DNA of 64,000 nt from NCBI GenBank assembly GCA_004369045.1, contig ML213513.1, positions 1 to 64,000 of the forward strand. Direction: 5' to 3'. Both the position numbers and the translations under genes were made by a program. Source of the DNA: Heliocybe sulcata (lineage: Eukaryota; Basidiomycota; Agaricomycetes; Gloeophyllales; Gloeophyllaceae). The notes below the pieces were generated by a model, which was not told where the DNA came from, did no database searches, and saw only the letters and a list, made by a program, of their open reading frames with translations. Every line of letters begins with the position of its first letter. The first letter of the stretch is position 1. Of this stretch, positions 1-64,000 are shown in pieces.

Positions 1-56
1 CCTAACCCTAACCCTAACCTAACCTAACCCTAACCTAACCTAACCCTAACCCTAAC
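1..56. repeat. Telomere repeat tract (C-rich strand)
   Basis: The window opens with uninterrupted CCCTAA and CCTAA units, about five of each, reading away from a left chromosome end. The G-strand equivalent is TTAGGG/TTAGG, the usual filamentous-fungal telomere repeat with a one-base-shorter variant interspersed. The tract stops at about base 56 and unique sequence begins immediately. Confidence 0.97.
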
Positions 57-880
57 CGAGGTTGTGAGAGGAGTGCACGCTGCAGACCTCAACATTAAAT
101 CATGAAAATATTCACATGGGCTTTTTCATATGTGGACATGTGTAATACAAATTGGTACGGGAAACGGTCCAGAATCTCTAGTTGCAGAGGTCGAGAACCT
201 CGTCTGCAGCCTCAGACTTGGTCGATTTCGACCAGTGTCTGACGGGTGCACGCCTCACACCTCCGCCGAACCCTTGGAAAATTTAACAGTATATACTTTC
301 AAACATGGCACACAAATTGGTCTATATATGTTGAGGGGTGCGTGCAGGTCCTGCAGGGGTGCAAGGCCCTCCAAGGTCGGGAGAGATGGCCTCGCGACTC
401 ACGACTTGGCCAGTTGCCCGATTTGGCATCCTGGCCAGTCGCCAGAATGCTCGTCTCGCTCGTTGCGCGAGGGCTGGAGAGGTCAAATCTAAACATTTCC
501 CCTATTCCCTTCGCGAGAAGGTATTTTATTTTATTCTGAATCTAACTGTCTACTACGATTTGACGGGTGCACCCTGTACGCGACGGTGCGGACGGGTGCA
601 CGCTGGAAAGGCAGTCTGGCGACTCGCGGCTTGAGCAGTTGCCCGATTTGGCATACAGGCCAGTCGCCAGAATGCTCGTCCCGCTCATTGTGCGAGCGCT
701 GAAGGCCGCAATTCTGAACATCTCCCTTATTCCTTTGGTCAAAAGATGCATACATTTATTGCTAATCAAACTATGTAATTTTGACAGAGGGGTGCACTGT
801 CTACGGCGGGGTGCAGACGGGTGCAGTCTCGCGACTTTGGTAGGCAGGTGCACCGCCACTGCACCTCGGGTGTAAGACTC
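57..880. repeat. Subtelomeric repeat, copy A
   Basis: This segment is repeated at 2346-2990 in the same orientation with the same order of landmarks: a gggtgcacgctg-type start, a tatatatgttgagggg stretch, a gcaaggccctccaaggtcgg stretch, and a final gacgggtgcacgctgga box before a tract rich in cgactttgg. Copy A also carries an internal duplication, with about 394-478 recurring at 621-704 (shared core ccagttgcccgatttggca). The box gacgggtgcac recurs several times. The open frames here are short and overlap on both strands, so I call no gene. Confidence 0.85.
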
Positions 881-2345
881 GGGGGTCGAGGGCGGCGGCG
901 GCGGCGAAGGGTGAAGTCTGGTAACAGAAATGAAAGTTTTTACAACTCATATAAGCCCAACTGAGACCTCTAAACGCATCCAACCAGTTGCCGGAGTAGC
1001 CCGTCGTCTCGAACTGCTGCCATGGCTGGGAGGGGGACAGAACACTCGAACAATGTACAGTGGGAAACCCAGGAAGCGCACTCTCATTGCGCATGACTCG
1101 GGGTCGTGCTAAGAAGAAGGATTGTCAGTAACAGCCTCCTGCCGGCAGAGGAGGAGACCAAGCGTAGGAAGCGAAGGAGGAGTGAAAATGGAAGAAAACA
1201 CAAAATAAACCATATAAAAAGAACGCACCAGCGTGTTGAGACAAACTCAAGGGCCCCCGAGTCCCATACATCGCCCTATCCGACTGTGATGTCCATATTG
1301 AGCCAGCGTGCACATCCTTGTTCCGGTGTCCGAGGAGGAGGAGGGGTTACGGCGACGGCGACGGCGACAGGGCTCGGTGGATCGAAAGGTTGGCTGCTAA
1401 GGCTTTTAATGAGATGATTGAGGGAGATTATGGAACCAATCGAGGTCCGGGGCCGGGCAGTCGCTTGAAACTGCTGGTCCAGCCGGGAATAAGTTCGAAA
1501 AGAACTCATCACCCGATGGCGAGAGCGCGCGCTCGCAACGAGCACATTTCCCCACCATTGAACATCCACCGGGACTCGAGAACGCCCACCCGCACTGAAG
1601 CGGATGCCCCAGGGCCAACGATCGAGGAGGGGAGAGGGAGAGGTAGAGGAAACGGGAAAACAAATCATAAAAAAAGAACGACGCAACTTGCGTGGACAGC
1701 TGTTGCGGCGTTGCATTATTCTCCGTCCGGAGGGCCATGACCAACATCGAAATCGAGTTCGCGCATGCGTTCTCGATTCCGAAGTCAGGGAGGGCGACGT
1801 GACGTGGCGGGCGGTGCTAGGGGCGAACGAGGCGGAGGAGAGGATGGCGGAGGTCTTTCACAAATCGCAGGCAAGCTGCTGCAAGGCAGGTAACCTAGAA
1901 TGAGCAGTTTTGGACCGCCAGAACCTGCCGGCGTCGAGGCGCCAGCTGGACATGACAGCCCCGGGTATCAAGCGATAAGGGGTCGAGTTATTAGGGATTT
2001 ACTTAGCTGTAGCACATAGTCTCAGCCCAATAACCTTCTACCCTGCTATTCCATCCATCCATGAGCAACCGGGGACACTGGAAACCACACAGTGTGCGCG
2101 GTCGCCGTCGATTCGAGTGAGCTTGTGGGACTGAAGCAGGTTGGCGGCCGTCTTGCAAGAGGAAGCCCAGAATCAGCTCAGAACAAAGGAAACATCTCAA
2201 GATCAAAGACAGAGACAACGGACGCCGCGAATAACGCGGACGTGCGCCAGAGTGCAGGACGAGAGGAAGAGCGGGACGTCGAGCACGTCGCAAAGGCCTG
2301 CGGCGCCCGTGGGAAACGCCGCCACAGCACCTTTGCACCGACGAT
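881..2345. other. Spacer between subtelomeric repeat copies; no gene seen
   Basis: No open frame here looks like a gene. Visible features are a GGC-repeat run at about 891-909 and a GGCGAC hexamer run near 1350-1371. The stretch is purine-rich around 1140-1210 and 1620-1680. It probably belongs to the same subtelomeric repeat unit, whose period would be about 2.3 kb. Confidence 0.6.
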
Positions 2346-2990
2346 GTGTGAGGGGTGCACGCTGGAGGCCTCAACGGTAAATCACCAAAATATTTACATA
2401 CGGTTCTGTATATACACTAATTCTGAATATAAAATTTTCTGGAGAACGGACGAACGCATCGAGCAGCAGACGCCGGGAACCTCGTCTGCAGACCCAGATT
2501 GGGTCTATCTGCAGCATTGTCGGACGGGTGCACGTCGTACATCTCGGCCGTTCACTTAGAAAGTTCACCAGTATATACTATCAAACGAGGCGCACAAATG
2601 TATCTATATATGTTGAGGGGTGCGTGCAGGTCTTGCAGGGGTGCAAGGCCCTCCAAGGTCGGGAGCGACGGCCTCGCGACTCGCGACTTGGCCAGTTGCC
2701 CGATTTGGCAGGCGGGCCCGTCGCCAGAATGCTCGTCTCGCTCGTTGCGCGAGGGCTGGAGGATTCATTTCTCAACATTTTGCTTATTCCTTTGGCAGAA
2801 AGACACTTTCTTTTATTCTGAAGCGAACTGTCTACTCAGATTTCCGAAGTGCAGCGGTGCCGCGGCGGTGCGGACGGGTGCACGCTGGAAACGCCATCTC
2901 GCGTCTCGCGACTTTGGAGTTACTCGTTTAGGCAGGTGGCACCGCCACTGCACCCGTGGCAGCGGTGCAAAGGTAAGAACCCTAGGCTTC
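2346..2990. repeat. Subtelomeric repeat, copy B
   Basis: Second, shorter copy of the repeat at 57-880, in direct orientation. It keeps the start box, the tatatatgttgagggg landmark, the gcaaggccctccaaggtcgg stretch and the final gacgggtgcacgctgga box. It lacks the second internal sub-repeat of copy A. Copies A and B are clearly diverged, so the duplication is not recent. Confidence 0.85.
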
Positions 2991-3730
2991 AGATAGAACT
3001 CACATCCACAGCTATGTGTCGGGTTTTGGGTGGGAGTGCCAGGCCAGAGTTGTGAATGTCCGTATGGCACGACACGATAGTGAATATTGATGATATGTTC
3101 GCAGTACAAGTGGCTGATGTCGGGCTGAGCAAGGATGGCATCGATGATCCGATTGCGGTCGTACCTACTACCAGGAGCAATGGCACTGCGTTGATAGTCT
3201 TGAGACTGCGGTAGCACGGTGGTAGCGGTCAAGGTATGAGAGCAGATTGCTATTTGACAGGCAACGTGTTTGACGCGCGTAGACAAGGCACTCACCGAAC
3301 GACGCCGTATTCCTGCGCGACCAGCAATCTCTCTCAATATACGCTATATTTCGCCTGCTATAACGCCCTCAGGCAGTCACTAAGTATGTGAATGATACCG
3401 TAACCCTTAATCGTAAGTGATATATACATCAGTACTCGTAGTAAAACACCCATCGCGCAAAGAAGCAGGAACCCGACGCGAAGGATACCCGGCAAGCAAA
3501 GCAAAGATTAAACCGAAATCCTAGTGTGCTATTTACCGAACCGAGATCAACGGAAAGCAGTCATGAAGTCGTCATAATCATACCAATCCAATTTGTTTGT
3601 TGTGCGGCCTCGTTGGCGCCGATCGCGAATAACTTACACCCTCCCTCCCTCCCTCGTACACCGCCTGGACTCCTCACGGTTCCTTTCATCCACTATGAAC
3701 CCCCCAGCCGCAACCTTTTCCGCGACCGCT
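2991..3730. other. Intergenic; nothing recognised
   Basis: A transition from subtelomeric repeat to single-copy DNA. The open frames are short and none has domain-like content. Confidence 0.5.
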
Positions 3731-4813
3731 CTACGCCCTCCCAACCATCAGCGCCTCCAACCTCTCCTCCAACCCCTTCCCCAATCCCTCCCTCTCCCAT
3801 TCGCCCCCATCATCCTCCAACAGAATCGGATCCAACGGGCCCTCCTTCATCTCCTTCAGCTTTACCAAATCCGCCGCCTCTCTCCCGTGATGTATCGAGC
3901 TCGCCGCGCTTGCAGTATGACTCTGGGAAGCCTGCGCAATCCCCGACACACTTGGAATGTGCGGCGGCGGATCAGCAGCAGTCGCGCTGGTTGTGAGGGA
4001 GGAGAGGGGCAGCGTCGACGCCGGCGTGGAAGAGAGGAGGTCCGCGTAGGACATGAACGAGAGGCGCTTGGCCGCGTTGCTCTTTGGGCTGGGCGGGTGC
4101 GAGATGCCCGCGGACAGAGGCGCGGTGGTGGGCGATGCCGACATCGACCCGATCGCGCCGTAGGTGTCGCTTGGAGAGACAGCGACGATGGATGAGTGCG
4201 TCGGGGTGTGAAGAGACTGGTCATCAGGCGGATGCTCCATAGTCGTCGTCGTAGGCGAGCTCCCAGCGCTCGATATCGACGCCGCAGAGAAGTACGCCGA
4301 GGTCGGTGTGCTCAGCGGTATACTTGCGTCCGAGGGCGGCTGGGGTTGCGTTAGGATCTTCGGCCTCGTGGGCGAGGACGGGTCCGCCTGGCTGGCAGTC
4401 GTAGGCGAACTCGGATTCGTAGTCGTCGCCAACCCAATGCCCGTCCCAGTCATCAACTTCGTCGTGCCCGAAGGTGGGCTGGGCAGGTTCAGCAGCAAGC
4501 TCGTACGATTCCCATGCGGTCCTGGGCTCGGGCTCCTGCTCCTCGAGCTCCCGATTGGGCTCGTGAAGCCGCTCGTGCTCGCATGGACAAAGTCGGGCGC
4601 GGGTGCGACGACTGCGACGAAATCTTCTTCATCCGGCGATGTCGACGCGAGTACGGCCGCGGCAGAGTCGAGGACGGAAGGCACGGACTGCTCGATAGCT
4701 TCGGTGCCTTTGGATCGCGGGATCAGGTGCGGATTGGAGCCGTGGGCGTGGGTGGGCTGAGAGGGGACGATGGCCTCGATGTCGCGCTCGAAGATGGCTG
4801 AGGATGATGAATG
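3731..4813 (-). CDS. Ser/Pro/Thr-rich conserved fungal protein (main exon)
   Basis: A long reverse-strand open frame entered through a good acceptor (tttcacag) with its first base near 4813. It reads through a conserved-looking N-terminal patch, HSSSSAIFERDIEAIVP, then about 300 residues of Ser/Pro/Thr-rich, probably disordered sequence containing a second patch, KRLSFMSYADLLSSTP, and ends at 3731. I infer from these two patches that it belongs to an uncharacterised fungal family; I assign no function. The 5' end is unresolved. A frame at 5146-5440 starts with ATG (MSTITEQQQQ) and ends at a strong GTGAGT donor, but its phase does not match this exon, so an extra small exon or another start is needed. 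The last residues are charged (KLKEMKEGPLDPILLEDD). Confidence 0.65.
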   Translation of the reverse strand, partial: HSSSSAIFERDIEAIVPSQPTHAHGSNPHLIPRSKGTEAIEQSVPSVLDSAAAVLASTSPDEEDFVAVVAPAPDFVHASTSGFTSPIGSSRSRSPSPGPHGNRTSLLLNLPSPPSGTTKLMTGTGIGLATTTNPSSPTTASQADPSSPTRPKILTQPQPPSDASIPLSTPTSAYFSAASISSAGSSPTTTTMEHPPDDQSLHTPTHSSIVAVSPSDTYGAIGSMSASPTTAPLSAGISHPPSPKSNAAKRLSFMSYADLLSSTPASTLPLSSLTTSATAADPPPHIPSVSGIAQASQSHTASAASSIHHGREAADLVKLKEMKEGPLDPILLEDDGGEWEREGLGKGLEERLEALMVGRA

Positions 4814-5440
4814 GCTGTGAAATCATATTTGGTTAGCACGATATCTCCGCAGGATCCGGGATAGCCGATGGACGTGGAGTACTGCCTGTATATGATCCGT
4901 CCTCGCAGGCGCCTCAACGGCGCTGATAAGGTAGTCCAAGCGCCACGACATCCATCGCCACCATTCCTTTTATCCCAAAATAACCAGTAGGGAGTGCGAT
5001 ATTCCCTGGATCAGCGGGGATGGACGAAAATTGATCCCGCCCTCGTCGGTCCATCCGCCAGCAATCCGCCCTCCCTGCTCGTCACGATGCCGCCGTCCCA
5101 CGTCCAACGCACTCGATAGAAGAAATAAAGCAGCATTACTCACGCTGAGGTGGGAGAAGAAGGAATAGAATTGGGAGAGCGAGATCCGAGCCGGGGTGCG
5201 GTCTGCAGGAGCTGCGACTGTCTTGCTGAGAGCCGGTGCTCGCGGTTGGTGTCTCTGGGCGTCGCAATCTGCCCACTCGAAGTGACGCGGCGGAGTTCTG
5301 TCGGCGGCGAGTTCTGTTTCGACGTTGAGGAGGGCAGAGAGGCGGCGAAAGCTGAAAAACAACGAGTTCAACGAGGGTCGTAAATAGAGAATAAACGCAG
5401 GAAACTTGCGTTGCTGTTGCTGTTCAGTTATCGTCGACAT

Positions 5441-7438
5441 TTGAAGCCGAGAATTAGCGGCTAGTATACAGGTAAGCAGTAGTTGTTGGGATTGAGCGTT
5501 GTGGTGGCGATTGTAGACGGACAGGTTCGCTTGGGAAGCCCGATCCCTAAACGTGCGTCACGTGGCCTTGTCCGATTCCGTCGATGTCATTGTCCCGCCC
5601 CACAACACACCGGGATTCTGCGAGCCACTGCCTTCTTTGCATCCGCAACGCTCGGCAGTGCATACGCCACACCGGTACGCTGCTGTGGCATTCCGCCTCG
5701 CAGTGTCGATTTAAACCTGAACAGTGTGGTTCGTGCCCGGAAGGCGTTTCATGTTTCATTGTGGCCTGGGGCTGGTCACTTATGATGTCGTGCGCCTGGA
5801 GCTTGCGGCCATTGATCGTTTGATCACGAGGACGTTGAATAACTCTAATGTCTTGCATCATTTCTCTAAAGTCGCCACGAAGGCACTTAGCAAAATGGTA
5901 CGCTGCGGCGCGGGTTCTCGCAGCGGCTTTTCTATTAGGCTTTGATCAGGACGATGAGGGCCTGCGGATTCTGGTGTGTAGCAAATGAAGTGCTCCATCT
6001 TTCTCATTTTATCACGCAGCACATCTGCGCCGGGGCAACTATGCCGGTATACGTCTGCTCTGTCATTGCGATGACCCATCGAACGCGACTGCTCCGGTAC
6101 GGTGTCGATACTGGATAACTGACAGCGATAGTTAGCGATCGATCAGCCGCCATCTGACTCTATCCGTCTAAGGCCGGTCATCAGCTCGCTCTGAGACTCT
6201 ATGCCACGTCTCAGAGTCGAGTGAAAGACCCATGTACGCGGAAAAGAGATGCTCCTCTATTGGAGTACGCTCATTATCAGCAACGGTCCTTTATGACAAG
6301 TGCGTGTTTAATTTTTTTCGTAGGAATTACTCGAGTAACATTAATGTGCCCAGCTGTTGCCTTCAGTCAGATCTGTTGCGATGTACGAGATCAGCAGGAT
6401 GAGTCCCATCTTTCGCTCACCGACCCATCGGTTCTTGACAATCTCAGACAAATCCCGGTTCCCGACCTCAATGACATTTCATAGCTTGCTCGTTTCGAGG
6501 GAAAAGCCGTCTCCTTGAAAGTATATAAGCTGCGTGCGTGCGCGCGAGAAGCCAAGTCTCCGTCAAATCATCACGACCACTCAATCGCGGGCGAGTTCAG
6601 TCGTCCTCCCTCCGCGATGCTTATCGCATACTTAGCCGACCGTCGACTTCATATAGTCCTCAGTCTCCGAAGAGTGGTGAGTGTTCCGCCCGCTTGTCCA
6701 AACCGACCCTCACCCGTGGCTTGCATATGTCGGTTCGCTCCTATCCTGAAGCTGGATAGAATGACACCTGAATTTTTGGGGCGAATTGGCCCGTGTTCCT
6801 GCCCCGTCCCCGCGTGGGATACGCCCGATCTGGTCACTCATCTGCGCTCGACTACTTTCTGAAGTTCTATTCACCGTCGACTTTCGTAAACTTCGAGACT
6901 GTCGCGGAACCAGACTCTGATGATAGTGCCGTCATTTTCGCTTATTGTTGCGCCGTTCGCCACCTTCTAGCCCAGGATTTAGCGATATCCGACCCTTTTC
7001 AACCAAGTGCATTCACACCATCCCCGGGACAAGTTCCGTGTTCTGTCTCAGGCTCTCGTTGGATCTTACTGTCTAGTTCCAAAAAATTGTCCTGGAGAGC
7101 CATCTGCGTTATTGTGATCCGGGCACGTTCCCTATATCGGTTTGGAGAAAAGGAACTTTTCAGTGCTTCTCATCCTCCGCCGAGCTTACCATTCCAAGTT
7201 CTTTCGTTCGCTAACCGTCCCTACGTCCCATTACCGTTGTAAAGCTGCGCACGACTACTGGGCGGAAAATAATACGCCGCTGTAAGCATCGAGGGTTGCC
7301 ACACAGATATCTAGCGCTGTGACGATAGCCTGTGGACGTGACCTGTCACGGTCACGAGAGCTTATTGCCCCTATCCATGGCAGACTCTTCCTACCCTTCG
7401 CGATATCCTTGCGAATTCTTAACCTAAGTCTGGATAGT
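5441..7438. other. Long intergenic region; no gene supported
   Basis: Open frames of 60-150 codons occur on both strands, but none shows domain content, convincing introns or biased composition. A TATA-like gtatataagc lies at 6521-6530, upstream of the BTB gene but about 0.9 kb from its ATG, so a long 5' leader or an unseen short transcript is possible. Confidence 0.45.
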
Positions 7439-8680
7439 ATGGCCGAAGAGTTCACTGGCCACAAACGTCGAAGGAAAGATGACCAAGTACCGACCTCACA
7501 AATAGAGAAGCATGAGACTCTCTACATCGCAGACGGGAACGTGGTGCTCCTCGCCTCGAACGAAGCCCGCAAGCTAGTTGCGTTCTGTGTTCACAAGTCT
7601 ACGTTAACCAGGCAGTCACCGGTCTTTGCCGACATGTTCGCTCTGCCGGCTTCGGACGTGAACGAGACTTACGAAGGATTGCCTGTAGTTCGCATGCAGG
7701 ACAAGGCTGAGGATTTAGCGGCTCTGTTTGAGATACTTTATCTAGTAAAGTATGTCTCTTATTCCTGCTTGTCGGTTGGAGTATTGATTGTAAGACTACT
7801 AGATTTCTGCCGACGAAGCGGCTTGATCCCAGTACTCCATCGGTGGTCCGTCCGATCCTGTCCCTTGCCATGAAATATGACATGGAGAGCATCAAGAATC
7901 AAGCTATCGTACGCCTAGTCGATGACTGGCCTACGACGCTCCGATCCTGGGATGCCCTCGAAGACGAGATCGATGCCCTAGAGAAGAACTGGCACAAAGA
8001 ACATACATGCACGTCATTACATGATTGCAGGGACTCCCTCGACTCGCATCTGCCTGAGCCTGTCGCCGCGATCACCCTCGGAAGAGAGTGCGCGATCCCT
8101 TCTATCCTGCCCGCCGCATTCTACCATCTTTCACGACTCTCGATGAAATGGGGCCCTGACGGCTGTGTGGCCGATCAGTATCAGCAGAGCTCCATGCGGT
8201 TTATCGGAAAGAGGACGGCGAAGTGGAAAAGCCTCAGCAGTCAGGATTACTACACACTCTTGGTTGGCGAGGAAGCTATGCGCGCTGCCGTCAGGAGCAA
8301 GCTCTTGTCTTGGAATCCTTCCTATCACACGCGCAACGGCGGGGGTTATGGAACCTCGTGTAATGTCGAGGCCATCGTTACCTTTGCGAATGACCTCTGT
8401 AACAGTGACGACGTTCTACGCTTGTCTCGTGAGAAATTTAATCACTCCGAGAAAGCGAGCCTTTCCTGCGGATGGTGTGGCCGATGCAATGGCAGCCTGA
8501 TGCGCGACATCACGGAACTGCGTTGCTGGATTTGGGAAAATATCCCGAAGTTGTTCATGCTCCAGCCCTCGGTACGTCCCTCTTTGGTACATTTTTGTGG
8601 TTGATACTCAGGAATGCATGCATGCTGTCCACAGAACTAGAAGCACCTTTTGTCCCTTCGCTGGCCGCATCATCACCTGA
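7439..8680 (+). CDS. BTB/POZ domain protein
   Basis: Three exons close in phase: 7439-7749, 7803-8571 and 8612-8680, giving 382 residues. The start is the ATG of MAEEFTGHKRRRKDD. A BTB/POZ fold covers roughly residues 25-125: the strand GNVVLLASNEARKLVAFCVHKSTL, then SPVFADMF, an acidic link and the LAALFEILY helix, with the first intron falling directly after it. The second part (LSLAMKYDMESIKNQAI) matches the helical extension typical of the large agaricomycete BTB family. The C-terminal third has a Cys cluster (CGWCGRC). Related proteins often act as dimerising adaptors, including for cullin-3 ligases, but no partner domain is present, so the role is open. The gene stands alone, divergent from the NAT9-like gene. 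Confidence 0.88.
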
Positions 8681-9180
8681 TGTCCTTCTACTGTCGTCTA
8701 CTTTGTATTACCACGGACTACTTCATTGATGCTGCGCGTTCCGTCAGACAACAGGTCACTCGAGGTTGACCATCATCGAACGGCTATGCTTCTTCCTGAC
8801 AATGCATGCGACATTCCCCGCTACTATCGTATTCATGTGCTTAAGCTATGACAATTTTAGCGCAAGAAAACTTTTGCCAATCGCAGCAGCCCCAGGTAAA
8901 TACCCAAAGACTCAGTACTCAGCCATCAGACGAGTGTTTCGGGTCTAATTTGGTTTGAAGGCATTTGTCGGAGAAGCACGACACATCTGTCGCGAATGAT
9001 TAGCTTGAGCGAGGAAAGGGACTGGATGCAGGAAGACGACGCTGCAATGCGGGGGGCCATTTGTGCCGTCGCGGAAAGACAATAATCCCTCTAATAGGCT
9101 AGAGGGCCAAATGAGCTTTTAGGTACAGGAGAGGTCAACGCCCCTGCTGCCAGCAACTACTCAAGGTAGCCGTCTCTCCA
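8681..9180. other. Intergenic between BTB and NAT9-like genes
   Basis: Convergent 3' ends meet across this spacer. No gene, tRNA or repeat was recognised. Confidence 0.5.
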
Positions 9181-10050
9181 TCATCTTTCTCCTACGCCTG
9201 TCACCCGCATTTCGACCTCCCCAAACACCTCAACCTTCTTCACAATCCGGAATCCGAGCTTCTCGAATAACTTGATACTCGGCGTATTCGACTCGGATAT
9301 ACGAGTCACTAGGGAAGATCGGGAGATCGGCAGTGGCGGAGTGGTATGGTCTGAAGAGGTAGCATAGCTGGTCAGAAGCTCAAGCGCTTCACGGGCGTAG
9401 CCTTTCCGCCGGTACGCTGGCTCTGAAACAAAAGGTGCAAAGCCTTCAATCGAGGGGAAAGAGAAGAAGGGACGCCTCAACGTACCTGCGATCATAATCT
9501 CCATTTCGACCTCCAGCTCCTCGTCGTCATCACTTGGCGGCTTGAAGAACATATTCACATCCCCGATCATTGGGAACGCGGAGAAACCAGGTTCAGTCGC
9601 GAAGGACGAAGGCGTCAGCGGCGGGAGAGAGATGTCAGCTGGACGCGAGAGGATTATGAAGGTCAACTCTTCAAAACGTGAGACCAGTAAAGTGAATACC
9701 AGACTAGAGAGAAAGGATAGAAAGGACCCACTATCGTCGTCCTCCCGCCATTTGCGCTGCATTTCGTATTCCTCCTCGAGGGAGAGCGCCTCGCTGGCCG
9801 TCAATTCCCGCAACTCTTCGCTCAGCATCCATTCGTGGTACTTCTAGATACTGTGTCCAGTCAAATAGTTGGCTTGGAGACGCATGGTGCGTTGGAGTTG
9901 GACGTACAGCGACATGTTCCTTCCTGCGTATGCGACAATGTGACGATGAGAAATAAAAACTTAGACTCAAATGCGCGGTACGAATACCTACATGTATGGA
10001 ACCAGGACTACTTTGCTGCCCAGAAGTACTGTGTCTTGGTTAACCAGCAT
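9181..10050 (-). CDS. NAT9-like GNAT-family N-acetyltransferase
   Basis: Five exons on the reverse strand: 9992-10050, 9908-9923, 9843-9732, 9668-9486 and 9422-9181. They give 612 coding bases, or 203 residues, close to the usual NAT9 length. The protein starts MLVNQDTVLLGSKVVLVPY and continues KYHEWMLSEELRELTASE, LEEEYEMQRKW, DKLTFIIL and MIGDVNMFF. The acetyl-CoA loop is EPAYRRKGYAREALELL (the R-x-x-G-x-A type), followed by NTPSIKLFEKLGF. This order is diagnostic of the NAT9 branch of GNAT proteins. The 16-base second exon supplies the residues KEHVA that the family expects between VPY and KYHEWM. The natural substrate is not well defined in fungi. Phase closes at every junction, so the gene looks intact. 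Confidence 0.93.
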
Positions 10051-10403
10051 CTGTGCGAGAGGCGAGGTTGTGGCAAGCTGAGAAACGAGTCCGGAAATAT
10101 CCGAGTCCCTTAAGCGCTTGGCTCTTGCCACTCTCGAGTCTCGACGCGTTTGAATGCCTAGCCTAACTGCAGTTTATCCAATAATACGTCTCGATTGCTC
10201 ATGAGTGCTCTAGCAAAACATACTCTGTATCAAAACAAGGTATTCACCTCGGAACTGGAGAAAATGCGATGCCGTCGCGGAAATGCCACATACTCATCGT
10301 CAATGGCATCGCATTACATTCGTACAAGATTCATTACAAAACATCCCAAGTACGTATAACCACTACTCATAGCGAAATAACCAGCTCGGACCAGCCAAGC
10401 TCC

Positions 10404-13149
10404 TCAAACCCTGGACGTATTATTTCTCTTCAGCAACCTCCTTCTCGAACTCGCCTCGCTCCTCCTACTCTCTCCATCCTTCTCATTCTCGGGCTCAGTC
10501 GCCTTTTCTTGGTGACTAGCATCACCTTTTTCGTTTCCTCCAGGCTTGCGCGCCCGGTCACGGCCCCAGTTGACGTCGAATAGCCGATTGAGAAGCGGGC
10601 GCCTGGTAGTTCCAGCATCCGTCCTGCCCGGGCTAACCTCAGCAGCTCGGGGTAGATTGGCTGTAGGTGCCCTTGAAGCATTCGTAGCGGGCAACTGAGA
10701 AGGGTTCCCCGATGAGGCCGAACGCTGGAAGAACCTTCTCCTCGAGGACGTCGAGCTAGCCGGGTTGACTCTCATCTCGCTATCAGGCGGAACATGCTAC
10801 CCCAATCCAATCATCAATTAACGCTGAGCTCAACGCTCCCGTCAAACAGTGGGTACTCACGATAACGCGCACTTTCTGCCCCGGACTCGCAAGGACATAA
10901 TACGTACTCGCCGAGCTAACACTGCTCGCCCGACTTCTCATGCTCGCAGGCACATCGACGACGCTCCACGGCTCCGACGTGTGGTGGGACTCATGACTCC
11001 GATTCGATCTCACCCGACTGCTGGCCCTCCCCTTCGGTTCCCCACCATGCGCAGCGACATGCTCCCCATCCGCAGGCGGCGGCTCGCGCGCAGCCGACAA
11101 AACGGCCCTCGGGTCCGGGTAGCGCGAGAGCGAGCGCGAGCGCGCGGCGGCGCCAAAGTCGCGAATATACACGCCCTCGCCCGGGCTCGGGTTCGTCACG
11201 GCAAGCTTGCCCCGCTCACGGTGGGCGCTGCGAGTGGGCGGGACGGTGTGGTAGCGGCTGGGTTCTACAGGGTTCGACTCGGATGTTGGGCCCCGAGGGT
11301 GGAGGGGAGCGCGCGGGTTGGGATGGGCAGTGGAGCGAGGTTGGGGCGGGTGCGTTGCGGAGGGGACGATCGCCCTCGGGAGGGGATAGGTTTGCTGTGG
11401 TTCTGCTGTCCGCGAGTGCCGAGATGGACGGTGGGTCGCAGCTGGGTCTGGCTGCGGAGGGGCGGGAGCAGGTTGGCCTAGGGACTGTGAACGAGATGCC
11501 CTCGAGCTGTGGTGCGATCCCGGGGCCTGGTCGTTCTGCGCAGCCCGACTGGACTGGGCCGGTGCTGGCGGAGGCTGATTCGTCGAGTGTGACCTAGAAT
11601 CATCCGAGTTATGCTGTGCTCCCAGACCCTGACCGTGACTGGGCGGGGCGTGTGCTTCACGGGGCTGGCCCAGAGACTGTGACCTGGACACCACCGAACC
11701 ATGCCGAGATGCCTGGGGAGGCGCGTTATACTGGGAACCATGCTGGGATGCCTGCGGGGGCGCGTTATATTGCGATCCGTTGTACTGGGACGCTGGTACG
11801 ATCGCAGGTGGAGAGTATCGCGGGACGTGGCGCGGGGAAGGCGCGTACACGATCGCAGGCGTGTGGTTATGTTCGGAATGGATAGAATGGATCGAGGGCG
11901 GGCGGTGCTCCGAGTGATGGGAGTGGAGGGAGGCCTCGCGCGCTGCGTGAACACACTCAGCACTGTGACGACTTGGCTGATTTTGGAACGTACCTGAGTG
12001 CTGGGATGGCACAGTCTGTGAATGGTGCGAGATCCCACTGGCGTTCGAATGCAGGGAGTGGTGAGAGGCTACCTCGGCTGTGCCTTCGTCCATCGCGCGC
12101 TGGGAGTGCTGGCTCTGGCTAGCCGCAACAGATGGGAGGTGGATGGCTGACTGTTGAGATCTCGCTAGCGGCGGAGGAGGCGCGCGAGAACGGACGGACC
12201 TGCCACTACGGGCTGACGGGTGATGTGACGGTGCTGCCGATTCACGGTGAGATGGCTGGTGCGGTGTGGCAGGTGCCTCTCTTTCTGAGATGTGATGAGA
12301 GGCTTGGGAGGCTTGGGATGAGCGAGAGGATTGACGAGAGTGGCGGGAGTGGACGGATGCGGCGTCGTGAACTATCTCCTCCGGAGGAGCTTCTCGGGTT
12401 AGTGAGCCTACATTGGAGGGCGCTCGGGAATGGCGGGAGGTAGACGGTGCGACAGAGTGCCTACTAGGTGCGTAACCAGAGGCGGCTTGTGTATCAGCTG
12501 GAGCTTCTCGTGCTGCCGAGCCGCTATTAGAGGGTGCTTGGGCGGACGGTGCGGCGGAGTGTCGACTATGAGTGGAACGTGCAACAGAGTGCCGACTGGA
12601 AGCATGACCAGATGCAGCCGGTGCATCGAGCAGATCTCCTCCAGCTGCTGAGACGCGAGAAGGTGCATGCGACGCAGCATCTCCGGGACCGTGCTGAGAG
12701 GCGGTGCTATGACGGCTGCGCGCTTGGCTGTGGCGGGACGGGGCGTACTCGAGCGATTCAGAAGCTCTGGATCGAAGTTGACTGCGTACTGTACGCTCTG
12801 ACGGAGCTCGCTGCGATCCTTGCGAGGGATGGTGCGATGCTGGTGCGGGTACTGGGGTCGGCTGCGCTAGATCTTCACTGTACATCTCGATCGGTACGTC
12901 AGGTCGTCCGTCCTTGTACCTCAGAAACATTCGAGGCGGGACAGACTTTCGCCTCGAGTCACTCTCCTCGTCCTCGTCCTGGAAACCAGATAACGGCGCT
13001 ACTGTGGGCGTACGGGAGGGCGGGACGTGCGGGTCGCTGAAATGCGATAGAGAGTTGGTGGGAGAGTGAGCGACGACCCAGTCATTAGTGCGGTTAAGGG
13101 AGGCTTGAAAGGCTTCTATTGCAGATGGAGTAGTGGCGTATTCTGTCAT
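10404..13149 (-). CDS. Ser/His/Pro-rich repeat protein, 893 residues
   Basis: Two exons, 10861-13149 and 10404-10796, are separated by a 64-base intron with a GTGAGT donor. The start is the ATG of MTEYATTPSAIEAFQASL. The first 90 residues look structured and conserved (DEDEESDSRRKSVPPRMFLRYKDGRPDVPIEMY would fit a short folded or motif region). Residues 100 to about 700 are built from degenerate repeats around APSRHS, SRHSVA and PSQHGSQY, rich in Ser, His, Pro and Ala and lacking Cys. The C-terminal exon is basic (SSRRRFFQRS, SSRRRLLKR). There is no signal peptide or membrane segment, so it is probably a cytosolic or nuclear disordered protein. I recognise no family and assign no function. 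The low-complexity codons generate long shadow frames on the other strand, which I ignored. Confidence 0.82.
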
Positions 13150-14470
13150 AGGCTGTTAGATCAGGGGAGAGGTGGAGAGGGAAAGGGACTCGCTGCGGGG
13201 ATGCGAAGCTTAAGTGCCTGCGCAATGGGAAGCGGAGCCATTTGTACGGTATTCTTGTCGTCATCTCCGAATCGCTGTTTCCAAACGTCCAGACAGCTGT
13301 ATAAAGACAGGGTCCCTGACATAACTGGAAGTGCGGAAACGTGTTGGCCTCGAGGCCGTGAACTCTGAATTTCCTCCCGCCACAGTTTCCTTTTTTGGAC
13401 TTTCTATGCTGGCGAGCTCGCCAGATTCCGTTTCTCTTCTCCACTGGCGTTCAACTCCACAGTATCTCTTCTTGCCGAACTCGTCGGATCCTGCAAGTAT
13501 TGTCAAGAGCAGGTCACAGATGTGTGTGGTACTCCCGAGCTCCGTTGATCTGTCACACGCAGCATGCCAAAGACACGCCGCAATCTCCTGCTTCATGATG
13601 TCTATGGCTACGGGATCACCGCATCTACCAAGTTCTCCGTTACATCCGAACTTGCTGGACCGAATGACCAACACCGCTTACAAACTGTTACGTTTCTCCT
13701 TCCTCCGTGTCCTATTCATCAATGACGTGCCACGCGATGCTCGAATTTACGCCGCCCCCAAGGTCGCGCCCACGACCGGTAGTGCAGCATAGATCTCAAA
13801 GCAGGTGGCTTAGATGCTATGGCACTGATAACGAGCTTTGGAAGCCTACTATATCCGCGCAAGTTTGATACTCTTCTCAGGCAGCAACAGCATATTTACG
13901 CAAGGCCGGCGACCACTACGACCCCGGATGGAGCGATCGATCTACCCCGGACTTATATCGCTCCAAGTGTCTCTTGCATGGGACGTCATCTGCGTTAGAC
14001 TGGTCTACAGCTCATAGCCTCGCATTGTGCAAAGCCGTCCCGACGATATGGAGAGAGCGACGGGAAACCACGCAGTGCGGAATTTAAGTACGCACTTTCC
14101 TCGGAACTGCTGATAGGCATCACATCCCGAGGGTGCTTATACTTGACCTGCTTCAAAAGAGGGGAAACTTGACAGTCTGCTGACACCTCTCTCTGTCTCC
14201 GTGGTACAATATGATAGCCCGCACCCGGCCTCGAACGAGGTTGTTGAAATCCATCCAGCTGTACCGACCACCCAAAGGAGCCTCTTTGGCGCGAGCACGT
14301 CGATCTCAGTCAATCCCTGGCAGTTATCCCAATCCCTCTGTAGACCTCTCAACGCGCAACCGTTTCTTGTTTCTATCTTGGCATCACTCTGAACGCTGTC
14401 TGTTTTCCCTAAGCAGCCGAAGACTCTGGCTCTGATTGCTTCGCCAGGGCTTAGGCTTGCATTTGCACCA
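13150..14470. other. Intergenic, left flank of inverted duplication
   Basis: No gene is supported. Frames of up to about 150 codons exist (for example 13331-13792) but lack domain-like content and have no consistent splice pattern. Confidence 0.5.
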
Positions 14471-16730
14471 CTGTCACTCACCATACCTAGCTTTCTTTCA
14501 CTTCTTCGCCGCGCTGACTGGATTGCCATGCATTCGCCCGTGGAGCTGCATGTCCCTGAACTTCCTCACGATCACACGATCAAGCGAGAATCAATATTCA
14601 CAGCTCGCTGATGAACAAGTTGCCCTACACAAGTTCTTCAGATTATTGGCTTCCGGCAAGATATGATTGAGGAGCGCAGTACAGGACATGGAAGACTTAG
14701 CTGCGCGCAGCAGCCAGACTCATGCTGGAGGTGTGGCTGTCGTGCGGCCGTGGCGAACGCGCTCGATCGCGCCTCGGCGCATTCGACGCTCAGCATCGCG
14801 GCTCTCTGGAAAACACAATCGTGCATACTCTACAAAACGCTTGGTCTTTAACTGGCCTTATCTGTTGTGGTGTTGCATTGCTTGTCTGCTGCCACAGCTG
14901 GCGGACCCTTGTCGTCGAACTGAAGATCGTGTACATCTCCACGCCTCGAGAGCCTCTGAATGCTTCCTTAATACTGCGGAGCCCTGCTGTGCGGCGGAGT
15001 CTTCTAAATAGTAGCGCCTCGCCCTTGACACCAACACTGCGGCGCCGATGTTTCTTCCTCCCGACACCGACAAACTGCAGAACCTCACCATTCTTCCAGT
15101 AATAACCGGTAGCGTCGACACCTGCCACGACATCGACAACTGCAGGACACTATTGGAGATAGTCCGAAGCTGCTTCATCACGATCTTTGCATGTACATGG
15201 GTCTCTCTTCACCTAAACATCCCTCCTCGAGACCAAGCGTGGTACCGAGGACCGTTGCGCCATTTCGGCGTCATGCTGATGGGCATTATCGCGCCAGAGC
15301 TTGTCGTTGCGTGGGCTGCGCGACAGTGGTACGTCTCTAGGGAGCTCGAAAAGAAGTACCGAAAATACGCAGGTACGTCCTCCAGTGCCTATCCAAACGA
15401 TGCGTACAAAGTCACCCCTGGCCAGATATGCATAGGAAGCCGTGGAGTCGGACTCACAGCTTCTTTGCACTAATGGGCGGATACGTTCTGTGCGACGGGC
15501 GCAGCGCCGAGGTACTCGACATCGACGTCGAGCAAGACTTCGTCGACTTCTTCAGCTCCAGCGACAGCCGCACCCAGCTCACAGCAGACGACCTCGCCGA
15601 CAAAGGCAAGAAGGACTGGCTGTCGAAATCCTTCGCCGTGGTCCAAACGGCGTGGTTCATCCTGCAATGCGTCGCGCGTTCGATCCAGCACCGAGCGCTG
15701 TCTGAGCTGGAGGTCGCAACGTGCGGGTTTGCGGTACTTAATGCTGTCACGTACTATCTCTGGTTTGATAAGCCGCAAGGCGTCCGCCTGCCGTTCTTGG
15801 TGGACATACAAGGGTCGGTTTTGGCGATCGATAAGCTGGGCGGATGCATCGTACGAGCTGAGGAACCTGGAGCAGGTACGTGTGGTCATAATGGTCTACA
15901 TCCCTTGGGTAACACTCACGATATATTAGGGCGTCAGCCTCAGGTACCCTCGGCAACCAGGGGAAGTACGCAGTATCTCCAAAGCTCGCAACCCACAGGC
16001 CCGAGTTCCCACCAGCACCAGCAGCCAGAGCTCCCTGTTGTGCATCATTTATGGACGAAGCTCACCGATTTTCTTCACAAGCGACTTCCATCAGGTATCC
16101 TCTACGCCTTCGTCGAGATGGCAGGCAACGACCACCTCCACGCTCATGAACTCTCCGGCACTGCCGTCCCCACGTTCTACTCGGGAGACTGCACCCCGAA
16201 ACGCGACGACGTCGCCATCACCATCTCCGTTGGGTTCTCTATCCTATTCGGCGCCATCCACTGTCTAGCATGGCGCTTCGACTTCCCCTCCTACGCAGAG
16301 GCCACGATGTGGAGAACTTGCTCCCTGGCCATAACCTGTCTTCCCGCGCTCCGGCTCGTGACGTATTTCGTCCAGAGCTGGGCGCCCGCGACGTACGAGT
16401 TCATGATGAGGAACGTGCTTGGGAAGACCATTGTCGACGTGAAGGGGTGGGGATGGTGGGTGCTCGGGCTTCTGGTGAAGATGGTTAACCACTTTGGTGT
16501 AATCGCGTATATCGGGGCGAGGTTCATATTGCTCGTGTTGGTGTTTACGCTCCTGAGGTCGCTTCCTCCGAGTGCTTTCGAGACTGTGTCTTGGACCATG
16601 TTTATTCCGCACATATAGGCAGTAGTTATATATCGTGCTTGTGGTACAGACCAGCAGAGGAGATGCGACGTCAAGGGACCCCGCTCAGTATCTGTCGAGA
16701 CATTTTCAAGGAGATGATGATCGGGATATA
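14470..16730 (+). repeat. Inverted duplication, left arm
   Basis: This arm is reverse-complementary to 21410-23640. Across the coding core, 15048-16618 pairs with 23078-21508 base for base with no insertion or deletion in 1,571 bp (position p pairs with 38126 minus p). Similarity extends outward, with more divergence, to about 14470 on one side and about 16730 on the other, where it stops near the shared stretch gtcaagggaccccgctc. Confidence 0.93.
15048..16618 (+). CDS. Multi-pass membrane protein, NCRTL/IPHI family (arm copy 1)
   Basis: Three exons, 15048-15372, 15426-15875 and 15930-16618, give 487 residues. The family has these marks: MFLPP start, CHDIDNCRTLLEIV, a first membrane helix ending ACTWVSLHLNIPP, a second with IIAPELVVAWAARQW, then WSRTHSFFALMGGYVL, a TAWFILQCVARSIQ helix, LSELEVATCGFAVLNAVTYYLW, FGAIHCLAWRFDFPS, and a C-terminal helix pair ending TVSWTMFIPHI. 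I count seven or eight helices. To my knowledge the family is widespread in agaricomycetes, with many paralogues and no assigned function. The start was chosen because the intact paralogue at 36138 and the copy at 57187 begin in the same way. The middle intron (15876-15929) is 54 bases long and free of stops, so a retained form would also be readable. Compared with its partner at 21508-23078 I see five amino-acid changes against about ten silent ones. Confidence 0.9.
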
Positions 16731-17154
16731 CTCTAGAAGATGCGCACCAGAACCATATCCACACATTTACGGCCCGGGTCCTCCTCACCTGCACGCGTGA
16801 CCATTCCGACGACGACAACGGAGTATGCCTCACTTTGGTGCGGATGGGGAGCGGGCAAGGGTTTTTGTATATGCTCGCTGGTCTGTCAGTATCGCGGCCC
16901 CCGGTTCGAATCAAGCCTCACGACGCAGCGAAGCGGCACGGAAGATACTTCATACCGATAGTCATACTAATAAATGTAAATGAGAGGAAAGATGAAACGA
17001 AAGTAGGAAAGTACTAGGAGCGCCTAAGTATGCTAAAAGTACACCGATACCCTGCGCTTCTCAAAGTCCGCAAGCTACTGAGTCCGAGGGTGTGGCGCGA
17101 GGGGAGGCGCAGGGAAATGGGAACCTGAATCCAAGAAACTCGCCGCCGTTAGTG
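16731..17154. other. Intergenic between left arm and SKN1-like gene
   Basis: Short frames only. A B-box-like ggttcgaatc lies at 16903-16912, but no foldable tRNA surrounds it. Confidence 0.45.
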
Positions 17155-19843
17155 CTAGCAGCCGTCATACTAAGTCTCGTCAGCGCAAAATATCAGTGAC
17201 TAGACAGGTGCGACTCACGAGTGAGTTCTTCGGCCACGAGTACCCCGCGCCCGCACCGTCGCCTGTGTTCCTCCACTGGGTATAATTAGGATCTACATAC
17301 CCTCATCAGCCCAATCCCACCACTTCTTGCCCCCATGCAACTCACTGATATACGCATCCATATGCTTGTTAATATAGTCCTCAGTCGGGTAGTCCTTCGG
17401 ACTGCACCCCACGTTCGTCTCTCCTTTCCGCTGGTACACCCGTACGTAATCAACGAGCATCTCCGCGGGGAACTCCATCGTCGTCAAGTCAATCTTTTGC
17501 CAATTCGCTATAGAACGTCAATATCAAGGCCCGCAGCTTCATGCAACTTTAACAAACTCACAAGAGATACCCAGATTAAGCACGATCGACTGCATCCCAG
17601 AATTGTTTGATAGTTAATATGAGGAGTAGAGATGACGACGCACCATAGGCTCTTCCGGGACCAACCGCTGATCGACCTGGCTGCCGCCATCGCCCGTATC
17701 AGGACCCATAGCCGCCGCGCCCATACGCACGGTCGGCGCGCCCGCCGTCTGCCAAGTAATAAACCCATCTCCGGGGTTCTTCGGATCCGTCCAGTACTCA
17801 AACCCTGCCGGCAACCATCAACCTCGATCCCAACCCAAGCAAGGCGCACGTACCGAGCGTGGTGAACACCTGCCCCGAGCCCTGGAACATATCATCCGGA
17901 AGACGCGAGAGCGCAGACACCGCCTGTTGCCTAACCCCAACCCATCGCATCAGCGCCCTGCCGATCCCGATCAGAAGCCGCACTTACACCGCCGATCCCC
18001 TGCAAATCCCCATGTCCGACTCGGACTCAGCCTTGCATCCCTTGTTCAAGAATGACGCACCGATAAGTATTGGGCCTCGTGATATCCGTATTATTAATCC
18101 AGAACTTATCCGTCGTATCGTTTTGGAACAGGTAATCGTGTGTAAAGGGCGCAAACTGCGCAGACTGAGACACCACCTGCCCGACGTTCGTCAGTTTGTC
18201 CTTCTCCGCCTCGAGAATGTCGATCTCGGGCGCGCCGCGGCCTTTCGAGACGGACGGGCCAGGGTGGTCTTCCCCAGGGCAGGTACATGAACTGATGTAT
18301 AGCCCGTTAGTGGACGACGGGAGGTGGGAGAGGAGGACGCACGAGAGCCGTTGGCCCGGCAGCCAGGAGAGCTCAAAGTTGTACTTGGAGCGTGATTCAT
18401 CCGAGTGCAGCGCTGCTGCGGGGCCTGAGCCGTCTTTGAGCGTCTGGTTCGGGAACGTGCCGAGGTCACAAGCATCGTAGCTATACAGAGCGTTGCAGCG
18501 CGTAGTAAGACTGGAAACGTGAACTCACGAGTAAGGCCACGTCCCGTCCGTGGTCGCCATGTAACCCGGTCGCCCTAAATTGCCCATCGTCCACGCACCA
18601 GGCCACTACGCCATGTCAGCTCTCTATCCCAACCAGATGAAAAACGACTCACGTAACCCTGCGTGTTCGAGTCCGGTCCGGGGAGCGTCAGGCTCACCTC
18701 CAGATACCCATGCGTAAAGCAGAACTTGTTCCAGCTCTGCAACATGCCGCTCTTGTACGGCAGCCCATGGGTCGGAACCTGCTCCATGAGGATGCGGAGG
18801 TGGCCGCCGGTCGTCGTGATCTGATCGGGGTCGTACCACTCCTGGTCCATCGTCGAGCCGTACCAGATATCCGCCGCTTCCCAGAAGGGGTCGTCCCCGG
18901 GGTAGAACGTGCGCCCGTCGGTGTTGAACTCGTCCGAGAAGACGAGCTCGTAGTCGTACCCGTCGAACCCTTTCCGGGTCTTGGCGTCCTCGGGCGTCTC
19001 CGGGTCGACGAGCTCGGGCATTTGGAAGCTGAGAAAATGAGTACCGAGTCAGCGAGACCCAGGGAGCACTCACAGGACGGGCACCTGGCCGGTGCCGTTC
19101 ACGCGCGTGTTGTCGGTGATCGCAAAGGCCTTGTAGCGGTCCTGGACGAAGCTGAGGACGGGGTAGCCGATGAAGAGGCAGAGGAGGGCAAGGATGAGGA
19201 CGATGAGCAAGCCCACATTCGCAAACCCTCTCCAGCCGAACCGCGAGCGTGTGGGCTTGACGTCGTCCAGCTCGCCGTCGCCATCGTCCGCCAGGGGGTC
19301 GTACGCGTACGCCACCATGCCCCGCGGGTACATCGCCGCCAACCCAGACGGGTACTTGGAGTCGGAGCTCATCGAGTACATCGAGTCGCCAGAGCTAGAG
19401 ATGACCGAGTCTCGGTTGTTGCCAGGTAGGCTCCTAGGAGGGAGCAGTTCCGTGTTGTCGTCGTCCGAGGCAAGCCGGTAGAGCAGCATCGACCCTCTGT
19501 TCGCGCCCAGTGCCTGCGAGTCCTCGGACGCTATCCGACTGAAGAGCATGCTCCCTGTTCTCGAGAGCGGCCTCGGACGGGCAAAGGGCGTAGCCGGTGG
19601 CGACGCACCCGCATTGGGGTTCAGAGGCGACGAGACGAAAGCGGGTCCTGACGACGAGATGCGGGGTGCCCGGACGTTGTCTGCGTTGGGCGCAAGGAGG
19701 GGCTGGTCGATAGAATTGGCTGTGGAGGGGCTGGACGGCGGGTGGTAAAAAGCATTCTGGTGGGACTCGTCGGACGACATGGGGGTGGTGACATCGCGCG
19801 GAGCATCGTCGCTGCCTCTACCGCCGTCGACGTTGGCAGACAT
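17155..19843 (-). CDS. KRE6/SKN1-type beta-glucan synthesis-associated protein
   Basis: Twelve exons on the reverse strand: 19843-19074, 19028-18653, 18605-18529, 18480-18343, 18291-18061, 17999-17988, 17930-17854, 17804-17644, 17589-17562, 17507-17346, 17292-17219 and 17169-17155. They total 2,121 bases, or 706 residues. A Ser/Pro-rich cytosolic tail of about 208 residues precedes one membrane helix (about 209-233, LLIVLILALLCLFIGY), giving a type II membrane protein. The lumenal part is a GH16-like fold: VFSDEFNTDGRTFYPGDDPF, WYDPDQITTTGGHLRI, GYMATTDGTWPYS, the active-site-like GRGAPEIDILEAE (Glu476, Asp478, Glu481), FEYWTDP, EMLVDYVRVYQRKG, and the terminal WPKNSLYDGC. The family acts in the secretory pathway in beta-1,6-glucan assembly. 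The 12-base exon restores RGSAVQQAVSAL. ATG 19843 was chosen because the longer frame begins with GTG. The gene looks intact. Confidence 0.94.
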
Positions 19844-20609
19844 GGTGAGGTGCACGACGAGGGGAGGAAAGAGCGACTGGCGGCGGTCAGAGGTATCACT
19901 GAAGTATGCGAAAGGATGATGGTGGGCGCTTGCGCCGGTTTCCTTTCCGGCCTTGTTGTCGGAACTTTCCGTGCTTGATTATAATGCTTCTTGTTAATTT
20001 CAATCCATTATAATCTCATATTGTGTAATTACAATCATAAACTGACTTAAAGTACCTTTGCCTAACGGGCTGCTATGGTGCCCATTCTGTTTTACCGCAT
20101 CACTACAGCTTGTATTAATGCACAGGAGGTTCAGCATTGCATGCTGGGTGCCTTCATCATAATTAGGGTAGGTTTTTTCCGACAGTGGTTGCCATCAACC
20201 CGGCTTCTCTTGCCCCAGCCCTTGCGCACAATACCGTTATTCAAAGAGCACTCAGTAATACAGTAATATCTCATATCCTTCAACTCCTGGGGTTGACTCA
20301 ACATTCCTCAGTTGAAACCCCATGCGCGGCGTCCAGTCCATACCTGCGGTCAAGGATACGCCTTGTCTTTCGCAGCGATATTATGTGAGAGCCATCATAA
20401 GGTAGTGTCAGAGATGCAAGTGCATAATAACCTGCTGCAATGGCGATCTCCCCGAAGCACAGACCGCCTTCTATCTGGCACGTCCTATCATGGAAGCGCG
20501 CATACCCATAATACAACTTCGCGAAGGTGGATCCTGGGGATTCTCTTAAGTAGGCAGAGTGAGTTCCGAGTTTATGCTATGACTGATTGACGGACGCCAT
20601 CACGTACCT
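19844..20609. other. AT-richer intergenic region upstream of SKN1-like gene
   Basis: This contains the presumed promoter of the glucan gene, with an AT-rich stretch at about 19975-20060. No gene or repeat was recognised. Confidence 0.45.
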
Positions 20610-21085
20610 GTCTGCATCATGCTTACTGACCATCACCTGATCTACCCGCATAGCCCGGAATGACCTCGACGTTCGAGACTGTCGACCAAAGAATTCCGGT
20701 CTTGGTCACCCGTGAAGCTCATGTTCCTATGGCTGTAAGACCATCGACCATTGGGACATGCGAGTACTGACGATCATGCACGCACCCAAGATCTATTTGT
20801 GACGTTCGTATGCGAAGTAGAAAAACGGAGCGCCCGACCACACACGTCGTTCCACGAGTGTGTACCAACCCTGGTATTCGTATGCTTTGGGTCGCCATCT
20901 AGCCTCTTCCTGCAAACAAGTGTCTGCGTGTCACCCCATCGCTCTCGGTCCCCATCCTCTGCGAGGGCAATATGAAGACAGCCTGGTACGACCATCTTCA
21001 CTGGGGATAGTGCACGAAAGCGGTGAGCAACAGTCCCGATGCACGGAAAGCACTGTTCATCATTCCAAGCTTTCCTATACAATAT
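20610..21085 (+). repeat. Dispersed repeat R4, forward copy
   Basis: About 475 bp is repeated in inverted orientation at 31000-31545. Shared stretches include gaattccggtcttggtcacc, ggagcgcccgaccac and gggtcgccatcta. The copies differ by substitutions and small indels. Translations of either strand give no known domain. It is of unknown nature, possibly a relic of a mobile element or of a gene. Confidence 0.75.
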
Positions 21086-21164
21086 TAATATTCATGGGAC
21101 CGGATTCAATAATCCACCTCAAAAGATAAATCATATCTGTGCGTGCTTTCAGGCGCACGCCGCG

Positions 21165-21385
21165 AAGGAGACCAGAGGGTGAAGTTTTGATAAACTCAAC
21201 GCGCAGTCAACTCAGATGCTGCGGGTACCGGGGCCGTACGGCACGTGATATTCCTTACTGTGGCCGAAGCACGCGATCCCTTAATCCTAGAGCTCGGCTT
21301 CAAATTTTCATTATTCAGTAACTGCTGTTTACAGCCACAGAAGTATCGTGGATGGGCAACTGGTTGAAGACTGAACAGTGTACAA
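21165..21385 (+). repeat. Direct repeat flanking the right arm, copy 1
   Basis: This matches 23695-23935 in direct orientation (shared: agaccagagg, aactcaacgc, tgatcctagag/taatcctagag and gactgctgttta/aactgctgttta). The two copies bracket the duplicated membrane-protein gene at 21508-23078. In the second copy the similarity continues straight into a fragment of a membrane-protein gene. Confidence 0.75.
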
Positions 21386-21409
21386 GACTGTAAAATTGGA
21401 CGGTATCGG

Positions 21410-23640
21410 ATTTCCATCCTTAACTCGTCAAAATGTCTGGGTGGACACCGAGCGGGGTCCCTTGACGCCGCATCTTCTGTGCCACAAGCACAATATATAA
21501 ACATTGCCTATATATGGGGAATAAACATGGTCCAAGACACAGTCTCAAAAGCACTCGGAGGAAGCGACCTCAGGAGCGTAAAGACCAACACGAGCAATAT
21601 GAACCTCGCCCCGATATACACGATCACACCAAAGTGGTTAACCATCTTCACCAGAAGCCCGAGCACCCACCATCCCCACCCCTTCACGTCGACAATGGTC
21701 TTTCCCAGCACGTTCCTCATCATGAACTCGTACGTCGCGGGCGCCCAGCTCTGGACGAAATACGTCACGAGCCGGAGCGCGGGAAGGCAGGTAATGGCCA
21801 CGGAGCAAGTTCTCCACATTGTGGCCTCCGCGTATGAGGGGAAGTCGAAGCGCCATGCTAGACAGTGGATGGCGCCGAATAGGATAGAGAACCCAACGGA
21901 GATGGTGATGGCGACGTCGTCGCGTTTCGGGGTGCAGTCTCCCGAGTAGAACGTGGGGACGGCAGTGCCGGAGAGTTCATGAGCGTGGAGGTGGTCGTTG
22001 CCTGCCATCTCGACGAAGGCGTAGAGGATACCTGATGGGAGTCGCTTGTGAAGAAAATCGGTGAGCTTCGTCCATAAATGATGCACAACAGGGAGCTCTG
22101 GCTGCTGGTGCTGGTGGGAACTCGGGCCTATGGGTTGCGAGCTTTGGAGATACTGCGTACTTCCCCTGGTTGCCGAGGGTACCTGAGGCAGACGCCCTAA
22201 TATATCGTGAGTGTTACCCAAAGGATGTAGACCACTATGACCACACGTACCTGCTCCAGGTTCCTCAGCTCGTACGATGCATCCGCCCAGCTTATCGATC
22301 GCCAAAACCGACCCTTGTATGTCCACCAAGAACGGCAGGCGGACGCCTTGCGGCTTATCAAACCAGAGATAGTACGTGACAGCATTAAGTACCGCAAACC
22401 CGCACGTTGCGACCTCCAGCTCAGACAGCGCTCGGTGCTGGATCGAACGCGCGACGCATTGCAGGATGAACCACGCCGTTTGGACCACGGCGAAGGATTT
22501 CGACAGCCAGTCCTTCTTGCCTTTGTCGGCGAGGTCGTCTGCTGTGAGCTGGGTGCGGCTGTCGCTGGAGCTGAAGAAGTCGACGAAGTCTTGCTCGACG
22601 TCGATGTCGAGTACCTCGGCGCTGCGCCCGTCGCACAGAACGTATCCGCCCATTAGTGCAAAGAAGCTGTGAGTCCGACTCCACGGCTTCCTATGCATAT
22701 CTGGCCAGGGGTGACTTTGTACGCATCGTTTGGATAGGCACTGGAGGACGTACCTGCGTATTTTCGGTACTTCTTTTCGAGCTCCCTAGAGACGTACCAC
22801 TGTCGCGCAGCCCACGCAACGACAAGCTCTGGCGCAATAATGCCCATCAGCATGACGCCGAAATGGCGCAACGGCCCTCGGTACCACGCTTGGTCTCGAG
22901 GAGGGATGTTTAGGTGAAGAGAGACCCATGTACATGCAAAGATCGTGATGAAGCAGCTTTGGACTATCTCCAATAGTGTCCTGCAGTTGTCGATGTCGTG
23001 GCAGGTGTCGACGCTACCGGTTATTACTGGAAGAATGGTGAGGTTCTGCAGTTTGTCGGTGTCAGGAGGAAGAAACATCGGCGTCGCAGCGTTGGTGGCA
23101 AGGACGAGGTGCTACTATTTAGGAGACTCCGCCGCACAGCAGGGCTCCGCGGTATGAAGGAAGCATTCAGAGGCTCTCGAGGCGTGGAGACGTACAGGAT
23201 CTCCAGTTCGACGACAAGGGTCCACCAGCTGTGGCAGCGGACGGACGGTGCGACATGACAGCATGTACTGCCAGTCAAACCAAGCACACCAAGTGTTCTA
23301 TAGAGTACACGAAGACTATGCTTTCCACAAAGCCACGATGCTGAGCGTGGAATACGTCGAGGCGCGATCGGGTCCGTTCGCCACGGCCGGCACCTCGAGC
23401 ATGAGTCTCGCTGCTGCGCGCGGCTACGTCTTCCATGTCCTGTACTGCGCTCCTCAGTCATATCTTGCCGTAAGCAAATGATTCGAAGAACTTGTGTAGA
23501 GAAACTTGTTCGTCAGCGAGCTGTGGATATTGATTCTCGCTTGATTATGAGGGATATGCAGCTCCACGGATGAACGCATGGCAACTATGGTAAGGGAGAG
23601 AGGCGACCAGCTCGAGAAGTCCCAATTGCTTGTAGATTGA
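21410..23640 (-). repeat. Inverted duplication, right arm
   Basis: Reverse-complement partner of 14470-16730. The coding core is about 99% identical by eye and collinear without gaps. The region upstream of the gene (23079-23640) is more diverged from its partner and has small indels. The arms are separated by about 4.7 kb holding the SKN1-like gene and a repeat. Confidence 0.93.
21508..23078 (-). CDS. Multi-pass membrane protein, NCRTL/IPHI family (arm copy 2)
   Basis: The mirror copy of the gene at 15048-16618 has exons 23078-22754, 22700-22251 and 22196-21508, again giving 487 residues. It keeps every splice site and reading frame, the NCRTL motif, the MGGY motif after the first intron and the IPHI terminus. 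Protein differences from copy 1 are five, for example LEIVQSC for LEIVRSC, CSVAITC for CSLAITC and GVIVYIG for GVIAYIG. About ten further coding differences are silent, which suggests that both copies have stayed under purifying selection, or that conversion keeps them alike. It lies between direct repeats at 21165-21385 and 23695-23935. The function is unknown. Confidence 0.9.
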
Positions 23641-23694
23641 CTAGCGCCTGGAAATATCCGACGAGTCAAGCGGAAACCGTGCAATCGCAGGTCG

Positions 23695-23935
23695 ACCGAA
23701 GTAGACCAGAGGAAGAAGTTTTGGTAAACTCAACGCTCAAGTCGACCTCGAGCCAATTAGACGCTGCCGGCGCTTACCGTGGGCACGTGATATCCCTTAC
23801 CGTCGAGCTCGTCGTCTTGTCCTCGTCCTTATCCCATTCCCTGATCCTAGAGTTCGGCAAGACTTCAATATCCAATGACTGCTGTTTACCTTATAGAATT
23901 TTTTCTGAGGGGGCGACTGGCTGAAGAGTTTGCGC
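23695..23935 (+). repeat. Direct repeat flanking the right arm, copy 2
   Basis: Direct partner of 21165-21385. Its right edge runs into the membrane-protein gene remnant at 23935. Confidence 0.75.
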
Positions 23936-24115
23936 CGTTCTACCGGACTGGATGGAAGATGTTCAGACAGGTTAATACTTTCCATTATGGTAGCACAACT
24001 TCTCATCTATCTCGCAGCACGCATCACACTTCTCACCATTGGTTTCTTCTCCATGAGCCCCCTCCCCGCTGCCGCGTACCGTACGGTCTCTTGGACGAAC
24101 TACATTCCCCATATC
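23935..24115 (+). pseudogene. C-terminal remnant of an NCRTL/IPHI membrane-protein gene
   Basis: The last part of the family is readable: YLAARITLLTIGFFSMSP, then PAAAYRTVSWTNYIPHI, where the usual stop is replaced by a sense codon. Everything upstream of the final helix is missing. The 3' flank (a stretch like caggctgtacgatccgttgt) is shared with the copies at 43035 and 57187. It sits tail to tail with the intact H+-ATPase gene, as the longer copies do with the ATPase pseudogenes. Confidence 0.85.
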
Positions 24116-24189
24116 AAATATTCTGTGCACACCAGGCTGTACGATCCGTTGTTTATGTTACGAGTCCTGAGGTACGAAGGATTCGTCTT

Positions 24190-25349
24190 TGCAGACATTT
24201 TTGGGCCCTCTGCCGAACGTTGAGCCCGTGTGAATAAATTGTGCCGAGTAATCGGGGTAGGAAATGTTTGTAGTTAGTCACTACAGTTTATTCGAAGTCC
24301 GCTTGTATGGATACTACAAAACAGGTGTGGCGCTCAGTTGTATAGTAATTCCGTCGATGTCTTTTGTCTCTCTCCATCTATTCTATTCCGTTCCTGCTGA
24401 TCTGCTCAATATAAGGTCTTCCATAAAGAAGGTACGCCCTGAAATATTCTCACAAATTTATGTGCTGCCGTTCCTTCTGAGGATTGGCGGTGGCTGCTGA
24501 GAAGCTTGCTTACCGTGAGAATCCTTTTTTGTAGGGTCTTTGAAGTCACTATTTCTGACGCTTACTGCCTTCTTAGACGCCCGGCCGCTGTAGGTACAAC
24601 CTCTTGCATCCACGGTACCCCGCCGCCTGACCTTGTGCTTTGCGTTGTAGGTGCTCATCGTCGTTGCGCGCGAGTGACGCACACGGGCCACGGCGGTTCC
24701 CATCGCTCGACTGTCACTGCACTGTTTCGCCGGCCGCGTTGCTCTGTATGTTTGGCTTACAGGTGGTCTGGCGGTCGTGCATGTAGTCTGTCCCTGTATC
24801 TCTCCTCGAATAACAAGAGGAGATCTCGCCCGTCCGACACACGAAATAGAAGGCCCTGGCATGCTCGGTCGCTAGTCTAAAGTGTTGGAGGATGGGTCAT
24901 GTTTGCGTAATCTACGATGGTTTGTAGAGGTAATCTGCACTGTAATTTACTCACAAAGATATGCTGCAACCCTTCAGGTCTCAGGACTCGTATAAATTGC
25001 CACGCTTGCGGTGGCCGGCTACCCCAAGTATATAACATTTTTGGGTGGCAATAATGTCCGTGTTACGACGTTGAACGTTGAGGAAGCGTATCGAGTGTGG
25101 CGAAGGGGGTATTGTGCAGCATCACTCTTTCCGACATCGTCCCTAGGAAATTGACGACCTACCGCCAAAGGTCTCCTCCCAGAAAACACTCCGCGGGGCG
25201 AGAATTGAAATCATCGCATTACATTACACAACTCGTACAAATCTAACGTCTCGCTACATAAGCTGTTCGTACAATACTGTCCATGTCCTTTTCCAAGATC
25301 CGGATCTAGAAATATATGCCTCGGCTCGTATATCATACACCATTCATGT
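24190..25349. other. Convergent intergenic region, part of the duplicated block
   Basis: Between the membrane-protein remnant and the ATPase 3' end. The segment at about 25040-25349 matches 58850-59068 (shared: cattacacaactcgtacaaa and cgtctcgctacataagctgt), showing that the block duplication included the spacer. Overlapping frames at 24458-24880 on both strands look random. No gene is supported. Confidence 0.6.
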
Positions 25350-28300
25350 TTACTTCTTCTCTGCCTTGTCTGTTTTCTCCGTCTTCTCCTCCTTGGGCTG
25401 TCCGCCCGACGCTGCCTCGGCCCTTTACAAGATATGAGTAGAAGCACCCAACAGTGTATGCAAGATAGACCTACTCGGGCTGGAACCGGAAGACATCCTC
25501 GTGTCCATTCCCGCCGCGCTCGTGAACCAGAGTGACACGGCGGAGGTTAGATATAAAGTCCTCGTGCTTCGCGTCCTTGACACCGCGCTTCTGCCTTCCG
25601 ATATTGTCGAGCCACTATCGAAAGCATTCAGTCATCGTGAGTTCCTACACGAACGAGTGAAACTCACGGGAATGCTGTTGAGGATGAAGTAGCTAGACAA
25701 CAAACGTCAGTCTCGCCTGTGGGGTGTACGAGAAGGGCGACGTACACTAATGCGAGGACCACGGTGACTCCGAACGAGAAGGCCCAGACACGGACGACAG
25801 TGACGATATCCGTGTGCCTGCCAGCCAGCTCCAGGTCAGCGCCGCAATGACACCAGGGCATTATGAACATACCCGTTGTGAGGCTGCGACCCCGCCAACC
25901 AGCCAAAGAGCGCAAAGATACTGGCCAGAATGTCAATAGCTCCGATCGCGGCGACCAATTGCCACGACGGCTACAAACCGTCGTCAGTCTTGACTTGCGC
26001 CTCACTGCTAGAACAAACTCACCCAAGTCCCCGCTCCGCGAGTCACGAAAATAAGCCAGTTCTAAAAAGCCCCATGAGCCTCGCCTTCAATGAATACCCA
26101 GGGAGGACACCCACCTCCGTCAACGCCACCTCGAGGAACAAAATCTCCTGCACACTCCCCCAATTTTGTATAACACCCCCGCTGCTCAAGAAAAGCGTCC
26201 CGCGCAAGATCCACGTCGCGCCCGCAAGCAGGATCCCCAGAATCGTCGAGATGATCCAGATCTTCGGGAGCTGCCACTCGACGGGCGCGCGCGCGTGCGG
26301 AGCATTGTCGTACGCGATCGCGATGGTGCCCAGGTCCGCGAAGAGCGCGATAAAGACGATCAGGTCCGCGCGGATAGTCTCGTTCAGGATGATCATCGAG
26401 AGCGTGCTGTTACCAGTGTCAAAACATGCGAACCATGAGGAATGGGGATACTCACAGATAGATCTCCAGGTGCAGACACAGCGCAATCCGGTAAACGATA
26501 TACGCTACCCCTTCATCAGTCCCAACTCCCAACCAAAGAATCAAACAACTCACCCTTCATCCGATGGAAAATCTGCCTCGCCACCTTAATAGACGTAATA
26601 ATCGTCGACAGACCCTCATCCAAAAACACCACATCCGCCGCACTCCTCGCCGCATCCGACGCGCCCTCCACCGCAATCCCACAGTCCGCCTTCTTCAACG
26701 ACGGCGCATCGTTCACCCCGTCCCCCGTCATCGCCGTCAAATGCCCCCGGTTCTGCAGCATCTCCACAACCTGATACTTGTGCTCTGGCGCAACCTCGGC
26801 AAACCCGTCCGCGCTCTCCACAAAATCGTGCACGTCAGACCCGGACATCCCACCCGTCATCAGCCGCTGCGAGTCGTACACGTTCGTCCCCAGCGCGAGC
26901 TGCTTGCACGTCTCGATGGCGATCGCCACAGCGTCCCCCGTGAGCATCTTCACGCGCACACCCAGGTTACCTGCCTCTGCGATCGTCTACGCAGCCCTGT
27001 CAGTCCTTCTCCCACCTCGCGCTCAGGAACACCAAACACTCACCTGTGCAGTATCCGACCTCGGGGGATCAAACCTACGCACATCAGAGCCCAGCACAAC
27101 AACGAAAACGAAAGCCACGCACATCGGCAACAGCCCCAGAATCTGCCACTCCCCGCCCTGCTCCTGACACGCCACACCTAGCGTCCTAAACCCCCTCTTC
27201 GCAAACTCCTGCGTCCGCTGCCTATAACTCTCCTGCAGCTCCTGGCTCGCATTCGCAAGCTTCAAAATCCTATTTCCCAATCAGCATTTGCCCCGACCAC
27301 CCCAAACCACACTCACGCATTCGGCGCGCCCTTCGCAACAGTCCACCTCTTCCCCTCCTTCTCTACCTCCGCCGTAATCCGCTTACTCACAGGATCAAAC
27401 GGCTTGAACGAATGTGTCGTCCACCCCCCCTGCAGCATCTCCCGCGCCTTCGGGTAATCCTTCAACGTCACCACCGTCACTTTATCAATCGGGTCCAGCG
27501 CCTTGATATTGTGGCTGCTCGCGAGCACCGCAGCCGCGAGCATCCAATTCAGGTCGACGCCCTCTGCCGCCCATGGCTCGTGCACAGACAGCTGGTTCGC
27601 GGTCAGTGTCCCCGTCTTGTCCGTGCACAGGATGTCCACGCCCGCGAGCCTGTTTGTGTCACCATAAGTATTGAGATGAGAGATGAAAGATGCAAAGACA
27701 ACGTACGACTCGATCGCGGTCAGCTTTTGCACGATCGCCTTCCGCCGAGCTAGGAACGCAGCGCCCACAGCGAGCGTCGTCGTCGTCACGCACGGCAGAC
27801 CGACCGGCACGCCGATAATCTATGTTGACATTAGTCGGCTAATGAGAATAGGCGGAGGGGGAGGGACGTACGAGGAGAACGAGCGAGTACACCAGCAAGT
27901 TGTTGTCCGCAGGGGTAGAAATCAGCACATGCCTAAAGAACCCGCCGATCCAAATGGCCAGTAACCAAATAACGACTCTATAAATCCACCATCAGCATTC
28001 CTCATCCTCCACCCTCCCCCAGGCAAGAAAAAAAACACTCACAAAACCAACAACGTCGTCCCAATGCTATTCATCACCTTCTGAAAATGCCCCTGATCAT
28101 TCGCGCCCGTCACAAGGCTCGCCGTCCGCCCCACAAAGCTCTGCTTCGCTGTCTCCGTCACCACCATGTAGACCTTCCCCCGCTTCCCGCCCGTGGTGTA
28201 ATAGATCGTGTCGCCAATGTCTGCGAGGCCCATCTTAGCTTTACGAGGAGGTAGGGAGAATAAGAAAGGGAGGACGCACACTTGTCCACAGCCAAACTCT

Positions 28301-29466
28301 CCCCCGTAATCGCGCTCTGATCGCACGAAAACACGCTCGGGCCTTTATCCTCCTTCTTGTCCTCCCCTTCCTCTCCTTCCTCCTCCCCGCGTTTCTTCTC
28401 GTCTCTTGCGGTCTCGCCAGAGTCGCGGTCCTGCGACTGCGAACGGGAGTTGCCTGTCGACGCCTCGCGTTTATCGAGTATGGATTTCGCGCGCGAGCGG
28501 TCTTTATCGTCGTATGCCGCCAGAATCTACGCGCACTTCTCAGCCCCACGTCCCCCCTCCCAAGAGAGCAAACGCACCTTGCCATCCGCAGGGACAGTTT
28601 GCCCCTCCTCGACGACTACAATGTCCCCCGGCACAATCTCCCGCGCCTCGATGACCTGCTCCTCCCCGTTCCGCACCACCGTAGCCTTCATCGCGATCCC
28701 CGCTTTCAGCTGCTCGACGATATCGCCCGCTTGTTTTTCTTGGTACCACCCGACGAAGGCGTTCAGCGCGAGGATGCCGATCTGGAGACGCGGTCAGTGT
28801 GAACGGAAGGAAGAGGGAGACGAGGGGAGGGGACACACGATGACGCCAAAGTCGATCCAGTCGCGCAGGCCCGCGGCGAGGATGACGGCCAGCTCCATGA
28901 CGTATAGGACGGGCCCTTTGAAGTAGCCCAGGAATTTGAGGATGGGGTTCTCGCGTGGGCTGCAGGCAGACTTGTGAGCATCTCATCCGTCCAGCGCAGC
29001 GACCCGCTCACCTCTCGAGCTCGTTGTACCCGAACCTGTTGCGGCGGTTCGTAATCTCGTCGTCCGGCAAGCCCTGCAGCATATCCGTCTCGAGCCACCG
29101 TGGGGGGACCTTCCTCTTCCCCTCCTCCTCGACCGCGACCTTCTTCCATGGCGCGTACCACACCCTCCTCCACTCCTTCTCCTCGTCCTCGTCCCCGCCC
29201 TCGTCCCCGCCGCGCTTCGCGCGCTGCGCCTCGTAGTCGATGTACTTCAGTAACCGCGTGTACTCGTCCGGCTCCTTCTCGATCTCGGCCATGGGGTCGA
29301 CGTCGTCGTTGCGCGCGTCTTCGGCGTGGGGGTCGCCGCGCTCGAGATCGGGGTCGGCGTCGGGGTTGCGCTTCTCGGAGGGGGAGGAGGGGCCGCGGTT
29401 GGTGTCGTTGGCATCGGCGCTGTTGGCGGCTGCGGCCTTTACGTCGCCCGAGGGCAGCGTCGACAT
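25350..29466 (-). CDS. Plasma-membrane H+-ATPase (P-type IIIA)
   Basis: I could close 19 exons in phase, totalling 3,174 bases or 1,057 residues: 29466-29012, 28959-28839, 28781-28578, 28526-28280, 28238-28043, 27977-27872, 27819-27707, 27649-27317, 27269-27123, 27074-27044, 26986-26554, 26504-26456, 26406-26115, 26061-26023, 25970-25873, 25817-25746, 25692-25668, 25614-25475 and 25422-25350. The enzyme pumps protons out of the cell using ATP. Motifs in order: [19 protein letters not shown] near residue 334, the PVGLP helix-4 motif, [11 protein letters not shown] with the phosphorylated Asp near 491, [25 protein letters not shown] near 738, and [12 protein letters not shown]. The N-terminal tail is long and acidic, and exon 4 carries a Lys/Glu-rich insert. 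The C-terminus is short and charged ([13 protein letters not shown]). It is the only apparently intact ATPase of four copies here. Confidence 0.95.
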
Positions 29467-31000
29467 GGTGGTGTGGAAGGGGGAGAGTAGAGACCACTCC
29501 ACCTCGCGCGTCTTAAGAGTCGTCGTGCACTCTAAACGGTGCCCAAAAATAAAGTCGAAAGTGACGTCGAGTGGCCATTTCAGAATTGCGGGCTAGGAAC
29601 GAGGGCGTCATTGAAAAGACGCCAAGACGTCACCACTGCCGGCGGTGAGTCTGAAATAGCCCTTCTAATTTTAGCTTTACGTGGCTGTGCACAACAGAAC
29701 CGCCGGCTTGTGTCTTGGCCAAGTCTTGGCGATAACTTGGCGATGTACACTAGGACGACCTCTCCAGCCAGAACGTCTATCACCAGGCCTATTCCATTTG
29801 CTTATCCTTGTGGAAAACGGGTCGGTAGCGTTCGCCAGTGGTCTACGCGTCTGAGTGGGGTTCGGCATGATATCATGGTCACGTACCAGGAGGGCACCAC
29901 CAGAATGCCATCAGTTTCGGTGCGTTTGTTTTCTCAGCGGTTCGGTCATTGATGCAGGCTTGTTCAGGGCTCCACGGTCTCGTACAGAGCGCTGACGTGG
30001 GTCCATACGCGGTGAATAGTGCGTACATGCAATCCGAGAACAGCAGGGGAAGCCCTCGCATGTTGCAAGCACGCGTGTGTCCCTAACCCAAACATCTATC
30101 AATTGACTTTGCCTATGATCCAAGTCTAACCCGCCCTACCGCTCACCTCCATATATCGGTCCGCCCGACCACGCACAACTAACTCTGTCCCTCTCCTTCA
30201 CGCTACTGGCCGTGCGGGTTACCTGGCACAGCTGGCCTCCTCAACACTACGTGTGGACCAGTGACAGTCGCGAACTGGCAGCATCGTATAGCCCGCTGTA
30301 CGAAGCTTCGCGTCCTGGAGATGCGGCGTCCCTGATGTCGCCTTCTCCCAGGCACGGGTATTTCGCCGCGTAAGTAGAATCAACACGATAACGTTAGCTC
30401 TCGAAACTGTGGGCTGTCTGGGATATCAAGTAGTTCGCGGTACTTCCGACACAAACGGCATGACTTGTACCGAGAGTGCAGGGGTCTGGGCCAGGCGAGA
30501 GGGAAGGATGGTCATACCGGGATCGCGAAAAGGACTTCATAAAGTCGAAGACACTGAGAGAAGTCTACAGGACCTCGACCACGAGTACCTACTTGAAAAG
30601 GACGTGCGATCACCCATCGCTACCACGCGACGCTTAATCGCACGGTACACGAGCAACTCCTGCAACGTCCTGGGCATGGCTCCGATATACTGTGAAGAAC
30701 CCTGGCACTAGGAACGACGGACGATCCACGTCTGAGCCTCCGCCTGCCTTGTATCTCCCAGCGTCACCTTGGTTTAGGCCCAAAGCACAAATATCGGCCT
30801 CTTCTGGCATGACAGCGATACTGTCCCCGGCACCGAGATGCTTCCTGCGAGAAGGCAACAAAGTAGTGGGGATCAGGGTTTCCATGCTATCAAGCTGCGA
30901 GATCCCTTCAAGCAGCAGAGGATTCAGTATCAGGTACGGCAATGGAGTTAGCGTTCAAGCCCACCCTGGAAGCGCGCACAGATATGAATTATCTGTTGAG
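29467..31000. other. Repeat-rich intergenic region
   Basis: This holds the ATPase promoter and about 1.5 kb without a supportable gene. The stretch at 29870-29985 is a diverged direct copy of 31655-31790 (shared: atcagtttcggtgcgtttgt and cattgatgcaggcttgttc). The frame at 30409-30711 has no recognisable content. Confidence 0.55.
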
Positions 31001-31545
31001 AGATAGTATTGAATCCCGTCCGATGAGTGTATTGTTGTATGGGGAATAAGCGAACTGTGCTTTCAGCGCATCGGGACTGTTGCTCACCGCTTTCGTTTAC
31101 TAGCCCCAGCGGACCTAATCGTACTGGATTGTCTTCGCATTGCTCATGAAGGCGGGAGGACGGGGGCTGAAAGCGATGGGTGACATGCAGACACTTGTTT
31201 TCGGGAAGAGATTAGATGGCGACCCGGAGTATACAAAGACCAGAGCAAGATGATGTATAGGGGTCTCGTCTACACTTGCGGAAGGAGGAGTCCTGGCGTG
31301 CGTGGTCGGGCGCTCCGTTTTCCTACTTTGCATACTAAATGCCGCCTGGAGGTCCTGGGTACGTACTCGCATGACCCAATGACTTATGAGTTTACAGAGA
31401 TCGCTGGAAGGAACGTGAGCTTCACGGGTGACCAAGACCGGAATTCTGTGGTCGACAGTCTCGAGCGTCGAGGTCATTTCCGGGCTGTGCGGGTGGATCA
31501 GATGATCGTCAGTAAGCATGGTATCCGTGGTATGTCACGAACCGG
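31000..31545 (-). repeat. Dispersed repeat R4, reverse copy
   Basis: Inverted partner of 20610-21085. The reverse strand holds a 134-codon frame (31519-31115) with no recognised domain; the matching frame in the other copy is interrupted, so I do not call a gene. Confidence 0.75.
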
Positions 31546-31654
31546 TGATGGCATAGCGTGCTGAGCGTTAGCCTGCACCGGAGATTCAGAGACATGAATG
31601 ACCCGATACAACAAATGCTCGAGTTGAGAAGTCACGCTGAAGCGTTAGTTGATA

Positions 31655-31790
31655 TCGTGGTCACATAAATACCGTGCGCATCATTTCCAGGAGGGTACCA
31701 GTAGAATGCGATCAGTTTCGGTGCGTTTGTGTTCTGGACATGTCGCTCATTGATGCAGGCTTGTTCCTGGGCTCCACCCGGTCACATTAA
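31655..31790 (+). repeat. Short direct repeat of 29870-29985
   Basis: The shared text includes atcagtttcggtgcgtttgt and cattgatgcaggcttgttc. Just after it a 12-base unit, attaacaggaac, is duplicated in tandem near 31789-31815. Confidence 0.65.
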
Positions 31791-31854
31791 CAGGAACATT
31801 AACAGGAACAGGAGTCGCCAAGTCGTTGCGCGGCCGGCGTTCAAACAAACCCGC

Positions 31855-32002
31855 GATGCGTCGCGTGCGAGCCGCCGGGTCATGTTCCACTCCGCACGAT
31901 TCGTCGTCGGCCAATCACCGTCCTCGCGAGGTTACCCTCTCTCTTCTGCTCAATGACTCATTTCTGATCGGATATAGCTCTTTACGCTCTCTCGCTGGTT
32001 TG
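31855..32002 (+). repeat. CCAAT-bearing dispersed module, forward copy
   Basis: It contains the boxes cgattcgtcgtcggccaatcacc and ggttaccctctctcttc, then a run that leads directly into ATPase-like sequence. Related copies lie at 62840-63010 (inverted), 46010-46245 (upstream of the mucin-like gene) and, partially, 55885-56040. It looks like a promoter carried along by duplication. Confidence 0.65.
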
Positions 32003-34063
32003 TCTCGCAGGCGAATGTGCAGCAGCTTACTGCGACTGACTCCTAAGTCGCGGTGTCGTATTCTAAGCATTCCGTCGCTGACTAGGACTGGCCACCCCCA
32101 GCCTCGCGAGCTTCGACGTACTCTGCGCGGACAAGACGGGGACGCTCAAGGCAGACCAGCTGTCGGTAAACGAGCTCTGCGCGGCGGGGTGTGTGGATCT
32201 CAACTGCATGCTCACGAGCAGTCAAAATAGTAAGGCGCTCGGCGCGATTCAGGTGACGGTGGTGACGCTACTATCTAAGAGGCGTGGGGCGTTAATATTG
32301 ATAGATCAAGACAGCCGCGCTGATTAGCTTGGCTGCAGGCAGTGGAGATGCTGCAAGGTTGGTGGATGACGCACTCGCTCAAGCCGTTCGACCTGTGAGC
32401 AAGCCGATCTCTACGGACGTGTAAAAAGACGGGAAGCGGTGGATTGTTGCGAAGGGGGCGTGATGATGCGTATGATTCGATAGGGTATTGGGTCTGGCGG
32501 ACGCTAATCAGGAGCTGCATGAGAGTTATAAGCAGCGGACGCAGGAGTTTGCGAAGAGCGGGCTCATGGTGTTCGGGTGGCGTGATAGGAGCAGGGAGAC
32601 GAGTGGCAAGTCCTGGCGCTGTTGCCTATGTATGTCTGTTCCAATTATCGCTCCTCTTCTGGGATCTGATGTGGTGCGGGTATCTGTAGCTTCGATGCGC
32701 CGCATTCGGATACTGCTCAGGTGCGCCTAAGTGCCTCTGTCGCTTGAGAGAGATAGAAGTGCAGATGGCCTGGTGGAGACGATTTCGGAGGGGAGTAGTC
32801 TCCGGTGGCGATTGTTATCGAGATGTGCAAACAGCTTGCGCTAGGACAAACGTGTACAATTCGCAGCGGCCGATGACGGGGGGATGTCGGGGTCGGATGT
32901 GCGTGATTTTGTGGAGAACGTGGACGGGTTCGCGGAGTGGCGCCGGAGCACAATTATCAGGTAGTGGAGATGCTGCATGATTAAGTTCGACTGCGATGAC
33001 GACATGCTGTTAACGATGCATTGTCTTTGAAGAAGGTGGGCATCCCTCGTATATGCTGGATGATGTGAGGCTGATTGGAGATTCGACAGGTGGACTGTGG
33101 TATCGCTGTCGAGGGGGCCACGGACGTCTTGGATGGGGAGTTCCTGAACGAGGTTCTCTCGACTATTACCACGCCTGTCCAGGTGGCTCGTCAGATCTTC
33201 CACCGGATGGGAGGGTAAGCGAATGCGATGTCGAATATGAACTCTGGTCATCTGACACGAGCTTGCAGCTTCCTCGTCTGCCGCATTGCACTGTGTGTGC
33301 ACCTGGAGATCTATCTGGAAGTATCCTCGATTCATACCGGTTCTGACACAGGTAATGTAGCGCGCTCTCGATGGCCATCCTCAACGAGGCCACACGCGCC
33401 ACTCCAGTCGTCTTTAGAAAAGGTTTAGTTTTGTCACTCGCACAGCCGGGATGTGGAGGAGTGCATCTGGATAACGATATGCGACGTGGAAACTGAGGAT
33501 GTCGTTTAGCCGTCGTTGCAACTGGTTGACGTTATCGCAGCTATTGATATCCTCACCAGTATCTTTGCACTTTTCGGCTGATTGGCAGGCTCCTAGCCGC
33601 ATAATGGGTATGTTCCCAGTACTGTCGTGTCGCTGCGACGCTGACCTTGAGTTGTTTGGCAGACATGCTGATATCGGCACTGTGGTCCGTGAATTGGTGT
33701 ACATGATCCCGTCTCGAATATCCCATGGAGGAGACTGACGTTGCCGTCTCGCTACTTCATCGTGAACAACATTTTCGTAAGTTTCACTTATTATTCTGCG
33801 ACATCCCTATCACTGAACGCTTTCGATAGTGGCTCGACAATATCGGAAGGCAGAAGCGCGGTGTCAAGGACACGAAGCACGGGGACTTTATAACTAACCT
33901 CCGCCATGTCACTCTGCTTCATGAGCGCGGCGGGAATGGACACGAGGATCTAGCCCGAGTAAGGCTTTTTCTGTACACTGTTGGGTGCTTTGCTCACACC
34001 TTGTACAGGGCCGAGGCAGCGACGGGCGGGCAGCCCAAGGAGGAGAAGACGGAGAAGACGTAA
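32003..34063 (+). pseudogene. Decayed P-type H+-ATPase gene copy
   Basis: On the forward strand, fragments in the right order match exons 7-19 of the ATPase at 25350-29466: a QQLTATD-like remnant near 32020, VLCADKTGTLKADQLSVNEL near 32120-32180, an ANQELHESYKQRTQEF piece near 32500-32550, GMSGSDVRDF near 32880, HRMGG near 33200, and a C-terminal [10 protein letters not shown] ending at 34061-34063. Several exons are shortened or missing, and frames are broken many times. Its DKTGT region differs enough from the intact gene to suggest an older, separate paralogue. It is tail to tail with the membrane-protein gene at 34407-36138. Confidence 0.88.
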
Positions 34064-34406
34064 AGGCAATAAGTTGTACGATATACCATCCAAGGCATAT
34101 TTTTCTAGATTCGGATCTTGGAAAAGGACATGGACAGTATTGTACGATCAGTCTATGTAGCGGACGTTAGATTTGTACGAGTGTAACATGTTGATTTCAA
34201 TACTCGTGCTGTGGAACGTTTCATGGAGGAGATCTCATTAATCATTGGACAGTAGGTCGTGGGTCGTCATTGTATGTTAACGTCTTCCTCCGACACCCTC
34301 GAGCCCTTCATTCGGGGCACAGAAAATTTGGGACCTCGTATCCGTGGCCACCAAAAATTGTTCTAGGAATAAAGAAGGAATCGTACAGCCTGGTGTACAC
34401 GTAACA

Positions 34407-36138
34407 TTAAATATGGGGGATGTAGTCCGTCCAAGAGACCGTACGGTACGCGGCAGCCGGGAGGGAGCTCAGGGCAAGAAAAGCGATGGTGAGAAGTGTA
34501 ATGCGTGCCGCGATATAGATGAAAATCTCTGCCACGATAACACAAACCGTTAAAGCATCTAAAATGCTTCCCATCCAAGCCGGCAGAGCGGCCTCAAGCT
34601 GAAGCTGAAGGCCGGCAGCTATGACCACGGTAAAGACGGTGAGAAGAGGCAGGCACGTGATTGCGAGTGAACAGCCCCTCCATAGGATCTGTTCCGTGTG
34701 CGAGGGGAATGCAAACGACCATCCGATGCAGTGAATCGCTCCGAACGCTGACGAGCAAGCGATTGCAATGAGGAGCAGGACCGGGGTGCCGTCCTGGCTA
34801 TTTCCGGAGTAGTACGGGTCAACGTGCTTGTCCTGTTCGTGAATCTCCCCCCCAGACATCATGTCCATCAGAGAAAATACTGGTTTGATGACGAGAAAAA
34901 AGGGAACCGCCAGCATACCCAGCCAATCGTTGTTATATTGCCGGTAGAGGTTGACAATCCCGTCAATGATCTTCTTCGGGGTTGACCGTAACCATCTCCA
35001 AAGTGTACCTCCCCACTTTTCATGATGGCCAGGAGGGAAAGTCGGAGGGTGGACAAACTGTTCGACAGCGACATCGGTGCCCCGTGATGATCGCACGACT
35101 CTGCCGATAGCATAGGGACAAGTAGCCGCTTTCGGCTTGTTCCACCAGAGCCCGTACACGACGGCATTGAGTGTGGCAAACGCACACGTAGCGAGCTCCA
35201 GCTCCGTCAGAGGAAGGTGCTGCACCCGGCGAGCGATGCACTGGACGAGGAACCAAGACGTCTGGAGGATAGCGAAACCCTTGGACAGCCAGTCGCCCTT
35301 GCTCTTGTCCTGGATCTCGTCCTTTGTGATGTCGGGAAAAGGGAGAGTCGATAGGTCGAGGCGAGGCTGGGTAGGCGTTCTGTGGATACTGTCCCAGTCA
35401 GAGGATAGTGACGCGTTCTCGAGAGGTAGTAGATGAATGGGGCCATTCCCAGCGTTGCCGCCGTTCTCGTGTATGACGCCCGGCGTTCCTAAAGAGGAGG
35501 CTGATGAGCGACGTTGGGCATGGCCGTCGCTCTCGCTGACGCCTCCTGGGGCTGAGTAAGCTCCATCCTTCACAGCAACCTTGCAGGCGCAGCTGGCACC
35601 GCATCTGCACTGATTGCCATCGCACTTTGATCCCAGCGTATCCAAATCTTCATAAGGGTTGACAACCCTCACCGCGTGGTCATCCTCAAAGATCACGAAC
35701 CCGCCCATAATAGCGAAAAACCCATGGGTCTGCGTCCACCCGTGCTTCTCTGCGGGACTAGGCTTGGCATCGTGCTACGCAGCGATGAAAGGCACACGCA
35801 CCCTTGTTCATCTCCGCCAGCTTACGCGACGCAAACCATTGCTTAGCTGCCCACACTACCACGCACTCGGGGGCAATGATGGCGTATACGGTCGTCAGCA
35901 CCTGTCGGCCCAGTATGCGCGCCCAGTGGGCGTCCTGCGGAGGGATGTTGGCGTGGATCGCCACCCAGGTGCAAGCGAGAATAGTTGCGACGCAGCTCCG
36001 TACGATACTGTACAGAGTGCGGCAGTTATCAATGTCCCTGCAAACATTGTCGGGCAAGGAAGACGAGGAGGCCGCCGCAAGCGCTGTGATCGTGCTCGAG
36101 GTAGCGGACAAAGAGTCGTTTGATGGAAAGAGATACAT
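34407..36138 (-). CDS. Multi-pass membrane protein, NCRTL/IPHI family (long form)
   Basis: Two exons, 36138-35802 and 35749-34407, close in phase and give 559 residues. The start MYLFPSNDSLS matches the copy at 57187. Motifs: CRDIDNCRTLYSIV, ACTWVAIHANIPP, IIAPECVVVWAAKQWFASR, HGWTQTHGFFAIMGGF, ILQTSWFLVQCIARR, LTELELATCAFATLNAVVYGLW, FGAIHCIGWSFAFPSHTEQILWRGCSLAITCLPLLT and YRTVSWTDYIPHI. After the MGGF motif it carries a soluble loop with a Cys cluster (CDGNQCRCGASCACK), absent from the two inverted-arm copies but kept in the truncated copy at 43035-44325. The long exon has no intron, unlike the arm copies. It looks intact; its function is unknown. Confidence 0.9.
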
Positions 36139-36600
36139 TTGTAGCCTGCGCGACAAAGTAGAATCAAGTCGCTTTTGACAGTGGAAAGGTGTGGAGGACG
36201 AGTAGGAGCGGGAAAAATATGTGTATTTGGCGTAGAGCGGCTGCGGGCTCCACAGCTGTTAGTTGATTGCACCCATCTGCAGGAACCCACGAGACCGTCA
36301 TCTCTCCAAGAAGTTCCTCACTTCTTCGTGATGGACAGATTAGCGCCCACCTATATATACAACAGTCCGAGTATGTTCCGTGCATGCCTAAACAGTATAC
36401 AGCCATGCGAGCAAACATAGCAGCCATGAGACACATATATCCTGGAAAGGCGCCAATGTCACGTACGTCACTAGGAGCCGCACGATATACTCATCAAGAT
36501 TATCCTCGACCACCTCCATGCATTGATCGTCTAGGAAGTGCATGCCGGCAGACGGGTAGTTCGGCACAATCCAGGATTATTCAGAAATTGAATGATATAT
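36139..36600. other. Upstream region of the long-form membrane-protein gene
   Basis: Promoter side of the gene at 34407-36138, up to the putative left edge of the retroelement. No separate gene is seen. Confidence 0.4.
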
Positions 36601-36931
36601 GACGTGGAACGAGACACGCAGGCTAGGTGCCTAACGGACTCGACGCGAGGCACGAGCGGCTTGAGCCCGTGCACCGCCAAGCTAGGAGCGGCCCACGCGA
36701 GTCTCGCGCGCGCTGGCTCGTGGCATCCACGCCTGTGGCGTGGTGCCAGGATCGTCCCCTCCCTTATAGTCCTGCCAGCGCGACGCGTCAGCCTTTCTCC
36801 TTGTCCCCCTTCGACTCTGCCAGGCTCGGGCAACTTTTTCGTTTTTCGTCCTCTTATACCCTTACTCCTTCACGCTTTACGCGTAGTCGTACTCTACAAC
36901 CTCGCATATATTTATCTCCGGTTATTTTAGT

Positions 36932-38344
36932 ATGACCCAGACACTCGGCTCATCCTCGCTTGGCGGTGGCGATGCCATCTTCCCGCCCAAAAATAAGAAG
37001 CCCTACACGACGGAGCATCTAGCCCGACTGGCGTGCCTATCCAGGGAACAGAAGGCAGAATTCAACAGGCTCATCAGTGTTAGGAATGCCTCCCGCGTAG
37101 AGAAGGAATCCCGCCGCGAGTCCGACAACTCGATCTCGCCAGCATCCTCTGTTGAATCTTTGATCGACATCCCGGAAGAAGAGGACGCGCCCTCACGCCC
37201 GAGCACGCCGAAGAACGGCAACAAGTTCCAGGCCGCGATGCACATGCTGGCGAGTCTTAGTCCTACTGTCTTTGATCATGTTATTGGTTTTGTCACTTCG
37301 AAAAGGAAGGCATCCGATGACTCAGATCTCGAAGAGCTCTCTGACCCCAAGAGGCCCAAGCTACTCACGACCGAGGGAGAAACCAAGATCACCCCCGGTG
37401 CGACGGTCCGCTATCTAGGCGTCCATCCGGAGATCGAACTTTTGATCAAACACAAGCAACATCTATGTCTCTCGCTCTTCACCAATGACGGCTTACGGAA
37501 GCTCGCCGAGGACGGCGATACTATGCCTAGGAAGAAACTCGCTTCCAAGATATCGATCATCGACGTCTCTCAGTTCAAAGACGAAGCCTTGTTGACCAAG
37601 GACGAGTTCCGTGAGGCCGTCGACGGAGCGATGATGGTCTTCACCGTGCTAGGCGACGCCTCTTACATCCAGCGATGGGACGACCATTGGAGTTGGTTCC
37701 TCAACTTGCCCGACTTCAAGGACAACTTCGACGCGGTTCTAGCTTGCGAGATCGAGCTTCGCCGCGAATACCGCACCTCGCCGTTCGAGTTTGACCCCAT
37801 CCATTACAACACTCGGTATCGCTCGAAGCTGGCGGACCTCCAACTGGCTCGAATGAAGCAGCTGGAGAGAGATATGCGTAGCTCGCTGGGAGGTAGGTCC
37901 TCAGGCCAGGGAGCTGGTCCTTCGAGAAACTCGGGTCCTCAGGTGAATGGGCGGCGCTTTGGCGGCATCGGCATTGGTGTGGGTGCGGTCGCCGGCGGTG
38001 CTGGTGCTGGCGGTGCAGGTGGGCGGTTTCCGGGAGGCAACGGGGGCGCTGGCCCGGTTCCTGTCTGCCTTATCTGCTCGCGTAAGGGCCATCTCATCTG
38101 GAACTGCACGGCAACACAATTCCCCGATGGCACCCCTCTCTTCTCCGAGACCAGAGGTCGCAACCTGCATCCCCGAGGCGGTGTCAAGGAGATCTGTCGA
38201 ATCTGGAACATCACCCGAGACGTTCTCAACAGATGCAACCACCACGTCAACGACCATGACAACAGGCTCCATTGTTGTTCCTTCTGCGGCGTTCATGACC
38301 ACCATGCGCTCTCCTGGACCTGCAGAAACGAGCCCCGCAATTGA
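36932..38344 (+). CDS. Gag-like protein of the YR retroelement
   Basis: A 470-residue frame. The N-terminal half is polar and probably helical; the middle is a globular region of about 200 residues; a Gly/Ala-rich linker then leads to a CCHC zinc knuckle, CLICSRKGHLIWNC, and a second Cys/His cluster ending HHALSWTC. This architecture is usual for the first protein of fungal YR elements, which packages element RNA. Confidence 0.82.
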   Translation: MTQTLGSSSLGGGDAIFPPKNKKPYTTEHLARLACLSREQKAEFNRLISVRNASRVEKESRRESDNSISPASSVESLIDIPEEEDAPSRPSTPKNGNKFQAAMHMLASLSPTVFDHVIGFVTSKRKASDDSDLEELSDPKRPKLLTTEGETKITPGATVRYLGVHPEIELLIKHKQHLCLSLFTNDGLRKLAEDGDTMPRKKLASKISIIDVSQFKDEALLTKDEFREAVDGAMMVFTVLGDASYIQRWDDHWSWFLNLPDFKDNFDAVLACEIELRREYRTSPFEFDPIHYNTRYRSKLADLQLARMKQLERDMRSSLGGRSSGQGAGPSRNSGPQVNGRRFGGIGIGVGAVAGGAGAGGAGGRFPGGNGGAGPVPVCLICSRKGHLIWNCTATQFPDGTPLFSETRGRNLHPRGGVKEICRIWNITRDVLNRCNHHVNDHDNRLHCCSFCGVHDHHALSWTCRNEPRN

Positions 38345-38426
38345 GTCACCTTCGGCTCCTTCTATCAACACCTGCTCTGCCTGCCGCTCTACTTCTTGCC
38401 ACTCTCGCTTAGACGACTCTTGCTGA

Positions 38427-40337
38427 TCACGAATTTCTAATCGAATTTGCACGCCTTACGACGCTGATGCCTTCGACGCCTTACTACAGCAACATAATCT
38501 GGTCGACGAGCACCCCGATCTTGTACAGAAACTTAAGAACGGTTTTCCCATGGGCGACTTTCCGTCACAGCCCAACCATAGCAACATATTCCCCAATCAC
38601 CCGACTTGCATTCCCTACGCCGAGGAGATCAACACGTACCTACATGAAGAGGAAGCGGCTGGCCGAATGAGCGGCCCGTTCACTCGAGAACAAGTGGAGG
38701 CGATCATAGGGCCCTTCCAGTGCTCCCCGCTCACGGTCTCTGTGCAGCCACAAGGGCCTGGCGAGCCCGACAAGATCCGCATCTGCCGCAACCTCTCAAA
38801 AAGCATGCGAGAGTGCCCCTCAACGAACGACTTCATCGATACAGACAAGTTCCCCACGAGATTCGGGTCAGCACATGAGGTCGCACAAATAGTAAGTCCC
38901 TTCGCTTTGCCGAGGACGTTCGAGTCCTTCGCCGCTGGAGGCCATAGCCCGTTACTGGACGTTCGAGTCCCTGCCGCTAGAGGCCATTGTTTGTCGTCGG
39001 ACGCTCGAGTCCCCCTTGCCGCTAGAGGCCTTCGTCTCTGTCGGGCGTTCGAGTCCCACCATGGCATTGCTCTCGTCGTCGCGTCGCTCTCGTCGCCCGG
39101 TCTCGCTACCCTGCTGTCGCTTAGATCAGACGCTCATAGACTGCCTTAGATATCGACGGCTCCGCCGGGCACCCAGGCAATGACATTGGACATCGCGAAA
39201 TTCCATCACACCTGCCCAATCCACCCAGCACACAAACCATGGTTCGTGGTCCAAAGCACGGAGGGTTTCTGGGTGGACCACACTTGCCCATTCGGCTGCT
39301 GCTCGTCGGAGAGCAACGCAGGCTCGATCGCGAACGCGGCTCTGGATATCTGGAAGGCCGCTGGGGTTGGTCCCTCCGTGAAGTGGGTCAATGATCTTGT
39401 AACGTTTCGATTCCTCTTACATGTGGCTGCGGACAGCTCGGCCGCCTATCCTTATGATCGCACTTCGGCCCTCGAGCGCATTGCGTCGCTCCGTATACCT
39501 TGGCATCGCGATAAGGGGCAGGACTTCGGCCCGACCTTCGTCTACCTCGGTCTTTTCTGGGATATCGAGGGCAAGACAGTCTGCCTTCCCGAGAAGAAGC
39601 ATCTGAAGTTTCTCGGGCGGGTCCAGATCTTCCTTCAGAAGTTCTCGAGGGCGCAGTGCCAGCTCAAGGATGTCATGAAGATGCAGGGTTCTTTATGCCA
39701 CATTGCCTTCGTATACCGCAATGGCCGCTCGCGCCTCCCCAACCTCACGAACTTCGTGGCGTCGTTTAAAAACAACCGGCTTGTGAAGCGCTTCCCGCCG
39801 CGCTCGATGATTTCGGACTTGAAGTGGTGGGCTAATCAGCTAGTCCTATCTGGAGTCTACCGTTTGCTTCGCAGCACCGGCCCTTTGATAGACCATCACA
39901 TCTTTGTCGACGCCTCGACGGACTGGGGTATTGGCGTGACTTGGGGCGATCGCTGGGATGCCTGGTGCACAACGCCGGGTTGGCGGGGACGGTTCCGCGA
40001 CATTGGCTGGCTCGAAGGCGTGGCCGTCAAGCTCGTCATCTACTTGCTCGAGGAGCAAGGCATCGAGAACGCCACGATCCTGGTCCACTCTGACAACCAG
40101 GGGATCATCGGCGCCTTTGACAAAGGCCGCAGTCGTAACTTCGAGGTGAACCTATCAATTAGGCATGCCGCGGTTGTGCTAGCGACCCGCAATATTTCCC
40201 TGGTGCTCGAATACGTCGAGTCCGAAGAGAACCCCACTGACCGCATCTCGCGCGGAGATCTGGGCGCGGTGGCTTCTCGCATCCGCTCCCGCTTTAAGCT
40301 CCCGAAGGAGCTTGCCTCGTTCTTGACCCATGTTTAG
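38427..40337 (+). CDS. Reverse transcriptase and RNase H of the YR retroelement
   Basis: The N-terminal part includes IRICRNLSKSMRECPSTND. Reverse-transcriptase motifs of the YR type follow (TLDIAKFHHTCPI, SNAGSIANAALDIWKAAGVG), then an RNase H region (IFVDASTDWGIGVTWG, ATILVHSDNQGIIGAF, YVESEENPTDRISRG). A GTAAGT...TTAG segment at 38891-39148 has the look of a spliced intron of the kind known in this family. The protein copies element RNA into DNA. Confidence 0.82.
38914..39060 (+). repeat. About 43-bp tandem repeat inside the retroelement intron
   Basis: Units begin at 38914, 38957, 38999 and (partial) 39043, each with ggacgttcgagtccc or a close variant followed by gccgctagaggcc. Unit lengths are 43, 42 and 44 bases. 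The repeat lies wholly within the putative intron at 38891-39148. Confidence 0.85.
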
Positions 40338-40446
40338 GTCGGGCGTTTAGGTATCTCTTTGCCATGTTGCATTCGCTCACATTATATTCTATAGATTTCG
40401 CCGCCATAGTGAAGCGGCAGGACGTCCTGTCGCGGCTACCAGCGAG

Positions 40447-41724
40447 GTGCGCAAACCCCCGCCAACCACCAGCAGGCCTGCTGAACGGCCTGGGGTTCTC
40501 GCACCACCGCGCTCGTCTGGTATCCGAAAAGGTCGCAAGCCGCGGGCAGACTGCGACATTGCCCCCAGTCCCTATCGTCCCCACGTCGCCGCTGTTGATC
40601 GGCTGCGAGCATGGACATCCCCTCACTCCACCTGCCTAGACTCCCGACTTCGCCTGGAGCTGTCGCCGGGAACCGCGAATGCGGTACAACACCTCCTATT
40701 CACAGCACTAGAGCCTTCGACGCTCACTACCTATGGTGCCGGCCTTCTTAGATTTCACCAGTTTTGTGACAGTGAAGGGATCCCCGAGTCCTCTCGTATG
40801 CCAGCCTCCCGCTACCTTCTGGCCGGTTTCGTTGCTCACCACGCAGGAGCAGTCTCAGGCGGCACCCTCTCCGGCTGGCTGACCGGCCTCCATGCCTGGC
40901 ACGACGTCAACGATGCACCCTGGCACGGTGACTCCCACTTTGTTTCGCTGGTCCGGACCTCAGCATCGAAGCACGCACCGCTCTCCTCCCGCCGTGCGCA
41001 GCGGGCCCCGGTGACGATCGAGCATCTCTTGGCGCTGGAGCTCTTCCTCAGCCCGGACAATCCCAGAGACTGTGCGGTCCTCGCTGTCGCCCTCGTCGCA
41101 TTCTGGGGCTGCTGCTGCCTTGGCGAACTGACCGTTCCTTCTCGCTCGGCCTTCGACCGTCGCCGGCACGTTGCTATGGCCCCTCGGCCCGTATTCAAGT
41201 CTCTCCCCTGCAGTGTCGAGTCAGCGCTCTTTACGATACCATTCGGCAAGGTGGAGAAGGAGTCGGGTGCTCACATCTCGCTCACTGGGAGGAATCTCCT
41301 CTGCCCCGTGCGCGCCTTGCGCCACCACCTGGATCTCAACTCGCGCGTGCCAGACAACGCCCCGCTCTTCGCGTACGCGACCGCTGATGAAGGCTGGATG
41401 CCCATGACGAAGTCGGCCTTCCTTGGCCGCTGCAAGGAGGCCTGGGACCCGCTGCGTCTGTCACGCGTGTCTGGGCACAGCTTCCGTATCGGCGGCACTA
41501 CTGAACTTCTCTTAGCGGGAGTCCCCCCCGAAACCGTTGCAGCCCAGGGCCGTTGGAGGTCGCTTGCTTTCCTCCTGTACTGGCGGCGCCTCGAGGATCT
41601 CCTCCCCCTCACCATCTCGAAATCATATGATAGATCCCGCATCGCTATGCTTAAGTCTGACTTCGACGCATACCGTGTTCGTAATAACCTGCCCGCTGAT
41701 ATTCCCGATAGTCTCGTCGCATAA
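40447..41724 (+). CDS. Tyrosine recombinase of the YR retroelement
   Basis: A frame of up to 425 residues after the RNase H frame; the true start is uncertain. An N-terminal SAM-like core-binding region (LTTYGAGLLRFHQFC) precedes the catalytic domain, in which the CCCLGELTVPSR, GHSFRIGGTTELLLAGV and GRWRSLAFLLYWRR blocks are visible. These are the hallmarks of the phage-integrase-like enzymes that insert DIRS/Ngaro-type circular DNA without target-site duplication. Confidence 0.85.
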   Translation: MRKPPPTTSRPAERPGVLAPPRSSGIRKGRKPRADCDIAPSPYRPHVAAVDRLRAWTSPHSTCLDSRLRLELSPGTANAVQHLLFTALEPSTLTTYGAGLLRFHQFCDSEGIPESSRMPASRYLLAGFVAHHAGAVSGGTLSGWLTGLHAWHDVNDAPWHGDSHFVSLVRTSASKHAPLSSRRAQRAPVTIEHLLALELFLSPDNPRDCAVLAVALVAFWGCCCLGELTVPSRSAFDRRRHVAMAPRPVFKSLPCSVESALFTIPFGKVEKESGAHISLTGRNLLCPVRALRHHLDLNSRVPDNAPLFAYATADEGWMPMTKSAFLGRCKEAWDPLRLSRVSGHSFRIGGTTELLLAGVPPETVAAQGRWRSLAFLLYWRRLEDLLPLTISKSYDRSRIAMLKSDFDAYRVRNNLPADIPDSLVA

Positions 41725-41889
41725 GTACCATGTTTATTCGTTGTCGCTGCTCTCACGCTTTTGTACGCTCGCTGTCCCGCTGTCGCTTATGTTATCTGTT
41801 ATTAGCTGCACATGTCATATGAATTGCACTGCCTTCACGCTGTCTCTCAAGGGTTCCTTCCAGAGCCTCACCTCTGGGTTGGGGTAGCC

Positions 41890-42091
41890 GTTTCGGCCTT
41901 GGCCGAAACCCGGCTGTTGTGAGCCTTCGGCTCTGGTTGGGTGTAGCCCGGGTTTCGTCCGGCAGCAGAAACGATGCGTTTCTGCCCACCCTCGCGCTCA
42001 GTGCCTCGGTGCGGCTTCCGATTGGCTGCCACACATCTGTGGCCTTCAGCCACATCGGCATCTCGGCAAGCCCAACGGCCTTCGGCCGTTG
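41890..42091 (+). repeat. Array of short hairpins in the retroelement 3' trailer
   Basis: Five hairpin sites occur within 200 bases: 41890-41909 (9-bp stem, loop tt), 41921-41933 (5-bp stem, loop ttc), 41965-41985 (9-bp stem, loop atg), 42028-42054 (two mutually exclusive 6-bp stems) and 42073-42091 (8-bp stem, loop ttc). The stems differ in sequence while loop size stays at 2-5 bases. A comparable interrupted hairpin sits in the 5' leader at 36721-36748. Confidence 0.85.
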
Positions 42092-42220
42092 CCGCACCAG
42101 GCCCTCCCCAACCCAGCGAAATCGTATCCAACAGTGTCGATTTCGTGTCGTATCATTCACTCCTATTCTACTGGCCGACTTCCTCTCCTCGCTCCTTGCC
42201 CGCTCCCTAGCTTGGCCTCA

Positions 42221-42524
42221 GGTTTGGCCCCAAATAATAGAGCGATGCGACGAATAGAGTGGACATGCAGCTTCAAGGTTTCGGCTGGATGTGCACCGGA
42301 GACTAAAAATGGTGGGCTCAGATTGACTGGGGTGAAGAGGGATTGAGCGATGGGAGAGAGCGTACCCATGCTCACCACTTCCTCAAAGGCGACCAGCATT
42401 CAGTATGACGCTTTGTGTGCGAGTCTCTTGTCGCAAACTGATGCAAGACGACCGAACCATCTCAGCGCAACGACATCGACGCTTTACTCCACTGCCTGAA
42501 GGGATGAGTTGACGGTGTGAGCGA
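42221..42524. other. Spacer right of the retroelement
   Basis: No gene or clear repeat. It contains the stretch acgacatcgacgctttact (about 42467-42486), which has weak echoes near 45900, 49790 and 63580. Confidence 0.4.
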
Positions 42525-43000
42525 CGTCAAGGCCACAGACCTGATTGAGGGCGCTCGACAACAATTGCGCGTTGACAGTAACAGGGAGTCGGTTGTCGTC
42601 GAAGTGGCTCATCGTTGCGTGTGAGCCGCCGGGTCATCCGACAGAGTGCTGTGTCGGCACGCGAAACGTCACAGAAAAGTGCAGCAGTGTGTTTCATGTA
42701 CAGGTCCTGTGGATGTCGCGACGTGTGATATACCTGTAGCAGCGAAATACCCGGCATGGGAATAGCAGCATGCAGCATATGGAATCCTACAACGCAAAAA
42801 TCGAGGCCGGCCAATCGCAGGGCGACGTTGCTAACTAACAAGTGGCGCGACTACGAGTCAGTGCAGAGGACGCCGCTCTATAGATATGTAAAGACTGGAT
42901 GTTGAAAGTCATGCTGAAGAGCACTAAGTAGTGACGGCATCGAGGACAGATTCCCGAGTCCGTGGTAGTATCGTGCAAGTACGAAGTTGTTATATTCATG
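42525..43000 (-). repeat. Dispersed repeat R6, reverse copy
   Basis: About 475 bp matches 49205-49725 in inverted orientation and, in part, 63240-63500. Shared stretches include acttgcacgatac, agcaacgtcg, ctgcgattggccggc, cacaggacctgtaca and gccgacacagcac. It lies just downstream of the truncated membrane-protein gene. I saw no coding capacity or clean terminal repeats. Confidence 0.75.
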
Positions 43001-43034
43001 AACAACGGACCGTACAGCCTGGTGTGTACATAAA

Positions 43035-44325
43035 TTAAATATGAGGAATGTAGTTCGTCCAAGAGACCGTACGGTACGCAGCAGCCGGGAGGGAGCTCAG
43101 GGAATGAAAAGCGATGGCGAGAAGTGTGATGCGTGCCGCGACATAGATGAAAAGTTCTGCCGCGAGAATGTAAGTCATTAAGCCGTCTAAAGCACCTTCC
43201 ATCCAGTCCGGCAGAGCGGCCTCAAGGACGACAATGGCAGTTGGGGTAGAGACGGTGAGAAGAGGCAAACACGTGACTGCGAGTGAACAGCCCCTCCACA
43301 GGATCTGCTGAGTGTGTGAGGGGAATTCGAACGTCCATCCGATGCAGTGGATGGCTCCGAAGGCTGACGAGCAAGCGACTGCTATGAGGGTCAAGACCCA
43401 CTCTTCGTCCCCGACATCTCCGGAGTAGTAAGAACTAACATGTATATCCTGCACCGAGATGTCCGCCCCAGACATCATGTTCACCAGAGGCGAGACTGGG
43501 ATGGCGATGAAAAGGAGAAGAATCTCCCGAAAATCTTCGGCCTCGTCCCAGCTATGCAAGAGCCCCCAAGTTCTGTCAACAGTTGCAGCCATGGTCTTCT
43601 TGGGGTTTGACCATGACAGTCCCCAAAGCGTACCTCGCCACTTTTCATGACGGTTAGAAGAGGAAGCCTGGGGATCTCTCGAAGGTCCTGCATCTGAACC
43701 AGCGAGGTCCATACTGAGTGATCGCACGGTTCTGCCGATTGCGTAGGGACAATCAACGGCCTTCTTGGCTTGTTCCACCAGAGCCCGTAGACGACTGCAT
43801 TGAGCACGGCAAACGCGCACGTCGCAAGCTCCAGCTCCGTCAGAGGAAGGCGCTGAATGCGGCGAGCAATGCACTGTACAAGGAACCAAGATGTTTGGAG
43901 AATGGCGAAGCCTTTCGAGAGCCAGTCACCCTTGCTCTTGTCATGGATCTCGCGCTCTGTTATGTCTGGGAAAGGGAGTGTCGACATGACAAGGCTATGC
44001 GGGGTAGACGCACTGTGAATACTGTCCAAGCCAGGGGATAATGTCATGTTCTCGAGAGGCAATAGATGAACAGAGTCACTCTCAGGCCTGCCACCATTCT
44101 CGTGTATGTCGTCCGGCGTTCGCAAAGGCGAGGACGACGAGCGACTTCGGGCATGGGCGTCGTTCTTGCTGACGACTCCTAGGGATGAGCAAGCTTCATC
44201 CTTCACAGAAACCTTGCAGGCGCAGCTTGCACCGCACCTGCACTGAATGCCGTCGCATTTTGATCCCAATGTATTCAAATCTTTGTAAGGGTTAACAACC
44301 CTCACTGGGTGGCCGCACGCAAAGA
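43035..44325 (-). pseudogene. 5'-truncated, frameshifted NCRTL/IPHI membrane-protein gene
   Basis: The second exon of the family is present from HPVRVVNPYKDLNTLGSKC near 44310 to YRTVSWTNYIPHI at the 43035 end, including the Cys-rich loop and all later helices. The first exon with NCRTL, IIAPE and the MGGF lead-in is absent: similarity breaks at about 44320, and unrelated sequence supplies a chance ATG (MHLASQLFACG). Near 43770 the text ccaagaaggcc replaces ccaaaggcc of the sister copy, a two-base gain that shifts frame after WWNKP. The remainder is well preserved, so loss of function looks fairly recent. Its nearest relatives are the copies at 34407 and 57187. Confidence 0.88.
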
Positions 44326-46009
44326 GCTGAGAAGCGAGGTGCATTCAGGTCTGAGGGACGGCAGTGTCACGTACTTACATTTCACCGGATGGACCTGTGG
44401 GCTAAGCGCCGTCCGCACGACTGCATGCGTAGACGGGCAGAATCTCATTTCGGTACGATCGTGGACTCATACTTGATAGATGGGCGTGTAGTAGTCTTCC
44501 ATTCTTCCATTCACTGAATGGTTGTACCACGTGGATGTCGTCCATAGCGAGACGCTGGCAAAGATCCTACGCGAATCAGTCAATAGTGCCACAGAGTGAG
44601 AGACCCATGGCCGTAGGTCGGACGTGATGCCCTTGCGAGGCAAGTTGTACCGGTACCTGTCATGTCAATATATCAGCTCGGATAGCAAATATAGGACAAG
44701 CGCAGAAAGCTTACCGTCGACCATGGGATATGCGCGATCGCAGCGAGATGGCCGAAGCAAGCAAATATTCGTGCATTCACACGAAGAGAGCGGGTCCGAA
44801 CAGGGCCGACAGCAACAATGAACGTGCTCACTTGTGCTCGCTCTTCCTTCTTTCATAGTCGCGGACTATCCTATCTCCGTCTCACAGCCAACTGCACCCG
44901 CGAATGTACGGCTCCGAACCTTATAGCTCTAATGAGACAGGGCACCTAAGCGCTGAGAAGAGACTTAGAGATTCACATCGACGTGACGGACCTGCGATCT
45001 GTCATCGTAACCAAATTGCCGACCAACCCTGTGTGAGAAATGGAGAAAGGCGATTACTATATGGACCGGCATTAACCCCTTACCCAGCAGTACCCACCAG
45101 TTCCATCGTGATCCACTCCGCACACTCTCGAGCCCCAGATCCCAACCCCCGGACGACGGTCCTTCTCCAAGGCAGATTACAGTGAGACCTCCATAACCGC
45201 ACTGAATGGGAAGGTCCCAAGGCAGCGAGAAGATCAAGGCGGGAAGTCTCATTAGCAAGGTCCACGCGACTCACGCTGCTTTTCACGCTCCCATCAAAAG
45301 CTCACTGCATTGGGACGGGCCAGCATCGCCCCTAAGCGCACTTCCGGCTGACCTGTTATGTGAGCGCGGTCTCGCGCATTCGAAAATTGCGTATACGCAG
45401 ACCATGGACTTGCTAAAATTCGGGATAATTGGACGAGAATTGGCGCAGTGTCCACACAGAGCAAGTAAAGCGTCAGCTAGCGTGAACAAGACTAGTTGCA
45501 TGTGTAAAATAGACGCCGTCATCTGTCTCCCACCGTGAGGCGTCTGCCTTTCATACAACGAAAGTCACACTGGGGATTGGTCATAGATGAACAGGTAAAA
45601 AGGAAAGGATCCCCTCACCTCCGGATGTCCAATCATTGTGTGCGAATACCAGAGCTTCAGGGTGATATCACTCGACGCCTTCTGCGCATAAACATGAGAA
45701 AGACCGCACCTCCAGACCCATCTGAGACTCATCCATCCTGCTCCCCATTACATATGCCCATTCGACGGGCGAACACTAGATAGGGGCGACACGACGAAAA
45801 CCAGCCTTGCATCGTGGAGAAGCACGTAAATGTTGTCGGGTAGACTACTGGTACGAGTCCGCTGTTGCCAGCTACCGTAGGGGCCATCCTGAAGCAATGA
45901 CATCGACACTTGACTCCGTCTGGATGATTCGACGAGGAAAGCAAAGTCGATGAAACAGGGCCGACCTAGAGCTAAAGGTCGTCATGAGAAAGGCTCGGGC
46001 GTCATCGTT
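44326..46009. other. Repeat-bearing intergenic region
   Basis: No gene is supported. The stretch at about 44655-44890 is an inverted, diverged copy of 56370-56650 (shared: aggatagtccgcgactatg and acaagtgagcac/acgagtgagcac). Frames near 44904-45780 lack content and conserved features. Confidence 0.5.
44655..44890 (-). repeat. Repeat shared with 56370-56650 (inverted)
   Basis: The copies lie upstream of two membrane-protein gene copies (43035-44325 and 57187-58767), on the 5' side of each, so they probably mark the ancestral 5' flank of that gene. Confidence 0.65.
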
Positions 46010-46245
46010 GTCGGCGCTCGAAACAGGAGTCCACTCCGCCGGATTCGTCGTCGCCCAATCAGAGCCGGTGATGGCATTCGACGGGATCTGCCAGGTTATT
46101 GCGGGGCGCGTGTACTTTGGCCCGGTGTCGTAAACTCGCTCTCACGCGTTTTCGCCGTGGTTACACTCTCTTCCGCTCCGTCTGCTGCTCTGATTCAACC
46201 TAGTCGCTCTTTACACACTCTCTTTGATAATATTGGCAGCCGCGC
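46010..46245 (+). promoter_or_regulatory. Upstream module shared with the ATPase paralogues
   Basis: It contains ggattcgtcgtcgcccaatcag with a CCAAT core, then ggttacactctcttccgctc and a pyrimidine-rich run ending just before the ATG at 46246. The same order of boxes occurs at 31855-32002 and, inverted, at 62840-63010. I infer a duplicated promoter; the sequence shows only the similarity and the CCAAT box. Confidence 0.55.
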
Positions 46246-48694
46246 ATGTCGTCCGCGCCGACGTCGGGCGTGGCGAGCACCAGCGCGCTGTCTTCATCCA
46301 CTCTTTCGTCTACACACTCTCCTTCATCCGCCCCTTCACCTTCATCATCGGCGTCCCCTCCTCCGCCTCCTCAAAACGTCGCCCCGAATCCTCCCGGCTC
46401 CAGCTCCTCCTCCAGCTCTGTCCCGACATCAACTTCTACCTCCCGCCCAGCGACACCTGCGAACGCAGGCTCTAATCCCCCTCCCGATGACGATGATCCT
46501 ACCAGCTCGTCCTCTCCTCCTGTGACCACGCATACATCCACCTCTTCCCATCCTGCCGAAGACCGTCCGACGGCTACGAGTATCCGGACGAGGACGTGGA
46601 CGCACCACCCGACACCCACGCCCCCGGCGCACCAGTCACACCCAATGGCCCCTGCGCCAAACCCGAAGCCTAATAACGCCTGGGACGATCCCGGTTCGAC
46701 AACCTCTGCGGTCCCCGTATCCTCCGGCGTGCCAAACGCACAGCCTGCATCAAGTTTAGCGTCGTCAGACTCGTGGAAGCCTCAGCCTGGCAATGGCGAT
46801 GGAGAGCAGTCTATGGGAAGTGGTACCAAGATTGGGATTGGCACAAACGATGGTGAACATACCGACCACGAAGGGTAAGTCGCCGTCTCTGGGCTGATGT
46901 TCATCGACATCGTTCGCACCGTTGTTCTCTCACGTCTATTTCCTCTTCCTCTTCTGAAAGATCAGACTCTAACTTTCTCTCCTCCTTAGATCATTCCCGT
47001 CCATCCCGAGTCAAGACAACGACGACGAGAGGTATGCTTCGTCTACTCCCGTATCTTCTCGTTTCACTCATCTGCCTTCCTTCCTCTACAGCCCCCTGCC
47101 CGTGCACGCCGCCCACCTCGCGCTATCCACCTCCCTAGCGCTATCTTCCTCCCCTTCCTCCCCAGTGGTGAACGCCGCACCTGCGCCCGCCTCCGTCTCC
47201 ACTTCTCACGCAGCATCCCACACTCGCTTCTCGACTACGACGTCGACGTTTACGACGACGCTCCGGTCGACGTCGTCGGGTCACCTGGTCGAGAGCACGA
47301 GCACGGGGACGTCGACCTACACGCTGACCTTTGCTGTCCCTGACCCTTCGGATGCGTCGTCGGGTGGGAAAACCGCGAACGTGGGTGCGATCGCGGGCGG
47401 CGTCGTAGGCGGGGTCCTGGCGCTCGTCCTGCTCTTCCTCCTGGGCGTGTGTGTGGTGAAGAGAAAGAAGCGAGGCGTGATCCTCGACACCAAGTTCACG
47501 GGCCGCAAGTCGGGCGAGTCGATCAAAGTGCGGTCGTCTGCGTCGCTTGATGGCGATGTTGAGAAGCAAGAGCAGATGACTGAGGTCCGGGTTGGGCGCG
47601 GCGGGAGGGAGAGGGGGTATAGCACCGTGTCGCACGACGAGCCGGACCTCGCGTACGAGGAGGGAGAGGAGACGGATGGGAGCCTGCGGTTCTGGAACCC
47701 GTTCTGGGACCCGAGCGAGCCGCCGAGCGCGCGGACGAGTGTGGTTGGGGGCGGGAGCGTGCGGAGTAGGGCGGCGAGTTCGACGCGGGCGGTGGAGAAT
47801 GGGAGTGGGGGGAGTGGGAGGGACGGGGCGAGCAGTGAGAACGCGTCGGGGACGAACCTTGTGCGGGATGGGAACTCCAGCATTCGTGCTGTTGAGAATG
47901 CATCGCGCACGGATCTTGCGAGTCCTAGGATTGCGGATGGCACGTCTAGCGTCCGTGCGGTGGAGAATGGGTCGGTGAGCAGTATCCCTGGGGCGTGGAG
48001 GGGCATACGCGGGCAGGGATCGTGGTACTCTGAGCACAGCCTTAACTGTGGGGCTACGGGGCAGAGGGTGTCGCGATATAGCCCGGCGCATCGGTCGAGG
48101 CTTAGCCAGAGCCATATTTATGTGTCCGATCCGGAGGGCGACGGGGAGGGAGAGGGGGAGAGGCCGGGGTCGTGGGTGTCGACGTTGGAGAGTACGAAGG
48201 AGGAGCACCGGCCGGGCTCGTTGGTGTCGACACTGTCAAGCATGCGCGAGGAACGTAGGCCAGGGTCGCTGGTCTCCACGCTGTCGAGCATGCGGGAGGA
48301 CAGCGTCTCCCCAAGTCCGCCGCGGTTCGCACCGGTTACGGCGCCTTCGCCCGAGCTGGTGTTCAGCCTGCCCAACCGGCACATCGGCGCGGACGGGGAG
48401 GCAGAAGGGGAGGGGAGAGCGAGCTTGGACTCGGGGACGGCGGAGAGCGAGGGGTGGGCGTCGCCGGAGCTGCGGTTTGGGAGCCCGGCGTCGGAGATGC
48501 AGGTTGCGCATGCGCATCCGTATGCGAGGTCGGAGGGGAGGCTGGGTGTGAGCCCGAGCGCGGCGAGTTTTGGGGGGAGGAGTGTGAGGAGCGGGGTGAG
48601 CGAGGGGGACAGGAGTTATACGGAGAGTTGGAGGGGCCCGAATGTAGAGAATTTGGTGAACCATGCGAGGAGGCAGGCGCAGCAGAGGAGCTGA
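46246..48694 (+). CDS. Mucin-like single-pass membrane protein
   Basis: Three exons, 46246-46874, 46990-47031 and 47092-48694, close in phase and give 757 residues. The first 320 or so residues are very rich in Ser, Thr, Pro and Ala, as in an O-glycosylated stalk. A membrane helix follows at about 319-345 (VGAIAGGVVGGVLALVLLFLLGVCVV) with a basic stop-transfer KRKKR. The cytosolic half contains two repeat types, three units of RPGS(L/W)VSTLxS with a charged linker, and AVEN(G/A)S copies. The layout resembles fungal Mid2/Wsc-type wall sensors and related agaricomycete proteins, but no WSC or other ectodomain is present. I see no clear signal peptide at this ATG, so either topology relies on the internal helix or the true start lies in an unseen upstream exon. 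Confidence 0.8.
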
Positions 48695-49204
48695 GAGGTG
48701 AGTCGTGTCGTTGGGGTGGATTCGAGATTGGCTGACGTGGGTTTGATTGGTAGTGAGATTTTGCGTGCTGTGTGGAGAAGAGGACTTTACGACTACCCGA
48801 CGAACGCGGCTTCACATTGCCGGCTCTACGAAAACCAAAATGAGATATACCCTTCCCGCTATCGCTCTCGCTTGCTTCGCAATGGACATCTGATACCATT
48901 GCGCGCATATAAAACTAGTGTGTATCATTAGCTATCTCCCCTCTTCTCCTCCACGAACTCTGATATTTCTACTACCCCGCTTATTGTCGACTAACATTCT
49001 ATACTTCTTTGCGCCCTCGTTATTCTGTAGCACCTTCGGTCTTGATACACGTTTGGCTGGAGATACCCTGCTGTCCTTTTTGCTTATTATTTAATCGCCT
49101 TTGTTGCTCGTGCTCTAGCTGTCGTGTGTTAGTAGATTTTAATCCTATCTATCCATTATACTACCTGGTTATTATAAATAATTGCTTTTCACCGTTTGGC
49201 CGTG
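48695..49204. other. 3' flank of the mucin-like gene
   Basis: AT-rich, with no gene seen. It probably contains the gene's 3' untranslated region. Confidence 0.45.
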
Positions 49205-49725
49205 GCTGGATTGGCGACTTGCACGATACTGCCACGGATTCGGGAATTTGTCCCCGGCGCCGTCACTAGTACTCTTCAGCACGACCTTCAACATTGAGTC
49301 CTTGCGCCGACGAGAAGAAGGTCCTCGCAGAGTTGCACAGAGACTACAGTGGCGTCCTCTGACAGCGACTGTAGGTATTCGCGTCACATGTCAGCTAGCA
49401 ACGTCGTTCTGCGATTGGCCGGCGTTTATTTTGGCGGTGTGTGCTACTCCCACGCTGAGTTCATCCGCGTTCCAGTTTGGTTTTCGCTACTACAAGTATT
49501 TCACATATCGCGACTCGTCGACGTATCCACAGGACCTGTACACGCAGCACACCATTGCAATTCTATAGTGGCTCGGCGACGTTCTCATACCGACACAGCA
49601 CTCTGTCGTATGATCCGGCGGCTCACACGAGACGACGAGACTCCTCGACGACCGATTCCTGTTTGTATCGGCGCGCACTGGTTGTTGGGCACTATATGTC
49701 GCGTGACGTCTTCTAGGTCTGTTTC
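49205..49725 (+). repeat. Dispersed repeat R6, forward copy
   Basis: The longest copy of the repeat, also found at 42525-43000 (inverted) and 63240-63500 (partial). Shared stretches include cacaggacctgtaca, cacaccattgcaattctat and gccgacacagcac/ccgacacagcac. No domain is readable. Confidence 0.78.
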
Positions 49726-50331
49726 CTCAGCATCAGGGCTTCGAGCGCGATATGCCCTGTTTCAGTTCACCGCACTACCTCGGCAATGGTGTCGTCGATG
49801 CCATTTGCTCACATACACTGGTGGATCTTTTCACCAGTTTGTCTGGATGTGCTAGATTGAGGTCTACTGATCGAGTTGAGGCTCGAAAGAGTACATGAAG
49901 GGCGCAGCTCGAATCCATCGGTCATACGAATCCGTCGCAGGGTGCAATTGATTCATTGGTGCGTGCACCTTGGGACTTCCTGATGGGACTTCCTGACTAG
50001 ACGAGCCCCACATCCAATGCATAAAACGATAGCAGACACAATGGGCATTGGTTGACAAGATGGAGAGAGAGATACGATACAAATGCAACATGCGCGCGAG
50101 GACTCTGTTGAGAGCACTAACGGGCCGTTCGTCGTACTGTAACGATACTGTTTACCCAGACAGGACTACGTGAGAAGAGGCAACTATGCGAGTCCGGAGC
50201 AGTACAAAAAGCGATGGGGAATACCGAGTGAGATATAGAGCTAAAGGAAAGCATTGAATACCGAGAGAATACGGGACAGAAACCGTGTAACCTGAGACAT
50301 GTCATCGCCGAAGATAGTCGCCGGAAGGTCC
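49726..50331. other. Intergenic; 3' side of the large reverse-strand gene
   Basis: No gene is supported. A short tandem, gggacttcctgat, occurs near 49973-49996. Confidence 0.45.
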
Positions 50332-53300
50332 TCAACTCTCCTGCCCAACTGCAGTCCCCACCGCGAAAGCGGCAGTGGTGGGAGAAGCGGGGGCAGGGGA
50401 GGGCGCGGTGGCAGGAGCAGGAGCCGGCGTGGAGGCGGGAGGAGCCTCGGGCGCCGGAGCGTCTTGCTGAGCGGAGGCAGCATGGTTGCCTGCAGCGGTG
50501 GGAGAAGGAGGTGCACCCTCAATGGGGCTGGCAGCGGCCGCAACTCCGTTTGCGTTTGTTGCCGGGGCGTCCTTCCTATCGAGGGCAGAAGCAGCATTGC
50601 CCAAGGGGCTAGGACGGGGTATCGAGGGGTTCGTTTGCGTGTAGTCCACAGGAGTTTGCTGGCCGGCCCCCGGGGAGGGACCATCACCTAGGGTGCCCTC
50701 CTTCGGGGGTGGGTTGTCTGTAGCAAGATGTCAGAAAAGAGAGTTTTACGAAGGCGCCGGAGCGGCACTTACTAAGGGGCTTAGGGGTGGGTGACTTTGG
50801 TCCGTAGTTCGAAGAGGGCACTCTGGACTTGAACCGAGAGTCTGGCCAAGAGCGAATCAACGCTGCGCCCACGGGCCTGCTAGCAGTCGTAGGCCGAGAG
50901 ATGAGGTCGAACATGATGTCACCGCGGCGGTTGAAGCAGGGGTTAGCGAGACCGTATGCGGCAAGACCGGGATAACATGACTTCCAGTCGCCGCAGAAGG
51001 AGGTTTGCAACTGCTCGGACAGCTCGACCAGGTCGATCTTGGATGGGAAGTAAGTCTCGAGCAGCTCGTGCAGAGGTGTGAAGCGCGTGTTGATGAACTC
51101 CTTATGGAAGTGCGTAGTGTTGATGACAGGTCGGGTCTCGTCCCAAACCTTGACTTTGAGACTGCTGCCCTCAGTCACAAGCGCTACAACAGTCGACCAG
51201 CTGGCAACAGCCTTGGTACTGTGATGCACGGTCATTACAATGATTGGCGCGATGATTCAGGACAAGTGCTTACCTCCACTCCTTGCTGGACTCCTTGAAA
51301 CCGTTCTCAAGAATAACAGTACCCTTGACCTTGATTTGAAAACCACCCTGTTTGTAAGCAGTGGGGATAGACAGGTCGTTATGAGTGTGGCCTACGTGAC
51401 ACGAAGTTAGGATCTAGCTGGTAGTTGTTAGAGAAAGTAACACGTACTTCGAAGCCAATAGCTCCCATTCTTCGATTCTTGAGACATGCCGCGGCGCTCG
51501 TAATTCCACTCATCTTCCATATCCCACTCGTATTCCAAGGCATCAGCGGACTCATTCGCAAGCCGCCAGTCGCAATTGCTATTATGCTTCCCCTCGTGCT
51601 CAGCGCGCGTAGCCACTTGCAAGATCCATTCGCCACCTTCCACGCCCGAGAAGGTCGCGGTGATGGTGGTGCTCAGGTTAACCTTCGAGAGGATGCTGAG
51701 AAGCCGCTCCTCAAAGAAGAGACGTCTAGCAATGCAGACGGTACCGTAAGAGAGCAACGGAGCACTCCCCATGATAGTCCAGGACGTCCACTCGGCACTG
51801 TACTCGAGATAATCAGCAGGCCACTCCCGGAAGTCGCACATGCCGATGATCATAACGACGAGTTGGAATGGTTCACAAAGGCCGCAGAGGCGCTCGCGCG
51901 CGTACGTGACCTTGGAGTAGATGTGGAAATTGACGGACGTAAGGCCAGAGGCAGGAATATCAAGACGGGAGCTCCAGACAGGAATTGTGTACAGGATATG
52001 ATGGCCGTGCGATGCCAAGACCTGGAAGTAGTCATGCTTCACGTAATGGATTGCAGACTGCACCAAGGCAATGGCGTGCCTGTTACCGAGGTACATCCCG
52101 CCGGAGTGGGAAAGCCCAGGTATGAACTGGGCGGCTAGGCGACAAATCAGGAACTTCACTTTGACACGGTCAGAAGTTGCTTACTAGTCAGGTCCAGCAT
52201 AATGTGTTGGAAATGGACGTGGCCCTGGCCTCCATGAAGCTTTCCAGCAGGTGAGTCCTTGAACCTCGTTACCCAAGAACCGCAGTGCTCAACAATGCCT
52301 TCATGGTCGACCAACTTGATATCGACTTCGAATGCTAAGACCCATTTGTCAAAGCCATGAGATCCGCCGCTATTGGTAGGTAGGCATATGAGCTGGGTCA
52401 TACTTACAGAACAAAACGGAATACATACGCAGTATATGGAACACCGTCGCGCAAGGGCACCATGGTACCTTCCTGAAGTGACACAAGGATGACAGCTTTC
52501 GCGCTCGACAGAAGGCGGACCTGGATAGCTCCGAAGATCGCTCCGAAGTTCTTCTCGTACGACCACTTCACAAGACAAGCGAGATGCTCCAGTACCTTGC
52601 TTCGTTGGGCTTGCCTTCAGAGGCTCTCGAAGTGCTCGGCGATGGACGTCTGAGTGATCGCCTGAATGTAGTCGAAGCCTTGCATGTACGTCTTCGTAAT
52701 GCGCTCCTTGTGTGTGACCAATTCCGTGTGCTTTCCGAGGTCGATCTCTCGCCAGAGGCCTTGGTCATAATCTTCAAAGCCGTCCCCGACTATGACCGGC
52801 ATCGAGTGAGTGTAGATGATGTGGCGAGACGCCTCCTCGATAATGCGGAAGTAGTAGTGGTCGAGGAAGTAGATCAGGGTAGCGTGGTCGAACTGGCCGA
52901 TGTCCTCGTCACGCTTTCCGTAAGTGCAGAGGTGCTCGATAAAGCGGCAAGCTAAATGAGACAGTTAAGACAATGAAGATGAAGAGCGTCAGGAAACAAT
53001 ATCTTACTATCAAAGTCGAACTTGATATTGACGATAATACCTTCACTGTTGACCTCATAGACGAGGTTAACGAGGAACGCAATTTCCCAGTCGTGGAAGA
53101 CACGGAGTGCGTTTCTGGTGAGATGTCAGAACACTAAGCCGAAGATGCAAGGCAAGCTGCTGACCTGGTAAAATCATCCGTTGCAAAGAAGGCAAGCTCA
53201 GAAATCTTGAAATAGAGCACAGCTTCCTTGTCGCACAAGAGCCGGACCTTCGGTGCGTCAAATCTGACGCGAAACTGCTCCTGGATATCGCCGATGTCGG

Positions 53301-54373
53301 TCCAGGTGCTGCGGTACTCGGCCAAGCAGACGGAGCGATAGTCGAAATAACTCTCTTCTCTCTCCACTATCATCGCGGCTTCGAGCCAGACCTTGGATAA
53401 GCGGGAGTTGATGCTCTCGATAGGGACGCCGTGGAAATCAATACCGCCGAAGTCAAGGTGCATGACGTCGGTCATGGCGGAGAAGTCTATCACAAGGCTT
53501 TGAGGGTTGCCATCGTTGTCCCAGTCTGGTAAGGAGTAGAAGACGTGGTGCCCCGCCTCGCGAGTGTACTCGAGGTACCTCTTCAAGTAGTAAGTGAGAG
53601 CCTCACGTTGATCGAGTTGCGACTCAGACGTCGTAACAAAGCGAGGCCCTTCCGTTGAGCGTCAGTGATAGGTAGCGTTCGTCGAAGATAACAGGTACTC
53701 ACTGAGGGTGTCGAGGATCATCAACTTGATAACATGCATGCCGTTGCCTATTTCCTTCGTCTGGCCTTGAATTCCACTGACGACGAAGGGGACGCGGAAG
53801 GAAACATCGACATTGTCAAGAGTGACGTTGCGGTCCCTGAGCATTATGTCGTTCATCGAGATGTTTCAGTGCTAATATGCTTATCACGTACCGGCTAGGA
53901 ATGAGGCCTGGGTGGCTAGCCTTGGCGAAGTCAAGATTCATGTGACCACGGCGGAGTCTGAGGTGAATGATAGCTTCGTGGTTGCAAATGAATTCAAGGA
54001 TGGGCCGGCCGAATTCAGCAGCGAATAGCATATCCTCGACCGCCGCCACCGAGCTCTTGTGCCTCGGAGGGTAGAACCACTCAGCGAGGGCGAAGTCATA
54101 GCGCACACGTTCGTAAGCCTTCAGATGCGAAGACTCCTGGCGCTGGGTGCATTGTATCGCATTCTCATACAAAGCACCAAGTTGTGCGTTGATGTAATGA
54201 GATGCGTGGTCAGCGTTGTTCTCGCCGAGGCACATGTTGCAGACTAAGAGCAGATGGGGAATCGCGTCAGCAGCAAGAGTCTGCGAGCTTGGACGCAACT
54301 TGCCTTGTGCTGTAGAGGGTGCAACAAGCGAGTACTTGGGGATGCAAGATGTCGATTCGTCCTGGCCATCTTC
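50332..54373 (-). CDS. Large uncharacterised multi-exon protein
   Basis: A chain of reverse-strand exons, each bounded by good splice sites and readable across several junctions, covers this span and would give well over 1,000 residues. Landmarks from the N-terminal side: LLLVCNMCLGENNADHAS, YERVRYDFALAEWFYPP, AAVEDMLFAAEFGRPILEF, NVTLDNVDVSFRVPFVVSGI, YLKRYLEYTREAGHHVFYSL, SYFDYRSVCLAEYRSTW, LRVFHDWEIAFLVNLVYEVN, YGKRDEDIGQFDHATLIYFL, GFDKWVLAFEVDIKLVDHEG, and a late region FCGDWKSCYPGLAAYGLANP. The last exon is an Ala/Pro-rich tail ending VGTAVGQES at 50332. No membrane helix and no domain I can name are present. The 5' end is uncertain: the first in-frame exon begins near 54373, and an ATG micro-exon at 54443-54456 followed by GTGAGT is one candidate start. 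The C-terminal region between 51235 and 51428 has exons I did not fix exactly. Confidence 0.75.
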
Positions 54374-55164
54374 TGCTCTTTATACTGACAAGACGGACCA
54401 GTCGACGATCGACTTTAACAGGCTTTCATAAGGGCCACTCACCTGTCCCGATACATAAGCGCGAACGTGCAACCTTCAGCGCTCAGCGCTCAATATCAAT
54501 CTGCCGACCAGGTATCTCCGCCGGCTACCATATCGCTCACTACTACTGCACTTGATTTCGCGCCAAATGCTTGGAACTCAAGGGTTTCCTTGGTCGTCCA
54601 ATCACAACATGTTTTTGATATGGTCAAATAGTAAGTTCCTCGAGCATTGTGCGTTATGGTCCCGCACCACGTACATTTTAATATCCACGATATCATAGGC
54701 CCCATGCCTCTACGCGCAGGCGTGTTTTATTCCTAGCTCCCGGGTATTATTGCCTGGCCAATCGCTCGGTCATTCCAATCGCTCGGTCATTCTACAACCC
54801 AGTCAGAGCGCCATCACTTCGAGGAAACAATCCACTAGAACGGCAGTATCAGCTACTATATAATCCTCGATGCATCTTATTTTCTGGGCTGCTTGAGGAG
54901 TCTTTCATCCTGCAAGTTTAGTTATCAGACTCATCAATCAATATAGTGCGCAGTAGAAGATTGCCGTCACCGCTCAGATGGCGGAATCCCAGGCCTCCAG
55001 CTGCTGCCTTCCGACTAATTAGGATAGCTTGGGGAGTCTGGCCACATAAACGCAGCATATGACTACTTGATGAGATCCACATACCATCTGTACCCTGCAC
55101 TTCCATTCAAGAATCTTTGTATGTCTTCTGCCATTCTGTCTGACCTTAAGTGAAGTGGGGGAGC
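54374..55164. other. Intergenic; nothing recognised
   Basis: Holds the presumed promoter of the large reverse-strand gene. A tandem of catt(c)caatcgctcggt near 54760-54790 is the only repeat noticed. Confidence 0.45.
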
Positions 55165-55775
55165 ACAATCAGCGGCCGAAGTATCTCCCCCACGCAACCT
55201 CGAGGAACAATATTTCCTGCACACTCCCCCTATTCTGTATCACGCCCCCATTAGTCAGGAACAGCGTGCCAGGCAAGATCCAAGTCGCGCCAGCAAGCAG
55301 TATCCCCAGACTCGTCGAGATGATCCAGATCTTCGGGAGCTCCCACTCGACGGGCGCGCACGCGTGCGGCGCGTTGTCGTACGCGCTCACGATCATACCC
55401 AGGTCCGCCGAGAGGACGATGAACACGATCAGGTCCGCGCGGATGGTCTCGTTCAGGATGATCATCGAGAGCGTGCTACGTTACCTGCGTCATAACATGC
55501 GAACCGCAAGGAACGAGGACACTCACAGGTAGATCTCCAGATGCAAACACAGCGCGATCCGGTAAACAATATACGCTACTCCACGCATCAGTCACAACTC
55601 CCGACCAAAGAAACAAGCAACCCACCCTTCATCCGATGGAAAATCTGCCTCGCAACCTTGATAGACGTGATAATCGTCGACAGACCCTCATCCAAAAACA
55701 CCACATCCGCTGCGCTCCTCGCCGCATCCCACGCACCCTCCACCGCAATCCCACAGTCCGCCTTCTTCAACGTTC
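55165..55775 (-). pseudogene. Fragment of a P-type H+-ATPase gene
   Basis: It matches the middle of the gene at 25350-29466, from the end of exon 11 through exon 13: [56 protein letters not shown] and [20 protein letters not shown], ending near ILFLEVAWG. Intron positions are kept. Both sides end abruptly, so this is an isolated duplicated piece that cannot make an enzyme. Confidence 0.9.
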
Positions 55776-55884
55776 AACGACGACGCATCAAATATTCACA
55801 GCCGTGGCCAGTCGATGGATTCGCTGGCAGATAGCAGACCCCGCGAAATTCCGGGACGGCCTTCTCGGGCACACGCTTCTTTGA

Positions 55885-56040
55885 TCCCAGCGCCGATTGT
55901 GATTGGGCGATGGCAAATTGGGCGGAGTCTGACTCGGCGGCTCGCACACGACGGCTTGACATCCTCTAGAGTCCGGTGTTGACAGCGACACGCTCTGTTT
56001 CAGCTCGGCGCCTCGAATTTGCTCACCTGCACCCGTCACC
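55885..56040 (+). repeat. Partial copy of the CCAAT-bearing module
   Basis: The stretch gccgattgtgattgggcga with ttgggcggag, then tcggcggctcgcacacga, resembles 62945-63010. It sits at the broken edge of the ATPase fragment, as the other copy does at the edge of the ATPase copy near 62705. Confidence 0.55.
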
Positions 56041-57186
56041 AAATGCAGCTAAGCGTCGATATCAATACTACTTTGGAAAGGTTCTTCGGCTCTCACATTA
56101 CGGGAGATATGACTCGGGAACGGGCGGAATGAAATACGTGATGGAGTTGAGCGATAGTAGGACGCAGGCTTTCCATAGTCGTGTTTCCATCTAGTGATCG
56201 CTTTTCACTATTTCTCCCGCAGTGTTGGCCGGGAATAAGTTTACGATGGCACAACTGCACGCTAGTTATGCCGGCGTTAATCCGTAAGCATGCTGTCTCT
56301 CTTTCTTATTTTTGCGGGCCCTGTTTCATCACAATGAGTATAAGCTGCGGATCGGAGATTGGGCGGAAGCAATTAATAGTGAAGCGGAGACAGGATAGTC
56401 CGCGACTATGGAGGAGGACTCGAGGAAGGGCGAACACGAGTGAGCACTCCCATTGCCGCTGTCAGCCCTCTTCTGACTCCTTGTCCACGGGACGCTCGCT
56501 GAATTTGTTCTATATGTACCATGTGGAGTTGATACATTGGGCGCTCAACATGACATGGACCGGTATAGCTTCTCAGGCATTGGCTCGCAATGGCATCTTG
56601 TCCCAGCCGCGGTCGTCGACCTCTGAAGCGGCTACATGATTAGCTTATTCTGGTATGATCTGCGCGGACACCTCCCTAAGCACTACAGGCATGCTATAGC
56701 CATCCAATGACAGCTAACGACAAATGATAGAGCTTCCGTGTTTCCGTCCGCGGCGCTCGCGACCATAAGTGTACCGACCGAGGCGGAGGCGGACCTCGGC
56801 GCCACCACGACTGAATGGCCTCGCAGACGCTCGGCATCAAGCACACGTTGTACGAGCGGCTAAAGGAGGGTTATTTTCAGGTCTCCCGTGGCTGGCATGT
56901 ACGTATAGCGAATCTGCGTATTCTCTATCTTCCTGTCGTTAGCTGACTGAAGGAATGGAAGGCTACTACACGGGCCTCCATCGATTATCAGTCCATATTC
57001 ATTCGGCAATCTGTCTGTCTACGCGTGTTGTTCATCAGGCAGCGCTTGACGCACAGTTCCATCCGATACAAGCCAAGTACTTTCCTCTCGGGCCTGAGTG
57101 CATGTCACTTCATAGCTCTTCGCATACAAACGTCAATATCTTTTTCCCTACGCCTATCTCGATCAACGAGCCTTTCCAGTTCAGCG
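56041..57186. other. 5' flank of the membrane-protein copy at 57187
   Basis: No gene is supported. The part at about 56370-56650 is the inverted partner of 44655-44890. Confidence 0.5.
56370..56650 (+). repeat. Repeat shared with 44655-44890 (inverted)
   Basis: Shared text includes aggatagtccgcgactatg, gtgagcac and a catgaca(t/g)g...accggta stretch. It lies 5' of the membrane-protein copy at 57187, as its partner lies 5' of the copy at 43035. Confidence 0.65.
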
Positions 57187-58767
57187 ATGTATCTTCTACC
57201 ATCTAACGACTCCGTCTTTCCCATCGCGGCCAGTCCTAATGCTCTCGCGAACGTTTCACTACTTCCTCCACCCTCAAGCGATACTTGCGACAATATTGAT
57301 AATTGCCGCACCCTGTACAATATTGTATGGAGCTGCATCGTGACCATTTTCGCTTGTACCTGGGTTGCGATCCACCCCAACATCCCTCCGCAGGATGCCC
57401 ACTGGGCACACAAGCTGGGTCGACGGGTGGTGACTACCGTATATGCCATCATTGCCCCGGAGTGCGTGGTATTGTGGGCAGCTAAGCAATGGTTTACTTC
57501 GCGTAGGCTGGCAGAGAAATACAAGAGTGCGTATGCCTCATCTCTGCGAAATATGATGCCAAGCCTGGTCACACAGGGAAACACGGGTGGACGCAGACCC
57601 ATGGATTCTTCACCATCATGGGCGGGTTCGTGATCTTCGAAGGCGACCAGCCAGCGAGGGTTCTCGACGCTTACCAAGATTTGGATGAGTTGGGATCAAA
57701 GTATGGCGGCGGCAATGCTGAGAGAAACCGTATTCATTCATTGTCTGATGAGCTCCCGTTATTGTCCACCCCCGTCCATCGTGACACTGGAGTGCACGCC
57801 GCGCCCTCCCTTGATATATCGACTCTCCCTTTCCCGGACATAACCAGCCGAGAGATCCAGGACAGGAGCAAGGGCGACTGGTTCTCCAAGGGTGCCGCCA
57901 TCCTCCAGACATCCTGGTTCCTTGTCCAGTGCATTGCTCGCCGCATTCAGCGCCTGACTCTGACGGAGCTGGAGCTCGCCACGTGCGCGTTTGCCGTGCT
58001 CAACGCCGTGGTCTATGGGCTTTGGTGGAACAAGCCAAAGGCCGTTGATTGTCTCTATGCAATCCGGAGAACCATTCGATCGCTCAGTATTGACCTCACT
58101 GGTTCAGATGCAAGAGCTTCGAGAGATCCTCAAGCTTCCTCTCCTGGCCGTCTTGAAAAGCGGCGAGGTACGCTTCGGAAACTGTCATGGTCGAACCCCA
58201 AGAAGATCATTGTTGCAACTGTTGACAGAACGTGGCGGTTCGCGTGTTGCTGGGATGAGCACGATGACTGGTGGAAGATTCTTTTTTTGCTTATGGCCAT
58301 ACCAGTGTCTCCTCTGGTGAACATGATCCTTGGAGCGGAGATCTCGGTGCAGGTATACACATGTCAATCCTTACTACTCCGGACATGGCGGGGACGAAGG
58401 GCGGGCCTTGACCCTCATAGCATTCGCTTCCTCGTCAGCCTTCGGAGCCGTCCACTGCATTGGATGGGCGTTCGAATTCCCCTCACACACTCAGCAGATC
58501 CTATGGAGGAGCTGTTCACTGGCGATCACGTGCCTGCCTCTGCTCACCGTGTCTATCTTGGTTGTATCTAAAGGCATTCGGCCCTCTCGGCCGCGCTGGC
58601 TGCGACATGTTTTATCTGGTTTAATAATGTGCATTATCGTGGCAGAATTGCCCATCTATGTCGCAGCACGCATCACACTTCTCACCATCGCTTTCCTTTC
58701 CCTGAGCTCTCTCCCAGCGGACGCATACCGTACGGTCTCTTGGACGAACTACATTCCCCATATTTAA
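57187..58767 (+). pseudogene. NCRTL/IPHI membrane-protein gene, frameshifted
   Basis: Exon 1 (57187-57526) and the start of exon 2 (57577) join in phase and read MYLLPSNDSVF, CDNIDNCRTLYNIV, ACTWVAIHPNIPP, IIAPECVVLWAAKQWFTSR, HGWTQTHGFFTIMGGFVIF, LQTSWFLVQCIARRIQ and LATCAFAVLNAVVYGLWWNK. The frame is lost after GAEISVQ near 58350, where one extra base relative to the sister copy (caggtatacaca against caggatataca) moves the remaining helices to the next frame, which then reads cleanly to YRTVSWTNYIPHI. Otherwise every family motif is preserved, so it is either a very young pseudogene or carries a sequencing error. The Cys-rich loop of the 34407 copy is missing. It is tail to tail with the ATPase copy at 59069-62705. 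Confidence 0.85.
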
Positions 58768-59068
58768 TATTATGTGTGCGCCAGGCTGTATGATCCGTTG
58801 TGTATGAATATAACAGCTTTGAGTGGCAACGTGTCCGTGTCACGACGTGTGTCGAGTGTCAGAGGAGGCGATGGAACTGGGGATCTTTTGGCAGTGGCGC
58901 AATGCAACATCAACCCCACGACACCATCCAGGGAACAGTGCGCGGTGAAAGAACTGAAATCATCACATCACATTACACAACTCGTACAAATCTAACGTCT
59001 CGCTACATAAGCTGTTTGTACAATACTGTCCATGTCGTTTTCCAAAATCCGAATCTAGAAATATACGT

Positions 59069-62000
59069 CTATCGTACAACTATCGTGTTTACTTCTTCTG
59101 TCTTCTCCGTCTTCTCTTCCTTGGGCTGCCCGCCCGACGCTGCCTCAGCCCTGTACAAGATGTGAGCAAAAACACCCAACAGTGCACAGAAGGTAGCCTT
59201 ACTCGGGCTGGAACCGGAAGACATCCTCGTGTCCATTCCCGTCGCGCTCGTGAACAAGAGTGACACGGCGGAGGTTAGATATAAAGTCCTCGTGCTTCGC
59301 GTCCTTGACGCCCCGCTTCTGCCTTCCGATATTATCAAGCCACTATCGAAAGCATTCAGTCATCGTAAGTTCCTACACGAACCATTGAAACTCATGGGAA
59401 TGCTGTTGAGGATGAAGTAGCTAGACAGCAAACGTCAGTCTCGCCTGGGGGATGTAGGAGAAGGGCGACATACACTAATGCGAGGACCACAGTCACACCA
59501 AACGAGAAGGCCCAGACACGCACGACAGTGACGATATCCGTGTGCCTGCCAGCCAGCTCAAGGTCAGCGCCGCAATGACACGACAGAATTGTTACCATAC
59601 CCATTGTGAGGCTGCGACCCGGGCAACCAGCCAAACAGCGCAAAGATACTGGCCAGGATATCGATAGCTCCGATTGCCGCGACCAGTTGCCACGACGGCT
59701 ACAAACCGTCCTCATTCCCGACAAGCACACCGCTACCAAATACACTCACCCAAGTCCCCGCTCCGCGAGTCACGAAAATAAGCCAGTTCTAAAAGCCACA
59801 TGAGCATGATCGCTCGAAGAATATCCAGAAAGAACGCCCACCTCCGTCAATGCAACCTCCAGGAACAGAATCTCCTGCACACTTCGCCAATTCTGAATAA
59901 CGCCTCCATCGCTCAGGAATAGCGTGCCGCGCAAGATCCACGTCGCGCCAGCAAGCAGTATCCCCAGAATCGTGGAGATGATCCAGATCTTCGGGAGCTG
60001 CCACTCGACCGGCGCACGCGCGTGCGGCGCATTGTCGTACGCGATCGCGATGGTGCCCAGGTCCGCGAAGAGCGCGATGAAGACGATTAGGTCGGCACGG
60101 ATGGTCTCGTTCAGGATGATCATCGACAGCGTGCTACGTTACCAGTGTCAAAATATGCGAACCATGAGGAATGGGGATACTCACAGGTAGATCTCCAGGT
60201 GGAGACACGGCGCAATCCGGTAAACAATGTAAGCTGCAAGCTCGTGTCAGATGGCCAGCATTCACAATGGACATCTTCGCTTACCCTTCATCCGATGGAA
60301 AATCTGCCTCGCAACCTTGATAGACGTAATAATCGTCGACAGCCCCTCATCCAAAAACACCACATCCGCCTCACTCCTCGCCGCATCCGACGCGCCCTCC
60401 ACCGCAATCCCACAATCCGCGTTCTTCAACGACGGCGCATCGTTCACCCCGTCCCCCGTCATCACCGTCAAATGCCCCCGGTTCTGCAACATCTCCACAA
60501 CCTGATACTTGTGCTCCGGCGCAACCTCCGCAAACCCGTCCGCGCTCTCCACAAAATCGTGCACGTCCGACCCGGACATCCCACCCGTCATCAGCCGCTG
60601 CGAGTCGTACACGTTCGTCCCCAGCGCGAGCTGCTTGCACGTCTCGATCCCGATCGCCACCGCATCTCACGTGAGCATCTTTACGCGCACACCGAGGTTA
60701 CCTGCCTCTACGATCGTCTGCGCAGCCCCGTCAGTCCTTCTCCAACCTCACTGTCAGAAACAGCAAACGGCTCACCTGGGCAGTATCCGACCTCGGGGGA
60801 TCAAACCTAGGCATATCCACACACATCAGATCCCAGCACAACAACAAAAACAAAAGACACGCACATCGGCAACAGCCTCAAAATCTGCCACTCCCCGCCC
60901 TGTTCCTGACACGCCACACCCAGCGTCCTAAACCCCCTCTTCGCAAACTCCTGCGTCCGCTGCCTATAACTCTCCTGCAGCTCCTGGCTCGCATTCGCCA
61001 GCCTCAAAATCCTATTTCCCAATCAGCACTTGCCCCACCCCCAAACCTCAAGTCCAAATCCACACTCACGTGTTCGGCGCGCCCTTCGCAACAGTCCACC
61101 TCTTCCCCTCCTTCTCCACCTCCGCCGTGATCCGCTTACTCACAGGATCAAACGGCTTGAACGAATGCGTCGTCCACCCCCGCTGCAGCATCTCCCTCAC
61201 CTTTGGGTAATCCTTCAGCGTCACCACCGTCACTTTATCAACCGGGTCCAGCGCCTTGATATTATGGCTGCTCGCGAGCACCGCAACCGCGAGCATCCAG
61301 TTCAGATTGACACCCTCCGCCGCCCACGGCTCGTGCACCGACAGCTGGTTCGCGGTCAGCGTACCCGTCTTGTCCGTGCACAGAATGTCCACGCCTGCGA
61401 GCCTGTTTGTGGCACCGTAAGTACTGAGATGAGAGATGAGAGATGAGGGGCAACGTACGACTCGATCGCGGTCAGCTTTTGCACGATTGCCTTGCGCCGA
61501 GCTAGGAACGCAGCGCCCACAGCGAGCGTTGTCGTCGTCACGCACGGTAGACCGACCGGCACGCCGATAATCTATGTTCACATTAGTTGGCTAATAAGAA
61601 GAGGAGGAGGAGGAGGGGGACGTACGAGGAGAACGAGCGAGTACACCAGCAAGTTGTTGTCCGTAGGGGTAGCAATGAGCACATGTCTAAAGAACCCGCC
61701 GATCCAAATGGCCAGTAACCAGATCACGACCCTATAAATCCACCATCAGCATTCCTCCCTCGACCCTCCCCCCAGACAAGGAGAAATACTCACAAAACCA
61801 ACAACATCGTCCCAATACTATTCATCACTTTCTGAAAATGCCCCTGATCATTCGCCCGTCACAAAGCTCGCCGTCCGCCCCACAAAGCCCTGCTTCGCCG
61901 TCTCCGTCACCACCATGTGGACCTTCCCCCGCTTCCCGCCCGTCATGTAATAGATCGTGTCGCCAATGTCTGCGAGGCCCCTCTTAGCTTTACGAGAAGG

Positions 62001-62705
62001 TAGGGAGAATGAGAAAGGGAGGACGCACACTTGTCCACAGCCAAACTCTCCCCTGTAATCGCGCTCTGATCACACGAAAACACACTCGGGCCTTCATCCT
62101 CTTTCTTATCCTCCCCCTCCTCCCCCTCCTCCTCCTCCCCGCGCTTCTTCTCGTCTCTTGCGGTCTCGCCAGAGTCGCGGTCTTGCGACTGCGAGCGGGA
62201 GTTCCCTTTCGACGCCTCGCGTTTACCGAGTATAGATTTCGCGCGCGAGCGATCTTTATCGTCGTACGCTGCCAGAATCTACGCGCACTTCTCAGCTCCC
62301 TCCCTTGCCACCAAAGATCAAAGAGACCCAACGCACCTTGCCATCCGCAGGGACAGTCTGCCCCTCCTCGACGACCACAATGTCCCCAGGCACAATCTCC
62401 CGCGCCTCAATGACCTGCTCCTCCCCGTTCCGCACCACGGTCGCCTTCATCGCGATCCCCGCTTTCAGCAGCTCGACAATGTCGCCTGCTTGTTTTTCTT
62501 GGTACCACCTGACGAAGGCGTTCAGCGCGAGGATGCCGATCTACATAGACGGCGGGTTAGTCTGAATGGAAGGGGAGGGGAGGAGGGGGAGGAGACGCAC
62601 GATGACGCCAAAGTCGATCCAATCGCGCAGGCCCGCGGCGAGGATGACGGCTAGCTCCATGACGTATAGGACGGGCCCTTTGAAGTAGCCGAGGAACTTT
62701 AGGAT
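59069..62705 (-). pseudogene. 5'-truncated P-type H+-ATPase gene copy
   Basis: A close copy of the gene at 25350-29466 from within exon 2 to the last exon, with intron positions retained and high identity in exons such as [38 protein letters not shown] and [19 protein letters not shown]. Exon 1 and the first part of exon 2 (about 157 residues) are absent, because similarity ends at about 62705. Internally the hinge motif reads MLT, then a TGA codon, then DAV in place of MLTGDAV, and a two-base loss near 61855 breaks the exon encoding [11 protein letters not shown]. The C-terminus is altered to EKTEEVNTIVVR. It cannot encode a working pump. Confidence 0.93.
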
Positions 62706-63010
62706 CCGACAGCTGGACTGCCTTCAGCGTCCTCGTCTTGTCCGCCCAGAGTACGTCGACGCTTGTGAGGCTGGGGGTGCACAGTCAGCGATGGAATGCT
62801 TAGAATACGACAACGCGAATTAGTTGTCAGTCGCAGTCAGCTGCTGCACAATCGCCTTTCGAGACAAACTAGCGAGCGAGCGTAAAGAGCGGCTATATTC
62901 AATCAGAAAAGAGTCATCGAGCGGAAGAGAGAGGGTAACCTCGGGCGCCGATGGTGATTGGCCGACGACGAATCGGGCGGAGGGAATGACCCGGCGACCC
63001 GGCGCACGCG
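62705..63010 (-). repeat. Chimeric junction: second ATPase paralogue plus CCAAT module
   Basis: Immediately after the truncated ATPase copy the sequence becomes an inverted, diverged copy of 31855-32165. Read on the reverse strand it gives the CCAAT module, then SRKAIVQQLTATD and [18 protein letters not shown], which is ATPase exon 7-8 sequence of the older paralogue type. Two ATPase lineages are therefore fused head to tail at about 62705. Confidence 0.85.
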
Positions 63011-63239
63011 CACGGGTTTTGTTTTCACCGCGACTGTTCCTGTCAATGCACTCTGTTTCGGTGGCAGCCAACAGTCCTCGACTCAGTTTGCTGCACACGC
63101 CGCCTCGACTTTGCGTCGCGTCACGCCGGCAACGTATGAGCTCATGTACTAGGCTTTCCACTCGTGGTCGTCGACGCACGGTGACATCGCTGGAGACTGC
63201 TGCTTGGTCGTCTTTGCAGGGTGCCCAGGACCTCTTCAT

Positions 63240-63500
63240 AGGTGGCTGAGTTCATCCGCGTTTCAGTGCTATACTTCACACATCACGACTCATCACTGCA
63301 TCCACAGGACATGTACACGCAGCACACCATTGCAATTCTATATTGGCTCGGCGACGTTCGCATGCCGACACAGCACTGTGTCATATGATCCAGCGGCTCA
63401 CACTCGACGACGAGCTCCTTCGACGACGACCCACTCCTGTTACTGTCCACGCGCGCTTGTCGTTGAGCACTTCCTGCATGACGCGTTCCAGGTCTGGATT
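63240..63500 (+). repeat. Dispersed repeat R6, partial copy
   Basis: Matches the second half of 49205-49725 in the same orientation (shared: gagttcatccgcgtt, cacaccattgcaattctat and ccgacacagcac). The preceding 63011-63239 shows no gene. Confidence 0.75.
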
Positions 63501-64000
63501 CTCAGTAGGAGGGCATCAGTAGCGATGGACCTTGTTTCAGGTCGCATCCTGGAGCTCACACATCCCTACAGGCGAATGGATCAAAGCGTCGATGCCATTG
63601 CGTTGAGATGGTTCGATAGTCTTTGGTCAGTTTTGCGACAGTGGACTCGCACAAGGAGCTTCATCCCACAGGCTAGTCGCCTTTCAGGAATCGACTGACA
63701 TAGGCGCGCTGTCTACATCATCTGATCCATGTCCTCTCTGGTTTAATCTATTCACACAGGGACCACCGTCTTCAGTCTCTGGCACACGTCACTGTACGCC
63801 GGAATTTGGAGCTGCATGTCCACCATTCCGACGTGTCAGTGCAATCTGCCCACTGCTCTATCATCCCAGCCCAGACCTGAACCCAGGTATCTTCTCGGGT
63901 GATACAGCCCGCGCGGCTTGTTCTCTCGCGTCCGTTCCATGCCGTCCTCAGCGCATGTCGTTGGCCTGCACCCGGCTGGATCGTCCTCGTTTTACTCGCA
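63501..64000. other. Right edge of window; nothing recognised
   Basis: No supported gene. Any feature crossing the window end cannot be judged. Confidence 0.4.

Follow-up and report, generated by a model that had tools for sequence, protein, structure and literature searches.

SNB1 of Coprinopsis, a 7TM protein carrying DUF6533, is needed for fruiting-body patterning, and its mechanism is given as unknown (PMC10949477). Unannotated 7TM proteins with DUF6534, which are abundant in Agaricomycetes, have been put forward as novel GPCRs of fungi (PMC12842992). With respect to genomic setting, RecQ helicases in Agaricus bisporus var. burnettii provide a comparable subtelomeric case, a multi-copy family near chromosome ends that includes truncated copies (PMC7473861).

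The membrane-protein family described here, from Heliocybe sulcata, resembles each of these systems in part. Like the SNB1/DUF6533 family of Agaricomycetes (PMC10949477), it comprises basidiomycete membrane proteins, here putatively 7TM, with a long loop, no known function and paralogues within the same genome, and it shares its unannotated, putatively 7TM character with the DUF6534 candidates. However, neither DUF6533 nor DUF6534 is among the Pfam matches (E up to 1) of the nine copies that retain an open reading frame, and membership in the SNB1/DUF6533 family was rejected on this ground. The RecQ helicases are unrelated proteins and are assigned to subtelomeric regions in the plural, as opposed to a single end here (PMC7473861).

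The window analyzed comprises bases 1-64000 of contig 11 (1,104,063 bp), in a genome of 31.6 Mb assembled into 51 contigs. Because its first 57 bp (1-57) consist of mixed CCCTAA and CCTAA telomere repeats, the window represents a true chromosome end. The telomere tracts of the window and of other contig ends mix these two units, which is either real or a short-repeat assembly error. Just inside the telomere, a subtelomeric repeat of 600 bp occurs twice (55-653 and 2337-2934, 78% identical), followed by a GNAT acetyltransferase-like ORF at 9184-9843 on the - strand. The interval from copy C to copy D of the family contains retroelement-like ORFs (36887-41721, + strand): one gag-like with a CCHC motif, one resembling RT/RNase H and one resembling a tyrosine recombinase. 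The latter two labels come from reading the translation, Pfam having given a weak zinc knuckle only. The Pfam domain scan in the window took in 20 chosen ORFs, and Rfam returned no matches within the 64 kb.

Six-frame translations and a protein query placed the remnant and each of the five long copies where the preliminary description had put them, and its count of three intact copies proved correct. Copy A (15048-16618, + strand; predicted exons 15048-15372, 15426-15875 and 15930-16618) and its inverted partner copy B (21508-23078, - strand; same predicted exon structure) are open and encode 487 aa each. Copy C (34407-36138, - strand; predicted exons 36138-35802 and 35749-34407) is likewise open and encodes 559 aa, including a Cys-rich loop. 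Copy D (43035-44326, - strand) is broken, with its first exon missing and a frame change near 43760-43769, as is copy E (57187-58767, + strand), which has a predicted intron at 57527-57576 and a frame change near 58352-58357. The remnant (23954-24115, + strand) was recognized by protein match as the final 54 codons of a gene of this family. With the copy C protein as query, the best E-values per window copy range from 0 (C itself) to 1.3e-15 (remnant), which excludes chance. All gene models, with GT-AG introns, are predictions, and those that keep the motifs were chosen among several ranked per gene.

The cluster is real and continues well past the window. Protein queries with copy C, copy B and a copy on contig 7 identified at least 16 family places in the same assembly, of which 13 lie on the contig 11 arm and 12 within 142 kb of the telomere. 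Beyond the window, contig 11 carries copies F (64.5-66.2 kb, open), G (66.7-68.4 kb, broken), H (82.3-84.0 kb, open), I (91.1-92.5 kb, open, start unsure), J (124.6-125.5 kb, broken), K (139.9-141.2 kb, broken) and L (285.7-287.2 kb, open). Elsewhere, open copies are found on contig 7 (227 kb) and contig 13 (360 kb, first intron unsure), together with a heavily decayed relic on contig 22 at ~145 kb (144500-148500; E 0.014, confirmed by eye in the translation), about 413 kb from that contig's telomeric end. In total, nine copies look open (A, B, C, F, H, I, L, contig 7 and contig 13) and seven of the 16 places are broken (the remnant, D, E, G, J, K and the contig 22 relic). Telomere-type repeats were found at 11 contig starts and 5 contig ends, about 16 in total, the ends being judged from coordinates with the length confirmed for contig 22 only (558,562 bp). 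Among these telomeric ends, family copies occur near that of contig 11 only. The concentration near a telomere reported earlier holds for this end, with 13 of 16 places on this arm, but does not extend to a general subtelomeric family, and the copies at many chromosome ends expected of a subtelomeric variable multigene family are not seen (one of ~16 ends).

Two structural forms had been distinguished in the preliminary description: three exons without, and two exons with, a Cys-rich loop. Both forms exist, but the pairing of the two-exon form with the loop breaks down. By reading of the translations, only C, D and, more weakly, F carry the Cys-rich loop, which is lacking from E, H, I, L and the contig 7 copy, all of the two-exon form; the three-exon, short-loop form is that of A, B and the contig 13 copy. 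The motifs called fixed are seen in the family, but variants occur in other copies, including NCRTT, NCRTI and HCRTL; LVAPE, LLAPE and IVAPE; and GLIHC and GAVHL.

Searches for known relatives in Pfam, NCBIfam and PDB gave sub-threshold matches only. For the nine open copies, five Pfam families appeared at E up to 1 (best E 0.013), all sub-threshold, and GPCR models are absent from these five, as are the two DUF models. In NCBIfam the only match was TIGR02206, describing a TMEM164-related integral membrane acyltransferase, at residues 382-444 of A and B (16.6 bits, E 0.0039). This weak match lies just downstream of the GAIHC motif of A and B (366), but its score compares with a cut-off of 75 and it is confined to a near-identical pair. 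With two of nine copies matching at E up to 1, far under the 75-bit cut-off, a TMEM164-like acyltransferase was rejected. PDB sequences yielded no hits with copy C and a single profile hit at E 7.5. The 77 pattern matches in a prokaryote contig collection and the 70 in a virus contig collection contained no relative (tblastn E up to 1e-3). Proteins with the motifs NCRT, APE, MGG and WWNKP presumably fall under PANTHER PTHR35043 (fungal membrane proteins); the literature search found neither this name nor any publication that could be tied to the family.

The alignment mean of the nine open copies contains eight hydrophobic segments. Seven of these are conserved, with a mean share of the commonest residue of 0.61-0.85, and one is not (388-406 in copy C, 0.27). 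Seven or eight helices had originally been proposed; single copies range from 7 to 10 segments, and the charge bias is ambiguous for the orientation of the N-terminus. N-glycosylation motifs occur within the first 42 residues in eight of the nine open copies. An AlphaFold2 model built from the window sequences was unusable (mean pLDDT 32.7, pTM 0.25). We infer that the family is a multi-pass membrane protein with seven conserved helices and one variable hydrophobic segment. Residues invariant in all nine open copies (copy C numbering) include N38-C39-R40-T41, A89-P90-E91, H121, F123-F124, M127-G128, K269, Q275, Q282, R286, E295, E297, K317, H452, W456, W469-R470, R528 and I556-P557-H558. Invariant polar residues are located in or adjoining predicted helices on both sides of the family tree. 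A polar set distributed in this way over several helices would suit an enzyme or transporter better than a diversifying surface protein, and a conserved membrane enzyme or transporter is our best guess for the function.

Several copies bear marks of how they were duplicated. Copies A and B are held in the two arms of an inverted duplication of ~2.2 kb with 93% identity, in which 14523-16706 (+ strand) aligns to 23584-21430 (second arm, 21430-23584, - strand). Between the two copies lies a beta-glucan synthesis gene of the SKN1/KRE6 family (18030-19048, - strand). The duplication contains an identical core of 601 bp (15290-15891) that spans the whole first intron, while its flanks have diverged by 8-20%. 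When differences were spread evenly, none of 20000 simulations of the block produced a run of at least 601 bp, and 15 of 20000 did so when confined to the gene. Since the identity spans an intron, which constraint alone would not spare, gene conversion is favored, and the core is a gene conversion tract between A and B. The pair thus offers a clear case of conversion between inverted subtelomeric copies; no unusual identical run was seen among C, D, E and F.

A second form of duplication involves a P-type ATPase gene. One block near the remnant (25179-28943, - strand) includes a HAD hydrolase domain at 26519-26986, and a Cation_ATPase_N match lies just beyond it at 29011-29592. Above-cut-off matches to PF00702 (37.9 against 26.4 bits) and PF00690 (21.7 against 20.4 bits), located in two separate ORFs taken as one gene, identify a P-type cation ATPase. 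A second block (58928-62705, - strand) adjoins copy E and is 89.5% identical to 25179-28943, and a third (32099-34235, + strand) adjoins copy C in inverted orientation as pieces of 69-75% identity; a further ATPase fragment was detected by sequence match at 55192-55772. The blocks are situated downstream of the remnant, C and E. A genome search with the HAD piece (E up to 1e-10) gave six matches, of which three lie in the window. Judged by this shared arrangement, C, E and the remnant each stem from joint duplication of the family gene with the ATPase gene.

In 34 of the 36 pairs of open copies dS exceeds 2 or is saturated, which indicates that most of the family expansion is old. The exceptions are A/B, with dS 0.048 and a dN/dS of 0.09 that gene conversion confounds, and C/F, with dS 0.74 and dN/dS 0.32; saturated dS makes most other ratios unreliable. 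Segment dN/dS exceeds 1 in none of the computable segments of four pairs (C/F, A/B, A/contig 13 and I/L), many ratios being non-computable and segment averages being able to hide single diversifying sites. The highest values are 0.77 for C/F (loop 491-512), 0.67 for A/B and 0.61 for A/contig 13, and those of I/L reach 0.96 (loop) and 0.92 (N-terminus). Loops are clearly freer, and at segment level these four pairs do not show the diversifying selection expected of a variable multigene family. In a tree of 13 rows, with D, E, G and K partial and the drawn root arbitrary, a well-supported branch parts A, B, the contig 13 copy and K from all other copies; I + L and C + D + E + F are also well supported, while K and H have long branches and unsure placement. 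The three-exon, short-loop form falls on the A/B/contig 13 side of this split. Copies from contig 11 are present in both halves and hence derive from both sides of an old split.

These results bear on why the copies persist. The preliminary description had tentatively linked subtelomeric duplication and turnover to variable interaction with the environment or other individuals. On such a reading, encounters with hosts, rivals or mates would select for divergence among the subtelomeric copies. Telomere adjacency, the many broken copies and the free loops are in keeping with such a role, but the family sits at one of ~16 telomeric ends, its copies are under purifying selection with saturated dS, and conversion makes A and B alike, not different. 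With most dS values high or saturated, no computable segment ratio above 1 and a single chromosome end, we consider this reading unsupported and very improbable; telomere proximity alone is poor evidence for variable function. What survives of the strong turnover claimed is that seven of 16 places are broken, segments have been copied and one conversion tract exists, but not recent turnover aimed at variable interaction. The broken places, the co-duplicated and decaying ATPase blocks and the retroelement-like stretch between C and D would also suit passive passengers, in which a subtelomeric segment with family and ATPase genes is copied by ectopic recombination and its copies head for loss. 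This is possible, though we doubt it: most open copies are old yet still open and both measurable pairs are constrained, which suggests that selection maintains several of them.

A sensory role would make the proteins orphan, GPCR-like 7TM receptors whose paralogues detect different outside cues. Seven conserved hydrophobic segments and the N-terminal glycosylation motifs are compatible with it, as are the precedents of the DUF6534 7TM families proposed as fungal GPCRs (PMC12842992) and of the 7TM protein SNB1, whose mechanism is unknown (PMC10949477). Nevertheless, a receptor appears unlikely, given that GPCR, DUF6533 and DUF6534 models are missing from the Pfam matches even at E up to 1 and that the helix count is 7 or 8 with ambiguous topology. 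Invariant residues of the family also include E (helix 2), H (helix 6) and R (helix 8), and we know of no GPCR signature of this kind. The picture is instead one of routine birth and death of genes, not of a rapidly varying repertoire of surface proteins. To a birth-and-death cluster of a conserved membrane enzyme or transporter, whose copies persist through neutral duplication and purifying selection instead of selection for diversity, we assign roughly even chances. Under this birth-and-death reading, the family has multiplied on a single chromosome arm. The sequences show that most copies are old, with C, D, E and F younger, that the neighboring ATPase gene was at times duplicated jointly with the family gene (C, E and the remnant), and that the inverted pair A/B carries a gene conversion tract. 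The protein might work through the conserved polar set E91, Q275, Q282, E295/E297, H452 and R528 (copy C), and the invariant polar residues suggest that it could act as a membrane enzyme or small-molecule transporter, with neutral duplication and purifying selection on working copies maintaining the family. A bolder form, in which an undescribed class of fungal membrane enzymes or transporters has a buried Glu/Gln/His/Arg set, many functionally distinct paralogues and an inverted pair partly homogenized by conversion near the telomere, strikes us as quite unlikely. Membrane-protein families without domain annotation form part of the unexplored fungal proteome, and this cluster supplies old open paralogues together with a catalogue of invariant positions that mutation tests could target.

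Around the copies outside the window, no partner recurs between loci among the 10 of 53 ORFs scanned, the 53 including family ORFs. Copy L has an AAT-type acyltransferase and, as a borderline match, a polysaccharide deacetylase nearby, and two zinc-binding dehydrogenase ORFs lie close to the copy on contig 7. Near copy H, matches to reverse transcriptase and amidohydrolase fell slightly under cut-off.
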